The translations under genes and the position numbers were made by a program. The notes beneath the pieces were generated by a model. The model was not told where the DNA came from and did not search any database. It was given only the letters and a program-made list of their open reading frames with translations. Shown here one piece after another: positions 1 to 64,000 of a DNA stretch of 64,000 nt (position 1 is the stretch's first letter; each line of letters starts with the position of its first letter). Source of the DNA: Rhynchopus sp. YZ270_cl-10 (taxonomy: Eukaryota; Euglenozoa; Diplonemea; Diplonemida; Diplonemidae); the NCBI GenBank assembly GCA_964035575.1, contig OZ037923.1, positions 62,001 to 126,000 on the forward strand, given 5' to 3'.

Positions 1-3000
1 TTTTTTTGGTCGGAAAAGGGGGGAGAGACGAAATTCGTTTCGAAGAGATAAAAAAAGAGTTGATGCAGACACCTCCCCGACTGACGCATTTTTACGATGC
101 CAGCCATATGGAGGAAAGCACACAAAAAATACAACACAATCCGAGAACAGTGCCCCGAACGAACGACAGGGTATAAAAAAAACAAAATAGGAGGAGAAAT
201 AAAAAGAGAAGTTGAAAACCGCCACACCGTTCAGTCGGCGGGAGCTCAAGGGCACTTTGGTTCCCAGGAGGGTTATCGATACCCCTAGAGAGCACTTCAT
301 TGGAAAAAAAATAGAAAAAACAAAAAAAAAAACTAAAAACGGGTAGGTAAGATACCCCAGCCTCCCCACTTTGAGTCAATCTAATATAAACAGCACTGTC
401 GGGAACGTTCCATCATCTGATTGACCAAAGGGTTATAGGCAGGTTACGTTTACCCAAAAGAAAGTTGACTTAAAATACAACAGCACTATACGCATGGTAT
501 CATGACCGGTGCACCGCGGGTGGACCGAAAAAGGCTTTGATCCAAAAAAAAACTCATGAAAAAAGAGAAAGGGAAAGAGGAAAAAAAAAAATGAGCGTGA
601 ATAAAAAAAAACGGTATTCCTGCCAGAAGCTTACTACTGGAAATTTTTATTTTTTCATTTTTTTTTTTTTCTCGCGTAAGACAAGATAGTGTTTTTTGGT
701 TTAGAGAAGACTTGACACAAAAAAAGGACATAAGATGAACCCGAAGCCTGGGTCACCTTTGCATAGCTAAGCTAGTTGCGGAGTCTCCTTTGTGTCAGTA
801 CGCAATAAGACACCATAACAACTACCAAGTCAGCGAAAAAAAAAAAAAGAAAAAAAAAAAAGACTGTCCTGGAAAAACGGCGGTTTCCGAAAAACTCGAT
901 AAACCGCTGTGCAGGCTTCAATAGGCGAGGACGTCAAAGAAAAGAAAAAGAAGGTTTGCTAAAAACGTCTGTGAACAGTCACTGAACCACCGGGAAATAA
1001 AAGAAGGAAAAAAAAACTTTGTAAGATGAATGTGCCTCTCGTGCACATCTAAAAAGAAAAAGGCCTTTTTGTTCACTATGAAAAGGTACTTCAGGCAAAA
1101 AGTACTTTTCCGTGTTTGTTGTTGATCTGATTGATCTTCGGCCGTTTTTTTTTTTTTGTGAGAAGGCGAGAGAGTGCCGAAATTTGCGAAATCTGTGAAA
1201 CTTAGCAAAAAATTTGGATACCCTCACTCACCTTAAAAACTTGTCATTTGACTTGAAGCCTCATCGGGCTACATATTAGCACAAGAGGGGTCTTAGAGAG
1301 CAAGAAAAAAGAAAAAAAAATGGTGTGGCCGACGACCCCAAAAATAGCAGAAAACAGCAGAAAGTAGCACAAAATAGCACCTCCCTTCAGCCACACCAAA
1401 AAAAGGAGGGAAAAACACAGAGAATTTGGAAAGTGCAAACGACTCACCGATCATCGGCGGGCGAAGCACTTCAAAAAAAACAAAAAAAAAAACAAAAAGT
1501 TTGAGCTGAGTCGCCACCAAGGTTCAATGTAGTTGAGCAACATAAAACTGTTGCAAATAAAAAAAGGGATTTGTGAACAAAAACTAAAAAAAAGAGAAAA
1601 AAAAAACGAAAAAATGCCAAATATTACACCCCTCTGAGGCTCTCTGCTAACAGATTTTATTTAAAATCCAAACAGAATAGGGTGAAAGGGCACGAGCACC
1701 AAAACCCCGTTGTTGAGGCGTGCTCTGAGCATATAAAAAAGAGAGAAGTTGAAAGTGCAAAATGTTCATGCAGGCACTGATTAAAAAAAAAACAAAAGAA
1801 AATTTGCAAAGATGAAAATGTGCCTCTTTTGTGCACACCATCTCAAAAGAGTAATGTTGATAAGATGCTAAATCTCGGTTTTCTTGTCTTCCTAAAAAAA
1901 AAAACAACAAAAAAACCCCCTTGTCGCAACATTTTTCAAAGGGAAAAGGTACGATGAAGACAACCGGGATTATTTTTGTTCTTCAGATTATTTTTTTTTT
2001 TGAAAACTTGGTTGTATTAGTGTAGCCACCCTAAGAGTGTGCTCCAATATACTGAATACTGTTACGTCACCGCAGACGAGCGCGATGGTCTCTTTTGTGT
2101 GTCAGATGTCACATTGATTTTTATTTTTATTTTTTTGCTCCCCATCCCCGACATGAAGGTTGTAGGAGAGTGGAGTTGGTTATCAAGATACAGACCACCA
2201 ATAGTAAAGTGGTCAAAAAAAATGGATTTTTTTTGTTTGTTTGTTTGTTTTACTTTGAGATCTGTGTCCAGGTTACTTTTTTGTTTTTGTGCTTTTTTTT
2301 TTTTTAGATATTGCTTTGTATAACAACCTGTCACAGACCGGATGCAGAGCACCTTGTTACCGTCTCTTACCATTAAATGGACCTTTCAGGCACTAAGGTT
2401 TTTTATTTTTTCCTTTTTCTTTTTTTCTTCGTCGTGACGAATTTGTCAGGACATGGGGGGAAAGGGGATTGGGATGGGGGGAAACATCGTTTTGTTGATA
2501 AAATCGATTGCTCTCAGGAGCGCGGGAAGATTTCCTTGTATGAAAGAATCACTAAAAAAAAAGGATTTTATGTTATTTGTTTTGGTTCATATCATACTGA
2601 AAAGAAAAGAAGGAAATAAAAAAGAGAGAAAAACGCAAGTAGTTGCTATCGAAAAAAAAAGTAGAGTTGAAATACAAAAGCCCTCTCGTGAACAGCGTAC
2701 TTTCGTACAATGACCGGCTGTACCGGGGTGTACAATCCACTTCGTGGTTTACATCTGAAAAAAAAAAAGACGGGGTGTGCTGCGAACATAGGGAGGCTCG
2801 ATAACCATGATCTGGAAGGCGGACTACGGCGTGTTCCCGCTCGTAGTTGTCCACAGACTCCCACTCATCGTCGTCAAGAGCAGTGCGGAAGGAAAAAATG
2901 AGTCGATAGGTTGAAAAAAAATAGGAAAAAAATAGGGAAAAAAAAAGACAACGAAACAAGAATCTCCAAAGATGAAACCTCTTTCGTGCTTCCTCTAGTC

Positions 3001-3390
3001 TCTCGGGTGTTTGAACAAGGATGCACATATCTGCATTCCTTCTCAACACAGGGGACTTGAATTTTTATTTTTTTTTTGTACCCACACACATTTTCCTCTT
3101 CAAGCTCGTTCTCCCCCCCTGCCGGTTGCACCTCATTTTTTTCACCACCTAATAACGCCCTTTTTTTCTCTGTTCCCAGATCCCTTTTTTTTCCAAAAAA
3201 AAAAAATAAATTCCTCCCAGCCCCTCCTCTCCTCTCGGAAAAAAAATTTTTTTTCACTTCGAAATGACATAACATTTCCCCCCGCCCCTACCCCCACCCT
3301 TCACAATATTGCATTTTTTCGGGGGGTTTTTTTTTGCGTAAAATTCGTTGTATTTTTCAATTATTTTTTTTTTTTTTGAAAAAAAAATTA
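1..3390. other. Intergenic region, A/T tracts and short hairpin repeats
   Basis: No convincing gene. Open frames here are short and made of homopolymer runs (F, K, L). The stretch is a patchwork of A- or T-tracts separated by 30-110 bp blocks that recur elsewhere in the window: hairpin family I at 732-759, 1023-1050 and 1810-1843; family II at 2001-2046; a block at 62-120 shared with 11213-11268 and 24218-24272; and a block starting near 2655 shared with 27625-27670. Confidence 0.7.
2001..2046. repeat. Dispersed family II (TGAAAACTTGGTTGTATTAG...), six to seven copies
   Basis: Copies at 2001-2046, 23831-23880, 28490-28540, 28681-28728, 57731-57775, on the minus strand at 27920-27953, and a partial one at 25240-25270. 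They follow a T-run, have the fixed start GAAAACTTGG and a variable hairpin of the type AGTG-AGC-CAC / GTG-GCT-CACT. Confidence 0.65.
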
Positions 3391-5166
3391 TCAGATGTGG
3401 TGACCAATCCCTTCTCCGTTGCCGTTGACGCCGTTGCCGTTGGAGCGACGTGGTGACGGTCCGTCAGCAGTGCTGCTGAGACGACGTGCCTTTGCAATGC
3501 GCGAAATGGGGCAGGCCGGCCACTGCTCCTCTGCCCCCTGCGGGGAGTAGCTGTGTCTGTCCTCGCTCTCATCTCTCGACGACGCCGCACGCTTCCTTGG
3601 GCTTGTCGTAAAGCGCTCCGCCGTCTCGTAAAAGGTCTTCGACCTCCTTGCATTGAGCTGGTCCAGCCTCCTCCTTCCCTCCAGGTCAATCGACAGCGAC
3701 ACTTCTTCGGGTGTATCGCCGTTTGGGCAGCAGTTGATGTATGTGTTCTCCATGACCGGAGTTTGGCGTTGGAACAGTTCACGTGTACGGTTGACGATGT
3801 CGCCGAGAACGTGGTCCAGGACGTCAACCATGTAGTCAGCGTCCTTTCTGTTGAAGCAGAGTGGCGGCTTGATGCGCAGCACGTTGTTGAGGTAGCCCCC
3901 CTTCCCGATGAGGATGCCGTGCTCCTTGCAGATCTCCATCGTGGCGGTGGTCTCGTCCTTTGCGGGCTCGAGTGTGACGCGTGATTTGACAAGTTCAATG
4001 CCGAAGAAAAGCCCCACACCACGCACGTCCCCAATGATCTCGTGTTTGTTCTGCAGCTTGCGCAGCTTGTCGCCAAGGTAGAGGCTCACCTCGGCAGCGT
4101 TCTGCTGGAGGTGGTCACGCTCGATGATCTCAAGAACGGCCAGCCCCGCTGCGCAGGCGACAGGGTTGCCACCGCCGGTGTTGAAGTACTGCACGCCGTC
4201 GAATGCAGCCGCAATCTCGCGTGTCGTGATGACAGCGCCAAGCGGGAAGCCGTTCCCAATAGGCTTCCCCAGCGTGAGGATGTCAGGTACAACACCCTGC
4301 GCCTCAAAGGCCCAGAAGTGTGTACCAGTGCGTCCAAACCCTGTCTGCACTTCGTCCGCAATCGTGACGCCGCCAGCATCACGGACGTGCTTGTATGCGC
4401 GCTTCAGGAAGTCGCGTGGGTACACAATTTGCCCGCCCACACCCTGGACAGACTCGTGGATGAAGGCGGCTGTGTCGCCGTTCATCGAGTCGACAACGCT
4501 CTTCAGGTCGTCGGCGTACTTCTTCCCGCACTCAGGGTCTGTGGAGCGGTACTTCCCGCGGTACACATCGGGCAGCTCTGTGACGTACACATCGCGTGCG
4601 TTGTATTCTGCGTCGGTGGTGCCCTCTGTGGTGCCTGTCGACAGCGACGTCGAGATGCCTGTGCAGCTGGACGTTGTGCCGTGGTACGCATGGTCCAGGC
4701 AGAGCAGCCCCTTCTTCTTTGTGTACACACGTGCCAGGCGCATGGCAAGGTCGTTCGCTTCGGACCCGCTGTTCACGAAGTAGCACACCGTCAGCTGCTT
4801 GGGGCAGACGGACTTCAGCTTCTCTGAGTACTTCACGATGGTGGGGTGCAGGTAGCGTGTGTTGCTGATGATGCTCCCGAGCGCCTTCTGCGTCTGCTTC
4901 ACGAAGTGCGGGTGGCAGTGCCCGACGTGGCAGACGTTGCTGTAGCAATCGACGAACTGCTTGCCCTTGTCGTCGAAGCAGTACTGCATCTGCGCCTCCA
5001 CCAGCATGATGGCCTTGTGATAGAAGTGGTACTGCCCAGCGCTCAGGTGGATCTTCCTCTGCACCAGCACCTCGTCCGCCATCGGGCCAGTGTACGGTGT
5101 GGGCTGCAAGGTGTACTCCACACGAGGGATGGGTGCCCTGCTATCAAGCGTAGAAAGCTTCGACAT
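3391..5166 (-). CDS. Class-III PLP aminotransferase / phospho-lyase (AGXT2-ETNPPL-PHYKPL clade)
   Basis: 591 residues, PLP-dependent fold-type I enzyme. The closest pattern I recall is human ETNPPL (ethanolamine-phosphate phospho-lyase) and PHYKPL, then AGXT2. Visible landmarks: [10 protein letters not shown] near residue 77-86, the cofactor-phosphate motif NSGSEAND at 132-139, HAYHG at 159-163, the PLP-pyridine aspartate in [10 protein letters not shown] (Asp271), the Schiff-base lysine in TLGKPIGNG (Lys301), and FNTGGGNPV at 328-336. The catalytic domain ends near 465. The last about 125 residues are a low-complexity Ser/Arg/Asn-rich tail not usual for the family. The ATG at 5166 begins [16 protein letters not shown] lies 19 nt upstream and could be a spliced-leader acceptor. 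Fold and chemistry are well supported. Whether the substrate is ethanolamine phosphate, phosphohydroxylysine or an amino acid/glyoxylate pair cannot be read from sequence. Confidence 0.9.
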
Positions 5167-6090
5167 CGTTGTGTTTTATGAGCTGCGGTGGTGTGGTGGT
5201 GGTGGTGAGGGTTTGGTGTGTGTGGGCTGTTGCGAGAACGTTGGGAATAAAGCAGGGGGAAAAAAACATCTGATTCTTTAGGTGAAGAGGGGCTGAATCA
5301 CCTAGAAAAAAAATACCCAAAGACAAAAAGTGTCGGGGATGTATCTAACGCAGTTGAATGCTCCAGAACCTACAAAAGAAGGAATTGCTGAAGAACGCTC
5401 TGCGTGTGTTGTGTTTTTGGAAGTGAAAAGGGATGCTGCTGGCAACGTTGTGCACAGGTTGAGATATGTGCCATGCAATACTCACTCAACCTGCGCTTCT
5501 CATCATATGAACATAAACGTATCTAACGCAGTTGAATGCTCCAGAACCTACAGAGGAAGGAATTGCTGAAGAACGCTCTGCGTATTTGGGGTGGCTGAGG
5601 GGAATCGCTTTGGTGAAAATACCAGCAAAAAAAAAAAAAACGGGCGTTTTTGTTTTTGTTTTGTTTTTTAACCGACACAACACAAGGTCAGAACACACTA
5701 ACTATTTCTCCAAAACGTAGCAGAGTGCAACCCAAAGAAGGAGCCTCTTGGGAACACAGCTGCAAAAGGTTGGTCGTGCGCTGTACAGATGGTATGTGCT
5801 TGCGAAACAAGGGTGCCTGCAAAAAGGAAACTATAACACATTGTTGGAACAGGTGTGCTGCACAAACAACAATTCATTTCCCAACCCAGCAACAACGATA
5901 AAGAGTGAAGACAATAAATAAAATCAAAGCGGAATAAATTTGAGGTTTTGTGAGGCACTCAACGAGTGTGCCGGGTTTCGCATGGAGAAAAAAGCATTGC
6001 CAGTTTCTTTTTTTCGGAGAAGCAAAGTGCAAAGTGCAATGTGTAACTTAAAATTCCTTCTGTGAACGGCGCAGTGAGCAGCTAGCCAGA
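5167..6090. other. Spacer between aminotransferase and LRR-A
   Basis: No gene seen. It contains a direct repeat of about 60 bp (5340-5403 and 5517-5582), also found near 10431-10480. The block from about 5940 is the shared 3' flank of the LRR gene copies and recurs near 8700, 10955 and 15040. Confidence 0.6.
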
Positions 6091-8063
6091 ATGATGCACG
6101 TCCCTCACATGCACACACATTTGTACTTGGTTGCTCTGCTGCGTACAACAGTGCTACACTTGTCCTTACCGTGTACGGTCTGCAGTGCTGTGCATCCGCT
6201 GAGGAACCCGCTACCAACCGTGGTGACTGCTTGCAGGCCTGATAGGTCCACTGTCGACAATGCTGTGCAGTTGTTGAGGAACCACTTACCCATCGTGGTG
6301 ACTGATTGTAAGCCTGAGAGGTCCACTGTCGACAATGCTATATTAAACTTAAAAAACGTGATCCACCCCCGCAAAAAGAAAAACCAGCAAAAGGGAAGGA
6401 TGGCACCACGGTGTGCCAGAGAGTGGCTTGATCCCATTTGCTGAATTATACCCAACAAAGAAGCGACACCTAAGTGAACAGGGGCCGTATACCACCGCTG
6501 GTGGCCTTGGTTAGTATATAAGCCAGGTCAAGGTCCGCACTCTGGCAGCGTCAAAAGAAATAAACAACAATAAAACCACCAGTCATTCCAATGGGAGGAA
6601 CGAATGACTGGCATCTCCTAATTCTCTAAACTGCGGTGAGTGGAACACCCAACTGATGCAAACCACTGCCGCAGGTTAGCACCTACAAAAAGCAAAGAAA
6701 AGCAAAGAAAAGCAAAGAAAAGAAAAGCAAAAGCTGTGCATGGTCGTAAAGTAGGTGCAGGGTCGCTTAAATCCCTGAGGGCACAAAAAGACCAGCATAC
6801 ACCTCCTCCAGTTGCTTTGGACCCTCCAGTATCATGTGCCCGGGTTTGCAAAAGTGCAATGCAACCATCCCACGCGTGGCCTTCGTTCACTCAAAAAAGA
6901 GATTATATCCGGGGACGCCAGGGCAAAAATGCCGGGGGGCTGCCACCTCACGTTTTTGTCCCCTCCACTGTCGACAATGCTGTGCAGTGGGAGAGAAAGC
7001 CCCTACCAATGGTGGTGACTGCTTGCAGACCTGAGAGGTCCACTGTCGACAATGCTGTGCAGTTGTTGAGGCACCAGTCACCAATCGTGGTGACTGCTTG
7101 AAGGCCTGATAGGTTTACTGTCGACAATGTCTCGCAGGCGCCGAGGAAGTAGTCACCAATCGTGGTGACTGCCTGTAAGCCTGAAAGGTCCACTGTCGAC
7201 AATGCTGTGCAGTGGGAGAGACAGCCCCTACCAATCGTGGTGACTGCTTGCAGACCTGAGAGGTCCACTGTCGACAACCTTGTGCAGTTCCTGAGGAAGT
7301 CGTCACCAATCGTGGTGACTGCTTGAAGGCCTGATAGGTCCACTGTCGACAATGCTGTGCAGCTACTCAGAAACCTTTGACCAATGGTGGTGACTGAGTG
7401 TAAGCCTCATAGGTCCACTGTCGACAATGCTCTGCAGTTGTGGAGAAACCCTTCACCAATCGTGGTGACTCCTTGAAGGCCTGATAGGTTTACTGTCGAC
7501 AATGCCTTGCAGGAGCCGAGGAAGTAGTCACCAATCGTGGTGACTGCTTGTAACCCTGAGAGTTCCACTGTCGACAATGCTGTGCGGTTGCTGTAGAGGA
7601 ACCTGTTCCCAATTGCGACAACACAGGGTAATGCAGGCAGGTGCAGTGTGGTGCCACGGTTGTCATCCGCATCGGACACGTAACTGAACACAATGTGTGT
7701 TACTAATGCACCACGTGAGAAGAAGTCATCTGGAATAGCAGTCGCAACCTCTGCCTGCAGGAGCAAGCTGGCCACCTGAGGATCCCGCACCTGCCCCAAC
7801 CTTTCTGCAGTGATGCCAGTCTCACCCAATGCATGAAGAGCTGATATGGCTTCGTACTTCAGTGACTTCGTCAGTGTGATTGTCTCGCCAGCACTCAGTT
7901 CTCTGATGTCCTCTCCTTCGTCCTTCCCTCCGAAACCCATACGAAAGCTGTCTTCGCACAACCCTTCTGCAGACGCCACCTTCTGCCGCATGGTCGCCGT
8001 TGTGTCATCCTCACCCACCTCAATCACGTACTCCTTGCCGAAGCCCTGCACAACCAGCTGCAT
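6091..8063 (-). pseudogene. LRR-A: ubiquitin-like/LRR gene, broken copy
   Basis: Copy A of a four-copy tandem family. The ATG at 8063 (MQLVVQGFGKEY) starts a ubiquitin-like domain of about 70 residues and the conserved helical linker, followed by 25-residue LRRs. The copy is dead in two ways. An in-frame TGA replaces the usual TCA serine codon of the third LRR (7403-7405), and a 624-bp element sits inside the repeat region (6340-6963). After the insertion the last two LRRs and the family C-terminus (ALQTVHGKDKC... to KYKCVCM) resume in the correct phase, so the insertion post-dates a full-length gene of about ten LRRs. An open frame upstream of 8063 is shared between copies but is shifted by one base in copy B, so it is treated as leader. 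The only alternative I see is that the stop is tolerated or the pieces are separately expressed, for which there is no evidence. Confidence 0.8.
6322..6981 (-). mobile_element. SINE-like insertion I in LRR-A, 18-bp target duplication
   Basis: Insert 6340-6963 (624 bp), flanked by TCCACTGTCGACAATGCT at 6322-6339 and 6964-6981. The plus-strand left end is AT-rich (ATATTAAACTT...), consistent with the 3' tail of an element lying on the minus strand. It shares blocks with insertion II: GCCCCCC/ATTTTTGC/ATCT-T6 near its 5' end, and a CTGCGG...CTGCCGC block at 6632-6676. No long open frame. A long duplication plus AT-rich tail suggests target-primed retroposition. Because every LRR unit contains the duplicated motif, unequal exchange could blur the exact duplication length. 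Confidence 0.65.
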
Positions 8064-8865
8064 TTTTAATGTGTCTCCCTTTTCATGGTGTTGTGTTGTT
8101 GTGTTGTGGTCAAAAACAAGGCTCCTCGACCATTCGGACTCGTATAGACCCGGTTGGAGACACGGAGTCTGGATGTGGCTAGGGTAGGTGGTCAACTTCT
8201 CGATCCCCATGCTCAAACATACAAAAAAAGACGTGGGGTTAAGCGGGGGGTTTGACCAATAAAACATTCTTGCAACATGTGTGCTGAAAAAGACAAAAAT
8301 TATTACACATCCACTTGCCGTTTGGATAAAGAAAACAGAGGCGAAAAGGGGTTTGGAGGGAAGAGTTTAATTCTTGAACGCATCCCCACACTCAGTCACA
8401 CGAAAGCCAAAAAAAGGGTGAAAGTCAAATGTTTTCACAAGGTTATAGTCAGTTCTATACAATGTGTACACAGTGTATGGAAATTGAAAAGATCTCACCG
8501 TTTCGTAGACAATCCCAAATTATTTTATAGCAGTCAGATCTATACAATTTATGCACAATCCCAGTATACACTAGGTTGTACATGCTTTACCCAGGTGCCA
8601 CACACACACCCACACCCCTACAGGATTACACCGTTCATTTCCCAACCCAACAACAACAATAAAAAGTGAAGACAATAAATAAAATCAAAGCGGAATAAAT
8701 TTGAGGTTTTGTGAGGCACTCAACGAGTGTGCCGGGTTTCGCATGGAGAAAAAAGCATTGCCAGTTTCTTTTTTTCGGAGAAGCAAAGTGCAAAGTGCAA
8801 TGTGTAACTTAAAATTCCTTCTGTGAACGGCGCAGTGAGCAGCTAGCCAGAAAGATGCACGTCAC
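8064..8865. other. LRR cluster spacer A/B (shared 5' and 3' flanks)
   Basis: No gene. The first part is the conserved leader of the LRR copies, including a short upstream frame (MKRETH then stop) ending 3-4 nt before the ATG. The rest recurs at 10540-10960 and 14370-14790, so it belongs to the duplicated unit. Trinucleotide CAA-type runs lie near 8090-8115. Confidence 0.55.
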
Positions 8866-10182
8866 TCACATGCACACACATTTATACTTGGTTGCTCTGC
8901 TGCGTACAACAGTGCTACACTTGTCCTTACCATGTACGGTCTGCAGTGCTGTGCATCCGCTGAGGAACCCGCTACCAACCGTGGTGACTGCTTGCAGGCC
9001 TGATAGGTCCACTGTCGACAATGCTGTGCAGTTGCTGAGGAACCAGTCACCAATCGTGGTGACTGCTTGAAGGCCTGATAGGTTTACTGTCGACAATGCC
9101 TTGCAGTCGCCGAGGAAGTAGTCACCAATCGTGGTGACTGATTGTAAGCCTGAGAGGTCCACTGTCGACAATGCTGTGCAACCGTTGAGGAACCCTTGGC
9201 CAATCGTGGTGACTGCTTGCAGGCCTGATAGGTCCACTTTCGACAACCTTGTGCAACCGTTGAGGAACCCTTGACCAATCGTGGTGACTGCTCGCAGACC
9301 TGAGAGGTCCACTTTCGACAATGCTGTGCAGTTGTTGAGAAACCAGTCACCAATTGTGGTGACTGATTGCAGGCTGGAGAGGTCCACTGTTGACAAGGCT
9401 ACGCACTTGTTGAGGAACCCTTCACCAACCGTGGTGACTGCTCGCAGGCCGGTGAGGTCCACTGTCGACAATGCTGTGCACTTGTTGAGGAACCAGTCAC
9501 CAATTGTGGTGACTGCTCGCAGGCTGGGGAGGTCCACTGTCGACAATGTTGAGCAATTGTTGAGAAACCCATCACCAATCGTGGTGACTGCTCGCAGGCC
9601 TGATAGGTCCACTTTCGATAATGCTGTGCAGTTGTTGAGGAACCAGTCGCCAATTGTGGTGACTGATTGTAACCCTGAGAGTTCCACTGTCGACAATGCT
9701 GTGCGGTTGTTGGAGAAGAAACTGCGCCCAATTGCGACAACACAGGGTAATGCAGGCAGGTGCAGTGTGGTGCCACGGTTGTCATCCGCATCGGACACGT
9801 AACTGAACACAATGTGTGTTACTAATGCACCATGTGAGAAGAAGTCATCTGGAATAGCAGTCGCAACCTCTGCCTGCAGGAGCAAGCTGGCCACCTGAGG
9901 ATCCCGCACCTGCCCCAACCTTTCTGCAGTGATGTCAGTCTCACCCAATGCATGAAGAGCTGATATGGCTTCGTACTTCAGTGACTTCGTCAGTGTGATT
10001 GTCTCGCCAGCACTCAGTTCTCTGATGTCCTCTCCTTCGTCCTTCCCTCCGAAACCCATACGAAAGCTGTCTTCGCACAACCCTTCTGCAGACGCCACCT
10101 TCTGCCGCATGGTCGCCGTTGTGTCATCCTCACCCACCTCAATCACGTACTCCTTGCCGAAGCCCTGCACAACCAGCTGCAT
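8866..10182 (-). CDS. LRR-B: ubiquitin-like domain + ten 25-residue LRRs (intact)
   Basis: 438 residues. Residues 1-68 (MQLVVQGFGK ... ITLTKS) align by eye with ubiquitin in strand order and spacing, including the QLVV start, the IEVGEDD turn and the ELSAGETITL end. Residues 69-113 form a helical linker ending AIPDDFF, also found in LRR-E. A degenerate cap follows to 161, then ten exact 25-residue repeats (162-411) of pattern LSTVDLSGLQAVTTIGxxFL-xxCTA, then a fixed 27-residue tail ending KYKCVCM. The repeat resembles BspA/TpLRR units but has 25 residues and one conserved Cys. Nearly all variation falls on positions 17-18 and 21-22 of the unit. No signal peptide or membrane segment is visible, so an intracellular location is inferred. 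The start is the ATG giving a complete ubiquitin-like fold; the upstream open frame is shifted in this copy. Function unknown. Confidence 0.85.
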   Translation of the reverse strand: MQLVVQGFGKEYVIEVGEDDTTATMRQKVASAEGLCEDSFRMGFGGKDEGEDIRELSAGETITLTKSLKYEAISALHALGETDITAERLGQVRDPQVASLLLQAEVATAIPDDFFSHGALVTHIVFSYVSDADDNRGTTLHLPALPCVVAIGRSFFSNNRTALSTVELSGLQSVTTIGDWFLNNCTALSKVDLSGLRAVTTIGDGFLNNCSTLSTVDLPSLRAVTTIGDWFLNKCTALSTVDLTGLRAVTTVGEGFLNKCVALSTVDLSSLQSVTTIGDWFLNNCTALSKVDLSGLRAVTTIGQGFLNGCTRLSKVDLSGLQAVTTIGQGFLNGCTALSTVDLSGLQSVTTIGDYFLGDCKALSTVNLSGLQAVTTIGDWFLSNCTALSTVDLSGLQAVTTVGSGFLSGCTALQTVHGKDKCSTVVRSRATKYKCVCM

Positions 10183-11080
10183 TTTTAATGTGTCTCCCTT
10201 TTCATGGTGTTGTGTTGTTGTGTTGTGGTCAAAAACAAGGCTCCTCGACCATTCGGACTCGTATAGACCCGGTTGGAGACACGGAGTCTGGATGTGGCTA
10301 GGGTAGGTGGTCAACTCTCGATCCCCATGCTCAAACATACAAAAAAAGACGTGGGGTTAAGCGGGGGGTTTCAGTTTGCCAGAATGCTGTTTTCCTTCCG
10401 ATTCACACAAAGTTTGGAATATAACATGCAATACTCCAGAACCTACAAAAGAAGGAATTGCTGAAGAACGCTCTGCGTATTTGGGGTGGCTGAAGGGGTA
10501 TGTGCCTTTTCGAAACAAGGGTGCTTGCAAAAAGGAAAATAAAACATTCCTGCAACATGTGTGCTAAAAAAGACAATAATTATTACACATCCACTTGCCG
10601 TTTGGATAAAGAAAACAGAGGCGAAAAGGGGTTTGGGGGGAAGAGTTTAATTCTTGAACGCATCCCCACACTCAGTCACACGAAAGCCAAAAAAATGATG
10701 AAAGTCAAATGTTTTCACAAGGTTATAGTCAGTTCTATACAATGTGTGCACAGTGTATGGAAATTGTATAGATGTCACGATTTCGTTTTCAATCCGAAAT
10801 TATTTTATAGCAGTCAGATCTATACAATTTATGCACAATCCCAGTATACACTAGGTTGTACATGCTGTACCCAGGTGCCCATAGTGGTAAAACAGTTTCG
10901 AGTACACCCACACACACCCACCCCCTACAGGATTACATCAAAAACATGGAAATTGGGTTTCGCATGCCACAGAGAAAAAAGCATTGCCAGTTTCTTTTTT
11001 TCGGAGGCAAAGTGCAAAGTGGAAAGTGTAATGTAAAACTTGTTCTCTGAACGGCGCAGTGAGCAGCTAGCCACTAGAAA
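10183..11080. other. LRR cluster spacer B/C
   Basis: No gene. It repeats the leader and spacer of the other LRR copies, plus a third copy of the 60-bp block found twice at 5340-5582. The 3'-flank block of copy C starts near 10955. Confidence 0.5.
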
Positions 11081-12459
11081 GATGCACGTCCCTCACATTT
11101 ATTTTAATCAGCTATCTGATGCGATAGTCTCCTTCCTTTATTTGATAGGGGACGGGGCAAGCAAGATAAAGCAAAGGGGTGGGGGGTGGGAAAAAGAAAG
11201 TGAAGTTATTAATGCAGGCACCTCCGACTGACCCACGTACGATGCCAGCCATCCGGATGAAAGCACAAGTACCCTGCGGCCAACAACAGAAGATGTAAAA
11301 AGGAAACCTAATGACTGGCCCGTACCGTAAGAGAACGAGGGCGGTTCACAACCGCTCGACAGCCGGCGGCCCACCTTCCGTTGAAGAGTTGTGAGCTTAC
11401 AGTACCGCAGTTCGCTGCACCCAACGCTTGATGCACGATAGTCTACACAAGAGAGCAGAAACCCAAAAACACAAAAAGGGGTGGGCGGGGGGGTCACAAC
11501 ATCTCTCTCTTGGCGCCCCATGCTGTACCGACAGTTGGGCCTCACCCTTTCTCTTTGGGATGTACATCGACGTCCTTACAGGCTGCACACCGTAACCCAA
11601 AAGCGTGGCAGAGAGACTCCGCAGAGCGACTCTGGCCTGACCGCTGGCCAAATATGCTCCGGGTGCGAGCACCCATCATAGCATAGGGGGGCCAGCCTGA
11701 CCCAGCATTTATATACCCTGCCAGGGTGAACTTGCATAAAAGAGGGGCGTTTAGCCCCCACAGAAAGACAAAGGCTATGTATGCACTGGTGAAAAGGGAG
11801 AGGCAGGGTTGCTGAAAAACAAAAAAGACCCTGAAAACACAAAAAACGCCCCGCATACCCCTCCTCGCCTCCTGTTTTGTAATCTCTCAGGTAGGAGACA
11901 TCGGTTCGAGCGGTCAACACCTTCATAGAGTTTCTGGAGGAACGGACCCCCGGATGCAGTCTAAGGTCCATCCCAGGACCAAACAAAAGTTGGGATATTT
12001 ACAGAAGGACACCACTAAGGGGTGCACGAAAGGGGAGATGCCCTTGAGTACGCACTAGGGAGGAGGAGGGTAAAATTGCACATTTTTACTGCCAAAATAT
12101 GTCACGGGTGGGTTGTAAGCTTGCGCCGCAGGCGCACGGTACGCTACCTTTATTATTTGGCCATGCTGAGTGCTTCCTTTTCCTTCGGCGTTTGCCAATT
12201 CTGAGGCTCGGGCATTATTTTCGGTCTCCTTTTCGTGAAGCAGCATTTTGGTTGGGGGAAGAAGTGGTCCCGAAACCCCAAAAACCCCAGACCACATTTT
12301 TTTCTTTTCCCCCCCTCCAAAAATTTCAAAAACTGGTCCAGTTTTACTATACGTATAATATAATACCCTGGAAAAAACCCGAAAACCCGAAAACCGGGCT
12401 TTGAAAACCCATAAACCCGCCCTAACGTAACACCTGTTCTTGATGCACGTCCCTCACAT
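11081..12459. mobile_element. Insertion III: 1.34-kb insert with 18-bp target duplication
   Basis: GATGCACGTCCCTCACAT stands at 11081-11098 and again at 12442-12459, bracketing 1,343 bp that are absent from the same spot in LRR copies A, B and D. The left end (plus) is AT-rich (TTATTTTAATC...). No convincing coding frame. Inside are a copy of the dispersed GCAGGCACCTCC block (11213-11268) and the GC-rich hairpin repeat at 12115-12158. It looks like a retroposed or composite non-coding element. I could not match its body to insertions I and II. Confidence 0.65.
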
Positions 12460-14167
12460 GCACACACATTTGTACTTGGTTGCTCTGCTGCGTACAACGG
12501 AGCTACACTTGTCCTTACCGTGTACGGTCTGCAGTGCTGTACATCTTCTGAGGAACCACCTATCAACCGTGGTGACTGCTTGCAGGCCTGATAGGTCCAC
12601 TGTCAACAACCTTGTGCAGCCGTCGAGGAAACACTCACCAATTGTGGTGACTGATTGTAAGCCTGAGAGGTCCACTGTCGACAATGCTGTGCAGTAGGAG
12701 AGAAAACAGTTACCAATCGTGGTGACTGCTTGCAGGCCTGAGAGGTCCACTGTCGACAATGCTCTGCAGTCGGAGAGAAACCAGTCACCAATTGTGGTGA
12801 CTGATTGCAAGCCTGAGAGGTCCACTGTCGACAAGCTTCTGCACTCGGCGAGAAAGGCCCTACCAATGGTGGTGACTGCTTGCAGACCTGAGAGGTCCAC
12901 TGTCGACAATGCTGTGCAGTTTACGAGAAACCCATCACCAATCGTGGTGACTGCTTGCAGACCTGAGAGGTCCACGTTCGACAATGCTGTGCAGTTGAAG
13001 AGGAACAAGTTACCAATGGTGGTGACTGATTGTAAGCCTGAGAGTTCCACTGTCAACAGTGCTGCGTAGTTGTAGGACAAGAAACTGCGCCCAATTGCAA
13101 CAACACAGGGTAATGCAGGCAGGTGCAGTGTGGTGCCACGGTTGTCATCCGCATCGGACACGTAACTGAACACAATGTGCGTTACTAATGCACCATGTGA
13201 GAAGAAGTCATCTGGAATAGCAGTCGCAACCTCTGCCTGCAGGAGCAAGCTGGCCACCTGAGGATCCCGCACCTGCCCCAACCTTTCTGCAGATAAACGT
13301 TTTTAAAAATAGGATGGAACACCCCGTTCCGAAGAGGAATGCAGCCACCCCGAAAAAGTGGGGGTGTGTCGCCAGTCTGCGGTGAGAAACTCCTCCCTGA
13401 GTCAAAACTGCCGCTGGTTAGCGCTGGCTAAGGTTCCCTTTTCACCCGGTCACAATCGAGTCTCGCTCCGTCGGCGTTGACTGCACTGCAAAGCCCCTTG
13501 GTCCACCGTCGTAAAAAGACACCACAAAAAGCGTAGGTAGGTGGGGGACCGGCAGGTTACAGACAGAGGCAGTACGGAGCTAAGGTGTCGGCGGTCGCGG
13601 GTTGCCGTGGAGGCCTGCCCCCCGTGGAGGTCTTGGGATCTGGGAGTTGTGGAAGTGATCGGCTCAGAGTACCCTGCATTCCATGCACGACTCGAGCTCC
13701 TTGTGGTAGGATATTGGGGTCCCGGGAAGCACCCTTCGCCCCGAGGTCCCACCACCCCAGACAGTTTGTAGGTCTAAAAGCACAACGTACTTGTCCAGGA
13801 CCTGGCCGCTCTTGGGTTCTCTCGAAAAAAAGATACTAATCCCGTACGCCCGTGCACCGCAAAAATGTGCTATGGGGGGCGGTCCGCCGTCGGGCTGCCC
13901 CAACCTTTCTGCAGTGATGTCAGTCTCACCCAATGCATGAAGAGCTGATATGGCTTCGTACTTCAGTGACTTCGTCAGTGTGATTGTCTCGCCAGCACTC
14001 AGTTCTCTGATGTCCTCTCCTTCGTCCTTCCCTCCAAAACCCATACGAAAGCTGTCTTCGCACAACCCTTCTGCAGACGCCACCTTCTGCCGCATGGTCG
14101 CCGTTGTGTCATCCTCACCCACCTCAATCACGTACTCCTTGCTGAAGCCCTGCACAACCAGCTGCAT
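12454..14167 (-). pseudogene. LRR-C: ubiquitin-like/LRR gene split by insertion II
   Basis: The start (ATG at 14167) and ubiquitin-like domain match copies B and D. The frame is interrupted within the linker, after the residues ...TAERLGQ, by a foreign block that ends the frame at 13664. On the other side of that block the linker and seven 25-residue LRRs plus the standard C-terminus continue intact to 12454. Apart from the insert the copy would match LRR-D in size (161 + 7 x 25 + 27). The LRR part is otherwise open, implying a recent insertion. The insert has no GTATG/CAG boundaries at its junctions, so I do not read it as an intron. Confidence 0.8.
13274..13894 (-). mobile_element. SINE-like insertion II in LRR-C, 20-bp target duplication
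   Basis: The direct repeat CTGCCCCAACCTTTCTGCAG flanks the insert at about 13274-13293 and 13895-13914. The insert of about 600 bp begins ATAAACGTTTTTAAAAATAGG-like on the plus strand (AT-rich end) and shares at least two blocks with insertion I: the 5'-terminal C6/ATTTTTGC/TTAGTATCT-T7 segment near 13826-13890 and the CTGCGGTGAG...ACTGCCGC block near 13378-13430. Same family, same orientation, no protein-coding frame. Best read as a non-autonomous retroposon moved by an unseen LINE. Confidence 0.75.
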
Positions 14168-15160
14168 TTTTAATGTGTCTCCCTTTTCATGGTGTTGTGT
14201 TGTTGTGTTGTGGTCAAAAACAAGGCTCCTCGACCATTCGGACTCGTATAGACCCGGTTGGAGACACGGAGTCTGGATGTGGCTAGGGTAGGTGGTCAAC
14301 TTCTCGATCCCCATGCTCAAACATACAAAAAAAGACGTGGGGTTAAGCGGGGGGTTTGACCAATAAAACATTCCTGCAACATGTGTGCTGAAAAAGACAA
14401 AAATTATTACACATCCACTTGCCGTTTGGATAAAGAAAACAGAGGCGAAAAGGGGTTTGGGGGGAAGAGTTTAATTCTTGAACGCATCCCCACACTCAGT
14501 CACACGAAAGCCAAAAAAAGGGTGAAAGTCAAATGTTTTCACAAGGTTATAGTCAGTTCTATACAATGTGTACACAGTGTATGGAAATTGAAAAGATCTC
14601 ACCGTTTCGTATACAATCCCAAATTATTTTATAGCAGTCAGATCTATACAATTTGTGCACAATCCCAGTATACACTAGGTTGTACATGCTGTACCCAGGT
14701 GCCACACACACACCCACACCCCTACAGGATTACACCTTTCATTTCCCAACCCAGCAACAACGATAAAGCGTGAAGACAATAAATAAAATCAAAGCGGAAT
14801 AAATTTGAAGTTTTGTGAGGCACTCAACGAGTGTGCCAGCTCTGTGGCGTCACGGAGCCACCAACACTCCCCAAACGAAAAAAATTAATTCACAGCAAAC
14901 AGGTGTGAGGGAGAAGAAAAGAAAGTGAACAAAAACGAAAAAACAATGTTTTTCTGAAATGTGATGTTGTTGGGGTGGGGAGAATAAAACAGTTCCAGGA
15001 AAAGCTTCTGCGTCGGTTTTCTTTTGGTTAAAAAAAATGGAAATTGGGTTTCGCATGGAGAAAAAAGCATTGCCAGTTTCATTTTTCCGGAGAACCAAAG
15101 TGGAAAGTGCAATGTGTAACGTAAAACTCGTTCTCTGAACGACGCAGTGAGCAGCTAGCC
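14168..15160. other. LRR cluster spacer C/D
   Basis: No gene. Leader and spacer as in the other copies, then an extra segment of about 215 bp (about 14838-15050), not present in copies A and B, rich in A-tracts. Confidence 0.5.
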
Positions 15161-15177
15161 AGAAAGATGCACGTCCC

Positions 15178-16269
15178 TCACATGCACACACATTTGTACT
15201 TGGTTGCTCTGCTGCGTACAACAGTGCTACACTTGTCCTTACCATGTACGGTCTGCAGTGCTGTACATTCGCTGAGGAACCACCTACCAATCGTGGTGAC
15301 TGCTTGCAGGCCTGATAGGTCCACTGTCGACAATGCTGTGCAGTCGGAGAGAAACCCGTAACCAATCGTGGTGACTGCTCGCAGACCTGAGAGGTCTACT
15401 GTCGACAATGCTGTGCAGTTGTAGAGGAAGTTGTCACCAATGGTGGTGACTGATTGTAAGCCTGAGAGGTCCACTGTCGACAATGCTGTGCAGTTGTTGA
15501 GGAAACAGTCATCAATGGTGGTGACTGCTTGCAGGCCTGATAGGTCCACTGTCGACAATGCTGTGCAGTCGGAGAGAAACCCGTAACCAATCGTGGTGAC
15601 TGCTTGCAGACCTGAGAGGTCTACTGTCGACAATGCTGTGCAGTTGTAGAGGAAGTTGTCACCAATGGTGGTGACTGATTGTAAGCCTGAGAGGTCCACT
15701 GTCGACAATGCTGTGCAGTTGTAGAGGAAGTTGTCACCAATGGTGGTGACTGATTGTAAGCCTGAGAGTTCCACTGTCGACAATCTTCTGCAGTTGTTGG
15801 AGAAGAAACTGCGCCCAATTGCAACAACACAGGGTAATGCAGGCAGGTGCAGTGTGGTGCCACGGTTGTCATCCGCATCGGACACGTAACTGAACACAAT
15901 GTGCGTTACTGATGCACCATCGGAGAAGAAGTCATCTGGAATAGCAGTCGCAACCTCTGCCTGCAGGAGCAAGCTGGCCACCTGAGGATCCCGCACCTGC
16001 CCCAACCTTTCTGCAGTGATGTCAGTCTCACCCAATGCATGAAGAGCTGATATGGCTTCGTACTTCAGTGACTTCGTCAGTGTGATTGTCTCGCCAGCAC
16101 TCAGTTCTCTGATGTCCTCTCCTTCGTCCTTCCCTCCAAAACCCATACGAAAGCTGTCTTCGCACAACCCTTCTGCAGACGCCACCTTCTGCCGCATGGT
16201 CGCCGTTGTGTCATCCTCACCCACCTCAATCACGTACTCCTTGCTGAAGCCCTGCACAACCAGCTGCAT
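15178..16269 (-). CDS. LRR-D: ubiquitin-like domain + seven 25-residue LRRs (intact)
   Basis: 363 residues: ubiquitin-like domain, linker and cap identical in layout to LRR-B (161 residues), seven LRRs (162-336) and the common 27-residue tail. Repeats 1, 2 and 5 carry the same variable set (DN/YN) and repeats 3 and 6 another (YG/SD), as if a block of units was recently duplicated or converted inside the gene. One repeat has DDC in place of GDx. Substitutions against LRR-B in the first 161 residues are few (for example GFS for GFG, SDGASV for SHGALV). The 5' leader carries a 136-bp insertion just upstream. Role unknown; an intracellular adaptor or recognition protein is inferred from the architecture. 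Confidence 0.85.
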   Translation of the reverse strand: MQLVVQGFSKEYVIEVGEDDTTATMRQKVASAEGLCEDSFRMGFGGKDEGEDIRELSAGETITLTKSLKYEAISALHALGETDITAERLGQVRDPQVASLLLQAEVATAIPDDFFSDGASVTHIVFSYVSDADDNRGTTLHLPALPCVVAIGRSFFSNNCRRLSTVELSGLQSVTTIGDNFLYNCTALSTVDLSGLQSVTTIGDNFLYNCTALSTVDLSGLQAVTTIGYGFLSDCTALSTVDLSGLQAVTTIDDCFLNNCTALSTVDLSGLQSVTTIGDNFLYNCTALSTVDLSGLRAVTTIGYGFLSDCTALSTVDLSGLQAVTTIGRWFLSECTALQTVHGKDKCSTVVRSRATKYKCVCM

Positions 16270-16413
16270 TTTTAATGTGTCTCCCTTTTCATGGTGTTGT
16301 GTTGTTGTGTTGTGGTCAAAAACAAGGCTCCTCGACCATTCGGACTCGTATAGACCCGGTTGGAGACACGGAGTCTGGATGTGGCTAGGGTAGGTGGTCA
16401 ACTTCTCGATCCC

Positions 16414-16557
16414 CATGGAATGACAAGTAATTTACTTACTTGGAGTGCCTGTAAGGTCATGACTTTCCCCACCTACTCCCCTAAGGAATGACTTGTCATG
16501 ACAAGTCATTTACATGTCATTTCACTTGTCAGGTGCCTCTCGACCGCGTCGTGCATG
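16414..16557. mobile_element. 136-bp palindrome-bearing insertion in LRR-D leader
   Basis: Compared with the leaders of copies A-C, 136 bp (16418-16553) are inserted and flanked by CATG on both sides (16414-16417, 16554-16557). The insert contains a perfect 24-bp palindrome (16487-16510) with several further AATGACTTGTC-like half sites. It looks like a MITE or snap-back insert with a 4-bp duplication. Confidence 0.6.
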
Positions 16558-17336
16558 CTCAAACCTACAAAGAAAGATGGGGGTTAAACGGAGGGTTTCA
16601 GTTTGCCAGAATGCTGTTTTCTTTTCTTGTCAAACAATGTTTGCAACGTATGATACTAAGACAACAAACGTCTATGCGTCTATATGCTCACCAAAAGCGA
16701 GAGTATCGAAAAACACGTTCTCGCCCCAAAAAAAGAAAAAAAAAGAAACTTGTAAGCTGAATGCGCCTTCGTGCACACAGCTCTCCTGCAGGGAACACGC
16801 TGGGACATTTTTGTCTCTTGTTGTCTTTGCTACATTTGTCAACGGAAGCTGCCACGTCGCTCACTCAGGCAAAACTCCGCAACAGCCGTAGCAGCGGTAG
16901 CATGAAACACATTAAAGAAAAGCTTTAAGATGACCCTAAGCCTCTCGTGCTTAGTCACCTTATCATATTCGTTTTCGCGGAGCTACATTTGCGCAGGCTT
17001 CCTCAAGTCTGTTGTCAGGGATGATGTCATTTCCCCAGCCAGAGTTCGCAATTTTTGGTGGCATCAAAACAACTACCCGTAGGAGGGTGGGAAAATATCC
17101 AAGCTAGACCAGCTCTCTTGTTTTGGGGCGAATATCTGCTTCACCATTCCCAAGCACGGCATCCATCGCGCAGTCCCTCTGCAGTTCTTCCTGTGCGGGA
17201 ATATTTCATTTTTATGGAAAATTTGAAATGAGGTTTCGACACTCCCGATCACACGGTATCACTCTGCAACTGCACAAAAATGAAACAACTGGCTAGAGGC
17301 GAGCGAAGCTGGCATCCAGAGGTTTTTTTACGGGGG
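16558..17336. other. Intergenic, hairpin family I copies
   Basis: No gene. Contains family I hairpins at 16755-16782 and 16927-16961. The second shares its downstream flank (ATCATATTCGTT...) with the shortened copy at 21702-21721. Confidence 0.55.
16927..16961. repeat. Hairpin family I (AAGATGA...TCACCTT), at least nine copies
   Basis: Copies at 732-759, 1023-1050, 1810-1843, 16755-16782, 16927-16961, 21702-21721 (loop lost), 25848-25878, 31695-31728, 31742-31776 and 57922-57955. All lie in A/T-rich intergenic DNA, most preceded by TTTGTAAG or TTGCAAG. Stem bases differ between copies with compensation; the loop CTCTCGT is kept in several. Confidence 0.7.
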
Positions 17337-17670
17337 GGTGGCTTGGTCATGCAGGTGACTGACCAGGCTCTGACCAAGCTAAAAACATGACCAAGGGGGC
17401 TTGGTCATGACCAAGGGGGGGCTTGGTCAGACCAGGCCCCCCCTTGGTCATGACGGGTAAAAATGCACGGTGGGGGGTTTGAAAACCCTGCAAAAAAAAA
17501 CAAAATAAGAGCACAAAGCATGTATACTGTGTATACTGTGTATACTGTGTATACTGTGTATACTGTGTATACTGTGTATACTGTGTATACTGTGTATACT
17601 GTGTATACTGTGTATACTGTGTATACTGTGTATACTGTGTATACTGTGTATACTGTGTATACTGTGTGTG
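17337..17670 (+). repeat. Left arm of 3.7-kb inverted repeat, with (TATACTGTG)n
   Basis: Begins GGTGGCTTGGTCA, continues with several GGTCATGACC-type palindromes and a segment GGGTAAAAATGCACGGTG..., and ends in about 16 copies of the 9-mer TATACTGTG (17520-17668). The whole order is repeated in reverse complement at 20603-21069. Confidence 0.8.
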
Positions 17671-19448
17671 CTGTGCGCGAGATACCACAGCACAGGACTT
17701 CATAAGCTCTCACGGCTCCCACTAGTTCTCACTAAGCTCTCACAGCTCTCAGTAAGCTCACAGCCTGTGTTACGTGTCTCACGGCCGTTCGGTTGTGCAC
17801 CCAGGTAACCAGACCCATGCAGTGTATAAGTCTAAATGGGAGCTGTCTAAGTATAAGTCTGATCCTGAGCCCAAATCTGCCCGGACTTATAGGGTCATCG
17901 GACTTATGCACGGGGGGGAGTAGGTAAATAAATAAAAGCCCGCTCCCCCGCAAAATACAGAGAGAACGACCATTTTTTTTTACCTGATTTTCATTAACCC
18001 GTCATTAACCCCTCATGGTGAGAGCACCAACAGACGACGAAATAGGGAGGTCATCAGCTATGCCAAGAATTCAAGGAAAATATCAGATATTTTGGGTTCT
18101 ACCTGTCATGCAGTACGCAGTGTACTTTCGCTACAAAAACTATTTTACGAGTTTTGCTTGCCAAAACGAGTTGGTAATTAATGTTGTTTCATGAGCGCAG
18201 TGAGTGTGACGTACATAGAATAACCCATTTACTTCGCGCGATTTTGCGGTCATGTAACCGACAAAGTATTTCACGCGTGAAATGAACACGTCGTAGCGGA
18301 AACACGTCGTTTGCGGACAACAACGGGGGGTTAAAGTCAGTCACTACTATAGCCATTAACTCAGGGAGCATAGCTAGTGCAAGAAATTCGAAACCAGTGC
18401 ACAATTCACACTCCTTGTGGGTGGTTTTGTTGCCTTTTTTGTCACAGTAATTTTGGCCCAGGCATGCTATTGAAGCATGGCAATTTAGTGTGTATGGGGC
18501 AGGGTGTTGTTTTGTTCTGAATTCTCTTTGTTATAACATCTAAGTCAATCGCGGGTGGTGGTTTGTGTAGCGTGAGGCACTCTTTTTTAATAAACTTGCT
18601 GCAGTTGCTATGCACTGTTATTTCTTCTGATTTATCATCATACAGCGTAACATAGTGGTTTCGCCTAGTCGACACAACCTTTGATAGATATGGGATAACC
18701 AACCCCCTTCGACCCCTCGTGGGTTCACTGAACAAGCCCTAGTGGTAGTTAAACGCGATTGACATTTACATTCCTAGAGATGAAAGAACAAGACAACACT
18801 TCTGTACCCGCGCATCAAAATTGTGGAAAACTTTGCACCCCAAACACCCTCAACAACGCCCGCCAAAAGGCGCCCTGTTGCTGGGAGTTGGTTCTCAGGT
18901 TTGATACCTGCACAGCGGGCATTCCTGAGTCCAACGCGTGTTTGGCCTGTCTGCGGCGTTGCACCTAAAGTGCACGAAGACAGGGCCTGGTGGTACTTTT
19001 TGACAAAACAACTTGTTGTCAATTATAAAAAGATTGGAGGCAGCGCTGCAGGGCAAACAAAACGGATTGAAAAAGACAGAAGCTTGATTGTTTTCTTTGA
19101 GTACTCAATTAACCAGAACAACCGTACTTCAGTCTAACACATTTTTTCACCTTTTTATTTTCCGGCTTGGAGCGCACAAACAACATGGATAACCAAGTTT
19201 TTGCAGGTTCAAAAACGATGGCAGTAGGCATCTTCTCGCTTCAGAGCACTATACGCTTGTTACATCTTGACGTTGGGAGAAGTCTCACCACTACAAGCTG
19301 AGGGTTTGTTGAAGGCTTCATGTCAACCTCGTTGAGAGGAGGTGGCGTGTCCACGCTTAGTGAATTTGTTTTTTTTGGCAATCCTTAACACTCCTGGCTG
19401 GTGTGGTTGATAAACGCAACCGAACACCACGAAACGGATCCGCTCTAT

Positions 19449-19815
19449 ACGTTACGATCCGTATGCAACCAAAGCATGCAACGCAACGCAACCGATGCGT
19501 ACGTTACGATCTGTATGCAACGCACGCAACGCAACCGATGTGTACGTAGCGATCTGTATGCAACGAACGCAACGCATGCAACGCAACGCAACCGATGTGT
19601 ACGTTACGATCTGTATGCAACGAACGCAACGCATGCAACGCAACGCAACCGATGTGTACGTTACGATCTGTATGCAACGAACGCAACGCATGCAACGCAA
19701 CGCAACCGATGTGTACGTTACGATCTGTATGCAACGAACGCAACGCATACAACGCAACGCAACCGATGTGTACGTTACGATCTGTATGCAACGAACGCAA
19801 CGCAACCAACGCAAC
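19449..19815 (+). repeat. 57-bp tandem repeat, about 7 units
   Basis: Unit starts ACGTTACGATCTGTATGCAA and is rich in AACGC/GCATGC steps. The first two units are shorter or diverged; the last five are almost identical. 57 is a multiple of 3, so long open frames on both strands are artefacts of the array. Confidence 0.9.
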
Positions 19816-20119
19816 GAGTGGTTACAAACCCCCACGCATGGTTCTCACAGCGCGCTGGCACGTTTCCCAAGCCGCAAACCCGGTTACCCGCCTGAAAAAC
19901 CGGGTTTCTGGCCAAAACGCCTGTTTTGCCTGTAGAACCCTGTAGAAGCCTTAAGAAACACGTGTAAAAAAGGGGTACTCGCGACACCCTGGTTTCAGGG
20001 TCTGTCAGGGTTTGGAGGTCTTTGCTTCAGAGAAAGTCTCCTAAAAACCTCCTATCTTCCCAAGAATCCACTTTTTTGACCTCTTTCGAGGTTTAGAGAC
20101 CTGAAAAAAAATGCCCGAA

Positions 20120-20187
20120 CCCCACCTTGGGGGGGGGGGGGGGGAGGGTGCCTGAGAGGGGGGTGGGTGGGTGGGTGGGTGGGAGGT
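20120..20187 (+). repeat. G-run and (GGGT)n tract, quadruplex-prone
   Basis: A run of about 16-18 G near 20128-20145 followed by five GGGT units at about 20161-20184. Four or more consecutive G-triplets with 1-nt loops meet the usual definition of a stable G-quadruplex on the plus strand. Confidence 0.7.
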
Positions 20188-20436
20188 GATCAGCAACCTT
20201 AAAGACCTTAACACCGAGTGTTAAGGAATTGTTGTAACGCTCAGTGACTTGTCCAAACTTAGTTACTTGTTGTAACGCTTAGTGACTTGTCCACGTGGGG
20301 TGGCATGTCCACGCTTAGTTACTTGTTGTAAATACGGCCCGGCTTTGAGCGCACAAACAAAAGACCCGATATTTTTGCGTGTCACATTCCCTCAATTCAA
20401 GCGTGAGTCACTCACACTTGAAGTCATGTGCCACTG

Positions 20437-20602
20437 CGTGGGTACCTGTGTACCTGTGTACCTGTGTACCTGTGTACCTGTGTACCTGTGTACCTGTGTA
20501 CCTGTGTACCTGTGTACCTGTGTACCTGTGTACCTGTGTACCTGTGTACCTGTGTACCTGTGTACCTGTGTACCTGTGTACCTGTGTACCTGTGTACCTG
20601 TG
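20437..20602 (+). repeat. (GTACCTGTG)n 9-bp array, about 18 units
   Basis: Very homogeneous array that abuts the CAGTATACA array without a spacer. Confidence 0.95.
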
Positions 20603-21069
20603 TTCACAGTATACACAGTACACACAGTATACACAGTATACACAGTATACACAGTATACACAGTATACACAGTATACACAGTATACACAGTATACACAGT
20701 ATACACAGTATACACAGTATACACAGTATACACAGTATACACAGTATACACAGTATACACAGTATACACAGTATACACAGTATACACAGTATACACAGTA
20801 TACACAGTATACACAGTATACACAGTATACACAGTATACACAGTATACACAGTATACACAGTATACACAGTATACACAGTATACACAGTATACACAGTAT
20901 ACACAGTATACACAGTATACACAGTATACATGCTTTGTACTCTTATTTTGTTTTTTTTTTTGCAGGGTTTTCAAACCCCCCACCGTGCATTTTTACCCGT
21001 CATGACCAAGGGGGGGCCTGGTCATTTTGACCAGGCTAAAAGCCTGGTCAGTCACCTGACCAAGCCACC
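20603..21069 (-). repeat. Right arm of 3.7-kb inverted repeat, with (CAGTATACA)n
   Basis: About 36 units of the 9-mer CAGTATACA (reverse complement of TATACTGTG), then the mirror image of the left arm: ATGCTTTGTACTCTTATTTTG, the CACCGTGCATTTTTACCCGTC block, GGTCATGACC palindromes and the terminal TGACCAAGCCACC. Confidence 0.85.
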
Positions 21070-21873
21070 GTGCCCACGATTTTTTTCCCGGCTTTTGGGG
21101 GGGGTGAAAATAAAAATTTTTTTTGGAAAATAATAAAAAATCTTGATGGTGTTCTCTTACTCTCCCCCCGATACCTTTCTCGCGCCCCAAGAACCATCTA
21201 AGGGAGTTAGAGGGTGGGCGTGTTTTCCTAGAATTTGACGGACGGAGCTCGTAGAACCCAACGAGGAATGAGAAAAAAGGATAGGGCGAAATCATAAAAG
21301 TAGCGTACCGTGCGCCTGCGGCGCAAGCTTACTGTAAATTGTATGACATGGTACTGGGTACTTAACTCAAAAAAGTGGACGGCATCTAAAAATTTCCGCC
21401 TGCGGCGCGGCAGCCCTGACCCAGTTTCCCCCTTTTCTTGTTCAGTCGGCAGGATCACTTGGCCCTTACACTGATGTTGACCAAAAGCCAAGAACTTGTC
21501 CATTTCGTCAAATTGACCCCACCACAGCGCGGACGGATTCCAAAAATCCCCCACGAACCAGCTTCTCCAGGGGCTTCGCGCGCGAAGCGCGCGAAAAATT
21601 TTGCAACCCGAAAAACACCTCACCCCCCCTAAGGTCAAAAAAACCTGTCCCAAAAAAAACCTCTGCTGGCATCTCCAAAAAAAAAAAAAAGAAAAGTTTG
21701 TAAGATGACCCTAGTCACCTTATCATATTCGTTATCGCACAGCATGAGCGGCGCTGGCTTCCAAGTTTGTTTACAAAAAAAGGTGGATTGACATAGCAAC
21801 CATACCCCGCATATCCTCCACTCACGTGGTGTGCACGCTGCGCGTAGCACGCCGTGTGGTAGGAGGTCTTCCG
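21070..21873. other. Intergenic, dispersed repeats
   Basis: No gene seen. Contains a GC-rich hairpin repeat (21292-21333), an alternating GCGC palindrome near 21573-21590 and a shortened family I hairpin (21702-21721). Confidence 0.5.
21292..21333. repeat. GC-rich hairpin repeat, three copies
   Basis: Core GTACCGTGCGCCTGCGGCGCAA at 21292-21333, in reverse at 12115-12158, and again at 27360-27388. The first two share about 44 bp including ATAAARGTAGC. The TGCGCC-GCA-GGCGCA stem-loop recalls the end structure of a mobile element, unassigned. Confidence 0.65.
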
Positions 21874-22587
21874 CTATATTCTCAGCAGGGGGTGTGCACT
21901 CACGGAGCTGAAAGAAGGGATGATTTTATTTTCTTCTCCAAACGATTCAAGAATGCATACCAACGCTTCTACGCACCGCCACACATGGCAGTTCTCCGCT
22001 GTGTCGTAGCAATGCCACGAAGGGAACGAAGCTCCTTCCTTGTGCAGCTTGATCACCTCAAAGTGCTTCCCTCTGCACTCGACGTATGTCACGGTCACCA
22101 CCTTTGCACTGTCGTGGAGAAGGGAAAAGACGTCGGGCGCTGATGTGGGCGCACCGTATTGGTCGGTTAGCATCATTCCCGCCATGAACAGGGTGCGTGC
22201 GTCCATGTCGTCGTCCTCGGTGAGGATGCGTGTGTGCAGCACCTTGGCGGTTGGTATCGTGGTCATGCGCTTCTTAGCGACCTGTTCAGAGTCTGTCATG
22301 TTCACACCCTGAGCCTCGTGCTTCGGGCGTTTCAACGCTTTCCGTGTCATCAGTACTGTGCATCGTATGTGAAGTGCGTCCTTGACGTCTTCGTCGTTAA
22401 CCATGCGTGTTCCGATGGTCCCGTCGCCATCCTCGCGTCCAACAACGATGTTCCGTGTGCTGTCTGTGTCGCGCATGTGGAAGCGTTGTACCTTCTTTGC
22501 AGCCTGCATCAAACTGTCGATGGTTGGAGTATCGAAGGTGACGTCCGCTTGCTTGCCGTACCAGGATACGGTCAGGGTGTGTGGCAT
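21874..22587 (-). CDS. Hypothetical protein with ubiquitin-like N-terminus
   Basis: 237 residues from the ATG at 22587 (MPHTLTVSWYGKQADVTFDT). Other in-frame ATGs lie upstream (for example 22683); I chose the one giving a beta-hairpin followed by a helix (TIDSLMQAAKKVQRF), a layout like the N-termini of the LRR and WD families here and of Crinkler-type headers. Residues 1-80 would be this domain, followed by a basic stretch (RKALKRPKHE) and a C-terminal domain of about 120 residues with no family I recognise (landmarks TVTYVECRGKHFEVIKLHKEG and WHCYDTAENCHVW). No signal peptide or membrane segment. The coding call rests on length, GC-rich composition and strand agreement with all neighbours. 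The ubiquitin-like reading is by eye and weaker than for the LRR family. Confidence 0.65.
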   Translation of the reverse strand: MPHTLTVSWYGKQADVTFDTPTIDSLMQAAKKVQRFHMRDTDSTRNIVVGREDGDGTIGTRMVNDEDVKDALHIRCTVLMTRKALKRPKHEAQGVNMTDSEQVAKKRMTTIPTAKVLHTRILTEDDDMDARTLFMAGMMLTDQYGAPTSAPDVFSLLHDSAKVVTVTYVECRGKHFEVIKLHKEGASFPSWHCYDTAENCHVWRCVEALVCILESFGEENKIIPSFSSVSAHPLLRI

Positions 22588-24348
22588 GGCTGCCTCTGTG
22601 GGGTAGGGCGAGGGTGTGAGGGTGAGGGTGTCATTTTCCTGAAGTCGGCTCTGTGTTTTATACATGATAATGGTCATTTTCATGAAGGTTGCTGTAGCTG
22701 TGTTCACACAGACTGATAATGGTCGTTAGTAAGGCAAAAGAATTTTCCCAAAGCTCCGAGCTTTTTGGCGTCCCTGTTAGTAGCGCTGTCTACTGCAGGC
22801 GACAACAACTGCACTTATCGGTGGATGTCTTGGCTCTGGGATCGATAGGGACCGAGGGTAAGGGTGAAGAGAGGAGAAGGAGGGTGACATATTTTCGTAT
22901 CGATTATGAAGTGTCCAAAACAAAACAAAAAAAGGTTGGAAATGTAGAAAAGGGAATAGGCTGAACAGAGGACGGTTTAGGATGTGGACTGAACTGTGGG
23001 CTTTATTGCTGTATGTTCGTGGGGGCAAGTATGGTCGTTAGCACAAAAAAAAAAGGGAGGGAAAACAGGAAGATCTTGAAAAAAATGTGAATGTGTCCTC
23101 GCTGTCCACAACGTCGTGTTTCAACCCGAAGACGAATATTTTGAGCTGCCCAAAGACCACACATACTTTGAAGTGAGTTGTGGAGGGAGGACAAAAAAAC
23201 CCCCCCCCCCCCCCCCCCCCCAATAGTGCTGACACACGCCTCTGGGATGCAGGCACTGTCACATCCATGGGGGTTATCGAACACCTGAAAAGCTTCTGAG
23301 GACCCACAACCACTTGCCACTGCCACATTGTATGGTTCACACACACACACCCTGTTTCAATAAAGCACTTTCGGCACCACCAATCACCTCTAGTCACCTA
23401 CTGTGTTCTCCCACTAATAAAAGGGAAAAAAAATTTTTTTTGACTTGAACAGTGCACCTTTGGTCAATGAGGAGGTGTACCGGGTGTACCCCCTCCAACC
23501 ATGCAGTCAATCCATTTATCCTAGGACACCCATTTCGTGGTTTGCATCTGATATGCCACAAAGGGTTTTTGTAAGATGAGACCCTCTCAGACTCCCCAAC
23601 CTTTTTTGAAAAAAAAAAATGATTTTTTTATATCGTACGGTTCCGCAAGAATATAAAATAACTCAATCCAATGAGTTTCTCCAAAAAAAAAATGCATTTT
23701 TTTTTTTTGAAAGATGACGTAAATTTACTAAAAACCCCCCCAAAAAAACCTTCCCCGCTCCCTCTATTCCACAACACTCTCCGTCAACGATTCGCCAACG
23801 GGAGTGTTGATACCTTTTTTTGTTGTTGTTTGAAAACTTGGTTGTTTTAGTGTAGACACCCCGAAGATGAACACCACTACACTACACGCTTCTATAGCGA
23901 ATGCCCGAATTGCTCCAGGCGTTGTTTTTTTTGTGAAAACTTTTTTTTTTTTTACCATTCCCTTTTTAGGGGACGGAGCAATGTACGGTACCCTGGAAGC
24001 TCCAAGAAAATGGAGTCGGCAGGGTAAAGAGGGAGGTTGCCTTTCCTAAACGTGCACACAACTGTCTATTAGGGGAGGTGTCGGTCACTCACCTTGTGTG
24101 GCGCAACAATAGCATTTCAACGATATATGCATTCAATAAATAATTTAATTGATAGCATAGGTTATAGGGAATCAAAAATGTTCTCAACTTTAAAAAAAAA
24201 AACTGTAGTTATTAATGCAGGCACCTCCTAACTGACCAACGTACAATGCCAGCCATCCGGATGAAAGCATAATGGAATGTAAAACTGAAACCTAAAAAAA
24301 AAAAGAGCTCCATTTTATGCTCAAAAAACCCATTGTATTGTCTATGAC
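22588..24348. other. Intergenic, A/T tracts and short repeats
   Basis: No gene seen. Includes a run of about 24 C near 23198-23221, hairpin family II at 23831-23880, a degenerate family I copy near 23577, and a third copy of the GCAGGCACCTCC block (24218-24272). Confidence 0.55.
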
Positions 24349-24963
24349 CTACAGCTCATCCCCAGATCCAGGGAGGATAAACGGTTCGACTCTCGCAAAC
24401 GTGATGCGAGAAAGCAGGGGGAACTCTGTCTTGGTGTAGTCGTCCCCTTCCGCAATCATCCTCGCCTCGTCCACAGCGGTACCGTATCCGGTGTAGATCT
24501 TCAGAACATTCTCCCAGCCTTCGATGACGTGGCCAAACGGGGGGTAGGTCTGTGTGTCAAGGTGGGTGTTGCGCTTAATGTTAATAAAGACTCTGGTGGT
24601 GCGCTCGCCGTCTTCGTCTTTTGCGAAGGTCACATAGCGGGGGCGGTTCGCTACGTTGCGCATATGGGGGTCGTCGTGGATCTTCTTCTTCGCCCACTTC
24701 TCTGCAGCGGACTGATGTGGGCAGATGCCAAACGTCACCATGTCCCCTTCAACCGCTTTGTGAAACGCAGCGTCCTTCCAGATATTCGCCTCCACAATCT
24801 CCCACAACCGCTGTGAGCCCAACGGGGCCCACGCGGAGTGCACGCGAACGAGAAAGTCCCCGTCGGTTCCGTCGTTAAAGCTCACCCCAACCCGGAGGTT
24901 CCAAATCTCCGGGGTGCCAGAGACCACTGTGAGCAACGCAAGCAGCGCGGCGGTACGAAGCAT
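24349..24963 (-). CDS. Secretory-pathway cyclophilin-type peptidyl-prolyl isomerase, C-terminal GDEL
   Basis: 204 residues. Residues 1-16 form a signal peptide (MLRTAALLALLTVVSG). The body follows the cyclophilin plan: strand DFLVRVHSAWAPLGSQRLWEIV, FGICPH, a TTRVFINIKRNTHLD segment (FIN corresponds to the QFFI-type active-site strand), and PPFGHVIEGWENVLKIYTGYG near the end. The canonical RxxPxFxxQ/W residues are only partly kept, as in several divergent eukaryotic cyclophilins, so isomerase activity is not assured. The last four residues, GDEL, resemble a KDEL-type ER retention signal. Inferred role: folding of secretory cargo. Upstream on the minus strand a C/T tract (24993-25017) ends in GGGAG at 24988, a good spliced-leader acceptor giving a leader of about 25 nt. 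Confidence 0.85.
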   Translation of the reverse strand: MLRTAALLALLTVVSGTPEIWNLRVGVSFNDGTDGDFLVRVHSAWAPLGSQRLWEIVEANIWKDAAFHKAVEGDMVTFGICPHQSAAEKWAKKKIHDDPHMRNVANRPRYVTFAKDEDGERTTRVFINIKRNTHLDTQTYPPFGHVIEGWENVLKIYTGYGTAVDEARMIAEGDDYTKTEFPLLSRITFARVEPFILPGSGDEL

Positions 24964-24987
24964 CTTGTGGTTTGCTTTTCTTTTATT

Positions 24988-25017
24988 CTCCCAAAAAAGG
25001 GGGGGGAGAGGAGGGGA
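24988..25017 (-). promoter_or_regulatory. Candidate spliced-leader acceptor for the cyclophilin gene
   Basis: On the minus strand an almost pure pyrimidine tract is followed by GGGAG, about 25 nt before the ATG. This is what trans-splicing acceptors look like in Euglenozoa. Inferred, not demonstrated. Confidence 0.45.
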
Positions 25018-25971
25018 GTGGGGGGAGGTGCTTTCTGGGAGGAGGGGAGTGAATTTTTGGAGAATTTATACTTTCATTTGAATAATTGTAATAATGTAGT
25101 GTACGCTTTTGGTGGACAAAGGAGGCAATAGAGTTGCTATGACTGTGGAAAGAAGCGGGGTACAAGCGGAAGCAGCAGAGAAGACCGAGAATAAGCACCA
25201 TTTCGGTAGTACAGTTATCTCTGTATTGACGAGCCTTTTCTACGTAGCCACCCTAGAGTGTTGCTCCACTATCTCTTTCTTATTTCGATGACATCTGCAA
25301 AAAGAGGGGTAAAGTGGTCCTTTTTTTTCTTCTTTTCAGTCTGATCTTTTTTTTTTAGCTAAATGCGTCGTTTTTCTCTCGGTTTTGTTTGCTTCCTTTT
25401 TGTTTGGCTGATCTCTCTTCCTTTTTATGTTGTTCGAGATTTTCTTTCTGAGGGGAAGTTGCAAGGGGGATGGGGGGGTGAAGTGAAAAAAATTCGTCGA
25501 AAAAAACCTTTTCAACAATGAAAGAAAAAAAGGGAAATCGAGAACGTTTCTCCCTTTTTATTTGACCAAAAAAAAAAGCGAACATCATGACAAAAAGGTG
25601 AGACAGAGAAAGCAATATTTTTTATTTTCTTTTCTTTTAGAAAATTTTAAAAAAAGGCAAAAACCACTCCCAAATAAGGAGAGAAATGGCACCAACAGAT
25701 ATCACTGATATCTGGCTTTCCTCGTGGAGCTATACCACAACACTAAAGAAGCGAGAAAAGTCCCCAAAGTAAAAAGTAAAATAAAAAAAAAATACACACA
25801 CACGGCACAATACAGCACGTCGATATAAATAAAAGGCCGTTTTTTGTAAGATGAAAATAAAAGAATGTTTAGTCACCTCGAGAAGGGGATGGGAATGACG
25901 AAGAGGGAAAACTATGGGCTTTTGAATTTTTTCTTTTTTGGGGGTCACTTTTTGAATCGTAAAAAAAAAAA
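25018..25971. other. Intergenic, A/T tracts
   Basis: No gene seen. Holds a partial family II repeat (25240-25270), a family I hairpin (25848-25878) and long T/A runs. Confidence 0.55.
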
Positions 25972-27026
25972 GGGCAAATTGCGATAACACGTATACTTTT
26001 TGTTTCCATTTGCGATAACACGTACACAAAAAGTATACGTGTTATCGCGAAAAAGTGTACGTGTTATCGCGAACAAAAATGTACGTGTTTCCTTCTTCTA
26101 AGGTGCTCGCTCTCCATACCTAGACCCTCGAATTTTTTTTTTTTTTTGGGCCCCAAAAATGGCTAATTTCGACGATTTGAGGCCATTCAAAGCAAAATTT
26201 GGCACTTTTGAGCATCTGTGGGGGTCTAGAACGCGGTTGCGAGCACCCCGTTTTTTAGCGAAATATGTACGTGTTATCGCGAAAAGTGTTCAAAAAAATG
26301 TACGTGTGACATTCAGAAGACAGGGTCTGGTGGTAAATTTTGCGTATCCCTCTGTGTGGGTCACTCACACTTGCGGTCATGTGCCACTGCGTGGGTCTGG
26401 GAACCAGACTTACGTACTTAAGGTGCACGAAGACAGGGTCTGGTGGTAAATTTTGCGTAGTACTGCGACGTCGCAGTTTGTACTTGATAGCATTACAACA
26501 TTTAACTTCTCCACGGGGGTCTTGGGCCGTTCATTCGGTTATACCTTGACTAGCGGAAGAGGCCTTTTTGGTCTCTAGAATATCCGGTATTCCCGAACGG
26601 AGGCACACTTTGTGTGTTACTACGACCTGGCAACTTCCAGCAGTAGGTTAAGTAATCTTTCTTGTAAATTGTTGGATCATTATCTCCTCAGTGCATGAAT
26701 GCCCCACGTGACTGGACACTTTTGTGTTTGTCATGTGGAGCTGTGGTTGCTCTTTCACGACTTTTATCCTTGTACACAGTGTACCCAGTACCCAGTGCCC
26801 TGTCACGACTTTTTCCGTGACAAAAAGTTTGGTTTCCTTGACAAACCAGGTACCCAGGTACCTGGGTACCTGGGTACCTGGGTACCTGTGTACCTGGGTA
26901 CCTGGGAAAACACGTACGTTTTTGTTCGCGAAAACACGTACACTTTTTCGCGATAACACGTATACTTTTTGTGTACGTGTTATCGCAAATCGAAAAAAAA
27001 AGTATACGTGTTATCGCAATTTACCC
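25972..27026. mobile_element. 1,055-bp element with 119-120 bp terminal inverted repeats
   Basis: Left end 25972-26090 and right end 26907-27026 are near-perfect inverted copies beginning GGGYAAATTGCGATAACACG. Each arm is itself built from repeats of GCGATAACACGTAYAC in both directions. Flanks are A11 on the left and A9 on the right, so a 9-bp A-run target duplication is possible. The interior has no transposase: it holds two direct copies of a GAAGACAGGGTCTGGTGG segment (about 26317 and 26430), a (GTACCTGGG)n stretch (26848-26906) and AT-rich filler. Best read as a non-autonomous DNA transposon. Long arms, GGG ends and a possible 9-bp duplication resemble Mutator-like elements, but foldback elements also fit. 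Confidence 0.8.
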
Positions 27027-29075
27027 AAAAAAAAATTATCTTGGAGGACCTTAGCATCCCAAAGAAAAAAATACAAACTTGAAAACACAAAAGTTTTCAT
27101 ATACTTTCTATTCGAGAAAGCACACAAAAAAGAACGTTTCAAAAAACGAAACACACCAGGCACTCCGCTAGGTACTAAAGTTCTGTTGATTGTCAACAGA
27201 ACTTTTTGAAAATGGGGAAAAAAAGAAAAAAAAAAAAAGTTCTGCTGAGTGGTTCAGACCCGTTCTACCTGTCAAAAAAGCTCAGGAGAAGAAGATATGG
27301 AGAGGTGAGTGCTCAAACGTCCCAAAAAAGTCAAAATCGGGCGTTGGTAAAAAAAAAAGTTGCGTACCGTGCGCCTGCGGCGCAAGCATGTACCCCACCA
27401 ACGTGGACCATCAACAGAATATTTTCAAAATCGGAAATCCTAGCGGAGAGCCTGCCTGAAACACACACAAAAAAAAAAAAAAAATCAGTAGAATAGGGTC
27501 ACAGCGCTACATTGGCTACACACGTCCCTTTTGAATCACACAAAAAAAATACACACAATGCACCAGTTTGACAAATGCGTCTCATAAGTACAAGTTGTCA
27601 AACCTTCAGAAATGCAAACACAGAAAAAGTTGACTTGAAATACAAAGCCCTCTCGTAAACAGTGTACCTAAAATAAAATAAAAGTGAAGTTGATAGTGCA
27701 AAACGACTCTGGGGGGAGGCAGGTACTGACACATCCCTCAAGGGGGTTATCGAACCCCCTCGGAGTTGTTGTGCTTTTTGGGGAGTGTTGATGACAGGGA
27801 AATTGTTTAAAAAAAAGAAAATAGAGGGAAGTGGACGAGCGCTAGACACATCCACAGTTCACATCCCTCAAGTGGACGGACAAACGGCGTCGGACTATCC
27901 CAGTGGTAGTAGAAAAAAATCATCCTCAGGTGTCTACACTAATACAACCAAGTTTTTTTTTTCAAACGAGAAAACCTGAATGGTGCTTTCGGAAGTCGGT
28001 CAACGACCTGTCGACCCCTCCTGGAGCACCACTGAATAAGATGAATGTAAAATCTCTTGTTGCGTCGGTTTGCTTTGCAGCCCACCTTCACAGGAAGATG
28101 GGCTGCAACTGTGGGCAGGCAAGGGACAGAACAAAAGGAGAGAAGTACTTCAAAGTGGTCCACTCCTCTCACGAAAACACATTTTTTCAGAACATAAAAA
28201 ATGGGGGCAAAAAGACCAATTTATTTCTTTCTCTTCATAAGATACACAACGGTTTTGTGTTGCACACAAAAAAAGTCTTTTTTTTTTTTTTGCAATAGAT
28301 TCTATTAGAAAGGAACTTTGCCTCTTTTTTCCCCCCTCATATTTGCAAACCTTTTTTATTGTACAACATTGTGGGCGCTGGTATCTTACTCATTTGAAGA
28401 GAAAAAGGAAAATGGTCGTACACCCCATATCGTCTGTTGCGTCTCGGGGTAATGATTATTGCGCACATAACAGAGTTTTGTCTTTTTCTTGAAAACTTGG
28501 TTTTTTTTTGTTGTATCAGTAGACGATGAGGTCTCCGCTATAATTTCTTTTTTTGATTTGAATTGTTGGAGTAGTGTGGAGTTGCCTCAGTTGTGTTGCC
28601 CACAGTTGGTGCAAATCTCCATTTTTTTTTATTTTTCGTATGGTATCAACGAGTTTCATCAGTCGTTTGTTTGGTTTTTTTTGAAAACTTGGTCGTATTA
28701 GTGCAGCCACCCTAGAGTGTGCTCCACTCTATTTTTTTAATGTGTTATTGCCACTCGAATAACACACAAACCAACTGTCTGCAGCCCAAAAAGCATCTCG
28801 TACTTAGTGACACCTTTTAAATATCTCAGGTACATTGTAACATAGCACAAAAACATTGTGAAGTAAAACACAGGAGCGGGGATGAAGGGCATTTCCCCTG
28901 AACACACGAGAAACGGGAGGGCGGGGAAAAAGAGGAAAACTTGGGGAAAAAAAACACAGAACAAAAAAACAGGAACTCCACAGAAAGGTGGGAGAGAGGG
29001 GTGGGGGATGGTTGCAAGAAGAAGGGTACGTCAGCGAACCCTCTGAGCAAACCCACATTGCGCGCCTACTGTACA
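27027..29075. other. Intergenic, short hairpin repeats
   Basis: No gene seen. Includes the GC-rich hairpin repeat (27360-27388), family II copies (27920-27953 on the minus strand, 28490-28540, 28681-28728), a strong hairpin at 28078-28107 and a GGGGGTTATCGAACCCCC palindrome near 27741-27758. Confidence 0.55.
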
Positions 29076-30403
29076 CCTGCACAACTGCACACCTGCACAC
29101 CTGTACACCTGCACAACTGCACACCTGCACACCTGTACACCTGCACACCTGCACAACTGCACACCTGCACACCTGCACACCTGCACACTTGCACACCTGC
29201 ACACCTGCACACCTGCACACCTGCACACCTGCACACCTGCACACCTGCACACCTGCACACCTGCACACCTGCACAACTGCACACCTGCACACCTGCACAA
29301 CTGCACACCTGCACACCTGCACACCTGCACACCTGCACACCTGCACACCTGCACACCTGCACACCTGCACACCTGCACACCTGCACACCTGCACACCTGC
29401 ACACCTGCACACCTGCACACCTGCACACCTGCACACCTGCACACCTGCACACCTGCACACCTGCACACCTGCACACCTGCACACCTGCACACCTGCACAC
29501 CTGCACACCTGCACACCTGCACACCTGCACACCTGCACACCTGCACACCTGCACACCTGCACAACTGCACAACTGCACACCTGCACACCTGCACACCTGC
29601 ACACCTGCACACCTGCACACCTGCACACCTGCACACCTGCACACCTGCACACCTGCACAACTGCACAACTGCACACCTGCACACCTGCACAACTGCACAC
29701 CTGCACACCTGCACACCTGCACACCTGCACACCTGCACACCTGCACACCTGCACACCTGCACACCTGCACACCTGCACACCTGCACACCTGCACACCTGC
29801 ACACCTGCACACCTGCACACCTGCACACCTGCACACCTGCACACCTGCACACCTGCACACCTGCACACCTGCACACCTGCACACCTGCACACCTGCACAC
29901 CTGCACACCTGCACACCTGCACACCTGCACACCTGCACACCTGCACACCTGCACACCTGCACACCTGCACACCTGCACACCTGCACACCTGCACACCTGC
30001 ACACCTGCACACCTGCACACCTGCACACCTGCACACCTGCACACCTGCACACCTGCACACCTGCACACCTGCACACCTGCACACCTGCACACCTGCACAC
30101 CTGCACACCTGCACACCTGCACACCTGCACACCTGCACACCTGCACACCTGCACACCTGCACACCTGCACACCTGCACAACTGCACAACTGCACAACTGC
30201 ACAACTGCACAACTGCACAACTGCACAACTGCACAACTGCACAACTGCACAACTGCACAACTGCACAACTGCACAACTGCACAACTGCACAACTGCACAA
30301 CTGCACAACTGCACAACTGCACAACTGCACAACTGCACAACTGCACAACTGCACAACTGCACAACTGCACAACTGCACACCTGCACAACTGCACAACTGC
30401 ACA
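29076..30403 (+). repeat. 1.33-kb octamer array (CACACCTG)n with (CACAACTG)n end block
   Basis: About 165 units of an 8-bp repeat. The left and middle parts are mostly CACACCTG with scattered TACACCTG and CACAACTG variants; from about 30177 on almost every unit is CACAACTG. All reading frames on both strands stay open, so the 450-560 residue frames seen here are artefacts. Confidence 0.97.
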
Positions 30404-32059
30404 CACCCCCACAGAGCCACCCGGCTGTGCGAAGCAGCCCCTCCCATTATAGGGCCCCCCCATAACAACGTAACACAAAAGAAATAAAAAATTGACAAGA
30501 AGAATCAAAGGAGGAAGGGATAAGCACCCTTACGTTAGAACCTTGTTTATTAAACACAACAAGTTTTCCCCACTATCCTACTTCCTTGCCACATTGGGGG
30601 GGGGAGAGAGACCGTTTTATAATGCATTTGCTTGGAACACATTTTTTTCCACTTTTTTTTGAAATACTATTTTTCTTCCTCGAGGAAAGAACCGCCACTG
30701 TTGTGGGCAAAGTTTGTAGTACAGCTACACACCACACAATAGTATACACGCTTTTTTGTGCTACTGACAACCCCACACCCAGCTACGAAGTTCCTCGATT
30801 GGCAGGGAGAGGGTTACAGAGACGAAAGGAGCGTGCAGTGTGTGTTTCCTTGGGAAGGAACACAACGGTGAATCTTGACTTTGTAGTTTTTTTTATTTGC
30901 AGTTTTTGTTTTTGGATAAATTGTTGGATTCGTGTAGTTGCCTCGGCTGTGTTGCCACAGTTGTGCAATCTCCACTGTCATTTTTATTTGCAGTTTTTCC
31001 GTTTGGCTACAAGTTGTCAACGCTGAAACTCGAAAGTCAAGTTATTTTCTTTCACCGTTGTGTGCGCTGATCTCATGTGGATTGACACCTAGAAGGTAAG
31101 GATGTTTTATGTAATTTGCTGGGTTGAAGAGAACACAAAAAATAATGAAAGAGAGAGGAAAAGGTGTGGGGGAGGAAGGAGGTGACGTATCTCACCCGTG
31201 TTGTGTGTCGACAATCGCCCACCAGAGAGAAGGTAGGGGGGTCTGTTACTTTTCAAAATTCACAAATAAAAAAAAAAGCTATTTTTTGGGGGGCGGGGGG
31301 GGACAAGGCAACTAAATAGATCATCTTGGTGCCGATTTGATAAACTTGGAAAAGAGAGAGAAAAAAAAATGAGGGGTGTAGTTATGTTGACACACCCTTG
31401 TTTATTTCATAAAATTGATTGAATATCTTTTTTCCTTAGATATTTTTTTCTCCGTTTTGAAGTGATTTTTTTCCCACCTTTTTCCATTCTTTGACCACAA
31501 AAGGGTGCACCATAAAAAAACACAGTGCACAGCACAGGACACGGAACACATCTATAAAAGAAAAGAAAAGCGTCATCAGCCCACTCTCGTCACCATCTGT
31601 AAGGACAGCCTTGACTGATACTTTCTGTATCAGCACACGATTGCCTCCCTGAAGGCTACATAGCTACCTGAGTACAAAAAAGAAAAGCGTCATCAGATGA
31701 ACCTAAGCCTCTCTGCTCAGCCACCTTTAGAAAAAAGTTGCAAGATGAATATATGCATCACGTACATACACATCCTAAAACGTAACCCCCCTCCCCTTAA
31801 ATTCATGATCAAAAGGTGATGGACCATGTCCCCGGTCGCATATGTGACCAGGTAAAATACCTGGTCCCTCACCTGGTCATGTGACCAGGTGACCACCGCA
31901 CCGTGACGAACTCACTCCAAAAAAAAAAGGCGGTTTAATTTCCCTCTTTTTTCGTAACAAAAATGGGGCACATATTTTCACCCATTTCTTTTTTCCTCCA
32001 CCCCCTCCCCCAAACCCATTCGTTCTAGTCTAAAAAATTTTTTCAAAAAAAAAGCAATT
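30404..32059. other. Intergenic, hairpin repeats and CCTGGTCA palindromes
   Basis: No gene seen. Family I hairpins at 31695-31728 and 31742-31776. At 31845-31905 lies a cluster of CACCTGGTCA/TGACCAGGTG palindromes related to the ends of the 3.7-kb inverted repeat. Confidence 0.55.
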
Positions 32060-33196
32060 CTATTTCTTGGCCGCCTTCTTCGCCTTTGCTGCGACCACTG
32101 ATGGATCCTCACCCCAGAGGAGGTAGAGGGGCAGGGGTGTCTTCGCGTATCCTGTACCGGCGATGAGGGCAGTGGCGGCGCCGACGATGTCGTAGCAGTT
32201 GAAGTGCTCGAGGATTGGGTAGAGGCCAAAGGTGGCGCAGTAGTTTGCGATGGTGCGTTGTTGTGCGGGGGTTTCGAGGAGAAGTGCGAAGGCGGGGAAG
32301 GCCATGGAGAGCCAGAGGGAGACCGGGTTGCATTTGATGTCCCCAAAGAACTTCACGAGGAAGACCAAGGAGATGTACGCCTGCGTGCAGTACGCCGACA
32401 GGAAACAGCTGCTGCGGAGGATGTCGCGGGCCAGCCCCAACGCACGCCCACTCACCTGCGCATTGCTCCTCCCAGTCATAGCCATGACAGCAAAACGCAG
32501 TGCATAGATCTTGCAATAGAACGGCACCGTTCCCTTCATATGGTGCAAAAAGTACGCCGCCATGCCACGAAGCCAATCGAACCTCTTCGTCTCATCGAAG
32601 TCAAACTGCGATCCATCAGTCTTTGGGAACACAAACTGCATATAATTCGTCATAGGTTGGGGCCCCTTTTCCTCGAAGGTGAGACACCGCACCTTCAGGA
32701 CCCGAGCACGGTCGATTTTGCCTTGGTCGTAAAGGAAGTTTTGGTAGGACCGTGGCAGTGCGGTGTCGCTGAGGAGCCACCATGTGAGCAGCTGGGCGGT
32801 GGAGAACATCATGGTGATGAGGGGGTACTTCCGGAGGATCGGGAAGAGCGAGAGGATGACCTGCGAGGCGGAGTATGCGACGATGAATTTGTAGCTTGCC
32901 TTGAAGCGTTCGTCTTCGAGGAAGACCTTCAGCGGCACCATCGACGCCACTGCCCCAGCAGGCTTGCCCAGCAGACGCCCCACCACTCCGTACGCCTCTG
33001 TCGACGTGCCGATGCCTGCAGCCATACGGTATGCCTCCTCCCACCGCCCAAGCGGCTCGGCGGAAGGCAGTGCGCGGAACGGCTCGTCGGTGGGCTTGCG
33101 CTCACGCTTGACCCGCCTTCCACGAGCTGCGCTCAGCAACGAAAAAAGCACACCAACAAGCGACGCATTCCGCAGGGCACGTTTCTCTAGGTCCAT
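32060..33196 (-). CDS. TMEM135-like multi-pass membrane protein
   Basis: 378 residues. Hydrophobic segments include YKFIVAYSASQVILSLFPIL, LITMMFSTAQLLTWWLL, FCAYCTQAYISLVFLVKFF-like (SCFLSAYCTQAYISLVFLVKF) and LWLSMAFPAFALLLE. The segment RDILRSSCFLSAYCTQAYI followed by ALLLETPAQQRTIANYCATFGLYPIL resembles the C-terminal half of the TMEM135/fungal TMEM135-like family, whose human member is linked to peroxisome and mitochondrial dynamics. The C-terminus is Lys/Ala rich (AAKAKKAAKK). The ATG at 33196 (MDLEKRALRN) follows an excellent pyrimidine-AG acceptor (33244). The family call is by pattern recall. Membrane topology is secure; the exact family is not. Confidence 0.6.
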   Translation of the reverse strand: MDLEKRALRNASLVGVLFSLLSAARGRRVKRERKPTDEPFRALPSAEPLGRWEEAYRMAAGIGTSTEAYGVVGRLLGKPAGAVASMVPLKVFLEDERFKASYKFIVAYSASQVILSLFPILRKYPLITMMFSTAQLLTWWLLSDTALPRSYQNFLYDQGKIDRARVLKVRCLTFEEKGPQPMTNYMQFVFPKTDGSQFDFDETKRFDWLRGMAAYFLHHMKGTVPFYCKIYALRFAVMAMTGRSNAQVSGRALGLARDILRSSCFLSAYCTQAYISLVFLVKFFGDIKCNPVSLWLSMAFPAFALLLETPAQQRTIANYCATFGLYPILEHFNCYDIVGAATALIAGTGYAKTPLPLYLLWGEDPSVVAAKAKKAAKK

Positions 33197-33883
33197 TTTT
33201 TGTTGTGATGTAGTTTTTTTTTAGGGTTCTTTTTGTGTATTTGCTGAGGGGAGAGAGGGGTGATGGGAGAGGGGTAGGTGTGTTTGACCTTACAAAGAAT
33301 TATAAGCACCATGAAAAATACGCAAATAAAATCCCTTTTTTTTTTCCCCTTCCTTCCCCGTACAGTGAATACGGGAAGTATGTCGGTGGTGCACTTTGAC
33401 TTCAGGGTAAATGACAAAAGCGCCTTTTTCGGTCGATTCTATCCTTTAAAAAAAAATACATTTAAAATCCACCTCCACTCTCCTCTCCTTCATAAGTACG
33501 CAGTAAGTAGTGAGCGTAGCGAGCTACGTCTTGGGAGGTCTAGAGAATATAAATGAATGAGTGCTTATCCCCCCTTGATTTTCTTTAACCACTTTTGAGT
33601 AAAAGGTTGGAAGGGGAGGAGGTTGGGAAGGTTCACAAACAAAAAACGTCACCTATCTGCAGAATTTCTGTTTTTTGGCTCCCTTCCCCACAAACACACC
33701 ACCTCCCCCGCACGCGAGATTAAATAAGAAAAAAGACCCGACTATTTTCCCCCAAAACGTTACTTTTATGCCTTTAAGACACCACAACAACCAACAGGGG
33801 AAAAAACACCATTCTTCACACGTAACTCTATTCTCTAGGCCTCCCCTCTCCTCTCTCTCTCTCTCTCTCTCTTCCCTCCTTCT
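33197..33883. other. Intergenic, (TC)n tract
   Basis: No gene. Apart from the acceptor tract, the main feature is a CT dinucleotide run at about 33848-33872, just downstream of the monooxygenase stop. Confidence 0.55.
33244..33272 (-). promoter_or_regulatory. Candidate spliced-leader acceptor for the TMEM135-like gene
   Basis: The minus strand reads a C/T tract of about 28 nt ending CCCCTCAG, 47 nt upstream of the ATG with no further AG-free competitor nearby. Inferred from the general form of Euglenozoan trans-splice sites. Confidence 0.5.
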
Positions 33884-36070
<2,187 letters not shown>

Positions 36071-36672
36071 GGTTGCGATATGCTCGTATTTGTGTCCACC
36101 TGAGGGGATTTCCAAATAAGGGATGTCAAAAAAAGGGGGTAGACAGGGCTTGCAGTCCTGTTTGAGGGAGGAATACGAGATTTGGGTTGTGCACTTTTTT
36201 TACCGAGAGATTTCAGGGGACTTCAGGGGAAGGGAAAAAAAGTGCAAGGGGAAGTGTCTTTATCGAGAGTTGCACCGAAAGAGATGTCACTGTGTTTGTT
36301 GCATGTTAATTATTCGCTTATCAGTCTGGTGCAAAAGAAAGTTGCAACTTCTTCCTCACCAGTAAGAGCACCGGCAGGGAAGGAGAAACAACATCCAATG
36401 AACAAACTCAAGTACCAGCCATTCTGCGTAGCACAAACCCTTCATTTCTACCTTTGGTAGTTGGTCTGCCTATTTCAACACGTATCGACCTTCCCCCCAT
36501 AGCCTTCCCCTTCACAAAGCATTTGTCCTCCTCCCTGACAGTAAAGAAAGATACGCATTCAGGGGACAGCGAAACAAAGACAACGAAGCAACACTCAGCG
36601 ACAGCGAGGAGGTGCTTCTGGGGTGGACTGCCTGCGAGAAGCTGCACAAACACCACCTCTCGCAAAACATCA
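36071..36672. other. Spacer upstream of the monooxygenase, WP-cluster flank block
   Basis: No gene. From about 36325 on it is a copy of the 3'-flank block found after the other WP genes (near 42300, 47640, 49300, 51400, 55030). Confidence 0.55.
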
Positions 36673-36831
36673 CACCGTTGGGCTCGTTCGCAATCTCGTA
36701 CAGCACGTGTGTCTCGTCCTGCCAGAACGCGTCTGCCCCGGCGTACACACCGTCGTTCGGGTTCCCGGGGGTCAGCATGTGCCAGTCCACAATCACGTAG
36801 ATCCCGAGCTCCTTGCACCACTGCACAATCA
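36673..36831 (-). pseudogene. GH5 cellulase gene fragment inserted at the WP1 stop codon
   Basis: 159 bp (53 codons, open on the minus strand) absent from the same place behind the other WP genes, which read straight from the stop codon into the flank. Translation contains WCKELGIYVIVDWHMLTPG, then DAFWQDETHVLYEIANEPNG. These are two hallmark strands of glycoside hydrolase family 5; the NEP Glu is the acid/base catalyst in intact enzymes. ATCA is shared at both junctions (36669-36672 and 36828-36831), so the piece was pasted in at a 4-bp microhomology, reusing the stop codon bases of WP1. It lacks the rest of the barrel and cannot be a working enzyme. Confidence 0.8.
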
Positions 36832-37944
36832 GTAGGGGTACAGATGTCTCGCCACAATAGTGTCTTGTTGATAGTTCGAAAAAAGTACCACACGTGAACA
36901 CGGCGATATCGCAAATGAAGTGAAGCGGCCGACGTCGGAGAACTCACGCACACAGGACATGGTCGCCACATCATACTGGTGCAGGTCGTAAGAAAATTCA
37001 TCATCTGACTCAACCACGAGATACTTCCCACACGATGTGAACTGCATGGAACAGACATGATCATACCCCGCGTTATCAAAGCTGCCCAGATCCTCACCAC
37101 TCCAATCATAGAGTTGCACTTCGTTGGGGTGAACGTAAGATGAAGATGACGACACAGCAAAGACAGAGGCAGACCGTGAGACCGCCAGTGCGCGATTGCC
37201 CGCCACAGCTACACATGCCACTGCTTCACCTGTGTTCACATCCCACAGAAGTACATTAGTCCTCGCATCAGAAGTGGTGAGCACCCACCCACCACAGTGC
37301 GACACAGCCACCTGACTGCACCGTGCGTGCGAGAGAGAGCGGAGCAACGTCAGGTCTTCGTCATACACAGAGACGCCGTCTTTACACCGCGAGATAACAA
37401 CACCGCCACGCACTCCGAACGTGCCGTCAACTTTGCGGAGCACCTCCCCTCCCGGAAGTGCAATCTCCTGTATGCCTTCCTTGCACGCCAGGTAGCAGCG
37501 TGTCTTGCACCGTGAGATGGCAGGCGCACCGTACGACTCGATGTCTAGTTTGAACTTGAAGGCAGGGCTGAAGGTTTCTGTATCGAGGCCCGTGACATAG
37601 CCTTCCTGTGTAAAGAGGCAGAGTGCTCCACAAGAAGACAGCGAAAAGCGATCTATATTCATATCCCGCCTACCAGTTGGCACCTCGACACTGTGCTCAG
37701 CAGGACACTTGATGTCGGCACAGCGGGGTCGGGCAAGCACAACCTGCACCCCAGCAACAAACGCAGTGTCCTGCAGACGGCACGTCCCCTCCACCACCTG
37801 CGTGCCGATGCGCATCTCCACAGAAGCAGGCGGGACAGCAAGCGCCGTGCACGCAACCTTCTTTGCCGCTGCAGCGTTCGCCTCGCACGGCACCTCCACT
37901 GTCGCAGTCACGCCTGACTCTTCCAGCACAAAGGTCACATCCAT
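36829..37944 (-). CDS. WP1: ubiquitin-like/WD-propeller protein
   Basis: 371 residues, first of seven close paralogues. Residues 1-72 (MDVTFVLEESGVTATVEVPC ... GVQVVLAR) have the strand-strand-helix-strand order of ubiquitin-like domains; the helix is NAAAAKKVACTAL. The rest (about 95-371) consists of WD40-like blades such as VAVSHCGGWVLTTS...NVLLWDVNTGEAVACV, NEVQLYDWSGEDLGSF and LHQYDVATMSCVREF. Each has the strand d W/Y-D pair, but GH dipeptides are missing. It ends RHLYPY. It belongs to the WP1/WP4/WP7 sub-group, with a short loop (TFGV-GGVVISRCKDG) in the third blade. The ATG at 37944 is shared by all copies and follows a conserved leader GTAACGCAAAACA. No signal peptide. Role unknown; a protein-interaction adaptor is inferred. 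Confidence 0.85.
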   Translation of the reverse strand: MDVTFVLEESGVTATVEVPCEANAAAAKKVACTALAVPPASVEMRIGTQVVEGTCRLQDTAFVAGVQVVLARPRCADIKCPAEHSVEVPTGRRDMNIDRFSLSSCGALCLFTQEGYVTGLDTETFSPAFKFKLDIESYGAPAISRCKTRCYLACKEGIQEIALPGGEVLRKVDGTFGVRGGVVISRCKDGVSVYDEDLTLLRSLSHARCSQVAVSHCGGWVLTTSDARTNVLLWDVNTGEAVACVAVAGNRALAVSRSASVFAVSSSSSYVHPNEVQLYDWSGEDLGSFDNAGYDHVCSMQFTSCGKYLVVESDDEFSYDLHQYDVATMSCVREFSDVGRFTSFAISPCSRVVLFSNYQQDTIVARHLYPY

Positions 37945-38738
37945 TGTTTTGCGTTACTTCCGCGACAAGGTGCAAATCAGCACGTTTCCTCCACCACAAA
38001 CGGAGGGAGTGATGAGGTGGGTGGGGGACAGGTGTTGTTCTGTGTTGCATGTTTGTGGTGTTCCTCGTTGTGAGAGGTGATGAAAATAAGACGACTCTGA
38101 GCATCGCGATCTGTCACCCACACAAGAGCGCCGCATGGGCAGCGTGTGAGGTGGGCGACCTGTGGCAGGCAAACAACAGAGAAGCAGCAACAGGGCTGAA
38201 AGGGGAGTTTCTTGGGGTGTTTGAGGGTCTTGGGTTTGTTTGTACACACTGTTGTTCCACATTTCAAAGCTCCAAAATACTGTAAGTAAAACTGGGTGTG
38301 CCTTACCCGAAAATGACTCTCTCTGTCACCCCTGCTCATTTAGACCATTTGGCCATTCTTGGGCCATCCAAAAACGATGAATTTGCGACACAAAAAAAAT
38401 ATTTTCATTGCTAAAAACTCATGGTCTTTCTGAAACATTTTTTAGTACCAATGCAAAAGATGTGAAGCTCTTTTTAACACCTATCGACCCTCGCCCCCAT
38501 ACCCTTCCCCTTCACAGAGCTCTCAAGGTAAGCACTCCACAGCATCTTGTGCTTCGTGTTCACGTGCTTCCGTACAGATGCCTGAGATGCAGACCTCACA
38601 CACACCTGCGTGCTCTCCGCCCCACACATGCTGGCGCATTTCAAAGATCTTCATCGCAAAAGGGTCGTGGAGGGGTGAAATGGAGGAAATGGGGCAGAAG
38701 AGTGATCACTAATCACAAACACCACCTCTCGCAAAACA
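37945..38738. other. WP spacer with C2H2 zinc-finger relic (about 38475-38690)
   Basis: First 250 bp: conserved leader of WP1. Then, on the minus strand at about 38475-38690, an untranslated relic whose frame reads SASQASVRKHVNTKHKMLW and ends KGKGMGARVDRC. It is nearly the same as the C-terminal zinc finger of WP8. It lies downstream of the WP2 stop, so WP2 descends from a WP8-like gene that lost its finger. Confidence 0.7.
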
Positions 38739-39857
38739 TCAGTAGGGGTGCAGGTGTCTCGTCACAATAGCGTCTTGAAACGAGTTCGTAAATAGCACGA
38801 CACGAGAACACGGCGATATCGCAAATGAAGTGTGGAAGCCGACGTCGGAGAACACACGCACACAGGACATGGTCGCCACATCATACTGGTGCAGGCCGTT
38901 AGAAAGTTCATCATGTGACTTAACCACGAGATACTTCCCACACGGTGTGAACTGCATGGCAAGGACGTGAAAATGCCCCGCGTTATCAAAGCTGCCCAGA
39001 GCCTCACCACTCCAATCAAAGAGTTGCACTTCGTTGGGGTGAACGCCAGGTGCAGATGACGCCACAGCAAAGACAGAGGCAGACCGTGAGACCGCCAGTG
39101 CGCGATTGCCCGCCACAGCTATACATGCCACTGCTTCACCTGTGTTCACATCCCACAGACGTACGTTCGGCCCCTCATGAGAAGTGGTGACCACCCACCC
39201 ACCACAGTGCGACACAGCCACCTCCTTGCACCGTGCGTGGGACAGAGAGCGGAGCAACGTCAGGTCTTCGTCATACACAGAGACGCCGTCTTCACACCAC
39301 GACACAACAACACCATCGCCACACGCAAACACTGCGGGGTACGAGGTCCCGTCAACTTTGCGGAGCACCTCCCCTCCCGGAAGTGCAATCTCCTGTATGC
39401 CTTCGTCGTACGCCAGGTAGCAACGTGTCTTGCACCGTGAGATGGCAGGCGCACCGTACGACTCGATGTCTACTTTGAACTTGAAGGCAGGGCTGAAGGT
39501 TTCTGTATCGAGGACGGTGACATAGCCTTCCTGTGTGAAGAGGCAGAGTCCTCCACAAGAAGACAGCGACAAGAAAACTACATCAATATCCAAACCACCA
39601 TTTGGCGTGTGCTCAGCAGGACACTTGATGTCGGCACAGCAGCGGGCAAGCACAACCTGCACCCCTGCAACAAACGCAGTGTCCTGCAGACGGCACGTCC
39701 CCTCCACCACCTGCGTGCCGATGCGCATCTCGACAGACGCAGGCGGGACAGCAAGCGTCGTGCACGCAACCTGCTTTGCCGCTGCAGCGTTCGCCTCGCA
39801 CGGCACCTCCACTGTCGCAGTCACGCCTGACTCTTCCAGCACAAAGGTCACATCCAT
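38739..39857 (-). CDS. WP2: ubiquitin-like/WD-propeller protein
   Basis: 372 residues. The ubiquitin-like domain is as in WP1 (differences such as KQVACTTL). It is distinguished by HTPNGGLDIDVVFLSLSSCGG after the first domain and the loop TSYPAVFACGDGVVVSWCEDG, linking it with WP5 and WP6. It ends RHLHPY. Its 3' flank still holds a readable C2H2 zinc-finger relic and the same flank that follows WP8, making it the copy closest to the ancestral arrangement. The conserved 5' leader is present. Function unknown. Confidence 0.85.
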   Translation of the reverse strand: MDVTFVLEESGVTATVEVPCEANAAAAKQVACTTLAVPPASVEMRIGTQVVEGTCRLQDTAFVAGVQVVLARCCADIKCPAEHTPNGGLDIDVVFLSLSSCGGLCLFTQEGYVTVLDTETFSPAFKFKVDIESYGAPAISRCKTRCYLAYDEGIQEIALPGGEVLRKVDGTSYPAVFACGDGVVVSWCEDGVSVYDEDLTLLRSLSHARCKEVAVSHCGGWVVTTSHEGPNVRLWDVNTGEAVACIAVAGNRALAVSRSASVFAVASSAPGVHPNEVQLFDWSGEALGSFDNAGHFHVLAMQFTPCGKYLVVKSHDELSNGLHQYDVATMSCVRVFSDVGFHTSFAISPCSRVVLFTNSFQDAIVTRHLHPY

Positions 39858-40541
39858 TGTTTTGCGTTACTTTCGTGACAAGGTGCAAATCAGCACGTTT
39901 CCTCCACCACAAACGGAGGGAGTGATGAGGTGGGTGGGGGACAGGTGTTGTTCTGTGTTGCATGTTTGTGGTGTTCCTCGTTGCGAGAGGTGATGAAAAT
40001 AAGATGACTCTGAGCATCGCCATCTGTCACCCACACAAGAGCGCCGCATGGGCAGCGTGTGAGGTGGGCGACCTGTGGCAGGCAAACAAGACAAAAGCAG
40101 CAACAGGGCTGAAAGGGGAGTTTCTTGGGGTGTTTTGAGGGTCTTGGGTTTGTTTGTACACACTGTTGTTCCACATTTCAAAGCTTCAAAACACTTTAAG
40201 TAAAACTGGGTGTGCCTTAACCGAAAATGACTCTCTCTGTCACCCCTGCTCATTTAGACCATTTGGCCATTCTTGGGCCATCCAAAAACGATGAATTTGC
40301 GACACGAAAAACATAATTCAATCAAGCTAAAAACCAGTGGTCTTTCTGATAACTTTTTACCACAGCAAAAGACGTGAAGCTAGTGTTCAACACATATGAG
40401 ATGCAAACCTCACACCCCTGCGTGCTCTCCTCCCCACACACGCTGCTGCATTTCAAAGATCTTCATCACAAAAGGGTCGTGGAGGGGTGAAATGGACCAG
40501 AAGAGCGAGCAATAAGCGCAAGTACCACCTCTCGCAAAACA
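39858..40541. other. WP spacer with decayed zinc-finger relic
   Basis: Conserved leader of WP2, then a shorter and frame-broken copy of the zinc-finger relic at about 40380-40490 behind WP3. Confidence 0.6.
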
Positions 40542-41690
40542 TCAGTAGGGGTACAGATGTCTCGTCACAATAGTGTCATGAGACGAGTTCGTAAATAGCA
40601 CCACACGTGAACACGGCGATATCCGAAATGAAGTGAAGCGGCCGAGGTCGGAGAACACACGCACACAGGACATGGTCGCCACATCATACTGGTGCAGGCC
40701 GTAAGAAAGTTCATTATCTGACTTAACCACGAGATACTTCCCACACGGTGTGAACTGCATGGAACAGACATGAAAATACCCCGCGTTATCAAAGCTGCCC
40801 AGAGCCTCACCACTCCAATCATAGAGCTGCACTTCGTTGGGCTGTACGGTTGCACTGTAAACGTAAGATGTACCTGACGACACAGCAAAGACAGAGGCAG
40901 ACCGTGAGACTGCCATTCGCCCGCCCGCCACATCTACACATGCCACTGCTTCACCTGTGTTCATATCCCACAGACGTACGTTAGGCCCCTCAAGAGAAGA
41001 GGTGACCACCCACCCACCACAGTGCGACACAGCCACCTCCTTGCACCCTGCGTGTGACAGAGAGCGGAGCAACGTCAGGTCTTCGTCATACACAGAGACG
41101 CCGTCTTCACTCCGCGAGATACCAACACCGCCACACACTCCGTACGCACACAGTGTGAACGAGGTGCCGTCAACTTTGCGGAGCACCTCCCCTCCCGGAA
41201 GTGCAAACTCCTGATAACCGCCTCCCTTGCACGCCAGGGAGCAGCGTGTCTTGCACCGTGAGATGGCAGGCGCACCACACGAATCGATGCCTACTTTGAA
41301 CTTGAAGGCAGGGCTGAAGGTTTCTGTATCGAGGCCGGTGACATAGCCTTCCTGTGTGAAGAGGCAGAGTGCTCCACAAGAAGACAGCGAGAAGGGAACA
41401 AAATTCCTACCCCGCCTACCAGTTGGCACCTCGACACTGTGCTCAGCAGGACACTTGATGTCGGCACAGCGGGGTCGGGCAAGCACAACCTGCACCCCTG
41501 CAACAAACGCAGTGTCCTGCAGACGGCACGTCCCCTCCACCACCTGCGTGCCGATGCGCATCTCGACAGACGCAGGCGGGACAGCAAGCGCCGTGCACGC
41601 AACCTGCTTTGCCGCTGCAGCGTTCGCCTCACACGGCACCTCCACTGTCGCAGTCACGCCTGACTCTTCCAGCACAAAGGTCACATCCAT
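40542..41690 (-). CDS. WP3: ubiquitin-like/WD-propeller protein
   Basis: 382 residues, the longest close paralogue. Two loops are extended: TSFTLCAYGVCGGVGISRSEDG in the third blade and SGTSYVYSATVQPNEVQ before the NEVQLYDWSGEALGSF blade. Other variants are VGIDSCGAPAISRCKTRCSL and GGGYQEFALPGGEV. The N-terminal domain and the last two blades are nearly identical to WP1, WP2 and WP4, so change is concentrated in inter-blade loops, where propellers normally bind partners. Start and 5' leader as in WP1. Confidence 0.85.
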   Translation of the reverse strand: MDVTFVLEESGVTATVEVPCEANAAAAKQVACTALAVPPASVEMRIGTQVVEGTCRLQDTAFVAGVQVVLARPRCADIKCPAEHSVEVPTGRRGRNFVPFSLSSCGALCLFTQEGYVTGLDTETFSPAFKFKVGIDSCGAPAISRCKTRCSLACKGGGYQEFALPGGEVLRKVDGTSFTLCAYGVCGGVGISRSEDGVSVYDEDLTLLRSLSHAGCKEVAVSHCGGWVVTSSLEGPNVRLWDMNTGEAVACVDVAGGRMAVSRSASVFAVSSGTSYVYSATVQPNEVQLYDWSGEALGSFDNAGYFHVCSMQFTPCGKYLVVKSDNELSYGLHQYDVATMSCVRVFSDLGRFTSFRISPCSRVVLFTNSSHDTIVTRHLYPY

Positions 41691-42630
41691 TGTTTTGCGT
41701 TACTTCCGTGACAAGGTGCAAATCAGCACGTTTCCTCCACCACAAACGGAGGGAGTGATGAGGTGGGTGGGGGACAGGTGTTGTTCTGTGTTGCATGTTC
41801 GTGGTGTTCCTCGTTGTGAGAGGTGATGAAAATAAGACGACTCTGCGCATCGCGATCTGTCACCCACACAAGAGCGCCGCATGGGCAGCGTGTGAGGTGG
41901 GCGACCTGTGGCAGGCAAACAAGAGAAAAGCAGCAACAGGGATGCAAGGGGAGTTGAAGGCGAGATGAATGGCACGTGGGCAAAAAGAAAAAGAAGTCTC
42001 AACGAACAAACACAATACACGGGGCTGGTCAGCTACCAGAGGGCAACTGTGTGAAAGCGCGATGTCGTGCAGGTGGACCTGGAGGTCCAAACTCGTCTCG
42101 ATTTACTGCCTCATAAAAAGGTTCAAAAACCTTTTGAATAGTTGGAACAATGAGAAATCATCTAAGTGTCACAAAAGCTGGGGAAGGCAGGATATGGCGG
42201 GAGGGGAATTTCTGTGAATTATTTTGCTGGGAGTCACTAAGAGGGGAGGTCTGTTGGCAGACGACAACACAAAAACAAAATACCCGGGAGTCTGGTCCAA
42301 AAGAAAGTTGCAACTTCTTCCCCACCAGTAAGAGTACCGGCAGGAAAGGAGCAACAACAGAGAATGAGCAAACTCAAGTACCAGCCATTCCGCGTAGCAC
42401 CCACGTAGCAGACCCTGCACCCGCGTAGACCTTCATTTCTACCTTTGGTAGTTGGTCTGTCTATTTCAACACGTATCGACCTTCCCCCCATAGCCTTCCC
42501 CTTCACAAAGCATTTGTCCACATCCCACTGGAAATGAAGACAACGATACAACACTCAGCGACAGCGAGGAGGTGCTTCTGGGGTAGACTGCCTGCGAGAA
42601 GCTGCACAAAACACCACCTCTCGCAAAACA
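41691..42630. other. WP spacer: leader, 85-bp repeat block, 3'-flank block
   Basis: Leader of WP3; the dispersed GGGCTGGTCAGCTACC block at 42020-42112; then the 320-bp flank block (AAAACCTTTTGAATAG..., about 42118-42440). No gene. Confidence 0.6.
42020..42112. repeat. Dispersed 85-93 bp block, five copies
   Basis: Copies at 42020-42112, 44416-44508, 51120-51206, 54820-54903 and 55321-55405. It starts GGGCTGGTCAGCTACCAGAG and contains TGGT-CAGCT-ACCA and GGACCT-GG-AGGTCC stems. It is more conserved than the sequence around it. No match to a known RNA that I recognise. Confidence 0.7.
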
Positions 42631-43743
42631 TCAGTAGGGGTACAGATGTCTCGTCACAATAGCGTCTTGTTGATAGTTCAAAAAGAGTACCACACGTGAA
42701 CACGGCGATATCGCAAATGAAGTGAAGCGGCCGACGTCGGAGAACTCACGCACACAGGACATGGTCGCCACATCATACTGGTGCAGGCCGTAAGAAAATT
42801 CATCATCTGACTCAACCACGAGATACTTCCCACACGATGTGAACTGCATGGAACAGACATGATCATACCCCGCGTTATCAAAGCTGCCCAGAGCCTCACC
42901 ACTCCAATCAAAGAGTTGCACTTCGTTGGGGTGAACGCCAGGTGCAGATGACGACACAGCAAAGACAGAGGCAGACCGTGAGACCTCCAGTGCGCGATTG
43001 CCCGCCACAGCTACACATGCCACTGCTTCACCTGTGTTCACATCCCACAGAAGTACATTAGTCCTCTCATTAGAAGAGGTGAGCACCCACCCACCACAGT
43101 GCGACACAGCCATTCCCCTGCACCGTGCGTGTGACAGAGAGCGGAGCAACGTCAGGTCTTCGTCATACACAGAGACGCCGTCTTTACACCGCGAGATAAC
43201 AACACCGCCACACACTCCGAACGTGCCGTCAACTTTGCGGAGCACCTCCCCTCCCGGAAGTGCGATCTCCTGTATGCCTTCGTCGTACGCCAGGTAGCAG
43301 CGTGTCTTGCACCGTGAGATGGCAGGCGCACCATACGACTCGATGTCTACTTTTAACTTGAAGGCAGGGCTGAAGGTTTCTGTATCGAGGCCCGTGACAT
43401 AGCCTTCCTGTGTGAAGAGGCAGAGTGCTCCACAAGAAGACAGCGAGAAGCAATCTACCTTCATATCCCGCCTACCAGTTGGCACCTCGACACTGTGCTC
43501 AGCAGGACACTTGATGTCGGCACAGCAGCGGGCAAGCACGACCTGCACCCCTGCAACAAACGCAGTGTCCTGCAGACGGCACGTCCCCTCCACCACCTGC
43601 GTGCCGATGCGCATCTCGACAGACGCAGGCGGGACAGCAAGCGCCGTGCACGCAACCTTCTTTGCCGCTGCAGCGTTCGCCTCGCACGGCACCTCCACTG
43701 TCGCAGTCACGCCTGACTCTTCCAGCACAAAGGTCACATCCAT
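42631..43743 (-). CDS. WP4: ubiquitin-like/WD-propeller protein
   Basis: 370 residues, a near twin of WP7. They share the GMAVSHCGGWVLTSSNERTN blade and the APGVHPNEVQLFDWSG loop; differences are scattered, for example LEVSRS for LAVSRS and the last blade. WP4 and WP7 are separated by 8 kb containing WP5, WP6 and a CAP gene, so either a block duplicated recently or conversion keeps them alike. Start and 5' leader as in WP1. Confidence 0.85.
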   Translation of the reverse strand: MDVTFVLEESGVTATVEVPCEANAAAAKKVACTALAVPPASVEMRIGTQVVEGTCRLQDTAFVAGVQVVLARCCADIKCPAEHSVEVPTGRRDMKVDCFSLSSCGALCLFTQEGYVTGLDTETFSPAFKLKVDIESYGAPAISRCKTRCYLAYDEGIQEIALPGGEVLRKVDGTFGVCGGVVISRCKDGVSVYDEDLTLLRSLSHARCRGMAVSHCGGWVLTSSNERTNVLLWDVNTGEAVACVAVAGNRALEVSRSASVFAVSSSAPGVHPNEVQLFDWSGEALGSFDNAGYDHVCSMQFTSCGKYLVVESDDEFSYGLHQYDVATMSCVREFSDVGRFTSFAISPCSRVVLFLNYQQDAIVTRHLYPY

Positions 43744-45138
43744 TGTTTTGCGTTACTTCCGTGACAAGGTGCAAATCAGCACGTTTCCTCCACCACAAAC
43801 GGAGGGAGTGATGAGGTGGGTGGGGGAGAGGTGTTGTTCTGTGTTGCATGTTTGTGGTGTTCCTCGTTGTGAGAGGTGATGAAAATAAGACGACTCTGAG
43901 CATCGCCATCTGTCACCCACACAAGAGCGCCGCATGGGCAGCGTGTGAGGTGGGCGACCTGTGGCAGGCAAACAAGAGAAAAGCAGCAACAGGGCTGAAA
44001 GGGGAGTTTCTTGGGGTGTTTTGAGGGTCTTGGGTTTGTTTGTACATGTTGTCACTGTTGTCTTGGGTTTTGTCTTCTCTCTTTTTTACAACACACTCAT
44101 ATGCGGTGGCGATGGGTGTAGGATAGTAGTAGCACTGTACGCAGCAAGAAAATACACAAAACATCACGAAAGAAGTGCGAAAAAGCACCCCACAAAGAAC
44201 CCTTGTGACCCTCCGCACTCTTGTGGTGGTTGCAGTAAAACAATACAACCCACCTCACGAGATGAATGGCACGTGGGCAAAAAGAAGTCTCAACGAACAA
44301 ACACAACACACATGCAACAGACACAGATACGATTCCGCATCGATGCGCTTTACCTTGAAGATTAAACAAATACTGGATGACATCGTGACGTACACATTCT
44401 GTTGATTCTAAAAACTGGGCTGGTCAGCTACCAGAGGGCAACTGTGTGAAAGCGCGATGTCGTGCAGGTGGACCTGGAGGTGCAAACACGTCTCAATTTA
44501 CTTCCACATTATAAAACAACACAGACAGACACGACTCCACATCGATGCGATTTACCTGAAAACACCGGCATTTGCATTTCTAGAAGCCGCCCATTCTGTG
44601 GTGGGAGATATACAGAAACATGGACAAAATGTTAGTAACTTAAATAGTTGATGAGATGAAACCAACCCCCCTTGAAGGGCAAACGTTGCAGGGTTAGATA
44701 TCTTGGAAAAGGAAGTTCCGCATACACTCCACAGCGCGCAATATGCAGCACCATTGAACTGTACAAAGGAACAATAGAAGGAGAAGTGGGTGAGTAACAA
44801 GGAAAGGACAAGACAAATATGTGGACGTACGCGGGGCAAAGTAAAGATAGGTAGAAAAAAGGGTTAAAGGGGGGTTAGTCGTGCGCCACTATAGTAGAGG
44901 GGATTTCAGATATCTTCTACTCCGTCTTATTGTTCGATATTTTACACCGTTTTTAGAAATTTTGTGCGAGTTAGGAAAAAATATGAGAGTACCACAGATA
45001 CTCAAAAGTTAAAAATTCTTGCTTTAATGGAATTTTTGGGCCTCAAACTCGGACATAGTAATTTTGTTCTCCAAATTTATGCTCCAAAATTTTCAGTTCA
45101 AAATCCAAAAATCCATAGGGTCCCCCCTATGGTTTTTA
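43744..45138. other. Spacer with 400-bp block duplicated at 54481
   Basis: Leader of WP4, then about 44075-44508: a block of over 400 bp almost identical to 54481-54903, including the 85-bp repeat. Nothing that looks like a gene follows up to the microsatellite. Confidence 0.6.
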
Positions 45139-46145
45139 CACAGTACACAGTACACAGTACACAGTACACAGTACACAGTACACAGTACACAGTACACAGT
45201 ACACAGTACACAGTACACAGTACACAGTACACAGTACACAGTACACAGTACACAGTACACAGTACACAGTACACAGTACACAGTACACAGTACACAGTAC
45301 ACAGTACACAGTACACAGTACACAGTACACAGTACACAGTACACAGTACACAGTACACAGTACACAGTACACAGTACACAGTACACAGTACACAGTACAC
45401 AGTACACAGTACACAGTACACAGTACACAGTACACAGTACACAGTACACAGTACACAGTACACAGTACACAGTACCCAGTACCCAGTACCCAGTACCCAG
45501 TACCCAGTACCCAGTACCCAGTACCCAGTACCCAGTACCCAGTACCCAGTACCCAGTACCCAGTACCCAGTACCCAGTACCCAGTACCCAGTACCCAGTA
45601 CCCAGTACCCAGTACCCAGTACCCAGTACCCAGTACCCAGTACCCAGTACCCAGTACCCAGTACCCAGTACCCAGTACCCAGTACCCAGTACCCAGTACC
45701 CAGTACCCAGTACCCAGTACCCAGTACCCAGTACCCAGTACCCAGTACCCAGTACCCAGTACCCAGTACAGTACAGTACAGTACAGTACAGTACAGTACA
45801 GTACAGTACAGTACAGTACAGTACAGTACAGTACAGTACAGTACAGTACAGTACAGTACAGTACAGTACAGTACAGTACAGTACAGTACAGTACAGTACA
45901 GTACAGTACAGTACAGTACAGTACAGTACAGTACAGTACAGTACAGTACAGTACAGTACAGTACAGTACAGTACAGTACAGTACAGTACAGTACAGTACA
46001 GTACAGTACAGTACAGTACAGTACAGTACAGTACAGTACAGTACAGTACAGTACAGTACAGTACAGTACAGTACAGTACAGTACAGTACAGTACAGTACA
46101 GTACAGTACAGTACAGTACAGTACAGTACAGTACAGTACAGTACA
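45139..46145 (+). repeat. Three-phase microsatellite: (CACAGTA)n, (CCCAGTA)n, (CAGTA)n
   Basis: About 47 units of CACAGTA (45139-45472), then about 42 of CCCAGTA (to about 45767), then about 75 of CAGTA (to 46144). The three blocks are internally uniform and abut directly, each derivable from its neighbour by one substitution (A to C) or a two-base loss. The long frames here are artefacts. Confidence 0.97.
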
Positions 46146-46221
46146 AATTAAAATAAATGTCTGAGTTCATTAAAGCAACGAGCAAAAAAGACCAATATCG
46201 AATTTTATTAAATGGCAAAAC

Positions 46222-47193
46222 CTAGTAGTTTGAACCTGTGTTAGAAAGTTTTACCCCTTGTTTTTTGAGGATATTGGTAGAAAAACCGGGGAAAAAAGTA
46301 ATAACTGGTCTGAAGAGTGATCTGACCATATTCTCCAGGTATGACAGGTCCCCAAAAAATCCATTGGAGTCTGTGGGTGCTGGGGTGGCGGAGGTGGGCA
46401 CGGGGGCGGTCGTGCCGGGTGGCAGGGGTGGGAGGGGTGGGAGGGTGACCGGTGCGTTGGTGGTACCCGTGCACACAGCTGCGGTGCCCACCGCCAGAAC
46501 ATTTGCGGCCATCTCAGTGACGACGTTCGTGGGCACCTTGGTGTGGCACATCAGCATCATGGAGGCCTTACCCAGGGTGCGTCTGTGGCACACACCACAT
46601 CCGATCTCTGTGGAAGCCTTCCACACCATGTTGGTAAAGCCCTTGGCCTTCTGTCTCTTTTCGGCGAAGTCGTTGGTGGAGTAGCTGTAGCACGCCTCGT
46701 TGAGGCAGTACGAGAGGAAGTTCGCCTTCGCCAGGTCGTACTCGTAGAGGTTGTCCAGCCCGTCGTCGATGGCCACGTTGAACTCAGAGTAGCCCTGCGT
46801 CGCGAGGTCGGATGCGTTGTTGCCGTCTGTGATGTCCTCAGTCGTGCACATGTCCCTGAACCCAGACGATCCCACAGTGTAGTCTGAGATGGTGCTGCTG
46901 TACGTCAGCGGGCACGCCCCGTGGTGTGCACGGTACTCGTTGTACGACGTCAGGAAGCGCGACTCCTGCCACGGCGACAGCTTGCTCCTGCAGCACAGAG
47001 ACCCCGCACACCTCTTGGGTTCCGTGTCCTCGGGGTCCGTGTCCGAGGCCGGGTGTGCCTCCGAAGTGAACATGTTAGCGAACGGGGCAACACCTGGCTG
47101 TGGGCACTTCGTCGAAAGAGAGTAGATGGTACACTCCTGTGCAGTGCTCAGACCTGCACACGACGCGAGGGCGATGAGGGTGGCGGCTCGCAT
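46222..47193 (-). CDS. Secreted CAP/SCP-domain protein
   Basis: 323 residues. Signal peptide 1-18 (MRAATLIALASCAGLSTA). A cysteine-rich linker (ECTIYSLSTKC, RCAGSLCC) is followed by a CAP domain at about 72-235: LTSYNEYRAHHGACPLTYSS, DLAKANFLSYC, and the signature GFTNMVWKASTEIGCGVC, equivalent to the H/N-xxx-VW-xxS-xxxGCG CAP motif. A Pro/Thr stalk (TLPPLPPLPPGTTAPVPTS) and a hydrophobic segment near the end (LFRPVITFFPGFST) follow, so it may be wall- or membrane-attached. CAP proteins are extracellular; known roles range from sterol binding to host or prey interaction, and none can be assigned here. It interrupts the WP array and its 3' end lies only about 75 bp from the 1-kb microsatellite. 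ATG at 47193. Confidence 0.85.
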   Translation of the reverse strand: MRAATLIALASCAGLSTAQECTIYSLSTKCPQPGVAPFANMFTSEAHPASDTDPEDTEPKRCAGSLCCRSKLSPWQESRFLTSYNEYRAHHGACPLTYSSTISDYTVGSSGFRDMCTTEDITDGNNASDLATQGYSEFNVAIDDGLDNLYEYDLAKANFLSYCLNEACYSYSTNDFAEKRQKAKGFTNMVWKASTEIGCGVCHRRTLGKASMMLMCHTKVPTNVVTEMAANVLAVGTAAVCTGTTNAPVTLPPLPPLPPGTTAPVPTSATPAPTDSNGFFGDLSYLENMVRSLFRPVITFFPGFSTNILKKQGVKLSNTGSNY

Positions 47194-47814
47194 TGTGAGT
47201 GGTGTGAGAGAGAGGCGGGTGAGGATAGGTTCTGCGGGGTGAGTAGGGGCGTGGTCGGGTGGTCAACGTTGGTGCAACGTCGAGTGAAGTGAGGTATAAA
47301 GGAGGGGTGAGGGTAGAATTCCTAACGCTTTGTGCTGCTGAAGGGGTCACCACGTAGCCCGTCTTCAGCCCGTAAAAGCAACTTACCGTTTTCCTTGCAC
47401 ACTCATAAAAAAGTATCCGTCTGACTCTCAGACTCGGGGAACGAGGGCACAGCATGTATTAGCGGGGAGACGTATACATAATAATTCGCAATATAAATGG
47501 TGTAACAGTGTCACAAACAAAGCTGGGGAAGGGAGCAAATAGCGGGAGGGGAATTTCTGTGAATTATATTGTTGGGAGTCACTAAGAGGGGGGGTCTGTT
47601 GGCAGACGACAACACAAGAAACAAATCCCAGGGAGGCTTGTCCAAAAGACAATTGTAACGTCTGTCTGACAAGTAAGGGAGTACCGGCAGGGAAGGAGTA
47701 ACAACAGCCAATGAACAAACTCAAGTACCAGCCATTCCGCGTAGCACAGACCCTTCATTTCTACCTTTGGTAGTTGGTCTGCCTGCGGGAACAAACACCA
47801 CCTCTCGCAAAACA
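47194..47814. other. Spacer: CAP leader and WP 3'-flank block
   Basis: No gene. CTACTCACCCCGCAG on the minus strand, ending at 47232, could be the CAP spliced-leader acceptor. From about 47500 the WP flank block. Confidence 0.5.
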
Positions 47815-48948
47815 TCAGTAGGGGTACAGATGTCTCGCCACAATAGTGTCTGGAGACGAGTTCGTGAACAGCACCACACGTGAACACGGCGATATCGCAA
47901 ACGAAGAGTAGACAGCTACGTCGGAGAACACACGCACACAGGACATGGTCGCCACATCATATTGGTGCAGTGAAAATTGCTCAGAATCTTCATCATCATA
48001 CACAAATTCAACCACGAGATACTTCTCGCACAGGGTGAACTGCATGGAACAGATATAAAAATGCCCCGCCTTTGCAAAGCTGCCCAGAGCCTCACCACTC
48101 CAATCATAGAGTCGCACTTCGTTGGGGTGAACGCCAGATACCGCAACAGCAAAGACAGAGGCAGAGAGTGACAGCGCCACTGCGCGTTCACCCGCCACAT
48201 CTACACATGCCACTGCTTCACCTGTGTTCACATCCCACAGACGTACGTTCGGATCCCCACGAGAAGAGGTGAGCACCCACCCACCACAGTGCGACACAGC
48301 CACCTTCCAGCACCGTGCGAGTGACAGAGAGCAGAGCAACGTCAGGTCTTCGTCATACACAGAGACGCCGTCTTCACACCACGACACAACAACACCGCCA
48401 CACGCAAGCACTCCGGGGTACGAGGTCCCGTCAACTTTGCGGAGCACCTCCCCTCCCGGAAGTGCAATCTCCTGTATGCCTTCGTCGTACGCCAGGTAGC
48501 AGCGTGTCTTGCACCGTGAGATGGCAGGCGCACCATACGACTCGATGTCTACTTTGAACTTGAAGGCAGGGCTGAAGGTTTCTGTATCGAGGCCCGTGAC
48601 ATAGCCTTCCTGTGTGAAGAGGCAGAGTGCTCCACAAGGAGACAGCGAGAAGCAATCTACCTTCATATCCCGCCTACCAGTTGGCACCTCTACACTGTGC
48701 TCAGCAGGACACTTGATGTCGGCACAGCGGGGTCGGGCAAGCACGACCTGCACCCCAGCAACAAACGCAGTGTCCTGCAGACGGCACGTCCCCTCCACCA
48801 CCTGCGTGCCGATGCGCATCTCGACAGACGCAGGCGGGACAGCAAGCGCCGTGCACGCAACCTTCTTTGCCGCTGCAGCGTTCGCCTCGCACGGCACCTC
48901 CACTGTCGCAGTCACGCCTGACTCTTCCAGCACAAAGGTCACATCCAT
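47815..48948 (-). CDS. WP5: ubiquitin-like/WD-propeller protein with distinct 5' flank
   Basis: 377 residues. Sub-group of WP2/WP6 in the middle (TSYPGVLACGGVVVSWCEDG) and pair of WP6 at the C-terminus, with an acidic insertion VEFVYDDEDSEQFSLHQYD in the penultimate blade and VAVSGVHPNEVRLYDWS before it. Unlike all other copies its upstream sequence diverges right at the ATG: ...GACCCTGAAGAACACAATG instead of the common GTAACGCAAAACA leader, so it has a different 5' untranslated region and perhaps a different acceptor. Confidence 0.85.
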   Translation of the reverse strand: MDVTFVLEESGVTATVEVPCEANAAAAKKVACTALAVPPASVEMRIGTQVVEGTCRLQDTAFVAGVQVVLARPRCADIKCPAEHSVEVPTGRRDMKVDCFSLSPCGALCLFTQEGYVTGLDTETFSPAFKFKVDIESYGAPAISRCKTRCYLAYDEGIQEIALPGGEVLRKVDGTSYPGVLACGGVVVSWCEDGVSVYDEDLTLLCSLSLARCWKVAVSHCGGWVLTSSRGDPNVRLWDVNTGEAVACVDVAGERAVALSLSASVFAVAVSGVHPNEVRLYDWSGEALGSFAKAGHFYICSMQFTLCEKYLVVEFVYDDEDSEQFSLHQYDVATMSCVRVFSDVAVYSSFAISPCSRVVLFTNSSPDTIVARHLYPY

Positions 48949-49643
48949 TGTGTTCTTCAGGGTCTGTTGTGTTTGATGTGATGTATTTCACCACTTCGCA
49001 ACTCGTGGAGTGTTCAGGTCAGAATGGGAAGACAACACTGTGCTCGCATTGATAACGACCCCCTCATACTCCCCTATTCTGTGTAAGAACGTTCACAAAG
49101 AACATTTGCGACAGGACCCAGCACTTCAAAGATCTTCATCAGAAAGGGGTAAGTTTCCAAAACCTTTTGAATAGTGAAAACAACACAAAAGCTGGGGCAG
49201 GGAGGAAATGGCGGGAGGGGAATTTCTGTGAATCATCTTGCTGGGATTGACTAAGAGGGGAGGTCTGTTGGCAGAGGGCAACACAAAAATACTGGAGGCT
49301 TGTCCAAAAGAAAGTTGCAACTTCTTCCTCACCAGTAAGAGTACCGACAGGAAAGGAGTAACAACAGACAATGAGCAAACTCAAGTACCAGCCATTCTGC
49401 GTAGCACAAACCCTTCATTTCTACCTTTGGTAGTTGGTCTGCCCTATTTCAACACCTATCGACCTTCCCCCCATAGCCTTCCCCTTCACAAAGCATTTGT
49501 CCTCCTCCCTGACAGTAAAGAAAGATACGCATTCAGGGGACAGCGAAACAAAGACAACGAAGCAACACTCAGCGACAGCGAGGAGGTGCTTCTGGGGTGG
49601 ACTGCCTGCGAGAAGCTGCACAAACACCACCTCTCGCAAAACA
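48949..49643. other. WP5 unique leader and flank block behind WP6
   Basis: No gene. About 48949-49100 is unique in the cluster. A short stretch at 49107-49145 (CTTCAAAGATCTTCATCAGAAA) matches the sequence around the zinc-finger relics. The rest is the common flank block. Confidence 0.5.
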
Positions 49644-50789
49644 TCAGTAGGGGTACAGATGTCTCGTCACAACAGTGTCTTGTCCTGACTTCGAAAAGAA
49701 TAGTACACGTGAACACGGCGATATCGCAAATGAAGTGTAGACAGCTACGTCGGAGAACACACGCACACAGGACATGGTCGCCACATCATACTGGTACAGT
49801 GAAAATTGTTCAGATTCAGCAGTGTACATAAATTCAACCACGAGATACTTCTCGCACAAAGTGAACTGCATGGAACGGATATAAAAATGCCCTGGCTTAG
49901 CAAAGCTGCCCAGAGCCTCAGCACTCCAATCATAGAGTCGCACTTCGTTGGGGTGAACGCCAGATACCGCAACAGCAAAGACAGAGGCAGCGAGTGACAG
50001 CGCCCCTGCGCGTTCACCCGCCACATCTACACATGCCACTGCTTCACCTGTGTTCACATCCCACAGACGTACGTCCGGCTCCCCGGGATCCCCACGAGAA
50101 GAGGTCATCACCCACCCACCACAGTGCGACACAGCCACCTGACTGCACCGTGCCTGGGACAGAGAGCAGAGCAACGTCAGGTCTTCGTCATACACAGAGA
50201 CGCCGTCTTCACACCACGACACAACAACACCGCCACACGCAAGCACTGCGGGGTACGAGGTCCCGTCAACTTTGCGGAGCACCTCCCCTCCCGGAAGTGC
50301 AATCTCCTGTATGCCTTCGTCGTACGCCAGGTAGCAGCGTGTCTTGCACCGTGAGATGGCAGGCGCACCGTACGACTCGATGTCCACTTTGAACTTGAAG
50401 GCAGGGCTGAAGGTTTCTGTATCGAGGCCCGTGACATAGCCTTCCCGTGTCCAGAGTGCCTTCTGTATAAGGAGGCAGAGTCCTCCACAAGAAGACAGCG
50501 AGAAGAAAGCTACCTCAATATCCAGACTACCAGTTGGCGTGTGCTCAGCAGGACACTTGATGTCGGCACAGCAGCGGGCAAGCACAACCTGCACCCCTGC
50601 AACAAACGCAGTGTCCTGCAGACGGCACGTCCCCTCCACCACCTGCGTGCCGATGCGCATCTCGACAGAAGCAGGCGGGACAGCAAGCGCCGTGCACGCA
50701 ACCTTCTTTGCCGCTGTAGCGTTCGCCTCGCACGGCACCTCCACTGTCGCAGTCACGCCTGACTCTTCCAGCACAAAGGTCACATCCAT
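49644..50789 (-). CDS. WP6: ubiquitin-like/WD-propeller protein
   Basis: 381 residues. C-terminal half paired with WP5 (AVSGVHPNEVRLYDWS, VEFMYTAESEQFSLYQYD). Unique features: an insertion in the first blade (LCLLIQKALWTREGYVTG where other copies read LCLFTQEGYVTG) and SRGDPGEPDVRLWD in the central blade. The N-terminus has NATAAKKV. It shows the mosaic pattern well: front like WP2, back like WP5. Common 5' leader. Confidence 0.85.
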   Translation of the reverse strand: MDVTFVLEESGVTATVEVPCEANATAAKKVACTALAVPPASVEMRIGTQVVEGTCRLQDTAFVAGVQVVLARCCADIKCPAEHTPTGSLDIEVAFFSLSSCGGLCLLIQKALWTREGYVTGLDTETFSPAFKFKVDIESYGAPAISRCKTRCYLAYDEGIQEIALPGGEVLRKVDGTSYPAVLACGGVVVSWCEDGVSVYDEDLTLLCSLSQARCSQVAVSHCGGWVMTSSRGDPGEPDVRLWDVNTGEAVACVDVAGERAGALSLAASVFAVAVSGVHPNEVRLYDWSAEALGSFAKPGHFYIRSMQFTLCEKYLVVEFMYTAESEQFSLYQYDVATMSCVRVFSDVAVYTSFAISPCSRVLFFSKSGQDTVVTRHLYPY

Positions 50790-51729
50790 TGTTTTGCGTT
50801 ACTTCCGTGACAAGGTGCAAATCAGCACGTTTCCTCCACCACAAACGGAGGGAGTGATGAGGTGGGTGGGGGACAGGTGTTGTTCTGTGTTGCATGTTTG
50901 TGGTGTTCCTCGTTGCGAGAGGTGATGAAAATAAGACGACTCTGAGCATCGCGATCTGTCACCCACACAAGAGCGCCGCATGGGCAGCGTGTGAGGTGGG
51001 CGACCTGTGGCAGGCAAACAAGACAAAAGCAGCAACAGGGCTGAAAGGGGTGTTGAAGGCGAGATGAATGGCACGTGCGCAAAAAGAAAAAGAAGTCTCA
51101 ACGAACAAACACAATACACGGGGCTGGTCAGCTACCCGAAGGCAACTGTGAAAGCGCGATGTCGTGCAAGTGGACCAGGAGGTGCAAACTCGTCTCGATT
51201 TACTGCCTCATAAAAAGGTTCAAAAACCTTTTGAATAGTTGGAACAATGAGAAATCATCTAAGTGTCACAAAAGCTGGGGAAGGCAGGATATGGCGGGAG
51301 GGGAATTTCTGTGAATTATATTGTTGGGAGTCACTAAGAGGGGAGGTCTGTTGGCAGACGACAACACAAAAATAAAATACCCGGGAGTGTGGTCCAAAAG
51401 AAAGTTGCAACTTCTTCCCCACCAGTAAGAGTACCGACAGGAAAGGAGTAACAACAGGCAATGAGCAAACTCAAGTACCAGCCATTCCGCGTAGCACCCA
51501 CGTAGCAGACCCTGCACCCGCGTAGACCCTTCATTTCTACCTTACGTAGTTGGTCTGCCCTATTTCAACACCTATCGACCTTCCCCCCATAGCCTTCCCC
51601 TTCACAAAGCATTTGTCCACCTCCCACTGGAAATGTAGACAACGATACAACACTCAGCGACAGCGAGGAGGTGCTTCTGGGGTAGACTGCCTGCGAGAAG
51701 CTGCACAAAACACCACCTCTCGCAAAACA
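50790..51729. other. WP spacer: leader, 85-bp block, flank block
   Basis: Same order as 41691-42630, including the 85-bp block at 51120-51206. No gene. Confidence 0.6.
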
Positions 51730-52845
51730 TCAGTAGGGGTACAGATGTCTCGTCACAATAGTGCCTTGTCTAGAGTTCGAAAAGAATAGTACACGTGAAC
51801 ACGGCGATATCGCAAATGAAGAGTAGAAAGCGACGTCGGAGAACTCACGCACACAGGACATGGTCGCCACATCATACTGGTGCAGGCCGTAAGAAAGTTC
51901 ATCATCTGACTTAACCACGAGATACTTCCCACACGGTGTGAACTTCATGGAATAGAGATGATCATACCCCGCGTTATCAAAGCTGCCCAGAGCCTCACCA
52001 CTCCAATCAAAGAGTTGCACTTCGTTGGGGTGAACGCCAGGTGCAGATGACGACACAGCAAAGACAGAGGCAGACCGTGAGACCGCCAGTGCGCGATTGC
52101 CCGCCACAGCTACACATGCCACTGCTTCACCTGTGTTCACATCCCACAGAAGTACATTAGTCCTCTCATTAGAAGAGGTGAGCACCCACCCACCACAGTG
52201 CGACACAGCCATTCCCCTGCACCGTGCGTGTGACAGAGAGCGGAGCAACGTCAGGTCTTCGTCATACACAGAGACGCCGTCTTTACACCGCGAGATAACA
52301 ACACCGCCACACACTCCGAACGTGCCGTCAACTTTGCGGAGCACCTCCCCTCCCGGAAGTGCGATCTCCTGTATGCCTTCGTCATACGCCAGGTAGCAGC
52401 GTGTCTTGCACCGTGAGATGGCAGGCGCACCATACGACTCGATGTCTACTTTGAACTTGAAGGCAGGGCTGAAGGTTTCTGTATCGAGGCCGGTGACATA
52501 GCCTGCCTGTGTGAAGAGGCAGAGTGCTCCACAAGGAGACAGCGAGAAGTAATCTACCTTCATATCCCGCCTACCAGTTGGCACGTCTACACTGTGCTCA
52601 GCAGGACACTTGATGTCGGCACAGCGGGGTCGGGCAAGCACAACCTGCACCCCAGCAACAAACGCAGTGTCCTGCAGACGGCACGTCCCCTCCACCACCT
52701 GCGTGCCGATGCGCATCTCGACAGACGCAGGCGGGACAGCAAGCGCCGTGCACGCAACCTTCTTTGCCGCTGCAGCGTTCGCCTCACACGGCACCTCCAC
52801 TGTCGCAGTCACGCCTGACTCTTCCAGCACAAAGGTCACATCCAT
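51730..52845 (-). CDS. WP7: ubiquitin-like/WD-propeller protein
   Basis: 371 residues, near twin of WP4 over most of its length. Differences include VDVPTGRRDMKVDYFSLSP, LFTQAGYVTG, and a last blade (DVAFYSSFAISPCSRVLFFSNSRQGT) that resembles WP5/WP6 rather than WP4, another sign of conversion. It is followed upstream by the diverged LRR-E gene. Common 5' leader. Confidence 0.85.
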   Translation of the reverse strand: MDVTFVLEESGVTATVEVPCEANAAAAKKVACTALAVPPASVEMRIGTQVVEGTCRLQDTAFVAGVQVVLARPRCADIKCPAEHSVDVPTGRRDMKVDYFSLSPCGALCLFTQAGYVTGLDTETFSPAFKFKVDIESYGAPAISRCKTRCYLAYDEGIQEIALPGGEVLRKVDGTFGVCGGVVISRCKDGVSVYDEDLTLLRSLSHARCRGMAVSHCGGWVLTSSNERTNVLLWDVNTGEAVACVAVAGNRALAVSRSASVFAVSSSAPGVHPNEVQLFDWSGEALGSFDNAGYDHLYSMKFTPCGKYLVVKSDDELSYGLHQYDVATMSCVREFSDVAFYSSFAISPCSRVLFFSNSRQGTIVTRHLYPY

Positions 52846-53487
52846 TGTTTTGCGTTACTTCCGCGACAAGGTGCAAATCAGCACGTTTCCTCCACCACAA
52901 ACGGAGGGAGTGATGAGGTGGGTGGGGGACAGGTGTTGTTCTGTGTTGCATGTTTGTGGTGTTCCTCGTTGTGAGAGGTGATGAAAATAAGACGACTCTG
53001 AGCATCGCGATCTGTCACCCACACAAGAGCGCCGCATGGGCAGCGTGTGAGGTGGGCGACCTGTGGCAGGCAAACAAGACAAAAGCAGCAACAGGGCTGA
53101 AAGGGGAGTTTCTTGGGGTGTTTTGAGGGTCTTGGGTTTTGTTGCTGGGAACCTGAGTTATATTCATCACCACCCTCCCTCCCTCCCCTGGTGGACACAT
53201 CACTCACTGTTGTGTGGGTACAGATAGAGGTTGTCGCAGCTCGTCTCCCGTTGTAGTCTTCTTGCTGAACCAAGCAATATGGTAAGTGCCTTTGCGTACA
53301 GTTCTTCGCATTTAAGATGCCAATAAGCTGTGAAAAAGGGGTGCGTTTTTTTTGCGGGTTTACACGAGTGTGCGGGAGCAGGTGCAGACCAGCACAGTCT
53401 GCAGTCGTGCAACACGTCAAAGGCTCTCTCTGAGGAAGGTCCCTGTGCAGGTTGACATGGCATGAAGCTGTACAGTATTGTAGGACG
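52846..53487. other. Spacer WP7/LRR-E
   Basis: WP7 leader to about 53140, then about 340 bp of unique sequence without a gene I can support. Confidence 0.5.
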
Positions 53488-54399
53488 TCACTGCGACAGT
53501 CTCGATCGCTTGCGGTCTTCGTCAGGTGATTTGTCTCGCTTCCGTTTCGGACGGGCGTCCACCACAAATTTACTCAGGTTCCGGTTCTTCACAGCTCGTG
53601 ACACAACAGCGCTGCACCCAGAGAGGCGGATGGTTTGTAATTTTGTCATCTCGCAGAAGTCACGACCAACGTGCGTAACACTGTCGAGCGAAGACAGATC
53701 TAGTTCTGTTAGACTGCTGCATTCTTTCAGGAATTCGTCGTTGATCCACTCAAGACTGCTGAGTGAAGACAAGTCAAGAGACGTCAAACTGCTGCACCTG
53801 GAGAGGAAGCCTGTCCCAATGTGCGTGACATTGGTGAGCGAAGATAAGTCGAGAGCTGTCAAACTGCTGCACCTGGAGAGAAAGCGGTACCCAATGTGCG
53901 TGACACTGGTGAGCGAAGACAAGTCGAGAGCTGTCAAACTGTGTTGTTGGGAGAGGAAGTTGCTTTCAATCCTCGTGACAGTCGACACAGCACTCAGATC
54001 AAGTCTCGTGAACATTTGCGACATCCCTACCCACGGCACGCGTGACAAGAAGTCATCAGGAATTACAGTCGTAACCTCCGCCTGCAGAAGCAAACACGCC
54101 ACCTCCGGATCCTTCACGGTCTTCAGCCTTTTCGCAGTGATGTCTGTCTCACCCAACGCATGAAGAGCTGCTCTGGCCTCGAACTTCATCGACTTCGTCA
54201 ACACAATCTTGTCCCCAGCACTCAGCTGCGTCATGTCGGCTCCTTCGCCCATCGCTTCGCATCCGAAATTCATCACAAAGCCGTCTTCAGGCAGCTCCAC
54301 TGCAGACGCCACCTTCCGCCGCATGTCCGTAGGTGTGTCATCCTCACCCAGCTCGACCACATGCTGCACTCCGTTCCACCCTTCGATAGTCAAATCCAT
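53488..54399 (-). CDS. LRR-E: diverged ubiquitin-like/LRR protein with basic C-terminus
   Basis: 303 residues. MDLTIEGWNGVQHVVELGED starts a ubiquitin-like domain (1-69) clearly homologous to that of LRR-A to D (VGEDD / LGEDD, LSAG.. / LTKS). The helical linker ALHALGETDITAKRLKTVKD...LLLQAEV is kept. About five LRRs (LTALDLSSLTSVTHIGYRFLSRCSS) follow, with 24-25 residue spacing. The tail RPKRKRDKSPDEDRKRSR is strongly basic and looks like a nuclear localisation signal, which the A-D copies lack. It is a single-copy relative sitting 37 kb away, inside the WP array, so both ubiquitin-like families are physically mixed. The start was chosen to give the complete domain. Role unknown. Confidence 0.85.
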   Translation of the reverse strand: MDLTIEGWNGVQHVVELGEDDTPTDMRRKVASAVELPEDGFVMNFGCEAMGEGADMTQLSAGDKIVLTKSMKFEARAALHALGETDITAKRLKTVKDPEVACLLLQAEVTTVIPDDFLSRVPWVGMSQMFTRLDLSAVSTVTRIESNFLSQQHSLTALDLSSLTSVTHIGYRFLSRCSSLTALDLSSLTNVTHIGTGFLSRCSSLTSLDLSSLSSLEWINDEFLKECSSLTELDLSSLDSVTHVGRDFCEMTKLQTIRLSGCSAVVSRAVKNRNLSKFVVDARPKRKRDKSPDEDRKRSRLSQ

Positions 54400-55689
54400 T
54401 TTTTTGTGTTTCCGCGGTTTGCCCTTGTTGTGGTATCTTGATGGGGGAGGTGTGGGGAAAGAAACAACACAGCACATCTGCTCTCTTTTCTATAACACAC
54501 TCATATGCGGTGGCGATGGGTGTAGGATAGTAGTAGCACTGTACGCAGCAAGAAAATACACAAAACATCACGAAAGAAGTGCGAAAAAGCACCCCACAAA
54601 GAACCCTTGTGACCCTCCGCACTCTTGTGGTGGTTGCAGTAAAACAGTACAACCCACCTCACGAGATGTATGGCACGTGGGCAAAAAGAAGTCTCAATGA
54701 ACAAACACAACACACATGCAACAGACACAGATACGATTCCGCATCGATGCGCTTTACCTTGAAGATTAAACAAATACTGAATGACATCGTGACGTACACA
54801 TTCTGTTGATTCTAAAAACGGGGCTGGTCAGCTACCAAAGGGCAACTGTGTGAAAGCGCGATGTCGTGCAAGTGGACCTGGAGGTCCAAACACGTCTCGA
54901 TTCTTGCACATTTTAAAGTTTCAAAACCTTTTGAATAGCGACCAAGGAGAAATCATATTACAGCTTCACAAAAGCTGGGACAGGGAGGAATGACGGGAGG
55001 GGAATTTCTGTCAGACGGCAACCCGGGAGGCTTGTCCAAAAGAAAGTTGCAACCTCTTCCTCACCAGTAAGAGTACCGGCAGGAAAGGAGTAACAACAGA
55101 CAATGAGCAAACTCAAGTACCAGCCATTCTGCGTAGCATAAACCCTTCATTTCTACCTTAGGTAGTTGTCTGCCGTACTGACTCTTCTGCACCGTAGCGT
55201 GAGTGCCACGGTGACCACTTGTCCACCTCTCAGGTGAATGTGAACACAGATAGAAACGTGGGAGAGGGGAAGGGGAAGTGCCACAAAGACCACACGTTAT
55301 AAAAGGCACTGCAGTACAGGGTGGTCAGCTACCAGAGGGCAACTGTGTGAAAGCGTGATGTCGTGCAGGTGAACCTGGAGGTCCAAACACGTCTCGATTT
55401 ACTTCCACATTTTAAAGTTTCAAAACCTTTTGAATAGTGACAAAGGACAAATATGCACGAACTACGTTACAAAGTACCATGCAAAGTACGAAAGACAACG
55501 GAATTTCCAAACAATATTTTTCAAAAGTAAAAATCGGTGTGGCTGACCCGAGAATTTAGGCCCTTTTGGGCCATTCTTGGGACAGCCAAAAACGCTGAAA
55601 TTTGCGACACCAAAAACATAAGTCCAATGTTGAGAACCAGTGGTATTTCTGTTATCTTTTTCCTACAGCAAAAGACGTAAAGCTCTTTT
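54400..55689. other. Spacer: duplicated 400-bp block, two 85-bp blocks, WP8 3' flank
   Basis: 54481-54903 duplicates 44075-44508. 85-bp blocks at 54820-54903 and 55321-55405. 55530-55689 matches the flanks behind WP2 and WP3. No gene. Confidence 0.6.
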
Positions 55690-57102
55690 TCAACACCTAT
55701 CGACCCTCGCCCCCACACCCTTCCCCTTCACAGAGCTCTCAAGGTAAGCACTCCACAGCATCTTGTGCTTCGTGTTCGCGTGCTTCCGTACAGACGCCTG
55801 AGATGCAAACCTCACACCCCCCTGCGTGCTCTCCGCCCCACACACGCTGCAGCGGAGATCCTCGTCTACCTCCTCCCACCCACGCTTCTGCCCCCTCCCC
55901 TCACCACTCACATCCACACCTTCCCCTTGTGGCGCTGCCCCTGCCCCACCACCACCCAACATCACCACACTCATCAGCGTCAGTGTATTGGTAGTGGCAT
56001 CAATTTTGAACAGCCACCCCCCACAGCACGTCACTGCCAGCTGCTTACAGCCCCCTTCACCCGCATCAGTCCTGTCCACGGAAAGCTGTTCCCCGCTCCC
56101 CAAATCGAAGAAGAGGAGTTTGTCGTAACTGCACGATGCAATGAATCCACCTGCTGTTGAGAGGGCAACGCTATTTACATTGCTCGTGTGCCCTTGGAGG
56201 ATGCGTGTGCACTGCTTTGTCAGCAAATCCCAAACACGGCAAGTTTTATCCTCACTCCCAGTCACCGCCACCCCACCACAATCACTCACCGTCACATCTG
56301 TGACGACGTCTTCGTGGCCCTGTAGGCTGTGCTCTTCATCTGACGTGAGTCCCCACATCCGGATAGTCTTGTGACGGGCGGCTGCCAAAATGAATTTATC
56401 CGTCACTGCTACTTTATTTATATGATTGAACATGACGACAGTGACGTCTGTACAGGTCTTCTCCAAGGTCCCGGTCGAGAGGTTCCAGACGTGGATGATC
56501 GTGGTATTGCCAGCAGACACAACCCTCCCACAGCGTGTGAAACACACTGAATAAAGAGAGGGTGGGCGGGCGACGTCGTGAAGGGTATGTGTGCAGGCCC
56601 CACTGCTGTCGTACACTCGCACCTTACCGTCGTCCCAGGCAGACGCCAGCGACGCCTCAGTGCCGCATTTTGAATAACTCACCCCTCTGCACCACCTACC
56701 CCCACCCATCGTCAACGCAAACAGCTCCTCCCCCTCCACTGTGTCCCACACAGACAATTGGTCATCCCCGCCCCGAGCAAGCCTCGTCCCGCAGTCCGAC
56801 ACTGCAACAGACATGTATCGCCCTAAGTAACGAAACGGAGCCTTCAACGTCGCCCGCACACGGACGAGCTCCACATGTGCACCTCCCCCCAGTGTCGTGC
56901 TGCTGAGAGGCACTCCGTCCCCGCCAAGGTCCACACCGCTCCCCTTCATCTGCAGAGACAGGGCACGCACCGCATCGCTGCTGTCCCCTTCCCTGCCCCC
57001 GGGGAGCTCCTCAAGGATTCTGCGTTTCAAACTCCCGATGGTTTCGTCTTCTGATGCTGCGATCACACAGGTTTGGTCGAGGAAGCTGCACGACACATCC
57101 AT
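55690..57102 (-). CDS. WP8: ubiquitin-like + WD40 propeller + C2H2 zinc finger
   Basis: 470 residues from the ATG at 57102 (MDVSCSFLDQTCVIAASEDE). Residues 1-85 are a ubiquitin-like domain with a larger helix-strand insertion (LPGGREGDSSDAVRAL). About 90-395 are canonical WD40 blades: LQGHEDVVTDVTVSDCGGVAVTGS, EDKTCRVWDL and LQGHTSNVNSVALS, with GH and WD dipeptides that the WP1-7 copies have lost. A Gly-rich linker leads to a C2H2 finger (Cys418, Cys421, His441, His446; CSVCGAEST...KHANTKH) and a short tail KGKGVGARVDRC. Relics of this finger behind WP2 and WP3 show that WP8 keeps the ancestral domain set. Possible role: adaptor contacting nucleic acid or protein through the finger; inferred only. 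Confidence 0.88.
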   Translation of the reverse strand: MDVSCSFLDQTCVIAASEDETIGSLKRRILEELPGGREGDSSDAVRALSLQMKGSGVDLGGDGVPLSSTTLGGGAHVELVRVRATLKAPFRYLGRYMSVAVSDCGTRLARGGDDQLSVWDTVEGEELFALTMGGGRWCRGVSYSKCGTEASLASAWDDGKVRVYDSSGACTHTLHDVARPPSLYSVCFTRCGRVVSAGNTTIIHVWNLSTGTLEKTCTDVTVVMFNHINKVAVTDKFILAAARHKTIRMWGLTSDEEHSLQGHEDVVTDVTVSDCGGVAVTGSEDKTCRVWDLLTKQCTRILQGHTSNVNSVALSTAGGFIASCSYDKLLFFDLGSGEQLSVDRTDAGEGGCKQLAVTCCGGWLFKIDATTNTLTLMSVVMLGGGGAGAAPQGEGVDVSGEGRGQKRGWEEVDEDLRCSVCGAESTQGGVRFASQASVRKHANTKHKMLWSAYLESSVKGKGVGARVDRC

Positions 57103-58058
57103 GTTGTGTGATGATAGGTGGTGTGGTTGTGGAGACCAGACACAGTGGGTCCAACCTGTTGAATTTGCTATGGTGTGGGGAGGGAGGAGCACGAGAACCG
57201 TCTTCCTGTATAAGACGAAGAGTGGCTTCGCAAAACGCCTTGGTAGTTAGGAGCAGGCAGGCGAGCTCTGGGGGAATGGGAAATGAACAGATTGAAGTGT
57301 TGACGCGTATTGCGTGGTTAGCAAAGCATGGAGCAATGCTCGATATGAAGAAACTGAGGCAAACCCCAAAGATGGAACGCCAACTGTTCACCAGGTACAC
57401 CTTGGTAGGTGCGACGTGCCAATGAAAGGGTGGGAATGAGGAAGGACATCGAGGGGTGTAAGGTAAGAAAGGATGTTTGGCTTTCCTCGTGGAGCTACCA
57501 CACGAAAATGCTGTTCTTTAAATATGTTTTGAGGGGCGGAGGAGGGGGGGAAGATGTGGAAGGTGTGGAAGGGGATCTAAAAAAAGAAAGTGAAGTTGAT
57601 AGTGGAAAACGCCTCCGGATGCAGGCACTGCCAAACCTAATAAAAGATAAATAAAAAGAGAGAGAAAACTGGCAAGAAAGGAATCAACGGAGGCTCGTTT
57701 TTTTTATTCCCCATTTTCTTTTTTGTTTTTTGAAAACTTAGTTGTACTGGTGGAGACACCCGAGGATGAACTCCATTTTTGTTCTTTTTTGTTTTGTTTT
57801 TTCTACCTTCTCCTCCGATTCCAATACGCACAGCTCTCAAAAAGACTACAAAATACAACAAAATAATAACTTTTCAAAGCGCGTCCCGAAATACCGAAAT
57901 ACATCTAGCCAAAAACAACATAAGATGACTCTTAAGCCCTCTGCTTAGCCACCTTGAAAAAAAAAAAGTACAAACATAAACTCTAAAAGCCCCTCCCTCC
58001 CTCTACCCCCCTCCTCCCCTTGCATTTTTCCCTGCTCCCTAGTATTTCACTCTCCCCC
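57103..58058. other. Intergenic, hairpin repeats
   Basis: No gene seen. Family II at 57731-57775, family I at 57922-57955, and an AAGTTGATAGTG-type block at 57590-57640. Confidence 0.55.
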
Positions 58059-61000
58059 TCATGCATGCATTGATACTGGTGCCCCACACGCCTGGCAAAA
58101 GTTTGCTGATAGGTCAGCCGCCTGCCCACACCTTGTGCAGTGTGGCCGCAGACGGGCGGGTGGAGGGGGCGCATAACCTGGCGATGGAAAGAGTTGCTGC
58201 TGGACCTGATTGAGGTGGCCCTGGTGGGCGTGGTGCATTTGCTGCTGCATCTGATGTGCCTGTTGCAGTTCCGCCACCACTGTCGGCGTCTGCAGCGTTC
58301 GAAACTCCCCAGGCGCTGGCGAGACTGCGATCACGGCGCGCCCCCTCTCTCCTGTGACACATCGCGTAGGTGTCTGCTGTACGTAAGGGTTCTGGATGGC
58401 GCTGTACGGGAAAGGGTGTTGTGGTCGTGCGGGGCTGATGCTGCGTGCACCACCACCACGATGCTGCCCCTCAGGCGAGTTGTTGTGTACGTGGTTGTGC
58501 ACCACAACAGGTGGTGATGGTGGTGCGTGGTGGTGGATGACGAGGCCAGGTGACGGTGCAGGGGAGGCAGGGGGTGCGTCGCGCCCGAGGCTGCGGTAGC
58601 AGTCGCGGATGCGCTGCTTCGCGACGTCCGAGAGGACGAGGTAGTGTCGTACCGGCGCCAGGTCGTCTGCAGAGGCACGCCCCGTGTCGCGTACTGCAGT
58701 GTGCACATCGATCGCCTGCATCAGAAGCGCAAGCGCGTTCTGGTACGCCCCCAGCGCCTCCTCCTCGCACCGCCGCTCAAGACGTGTGTCGCCGTACTTC
58801 ATGTCCCGCTCTGCCACCTCGGCAAGGCGGTTCGCCTGGTCCAGATCTGTCCTGGCATGTGGCGAGCGTGGGCTGGCCTGGCGCCATGGAGACTGTGTCG
58901 CACCACGGCTGCCATGTGGCAACGGAGGTGACTTCATCGGTGTGTCCGTAGACACAGCTCCAGGTGGCGCTGCCCGTGTGGGGCGGGCCTGTAGCGGTGT
59001 GCTCGGCCGTGGACGGGAAGGGTGCACGCCGTCCTCGGAGGACACAGAGAGCGCGTCCTCGGTGTGCGAGGTGTGGGTGTGGTGGGAGTGCGTGCTGTGC
59101 TGTGGCCTGCGCGCAGAGTCCGGGTTTGCGGGTTTGCTTTTGACATGCGGCACGGAGGTGTGCTGTGTGCGCCTGGAGCTGTGCGGTGGTATACTCAGGA
59201 CCGGCACGTTGTCGTTGCTGTCGGTACGGGTGACGTCCTGGTCTTGATCCTGGTCTAGGTCATGGCCGTGGTCGTGTTGTTGTTGCTGCTGCTGCTGCTG
59301 CCGTTGCTGTTGAGGTTGGCGCTGCTGCTGCTGTTGCTGTTGCTGCTGTTGATGTTGATGTTGATGTTGCTGTTGGTGCTGCAACGACGGCAATGGCGAC
59401 TCCTCCTCTGATATGATGCTCTGCTGCTGCCGCTGCTGTGGAGGCCTCCTCCGCTGCACAGGGCTCTTCGGCACCCTCACCTCTGATGCTGGCTGCGGCG
59501 TCGCGCTGTCAATCCACTTCCCCACCTGCATGAAAAAACACATGACCGACACTTCTTCAAAACAAAAAAAACAACATACCCTGTCCAACGTCTCCGGCAC
59601 ATCACTGCCGTACTGCGCAGGCGACGTTCGCATCGATGCCGGTGGTGGCCGTGGCCCACTCCCCCTCTCTGTGTCCCTCTCCTTCACCGACGTGCGCACT
59701 GCGTCCGACACTGACAGATACGCTTTGCGCCGCCCCCCTGAGTCGGTCTGCCTGCTCTGCTTGCTCTGCCTGCTGTGCACGGAACCGTACGCTGCCACAT
59801 CTGGATGCGGATGCAAAGGAGTACCACGTGGCGCACGCGCTCCTACCGGCGCATCTGAGGCGTGCTCTGCATCCAGAAAGCTGCGCCGCCCGCCTGACTT
59901 TGTCCACACAATCTCACCACGCACGTCATCCGCTTCTGGGGCTCGATCTTGGACTGGCCTGTCACCTCCTCCTCTTCTCTCACTCTTACTGCCATCTCCT
60001 CTTCCACTTCTTCCTCTTTCGCTGTCGTTTGCTCTACTGGGCTGCTCCACTGAAAGCAGCACGTCATGCGGGGTCTGCTGTGGTGAAGCCAGCTGCGCCT
60101 GCGTAGACGTCTTCGTGGGCAGAGGCGGCCGCCGTGTTGTGTTCCCCTGCGACGACAGCTCCGAGGCACCGCTCACACTCCGCACGGAGGGGGACGACCC
60201 TCTGGAAGGCTCCCTCTCACTCTCACTCTCACTCACTCTTTCTCGCACTACCTGCCGCTCCTCCCTCGGTTCGTTCTGTCTCGCAACCTTTGCCTCCACC
60301 TTCGCACCTTGCGCCCGCAGCATCCGCCCTGAGTTTCGCTTCGTAATCTCCATCACTCCTACACTGTCCACATCCACCTGCGTCAGCACCTCCCCCAGCT
60401 CCTCGATTGGGATCGTCCCGGACCGCTGGAAGTGCATTTCGCTGTCGGGCTGCCGCTGCCCGGGGCTCTCCTCTTCCTCCTCTTCGCCTTCCTCTTCGTG
60501 CTCGAGGTTCTCCTCCACTTCCTCCTGTTCCTCGTGGTACATAGGCACGCCTGGTCGTCGTACAAAGGAGCGTTTGGGGATGCTATGCGCGGGGGCAGTT
60601 TTCGGGCGGAAATTCTGCACCGTGCAGCTGAAGAAGACATCGCGGAACTCTTCCCAGGAGATGCCTCGTTTGTTTTTGACGTCGAGCGCTTGAAAGAGCA
60701 TTTCGAAGTCTGTGTGTGATGGAGAGGACTGTGCGATGTGTGCAGGGAGGTGCATAAGACGGCGCACCTCCGCGTCTGTGCGCAGGGCTTGGATGAGCTG
60801 TGCGCGGGTCACCCAGTTGCGCTGTTTCGTGTCAAGTCTGTCGTAGATTTCTCGAAGTCTGTACCCCGCGATGTTGCTGTCGCCCAAATCCACAGACTCA
60901 TTCGCCGTGGTCGCATCCTCCTCCTCCGTCGCGGTGTACTCTGTAGCAAAGGAGAACGATATTCGCGACCGTGTTGAGCGGTTGAACGGACTCCCCGGTG

Positions 61001-62564
61001 GACCCGATTCGCCTGCGTCGTTGCTGCAGGGCGAGGCGCGGGGTGCGCCTGCGGGGTGGCGCTCCCTGGGGGGTTGGAGAAGCTGCGGGTGTGTGCCGGA
61101 GGGGTCGTTGCTGCTGTGGGCGTCGGTCGTGGAGCTGGCAACGCTGCTCCACTGGGAGGAGGGCTTGCGTGGGAGCAGCTGTGGCTGTGCGAAGGAGGGT
61201 CGGCGTGAGGAGGGTGCCGAGACAGAGGCGGAGGCGGAGAGGTGCGACCGCATGTCTTGTACGGGGACGTGGGTGACGGAGTTGGAGGAAGTGTCGTGCG
61301 TGTCGCTGAGTTCGCTGACGAAGCTTGTGTTTGGTACCGCCTGGTGCCTGCCTGTGTCAGAGTCGCGGACACTCTGCCAGCTCGGTGTGAGCCCCATCAG
61401 CTGGTTGCTCCGGATGCGTTGCTCCTCCCGTTGTATCTCCTCAGTCGTGTTGTCGCTAGGGGGCTCCAGCAGGACGACGCTCTCGCGGTGTGCGTGCGTC
61501 TTCGGGATGTGCCGTGCGTCGACGCCCTGGTGCATCTGCAGCACCCCAAGCGGCTCCTCGTGGTGGATCTCCTCCGTGGCCGAGGTAGTGTTGGATGCGC
61601 TGTGTGCCTCGTGGCCGGTCGCAGCGCTGTCCCGTGCAGGGAGCGAGCTCCGCGTGTCCTTCACACTCGCCATGGATGTGCGTCGAGATGCCTCGCTGTG
61701 GCTTGCGGAGGCACGTCTGGCGAGTGCATCCCCATGATGCTGCTGATGCTGTGAGGAGCTGGCCCGTGACCGCAGCTGTGGTGTCGCGCTGCCTGCTGTG
61801 CGCACGCTCGCGGCGCCAGCGGAAACGGTGGCAACAACCTGTTGTGGGTGGCGTGCAGCTGCCTGGCTTGCACGCTCGCCCTGCGATGCGGCTGAGCTGT
61901 GCTGCATCCCGATGCTCTGATGAAGGCCCGAGGAGGTGTGCTGCACCTCCTTCACGCTGTCCTGCGTAGCTGACGACGACGGGCTGCGTCTGTCCACCCT
62001 GCTGACTGCCGCATCGTACGACGCACGCGAGCTTGCCGCCGACCCCGCACGCACGCTGCTGTGCACGGTGCCCTCTCTCTCGTGGCTGTCCCTGCGTGCC
62101 GGCCCGACCAGCGCTTCGGCGTGCGTACCTCCATAGCTGCAGCGAGAGGAGTGGCTCACTACGGTGCCGTCATCGTCGCAGGAGGATGGGTGTGAGGGAT
62201 GCGATTGTGTTTGGTGCGTAGGGTGCGACGGGTGCGAGTGTGAATGACGCGACTGGTGCGATGCTTGCGACTGGTAAGTTGGGTGTGATTGCGACGGGTT
62301 TGATGGATGCGGTGATTGGCGTGATTGCTGCGACACATGCGACTGCGAAGGCTGCGACTGGTATGACAGGTGTGCTTGCGACTGCAGCGACTGGAGTGCA
62401 TGCCCCTGAGAGCCATACCCACTGTGCGCCTGCCCACTGTGCGCACTCTGAGCGGAATCTGCCTGAGCCTCAACACCACCCACCTCCAGCAGGCGTGCTG
62501 GCACACCCCCACTCGATGCACGCGAGAGCACCTCCCCACCCCCACTGCGCGAGCTGTGCTGCAT
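58059..62564 (-). CDS. Large low-complexity protein with EF-hand-like, MIT-like and zinc-ribbon segments
   Basis: 1,483 residues after removing a 54-nt intron (exons 62564-59580 and 59525-58059). The N-terminal 500 residues are Ser/His/Gln-rich with a degenerate SHPSQ-type repeat. An EF-hand-like pair lies at about 565-647 (IYDRLDTKQRNWVTRAQLIQAL and LFQALDVKNKRGISWEEF); several calcium ligands are missing, so calcium binding is doubtful. A Glu-rich stretch and a long disordered part with poly-Gln/His (DNA 59270-59400) follow. About 1220-1273 is a helical segment (EEALGAYQNALALLMQAI) resembling MIT domains. The last residues form a zinc ribbon (CTRCGQAADLSANFCQACG). This suggests a cytoplasmic scaffold, possibly linked to ESCRT or cytoskeleton through the MIT-like part; inferred. 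ATG at 62564. Confidence 0.75.
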   Translation of the reverse strand: MQHSSRSGGGEVLSRASSGGVPARLLEVGGVEAQADSAQSAHSGQAHSGYGSQGHALQSLQSQAHLSYQSQPSQSHVSQQSRQSPHPSNPSQSHPTYQSQASHQSRHSHSHPSHPTHQTQSHPSHPSSCDDDGTVVSHSSRCSYGGTHAEALVGPARRDSHEREGTVHSSVRAGSAASSRASYDAAVSRVDRRSPSSSATQDSVKEVQHTSSGLHQSIGMQHSSAASQGERASQAAARHPQQVVATVSAGAASVRTAGSATPQLRSRASSSQHQQHHGDALARRASASHSEASRRTSMASVKDTRSSLPARDSAATGHEAHSASNTTSATEEIHHEEPLGVLQMHQGVDARHIPKTHAHRESVVLLEPPSDNTTEEIQREEQRIRSNQLMGLTPSWQSVRDSDTGRHQAVPNTSFVSELSDTHDTSSNSVTHVPVQDMRSHLSASASVSAPSSRRPSFAQPQLLPRKPSSQWSSVASSTTDAHSSNDPSGTHPQLLQPPRERHPAGAPRASPCSNDAGESGPPGSPFNRSTRSRISFSFATEYTATEEEDATTANESVDLGDSNIAGYRLREIYDRLDTKQRNWVTRAQLIQALRTDAEVRRLMHLPAHIAQSSPSHTDFEMLFQALDVKNKRGISWEEFRDVFFSCTVQNFRPKTAPAHSIPKRSFVRRPGVPMYHEEQEEVEENLEHEEEGEEEEEESPGQRQPDSEMHFQRSGTIPIEELGEVLTQVDVDSVGVMEITKRNSGRMLRAQGAKVEAKVARQNEPREERQVVRERVSESESEREPSRGSSPSVRSVSGASELSSQGNTTRRPPLPTKTSTQAQLASPQQTPHDVLLSVEQPSRANDSERGRSGRGDGSKSERRGGGDRPVQDRAPEADDVRGEIVWTKSGGRRSFLDAEHASDAPVGARAPRGTPLHPHPDVAAYGSVHSRQSKQSRQTDSGGRRKAYLSVSDAVRTSVKERDTERGSGPRPPPASMRTSPAQYGSDVPETLDRVCCFFCFEEVSVMCFFMQVGKWIDSATPQPASEVRVPKSPVQRRRPPQQRQQQSIISEEESPLPSLQHQQQHQHQHQQQQQQQQQQRQPQQQRQQQQQQQQHDHGHDLDQDQDQDVTRTDSNDNVPVLSIPPHSSRRTQHTSVPHVKSKPANPDSARRPQHSTHSHHTHTSHTEDALSVSSEDGVHPSRPRPSTPLQARPTRAAPPGAVSTDTPMKSPPLPHGSRGATQSPWRQASPRSPHARTDLDQANRLAEVAERDMKYGDTRLERRCEEEALGAYQNALALLMQAIDVHTAVRDTGRASADDLAPVRHYLVLSDVAKQRIRDCYRSLGRDAPPASPAPSPGLVIHHHAPPSPPVVVHNHVHNNSPEGQHRGGGARSISPARPQHPFPYSAIQNPYVQQTPTRCVTGERGRAVIAVSPAPGEFRTLQTPTVVAELQQAHQMQQQMHHAHQGHLNQVQQQLFPSPGYAPPPPARLRPHCTRCGQAADLSANFCQACGAPVSMHA
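59526..59579 (-). other. 54-nt in-frame intron of the large scaffold gene
   Basis: Minus strand GTATGTTG...CATGCAG, phase 0. Length is a multiple of 3 with no stop, so retention would add 18 residues (VCCFFCFEEVS...) of odd Phe/Cys-rich composition between Arg and Val-Gly-Lys-Trp. Confidence 0.75.
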
Positions 62565-63408
62565 CGTGAGGGAGGGAGACTATGCCTGCTTCTCCCTTGC
62601 TGCCATTGCTGGGAGCCGTCTGGTGGGGCTTTAATGAAGTTGTTGGGGAGAGGGGAGAGGGAAAAGCATGCATAAAAAGCGTAAGCATTGTGTGTTTTTG
62701 TTTCCGATTCGAATGTTTTATTTGTAGTTGTTTTGCGCCCCGTCCAGTTGCGGCCCCTCCCCTAAATTGGCTAATGGTAACTGTGTTGTTTATTTTGCAA
62801 TGTTTTCACATATTCTCCCATCCCAACTGAGAGTGATGAGAAGAAACAACACAGGCATGTGCCCCATCCCGCCCACCCACCTACCCACCCACCCCACCCC
62901 CATGCGGCATGCATTAGCCGCAATTATAAAGTGCAATGTTAAAATGAAAAAAGAGAAGTTGTGAAAGTGCAGACGTCTCACAGAAAACACAAAAGGAAGA
63001 AAAAAAATGAACCCATTTTCTTGGTTCGTGCTGCAGGGTTCGCTACTCTTTTTCTCCTTTATTCTTCTCCACCTCACTTCGCCCCCTCAGAAGCCAAGTA
63101 CGCCAACGACCGTGCGTTCCTCACGAAGACACTGCGATTTTGTTGTTTTTTTGGGGGATATTTTTGATACAACACATCTCCACGGGTTCCAACCTCCATC
63201 CATTTCATTACATCTGAAACTAAACCAACATTTTGCCACTTGATTTGTCCTCACTAATCTACTCCTGAGTCTTTTTTCGTTGACCGCAGCCATTTTAGGA
63301 AGCCATTTAGGCTCTTACCCTGGGTGGCGCACATGATAATTGATTGGGGGAGGGAAATGATTCAAAAGGAAAAAGCGTGAGGACAAATTTACCGTTGGCT
63401 AATCAAGT
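62565..63408. other. Intergenic
   Basis: No gene. CCCACC-rich stretch at 62866-62900, A/T tracts and an AAGTTGTGAAAGTGCA block near 62955. Confidence 0.5.
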
Positions 63409-64000
63409 TCAGTTTCTAATAACACTGCGAAAAAATCGGCAGCAAAAAAAAAAAAAATCCAAATAATGACATACTCGCAGTAATCGCGGAACGTCGCCTT
63501 GCTGGCATCGTCCCCTGCAGCGGCTGCACGCGCTGTGTTGAAGACCTTTATGTCGAGTTCTAGTTCGATCTCGAACTTTTGAACACCTGGTGCTTTGTCG
63601 AGAGCGGCAAGACTGCGGAAGGGCGCGTCCTTGGGTGGCGTGTACTCCGTGACGGTTGTCATCTCAACAGTGAAGCAGTCGAGGTGGTACGACCGCCGCT
63701 CCTTCCTTCTGAACTTCGAGGCTGTGCTGAGGAGCGCCTCCGAGGTCACGTCGTTCGGTATCGCTACACCACGCTCCACACCTGCACGGAAACGCAGGTC
63801 AACGTTGTAAGCAGGGCTGTACACATCGATGCTACGTGCCTTCAGCTTCTCGACCGAGGTGGTTACCTTCTTCTTTGCTGTGTCGTAGGTATGCCTGAGG
63901 ACACGCCGTTCTACTCCATTAGGAACCTGCTGGTCAGCGTCTTTCGCGAAGATATCGATTGTGCTAGACTTTGTGTAAGAAGCATTGCGTGTCTGTTGCT
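63409..64000 (-). CDS. mRNA-capping RNA 5'-triphosphatase, Cet1/TTM type (partial, 5' end beyond window)
   Basis: The frame is open from the window edge. Visible protein: VEKLKARSIDVYSPAYNVDLRFRAGVE, then SKFRRKERRSYHLDCFTVEMTTVTEY, then VQKFEIELELDIKVF. This order (EK.R..d..iysP...yDvR.s...E; R.K.R.SY....vDlT.V; ElElEi) is the hallmark of metal-dependent RNA triphosphatases of the yeast Cet1/trypanosome Cet1 group, which remove the gamma phosphate of nascent mRNA before guanylyl transfer. The Arg/Lys cluster and ELELDI glutamates are tunnel-fold active-site elements; the first Glu motif would be outside the window. A 50-nt intron (63425-63474) is proposed near the 3' end. With it spliced the protein ends FRDYCDVIRN; without it it ends in a Phe-rich tail. 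Stop at 63409-63411. Confidence 0.82.
63425..63474 (-). other. Proposed 50-nt intron near the 3' end of the RNA triphosphatase gene
   Basis: Minus strand GTATGTCATT...TTCGCAG with a T13-type pyrimidine run. Leaves a 16-nt terminal exon encoding VIRN-stop after Asp. Splice motifs match the other three introns in the window. Confidence 0.65.

What the first reader, a model, noticed from the sequence alone, without database searches (positions are those of the whole stretch)
6091..57102. Two expanding gene families share a ubiquitin-like header on different recognition domains
LRR-A to E and WP1 to WP8 all begin with a 70-85 residue domain in ubiquitin strand order, then switch to either 25-residue LRRs or a WD propeller; the protein at 21874-22587 may have the same kind of start. 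Members sit in tandem arrays, are close paralogues and are physically mixed (LRR-E inside the WP array). Ubiquitin-like headers followed by variable modules are known from Crinkler-type effectors, and LRR/WD domains are typical substrate receptors, but I know of no described family with these two pairings. Possible roles: proteasome or ubiquitin-pathway adaptors, or an intracellular recognition repertoire.
Basis: partly seen in the sequence, partly recalled or inferred. Interest (0 to 1): 0.8.

Follow-up and report, generated by a model that had tools for sequence, protein, structure and literature searches.

The report
Ubiquitin-headed variable propeller and LRR families
A single-celled eukaryote, probably a diplonemid flagellate, carries very large families of proteins that pair a ubiquitin-shaped front end with a changeable binding end, which looks like a recognition repertoire whose job is still unknown.

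Summary
The main observation holds. LRR and WP proteins start with a ubiquitin-like (UBL) fold, shown by profile searches and AlphaFold models of WP4 and LRR-E. The 21874-22587 protein does not detectably share it. Both families are far larger than the window: first-look candidates number 3175 for LRR-E (130 scored) and 553 for the WP header (150 scored, 128 of them along 1.76 Mb of one contig).

In WP1-7-type paralogues the header is nearly constant (0.16 bits per site) while the seven-bladed propeller varies, mainly on one face: all 14 DA/BC loops exceed all 13 AB/CD loops in entropy. These loop types are positively selected in fungal HET-D/E receptors (PMC1805685). Omega on seven window genes is 0.10 for the header and 1.48 for DA/BC loops, the latter not significantly above 1. 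Between clusters, silent sites in header codons 1-60 are almost identical while propeller silent sites differ by about 20%: the header behaves as a homogenised cassette.

UBL plus WD40 is known (Rsa4/NLE1, Ytm1), but the NLE sequence test is not met. Best reading: an intracellular recognition repertoire with a UBL docking module. Ligands, partner and expression are unknown.

The parts
7407..8063 (-). LRR-A: UBL header (7857-8063), linker and first LRRs; in-frame stop after 218 codons, LRR frame continues below (pseudogene-like)
8866..10182 (-). LRR-B, 438 aa: UBL header (9976-10182), linker, 25-residue LRRs
12454..14167 (-). LRR-C: UBL header (13961-14167), coding frame broken by an inserted repeat
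13273..13914 (-). Repeated element (about 602 bp) with 20-bp duplications at both ends, inside LRR-C
15178..16269 (-). LRR-D, 363 aa: UBL header (16063-16269) and LRRs
53488..54399 (-). LRR-E, 303 aa: UBL header (54193-54399), helical linker, LRRs, basic tail; modelled
36829..37944 (-). WP1, 371 aa: UBL header (37729-37944) and WD propeller
38739..39857 (-). WP2, 372 aa
40542..41690 (-). WP3, 382 aa
42631..43743 (-). WP4, 370 aa: modelled; header E2-7 E13-17 H24-34 E42-46 E67-72, then 28 strands read as 7 blades
47815..48948 (-). WP5, 377 aa
49644..50789 (-). WP6, 381 aa
51730..52845 (-). WP7, 371 aa
55690..57102 (-). WP8, 470 aa: divergent UBL header (56848-57102), canonical WD40 repeats, Cys/His-rich tail
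21874..22587 (-).

Best explanation
Two related repertoires of intracellular recognition proteins. Each protein has an N-terminal UBL domain, without a conjugation end, that acts as a docking module for a cellular partner, and a C-terminal sensor diversified between paralogues. In the WP1-7-type genes the header is nearly constant and the sensor is a seven-bladed WD propeller whose DA and BC loops, all on one face, form the variable binding surface. In the LRR family the sensor is a BspA-type LRR whose most variable positions lie outside the concave strand; most listed relatives end in a basic, nuclear-localisation-like tail. Tandem duplication, copying of the header at DNA level and diversification of the sensor face generate the repertoire. 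Shown: UBL fold, constancy of the WP header, one-faced variability, very large arrays. Inferred: that the variable face binds ligands, that the ligands are non-self or variable, that the header docks a common partner, nuclear location.
For: Header UBL. Entropy: header 0.16 bits, DA/BC loops 2.39, AB/CD loops 0.34, strand halves nearer the variable face 1.65 and nearer the other 0.52 (114 of the 120 listed relatives, themselves the closest of 416, plus WP4; 6 dropped because their start did not match MDVTF). All 14 DA/BC loops exceed all 13 AB/CD loops. ML omega on 7 window genes: header 0.10 (2dlnL 19.4 against omega 1), DA/BC loops 1.48 (2.5, not significant), AB/CD 0.86, strands 1.06. Silent 4-fold divergence C91 x C6: header 36/960, propeller 459/2320 pair-cells. 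Array size. The same two loop types carry the positively selected codons of HET-D/E propellers (PMC1805685, passages). The same genome has long ankyrin-WD40 ORFs, with ART in one and NACHT in another of the two scanned. Basic tail in 87 of 120 LRR relatives, 0 of 120 WP.
Against: DA/BC-loop omega is not significantly above 1; C6 x C6 pairs give 0.67. Header omega between C91 and C6 is about 1.1 by counting, because silent divergence there is so low. Header constancy is a feature of the WP1-7 type only: WP8-like headers are 26-41% to WP8, and LRR headers 44-79% to LRR-E in a non-redundant set. AB and CD turns are conserved in WD40 proteins generally (established knowledge), so part of the alternation is structural; no neutral WD40 family was run as control, and loop borders were set after the entropies had been printed. 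Within C91, silent divergence of header and propeller is similar (0.048 and 0.063). LRR variable positions are not those of the usual concave binding face. No expression, ligand or partner data; one genome only.
Confidence: 0.43

Rival explanations
1. Ubiquitin-pathway adaptors: the UBL docks the proteasome or an E3 complex, and the LRR/WD part brings substrates for turnover.
For: N-terminal UBL plus C-terminal binding domain resembles shuttle factors such as Rad23 (RAD23B UBL chains are among the PDB hits); LRR and WD40 domains are common substrate receptors (established knowledge).
Against: Profile consensus aligned to ubiquitin has Ser (LRR) or Arg (WP8-like) at Ile44, and in WP8-like Ser at Leu8 and Glu at His68. 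No UBA, F-box or RING among the Pfam families listed for eight LRR/WP proteins (25 of 35 shown for WP8). WDxR in 1 of 120 WP and 2 of 25 WP8-like.
Confidence: 0.2
2. Offshoots of the Rsa4/NLE1-Ytm1 ribosome-assembly family: the UBL docks a MIDAS domain such as that of Rea1, and the propeller holds a particle.
For: Same domain order; NLE1 and Rsa4 chains are ranks 4, 10 and 17 of the WP4 Foldseek list, aligned over 480-490 columns, though at rmsd 11-12.
Against: The NLE Pfam model finds 3 matches at 2 places, C28 (NLE1) and C71 (beside a WD40-like ORF that I take for Ytm1 by eye), no WP gene. The own NLE1 header is at shuffle level against A3 and A4; but it is so against the ubiquitin profile A5 too, so this test is insensitive. 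Hundreds of copies with a variable face do not fit an assembly factor (inference).
Confidence: 0.1
3. Gene-family inflation without a recognition role: arrays grow by unequal crossing-over, sensors drift nearly neutrally, headers are homogenised by gene conversion.
For: Propeller omega near 1 (strands 1.06, DA/BC not significantly above 1); broken members exist (LRR-A, LRR-C, a 193-aa WP frame in L065); 8 of 150 scored WP headers lie in frames under 300 aa.
Against: 142 of 150 scored WP headers sit in open frames of 300 aa or more; header under purifying selection among window genes; variability concentrated on one face.
Confidence: 0.19
4. Effector-like proteins with a UBL delivery header, as proposed for Crinkler proteins.
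For: UBL header followed by swappable C-terminal parts, as described for CRN proteins (PMC5289972, passages).
Against: No Crinkler model among the Pfam families listed at E up to 1; C-termini are LRR/WD, not the NTPase/HTH/nuclease-type domains described; nothing seen here suggests that this organism is a parasite.
Confidence: 0.08

Closest known systems
Fungal HNWD / HET-D, HET-E allorecognition receptors (NACHT-WD40)
   Same: WD propeller with variability at DA loop and BC turn on the top face; gene family with DNA exchange between members (PMC1805685, passages)
   Different: No NACHT domain listed for WP proteins; UBL header instead; diversity lies between many whole paralogues rather than in near-identical shuffled repeats
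Rsa4/NLE1 and Ytm1/WDR12 ribosome-assembly factors
   Same: N-terminal UBL plus C-terminal WD propeller (Ytm1 UBL from PMC6624252)
   Different: No NLE-domain match; this genome keeps its own NLE1 on C28
Crinkler (CRN/CR) proteins
   Same: UBL header on diverse C-termini (PMC5289972, passages)
   Different: No Crinkler model listed; recognition-type, not enzyme-type, C-termini
BspA-type LRR families (PF13306)
   Same: LRR_5 matches in LRR-B, D, E and in the listed relatives
   Different: UBL header and, in most listed relatives, a basic tail
Tubulin cofactor TBCE/TBCEL (recalled, not searched)
   Same: LRR and UBL in one protein
   Different: UBL is C-terminal there

Membership tests
Ubiquitin-like domain (beta-grasp) for both headers | Sequence profile similarity to ubiquitin above controls | tested here: met
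   with the header profiles A3 and A4; the reverse test with a profile of own ubiquitins reaches LRR-B clearly, LRR-E barely and WP headers not
Ubiquitin-like domain (beta-grasp) for both headers | Ubiquitin order of strands and helix, superposition on ubiquitin | tested here: met
   Order in WP4 and LRR-E; superposition for LRR-E only, since whole-model searches of WP4 were filled by the propeller
Ubiquitin-like domain, 21874-22587 protein | Profile similarity above shuffles | tested here: not met
   0.7 bits with A3, 53 of 200 shuffles as good; no structure predicted
Conjugatable ubiquitin-like modifier | Di-glycine at the end of the UBL | tested here: not met
   LRR headers end LTK, WP1-7 headers VVLAR; a GG occurs somewhere in residues 61-90 of 7 WP relatives
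NLE/Rsa4-Ytm1 | N-terminal UBL followed by WD propeller | tested here: met
NLE/Rsa4-Ytm1 | NLE domain (PF08154) match | tested here: not met
   not listed for WP1, WP4, WP8 (25 of 35 shown for WP8); genome search finds 2 places, no WP gene
NLE/Rsa4-Ytm1 | Conserved MIDAS-binding glutamate (Rsa4 E114, Ytm1 E80) | tested here: inconclusive
   Residues from PMC6624252 (passages); the mapping onto ubiquitin E64, where the WP8-like profile has Gly, is from my recall
Crinkler | Crinkler-type header match | tested here: not met
   Pfam families listed at E up to 1 for eight LRR/WP proteins; 10 weaker families of WP8 not shown
Crinkler | Secretion and translocation by the header | not testable with these tools
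   needs experiment
NLR (STAND receptor) | NACHT or NB-ARC domain | tested here: not met
   none listed for the eight LRR/WP proteins; present in other genes of this genome
Recognition repertoire (works like) | Constant part plus one hypervariable face | tested here: met
   for WP1-7-type genes only
Recognition repertoire (works like) | Significant positive selection on the variable face | tested here: inconclusive
   omega 1.48, 2dlnL 2.5; 0.67 to 2.05 in subsets
Diplonemid / Euglenozoa (host) | Spliced leader of the group | tested here: inconclusive
   Recalled 19-nt SL end found twice, reversed control 0, directly joined to mRNA-like sequence; species not named

The most novel reading that the evidence does not exclude
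A previously undescribed intracellular immune or allorecognition system in a diplonemid: hundreds to thousands of sensors in which a ubiquitin-fold header takes the place of the signalling part of an NLR, with most of a two-megabase contig given over to propellers varying on one binding face and carrying a homogenised header cassette.
Probability: 0.35. Interest if true: 0.92.

Novelty: new variant of a known kind. Interest (0 to 1): 0.74.

Why it matters
[quoted passage not shown] the main text of the D. papillatum genome paper holds no mention of ubiquitin, leucine-rich, LRR or WD40. If these families are receptors, a UBL plus a variable propeller would be a recognition layout without an NTPase switch, and the question of how such flagellates sense viruses, symbionts or each other becomes testable. 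The one-faced variability names the residues to test.

Tried and rejected

Proteasome shuttle and cullin adaptor: looked for Ile44-patch residues and WDxR; mostly absent. Kept as a rival.

NLE/Rsa4 origin: suggested by Foldseek, then tested with the NLE Pfam model and own NLE1; not supported by sequence, though one search is an insensitive test.

Other domains behind the header: a search with WP8 residues 1-95 returned only WP8 itself, so no new pairing was found. That search needs exact shared words and would miss most relatives.

Presence in other species: not settled. One search compared all 240 ids then held with the DNA then held (window and fetched loci): 7 were found, 5 in the window and 2 on C6 (P0131, P0141); 233 could not be placed. 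P0016 is 100% in the own genome. Contig lengths in the protein collection differ from those of G000 (for example 2712987 against 2052989 for C6), so it holds another version of the assembly or a close relative.

Rows dropped: for A3, 27 loci were fetched around WP8 matches; L014 and L061 (the same gene) and L055 showed no header in their longest ORF and were left out, and of the 24 left 20 plus WP8 were used (L013, L049, L050, L052 not). For A4, 11 of 14 non-redundant header strings (117 of 120 relatives gave a header) plus LRR-B and E. The sequences of the two structure alignments (65 and 59) were hand-picked.

VIA-align second look at WP4 lists only propellers (residues 78-370); NLE1 chains are not among its 50 rows, which says nothing about the header.

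Pair counting first suggested strong selection in some windows; maximum likelihood by structural class tempered this. One search failed, 81 ran in part and was completed in 83; one search gave no omega and was repeated; only printed a log.


Full report
The window is a 64-kb piece of contig C91 in a 152.4-Mb, 126-contig eukaryotic genome. A 19-nt end of the diplonemid-type spliced leader (recalled, not from a call) occurs twice in the genome against zero for the reversed control. Both times it runs straight into an mRNA-like sequence, as in retrocopies of trans-spliced mRNAs. The genes discussed here all lie on the minus strand.

The genes. LRR-A has an in-frame stop after 218 codons. LRR-C is broken by an insert of about 602 bp flanked by a 20-bp duplication of its own coding sequence. 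That insert is a repeated element: 44 matches were listed from 175 first-look candidates (40 scored), eight of them, LRR-C's included, with the full score over the 591 bases queried. LRR-B, D and E and all WP genes are open. LRR-A and D are 90-91% to B, and the LRR-C header differs from B by 2 bases; LRR-E is 47-50% to them. WP2-7 are 79-93% to WP1, WP8 24%.

Is the header ubiquitin-like? Pfam PF00240 matches LRR-A, B and D and the LRR-C fragment weakly (E 0.0014-0.0053, below cut-off) and not LRR-E; no UBL family is listed for WP1, WP4 or WP8 (25 of 35 families shown for WP8). Of the 120 listed relatives of LRR-E, 18 carry a precomputed PF00240 match; none of the 120 listed for WP4 does. I built a profile of 13 LRR headers (A4) and a profile of 21 headers (A3) from WP8 and WP8-like genes on other contigs. 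Searched against PDB sequences, the 60 rows shown (of 372 and 345) are ubiquitin, ubiquitin-derived or ubiquitin-like proteins for both profiles. The best single-ubiquitin chains have E 1.2e-5 (A3) and 3e-6 (A4, a core-redesigned variant; wild type about 8e-5). A3 aligns over residues 1-77, A4 mostly over 1-56. The two profiles align with each other (probability 96.6%, 68 columns).

HMM A3, built without WP1-7, scores WP1, WP3 and WP6 headers 21.9-23.8 bits, LRR-B and LRR-E headers 16.6 and 17.3, and the genome's own ubiquitin 22.1; 0 of 200 shuffles reach any of these. A4 scores the WP headers only 6.1-8.4 bits, again with 0 of 200 shuffles as good. A profile of own ubiquitins (A5) does not see the WP headers (6-30 of 200 shuffles as good), sees LRR-B (15.4 bits) and barely LRR-E (2.6). 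The linker of LRR-E, a propeller piece of WP1 and the 21874-22587 protein score at shuffle level with all three. The AlphaFold model of WP4 (pLDDT 90.1, 65 sequences) has E2-7, E13-17, H24-34, E42-46, a short bridge at 49-50 and E67-72, then 28 strands, which I read as seven blades. LRR-E (pLDDT 90.9, 59 sequences) has E2-6, E12-16, H23-34, E41-45, E48-50 and E64-69. Foldseek matches this part to ubiquitin chains with TM mostly 0.77-0.85 by ubiquitin length, rmsd 1.5-2.1 and E about 1e-3. So the header is a beta-grasp UBL in both families. The claim for 21874-22587 fails on sequence, and that gene has no second match in the genome.

How big are the families? LRR-E gives 3175 first-look candidates in the genome, of which 130 were scored (199 matches reported), concentrated on C96, C4, C21 and C29. 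The WP header gives 553 candidates, 150 scored and listed: 128 on contig C6 between 197 kb and 1.96 Mb, 9 on C91, 8 on C5, 2 on C11 and one each on C7, C58 and C68. On C6, genes left of 653 kb are on the minus strand and genes right of 729 kb on the plus strand. In 142 of the 150, the header lies in an open frame of 300 aa or more. Candidates are not gene counts. In the protein collection LRR-E has 1944 and WP4 416 relatives at E up to 0.001, 120 of each listed. Eight of the listed ids were traced to this genome; the rest were not checked, and the 1944 may include unrelated LRR proteins.

Constant and variable parts. I aligned 114 of the 120 listed WP relatives with WP4; 6 were dropped because their start did not match MDVTF. 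Mean entropy is 0.16 bits in the header. Loops between successive propeller strands of the WP4 model were labelled alternately, after the entropies had been printed. By the WD signature, read by eye (turns such as SHCGG after strand a and VNTG after strand c), one set is AB/CD and the other DA/BC. DA/BC loops average 2.39 bits, AB/CD 0.34, strand halves nearer DA/BC 1.65 and nearer AB/CD 0.52. The lowest DA/BC loop (1.46) exceeds the highest AB/CD loop (0.69): 14 against 13 with no overlap. Mean pairwise identity is 95% in headers and 64% in propellers (2000 random pairs). AB/CD turns are conserved in WD40 proteins in general, so some of this contrast is structural; I ran no neutral control family. 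The constancy of the header holds for this WP1-7 type: WP8-like headers are only 26-41% to WP8, and LRR headers in the non-redundant set 44-79% to LRR-E.

Selection. With seven window genes, maximum-likelihood omega is 0.10 for the header (2dlnL 19.4 against omega 1), 1.48 for DA/BC loops (2.5, not significant), 0.86 for AB/CD and 1.06 for strands. With three C6 genes added it is 0.28, 1.31, 0.72 and 0.85. Pair counting gives 2.05 for DA/BC loops in WP1, 4 and 7, but 0.67 among the three C6 genes, and about 1.1 for the header between C91 and C6. Four-fold silent sites tell a separate story: between C91 and C6, codons 1-30 differ at 0.000, 31-60 at 0.023, and the rest at 0.10-0.25 (last ten codons 0.056). 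Among the C6 genes the header differs at 0 of 147 and the propeller at 52 of 368 pair-cells. Within C91 the contrast is small (0.048 against 0.063). The simplest reading is that the header is copied between genes as a cassette; constraint on its silent sites is not excluded.

The LRR family. In 518 repeats found by a pattern in 120 relatives, positions 14, 17, 18, 21, 22 and 24 of the 25-residue unit are most variable (3.0-3.8 bits). The strand-side positions 2, 3, 5, 7 and 8, which the pattern left free, have 0.7-2.4 bits. Any recognition would thus rather use the side or convex surface, unlike most LRR receptors. Of these 120 relatives, 87 have seven or more Lys/Arg in the last 25 residues, against 0 of 120 WP relatives, which suggests nuclear location for the LRR family.

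Comparison with known systems. UBL plus WD40 exists in Rsa4/NLE1 and Ytm1; NLE1 and Rsa4 chains rank 4, 10 and 17 for the WP4 model, aligned over 480-490 columns but at rmsd 11-12 (names). The NLE model finds only two places in this genome, one being a clear NLE1. The own NLE1 header shows no similarity to A3 or A4, but none to the ubiquitin profile either, so that test is weak. Rsa4 and Ytm1 dock Rea1-MIDAS by a UBL glutamate (PMC6624252, passages); whether the equivalent residue is kept here I could map only from recall. The one-faced variability matches HET-D/HET-E of Podospora, where positively selected codons sit in the d-a loop and the b-c turn on top of the propeller and the repeats undergo concerted evolution (PMC1805685, passages). 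Crinkler proteins share the UBL-header layout (PMC5289972, passages), but no Crinkler model was listed. The same genome also holds ORFs of about 1650-1780 aa with the look of ankyrin-WD40 proteins. Of the two scanned in full and by N-terminal part, L032 has ankyrin, ADP-ribosyltransferase and WD40 matches and L035 ankyrin, NACHT, pentapeptide and WD40. A NACHT search gives 7 matches over the cut-off on seven contigs; the model also rings in 11 of 14 control genomes, over the cut-off in 3. This places the families in a genome with NLR-like genes.

Conclusion. The best explanation is a recognition repertoire with a UBL docking part and a diversified sensor. Fold and pattern of variation are shown; ligands, partner, expression and benefit are inferred. 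Ubiquitin-pathway adaptors remain possible but have evidence against them. Papers searched listed no description of such a family (listings and abstract starts only); the D. papillatum genome paper was searched by term in its main text, its supplements not.

Noticed in passing
L032 1767-7097 (+), L033, L035, L036, L038, L041: ORFs of about 1650-1780 aa with an MGSG start (internal in L032). Two were scanned: L032 has ankyrin, ART and WD40, L035 ankyrin, NACHT, pentapeptide and WD40; the others look alike by eye (C5, C3, C76, C9). NACHT matches lie on C64, C25, C18, C75, C81, C95 and C67.
   Followed up: partly
L022-L025 (C31, 985 kb to 1.48 Mb): Long array of divergent ubiquitin-like ORFs and very many polyubiquitin loci elsewhere (1421 first-look candidates, 150 scored).
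   Followed up: partly
window 13273-13914: Repeated element of about 602 bp with 20-bp duplication inside LRR-C; eight listed copies, this one included, are identical over 591 bases, so it moved recently.
   Followed up: partly
L009 and L010 near 1500: Spliced-leader end joined directly to mRNA-like sequence and a start codon: probable processed retrocopies of trans-spliced mRNAs.
   Followed up: partly
window 38477-38644 (-), between WP1 and WP2: Copy (87%) of the C-terminal Cys/His-rich tail of WP8 (residues 416-470) without the rest of the gene (L017); a similar tail ends the WP8-like protein of L045.
   Followed up: no
L027, L030, L031: Papain-like cysteine protease ORFs next to ubiquitin matches on C49, C85 and C78 (protease named by eye).
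   Followed up: no
window 20280-21130, 28804-30498, 44964-46218: Long short-unit tandem repeats open in several frames on both strands.
   Followed up: no
C6, 653-729 kb: The WP array switches from minus to plus strand here, a divergent strand switch as in polycistronic euglenozoan genomes.
   Followed up: no
L034 (C47): Tandem 880-905-aa proteins with an N-terminal WD40 part, Thr/Pro-rich repeats and hydrophobic segments by eye, another WD40 family in tandem.
   Followed up: no
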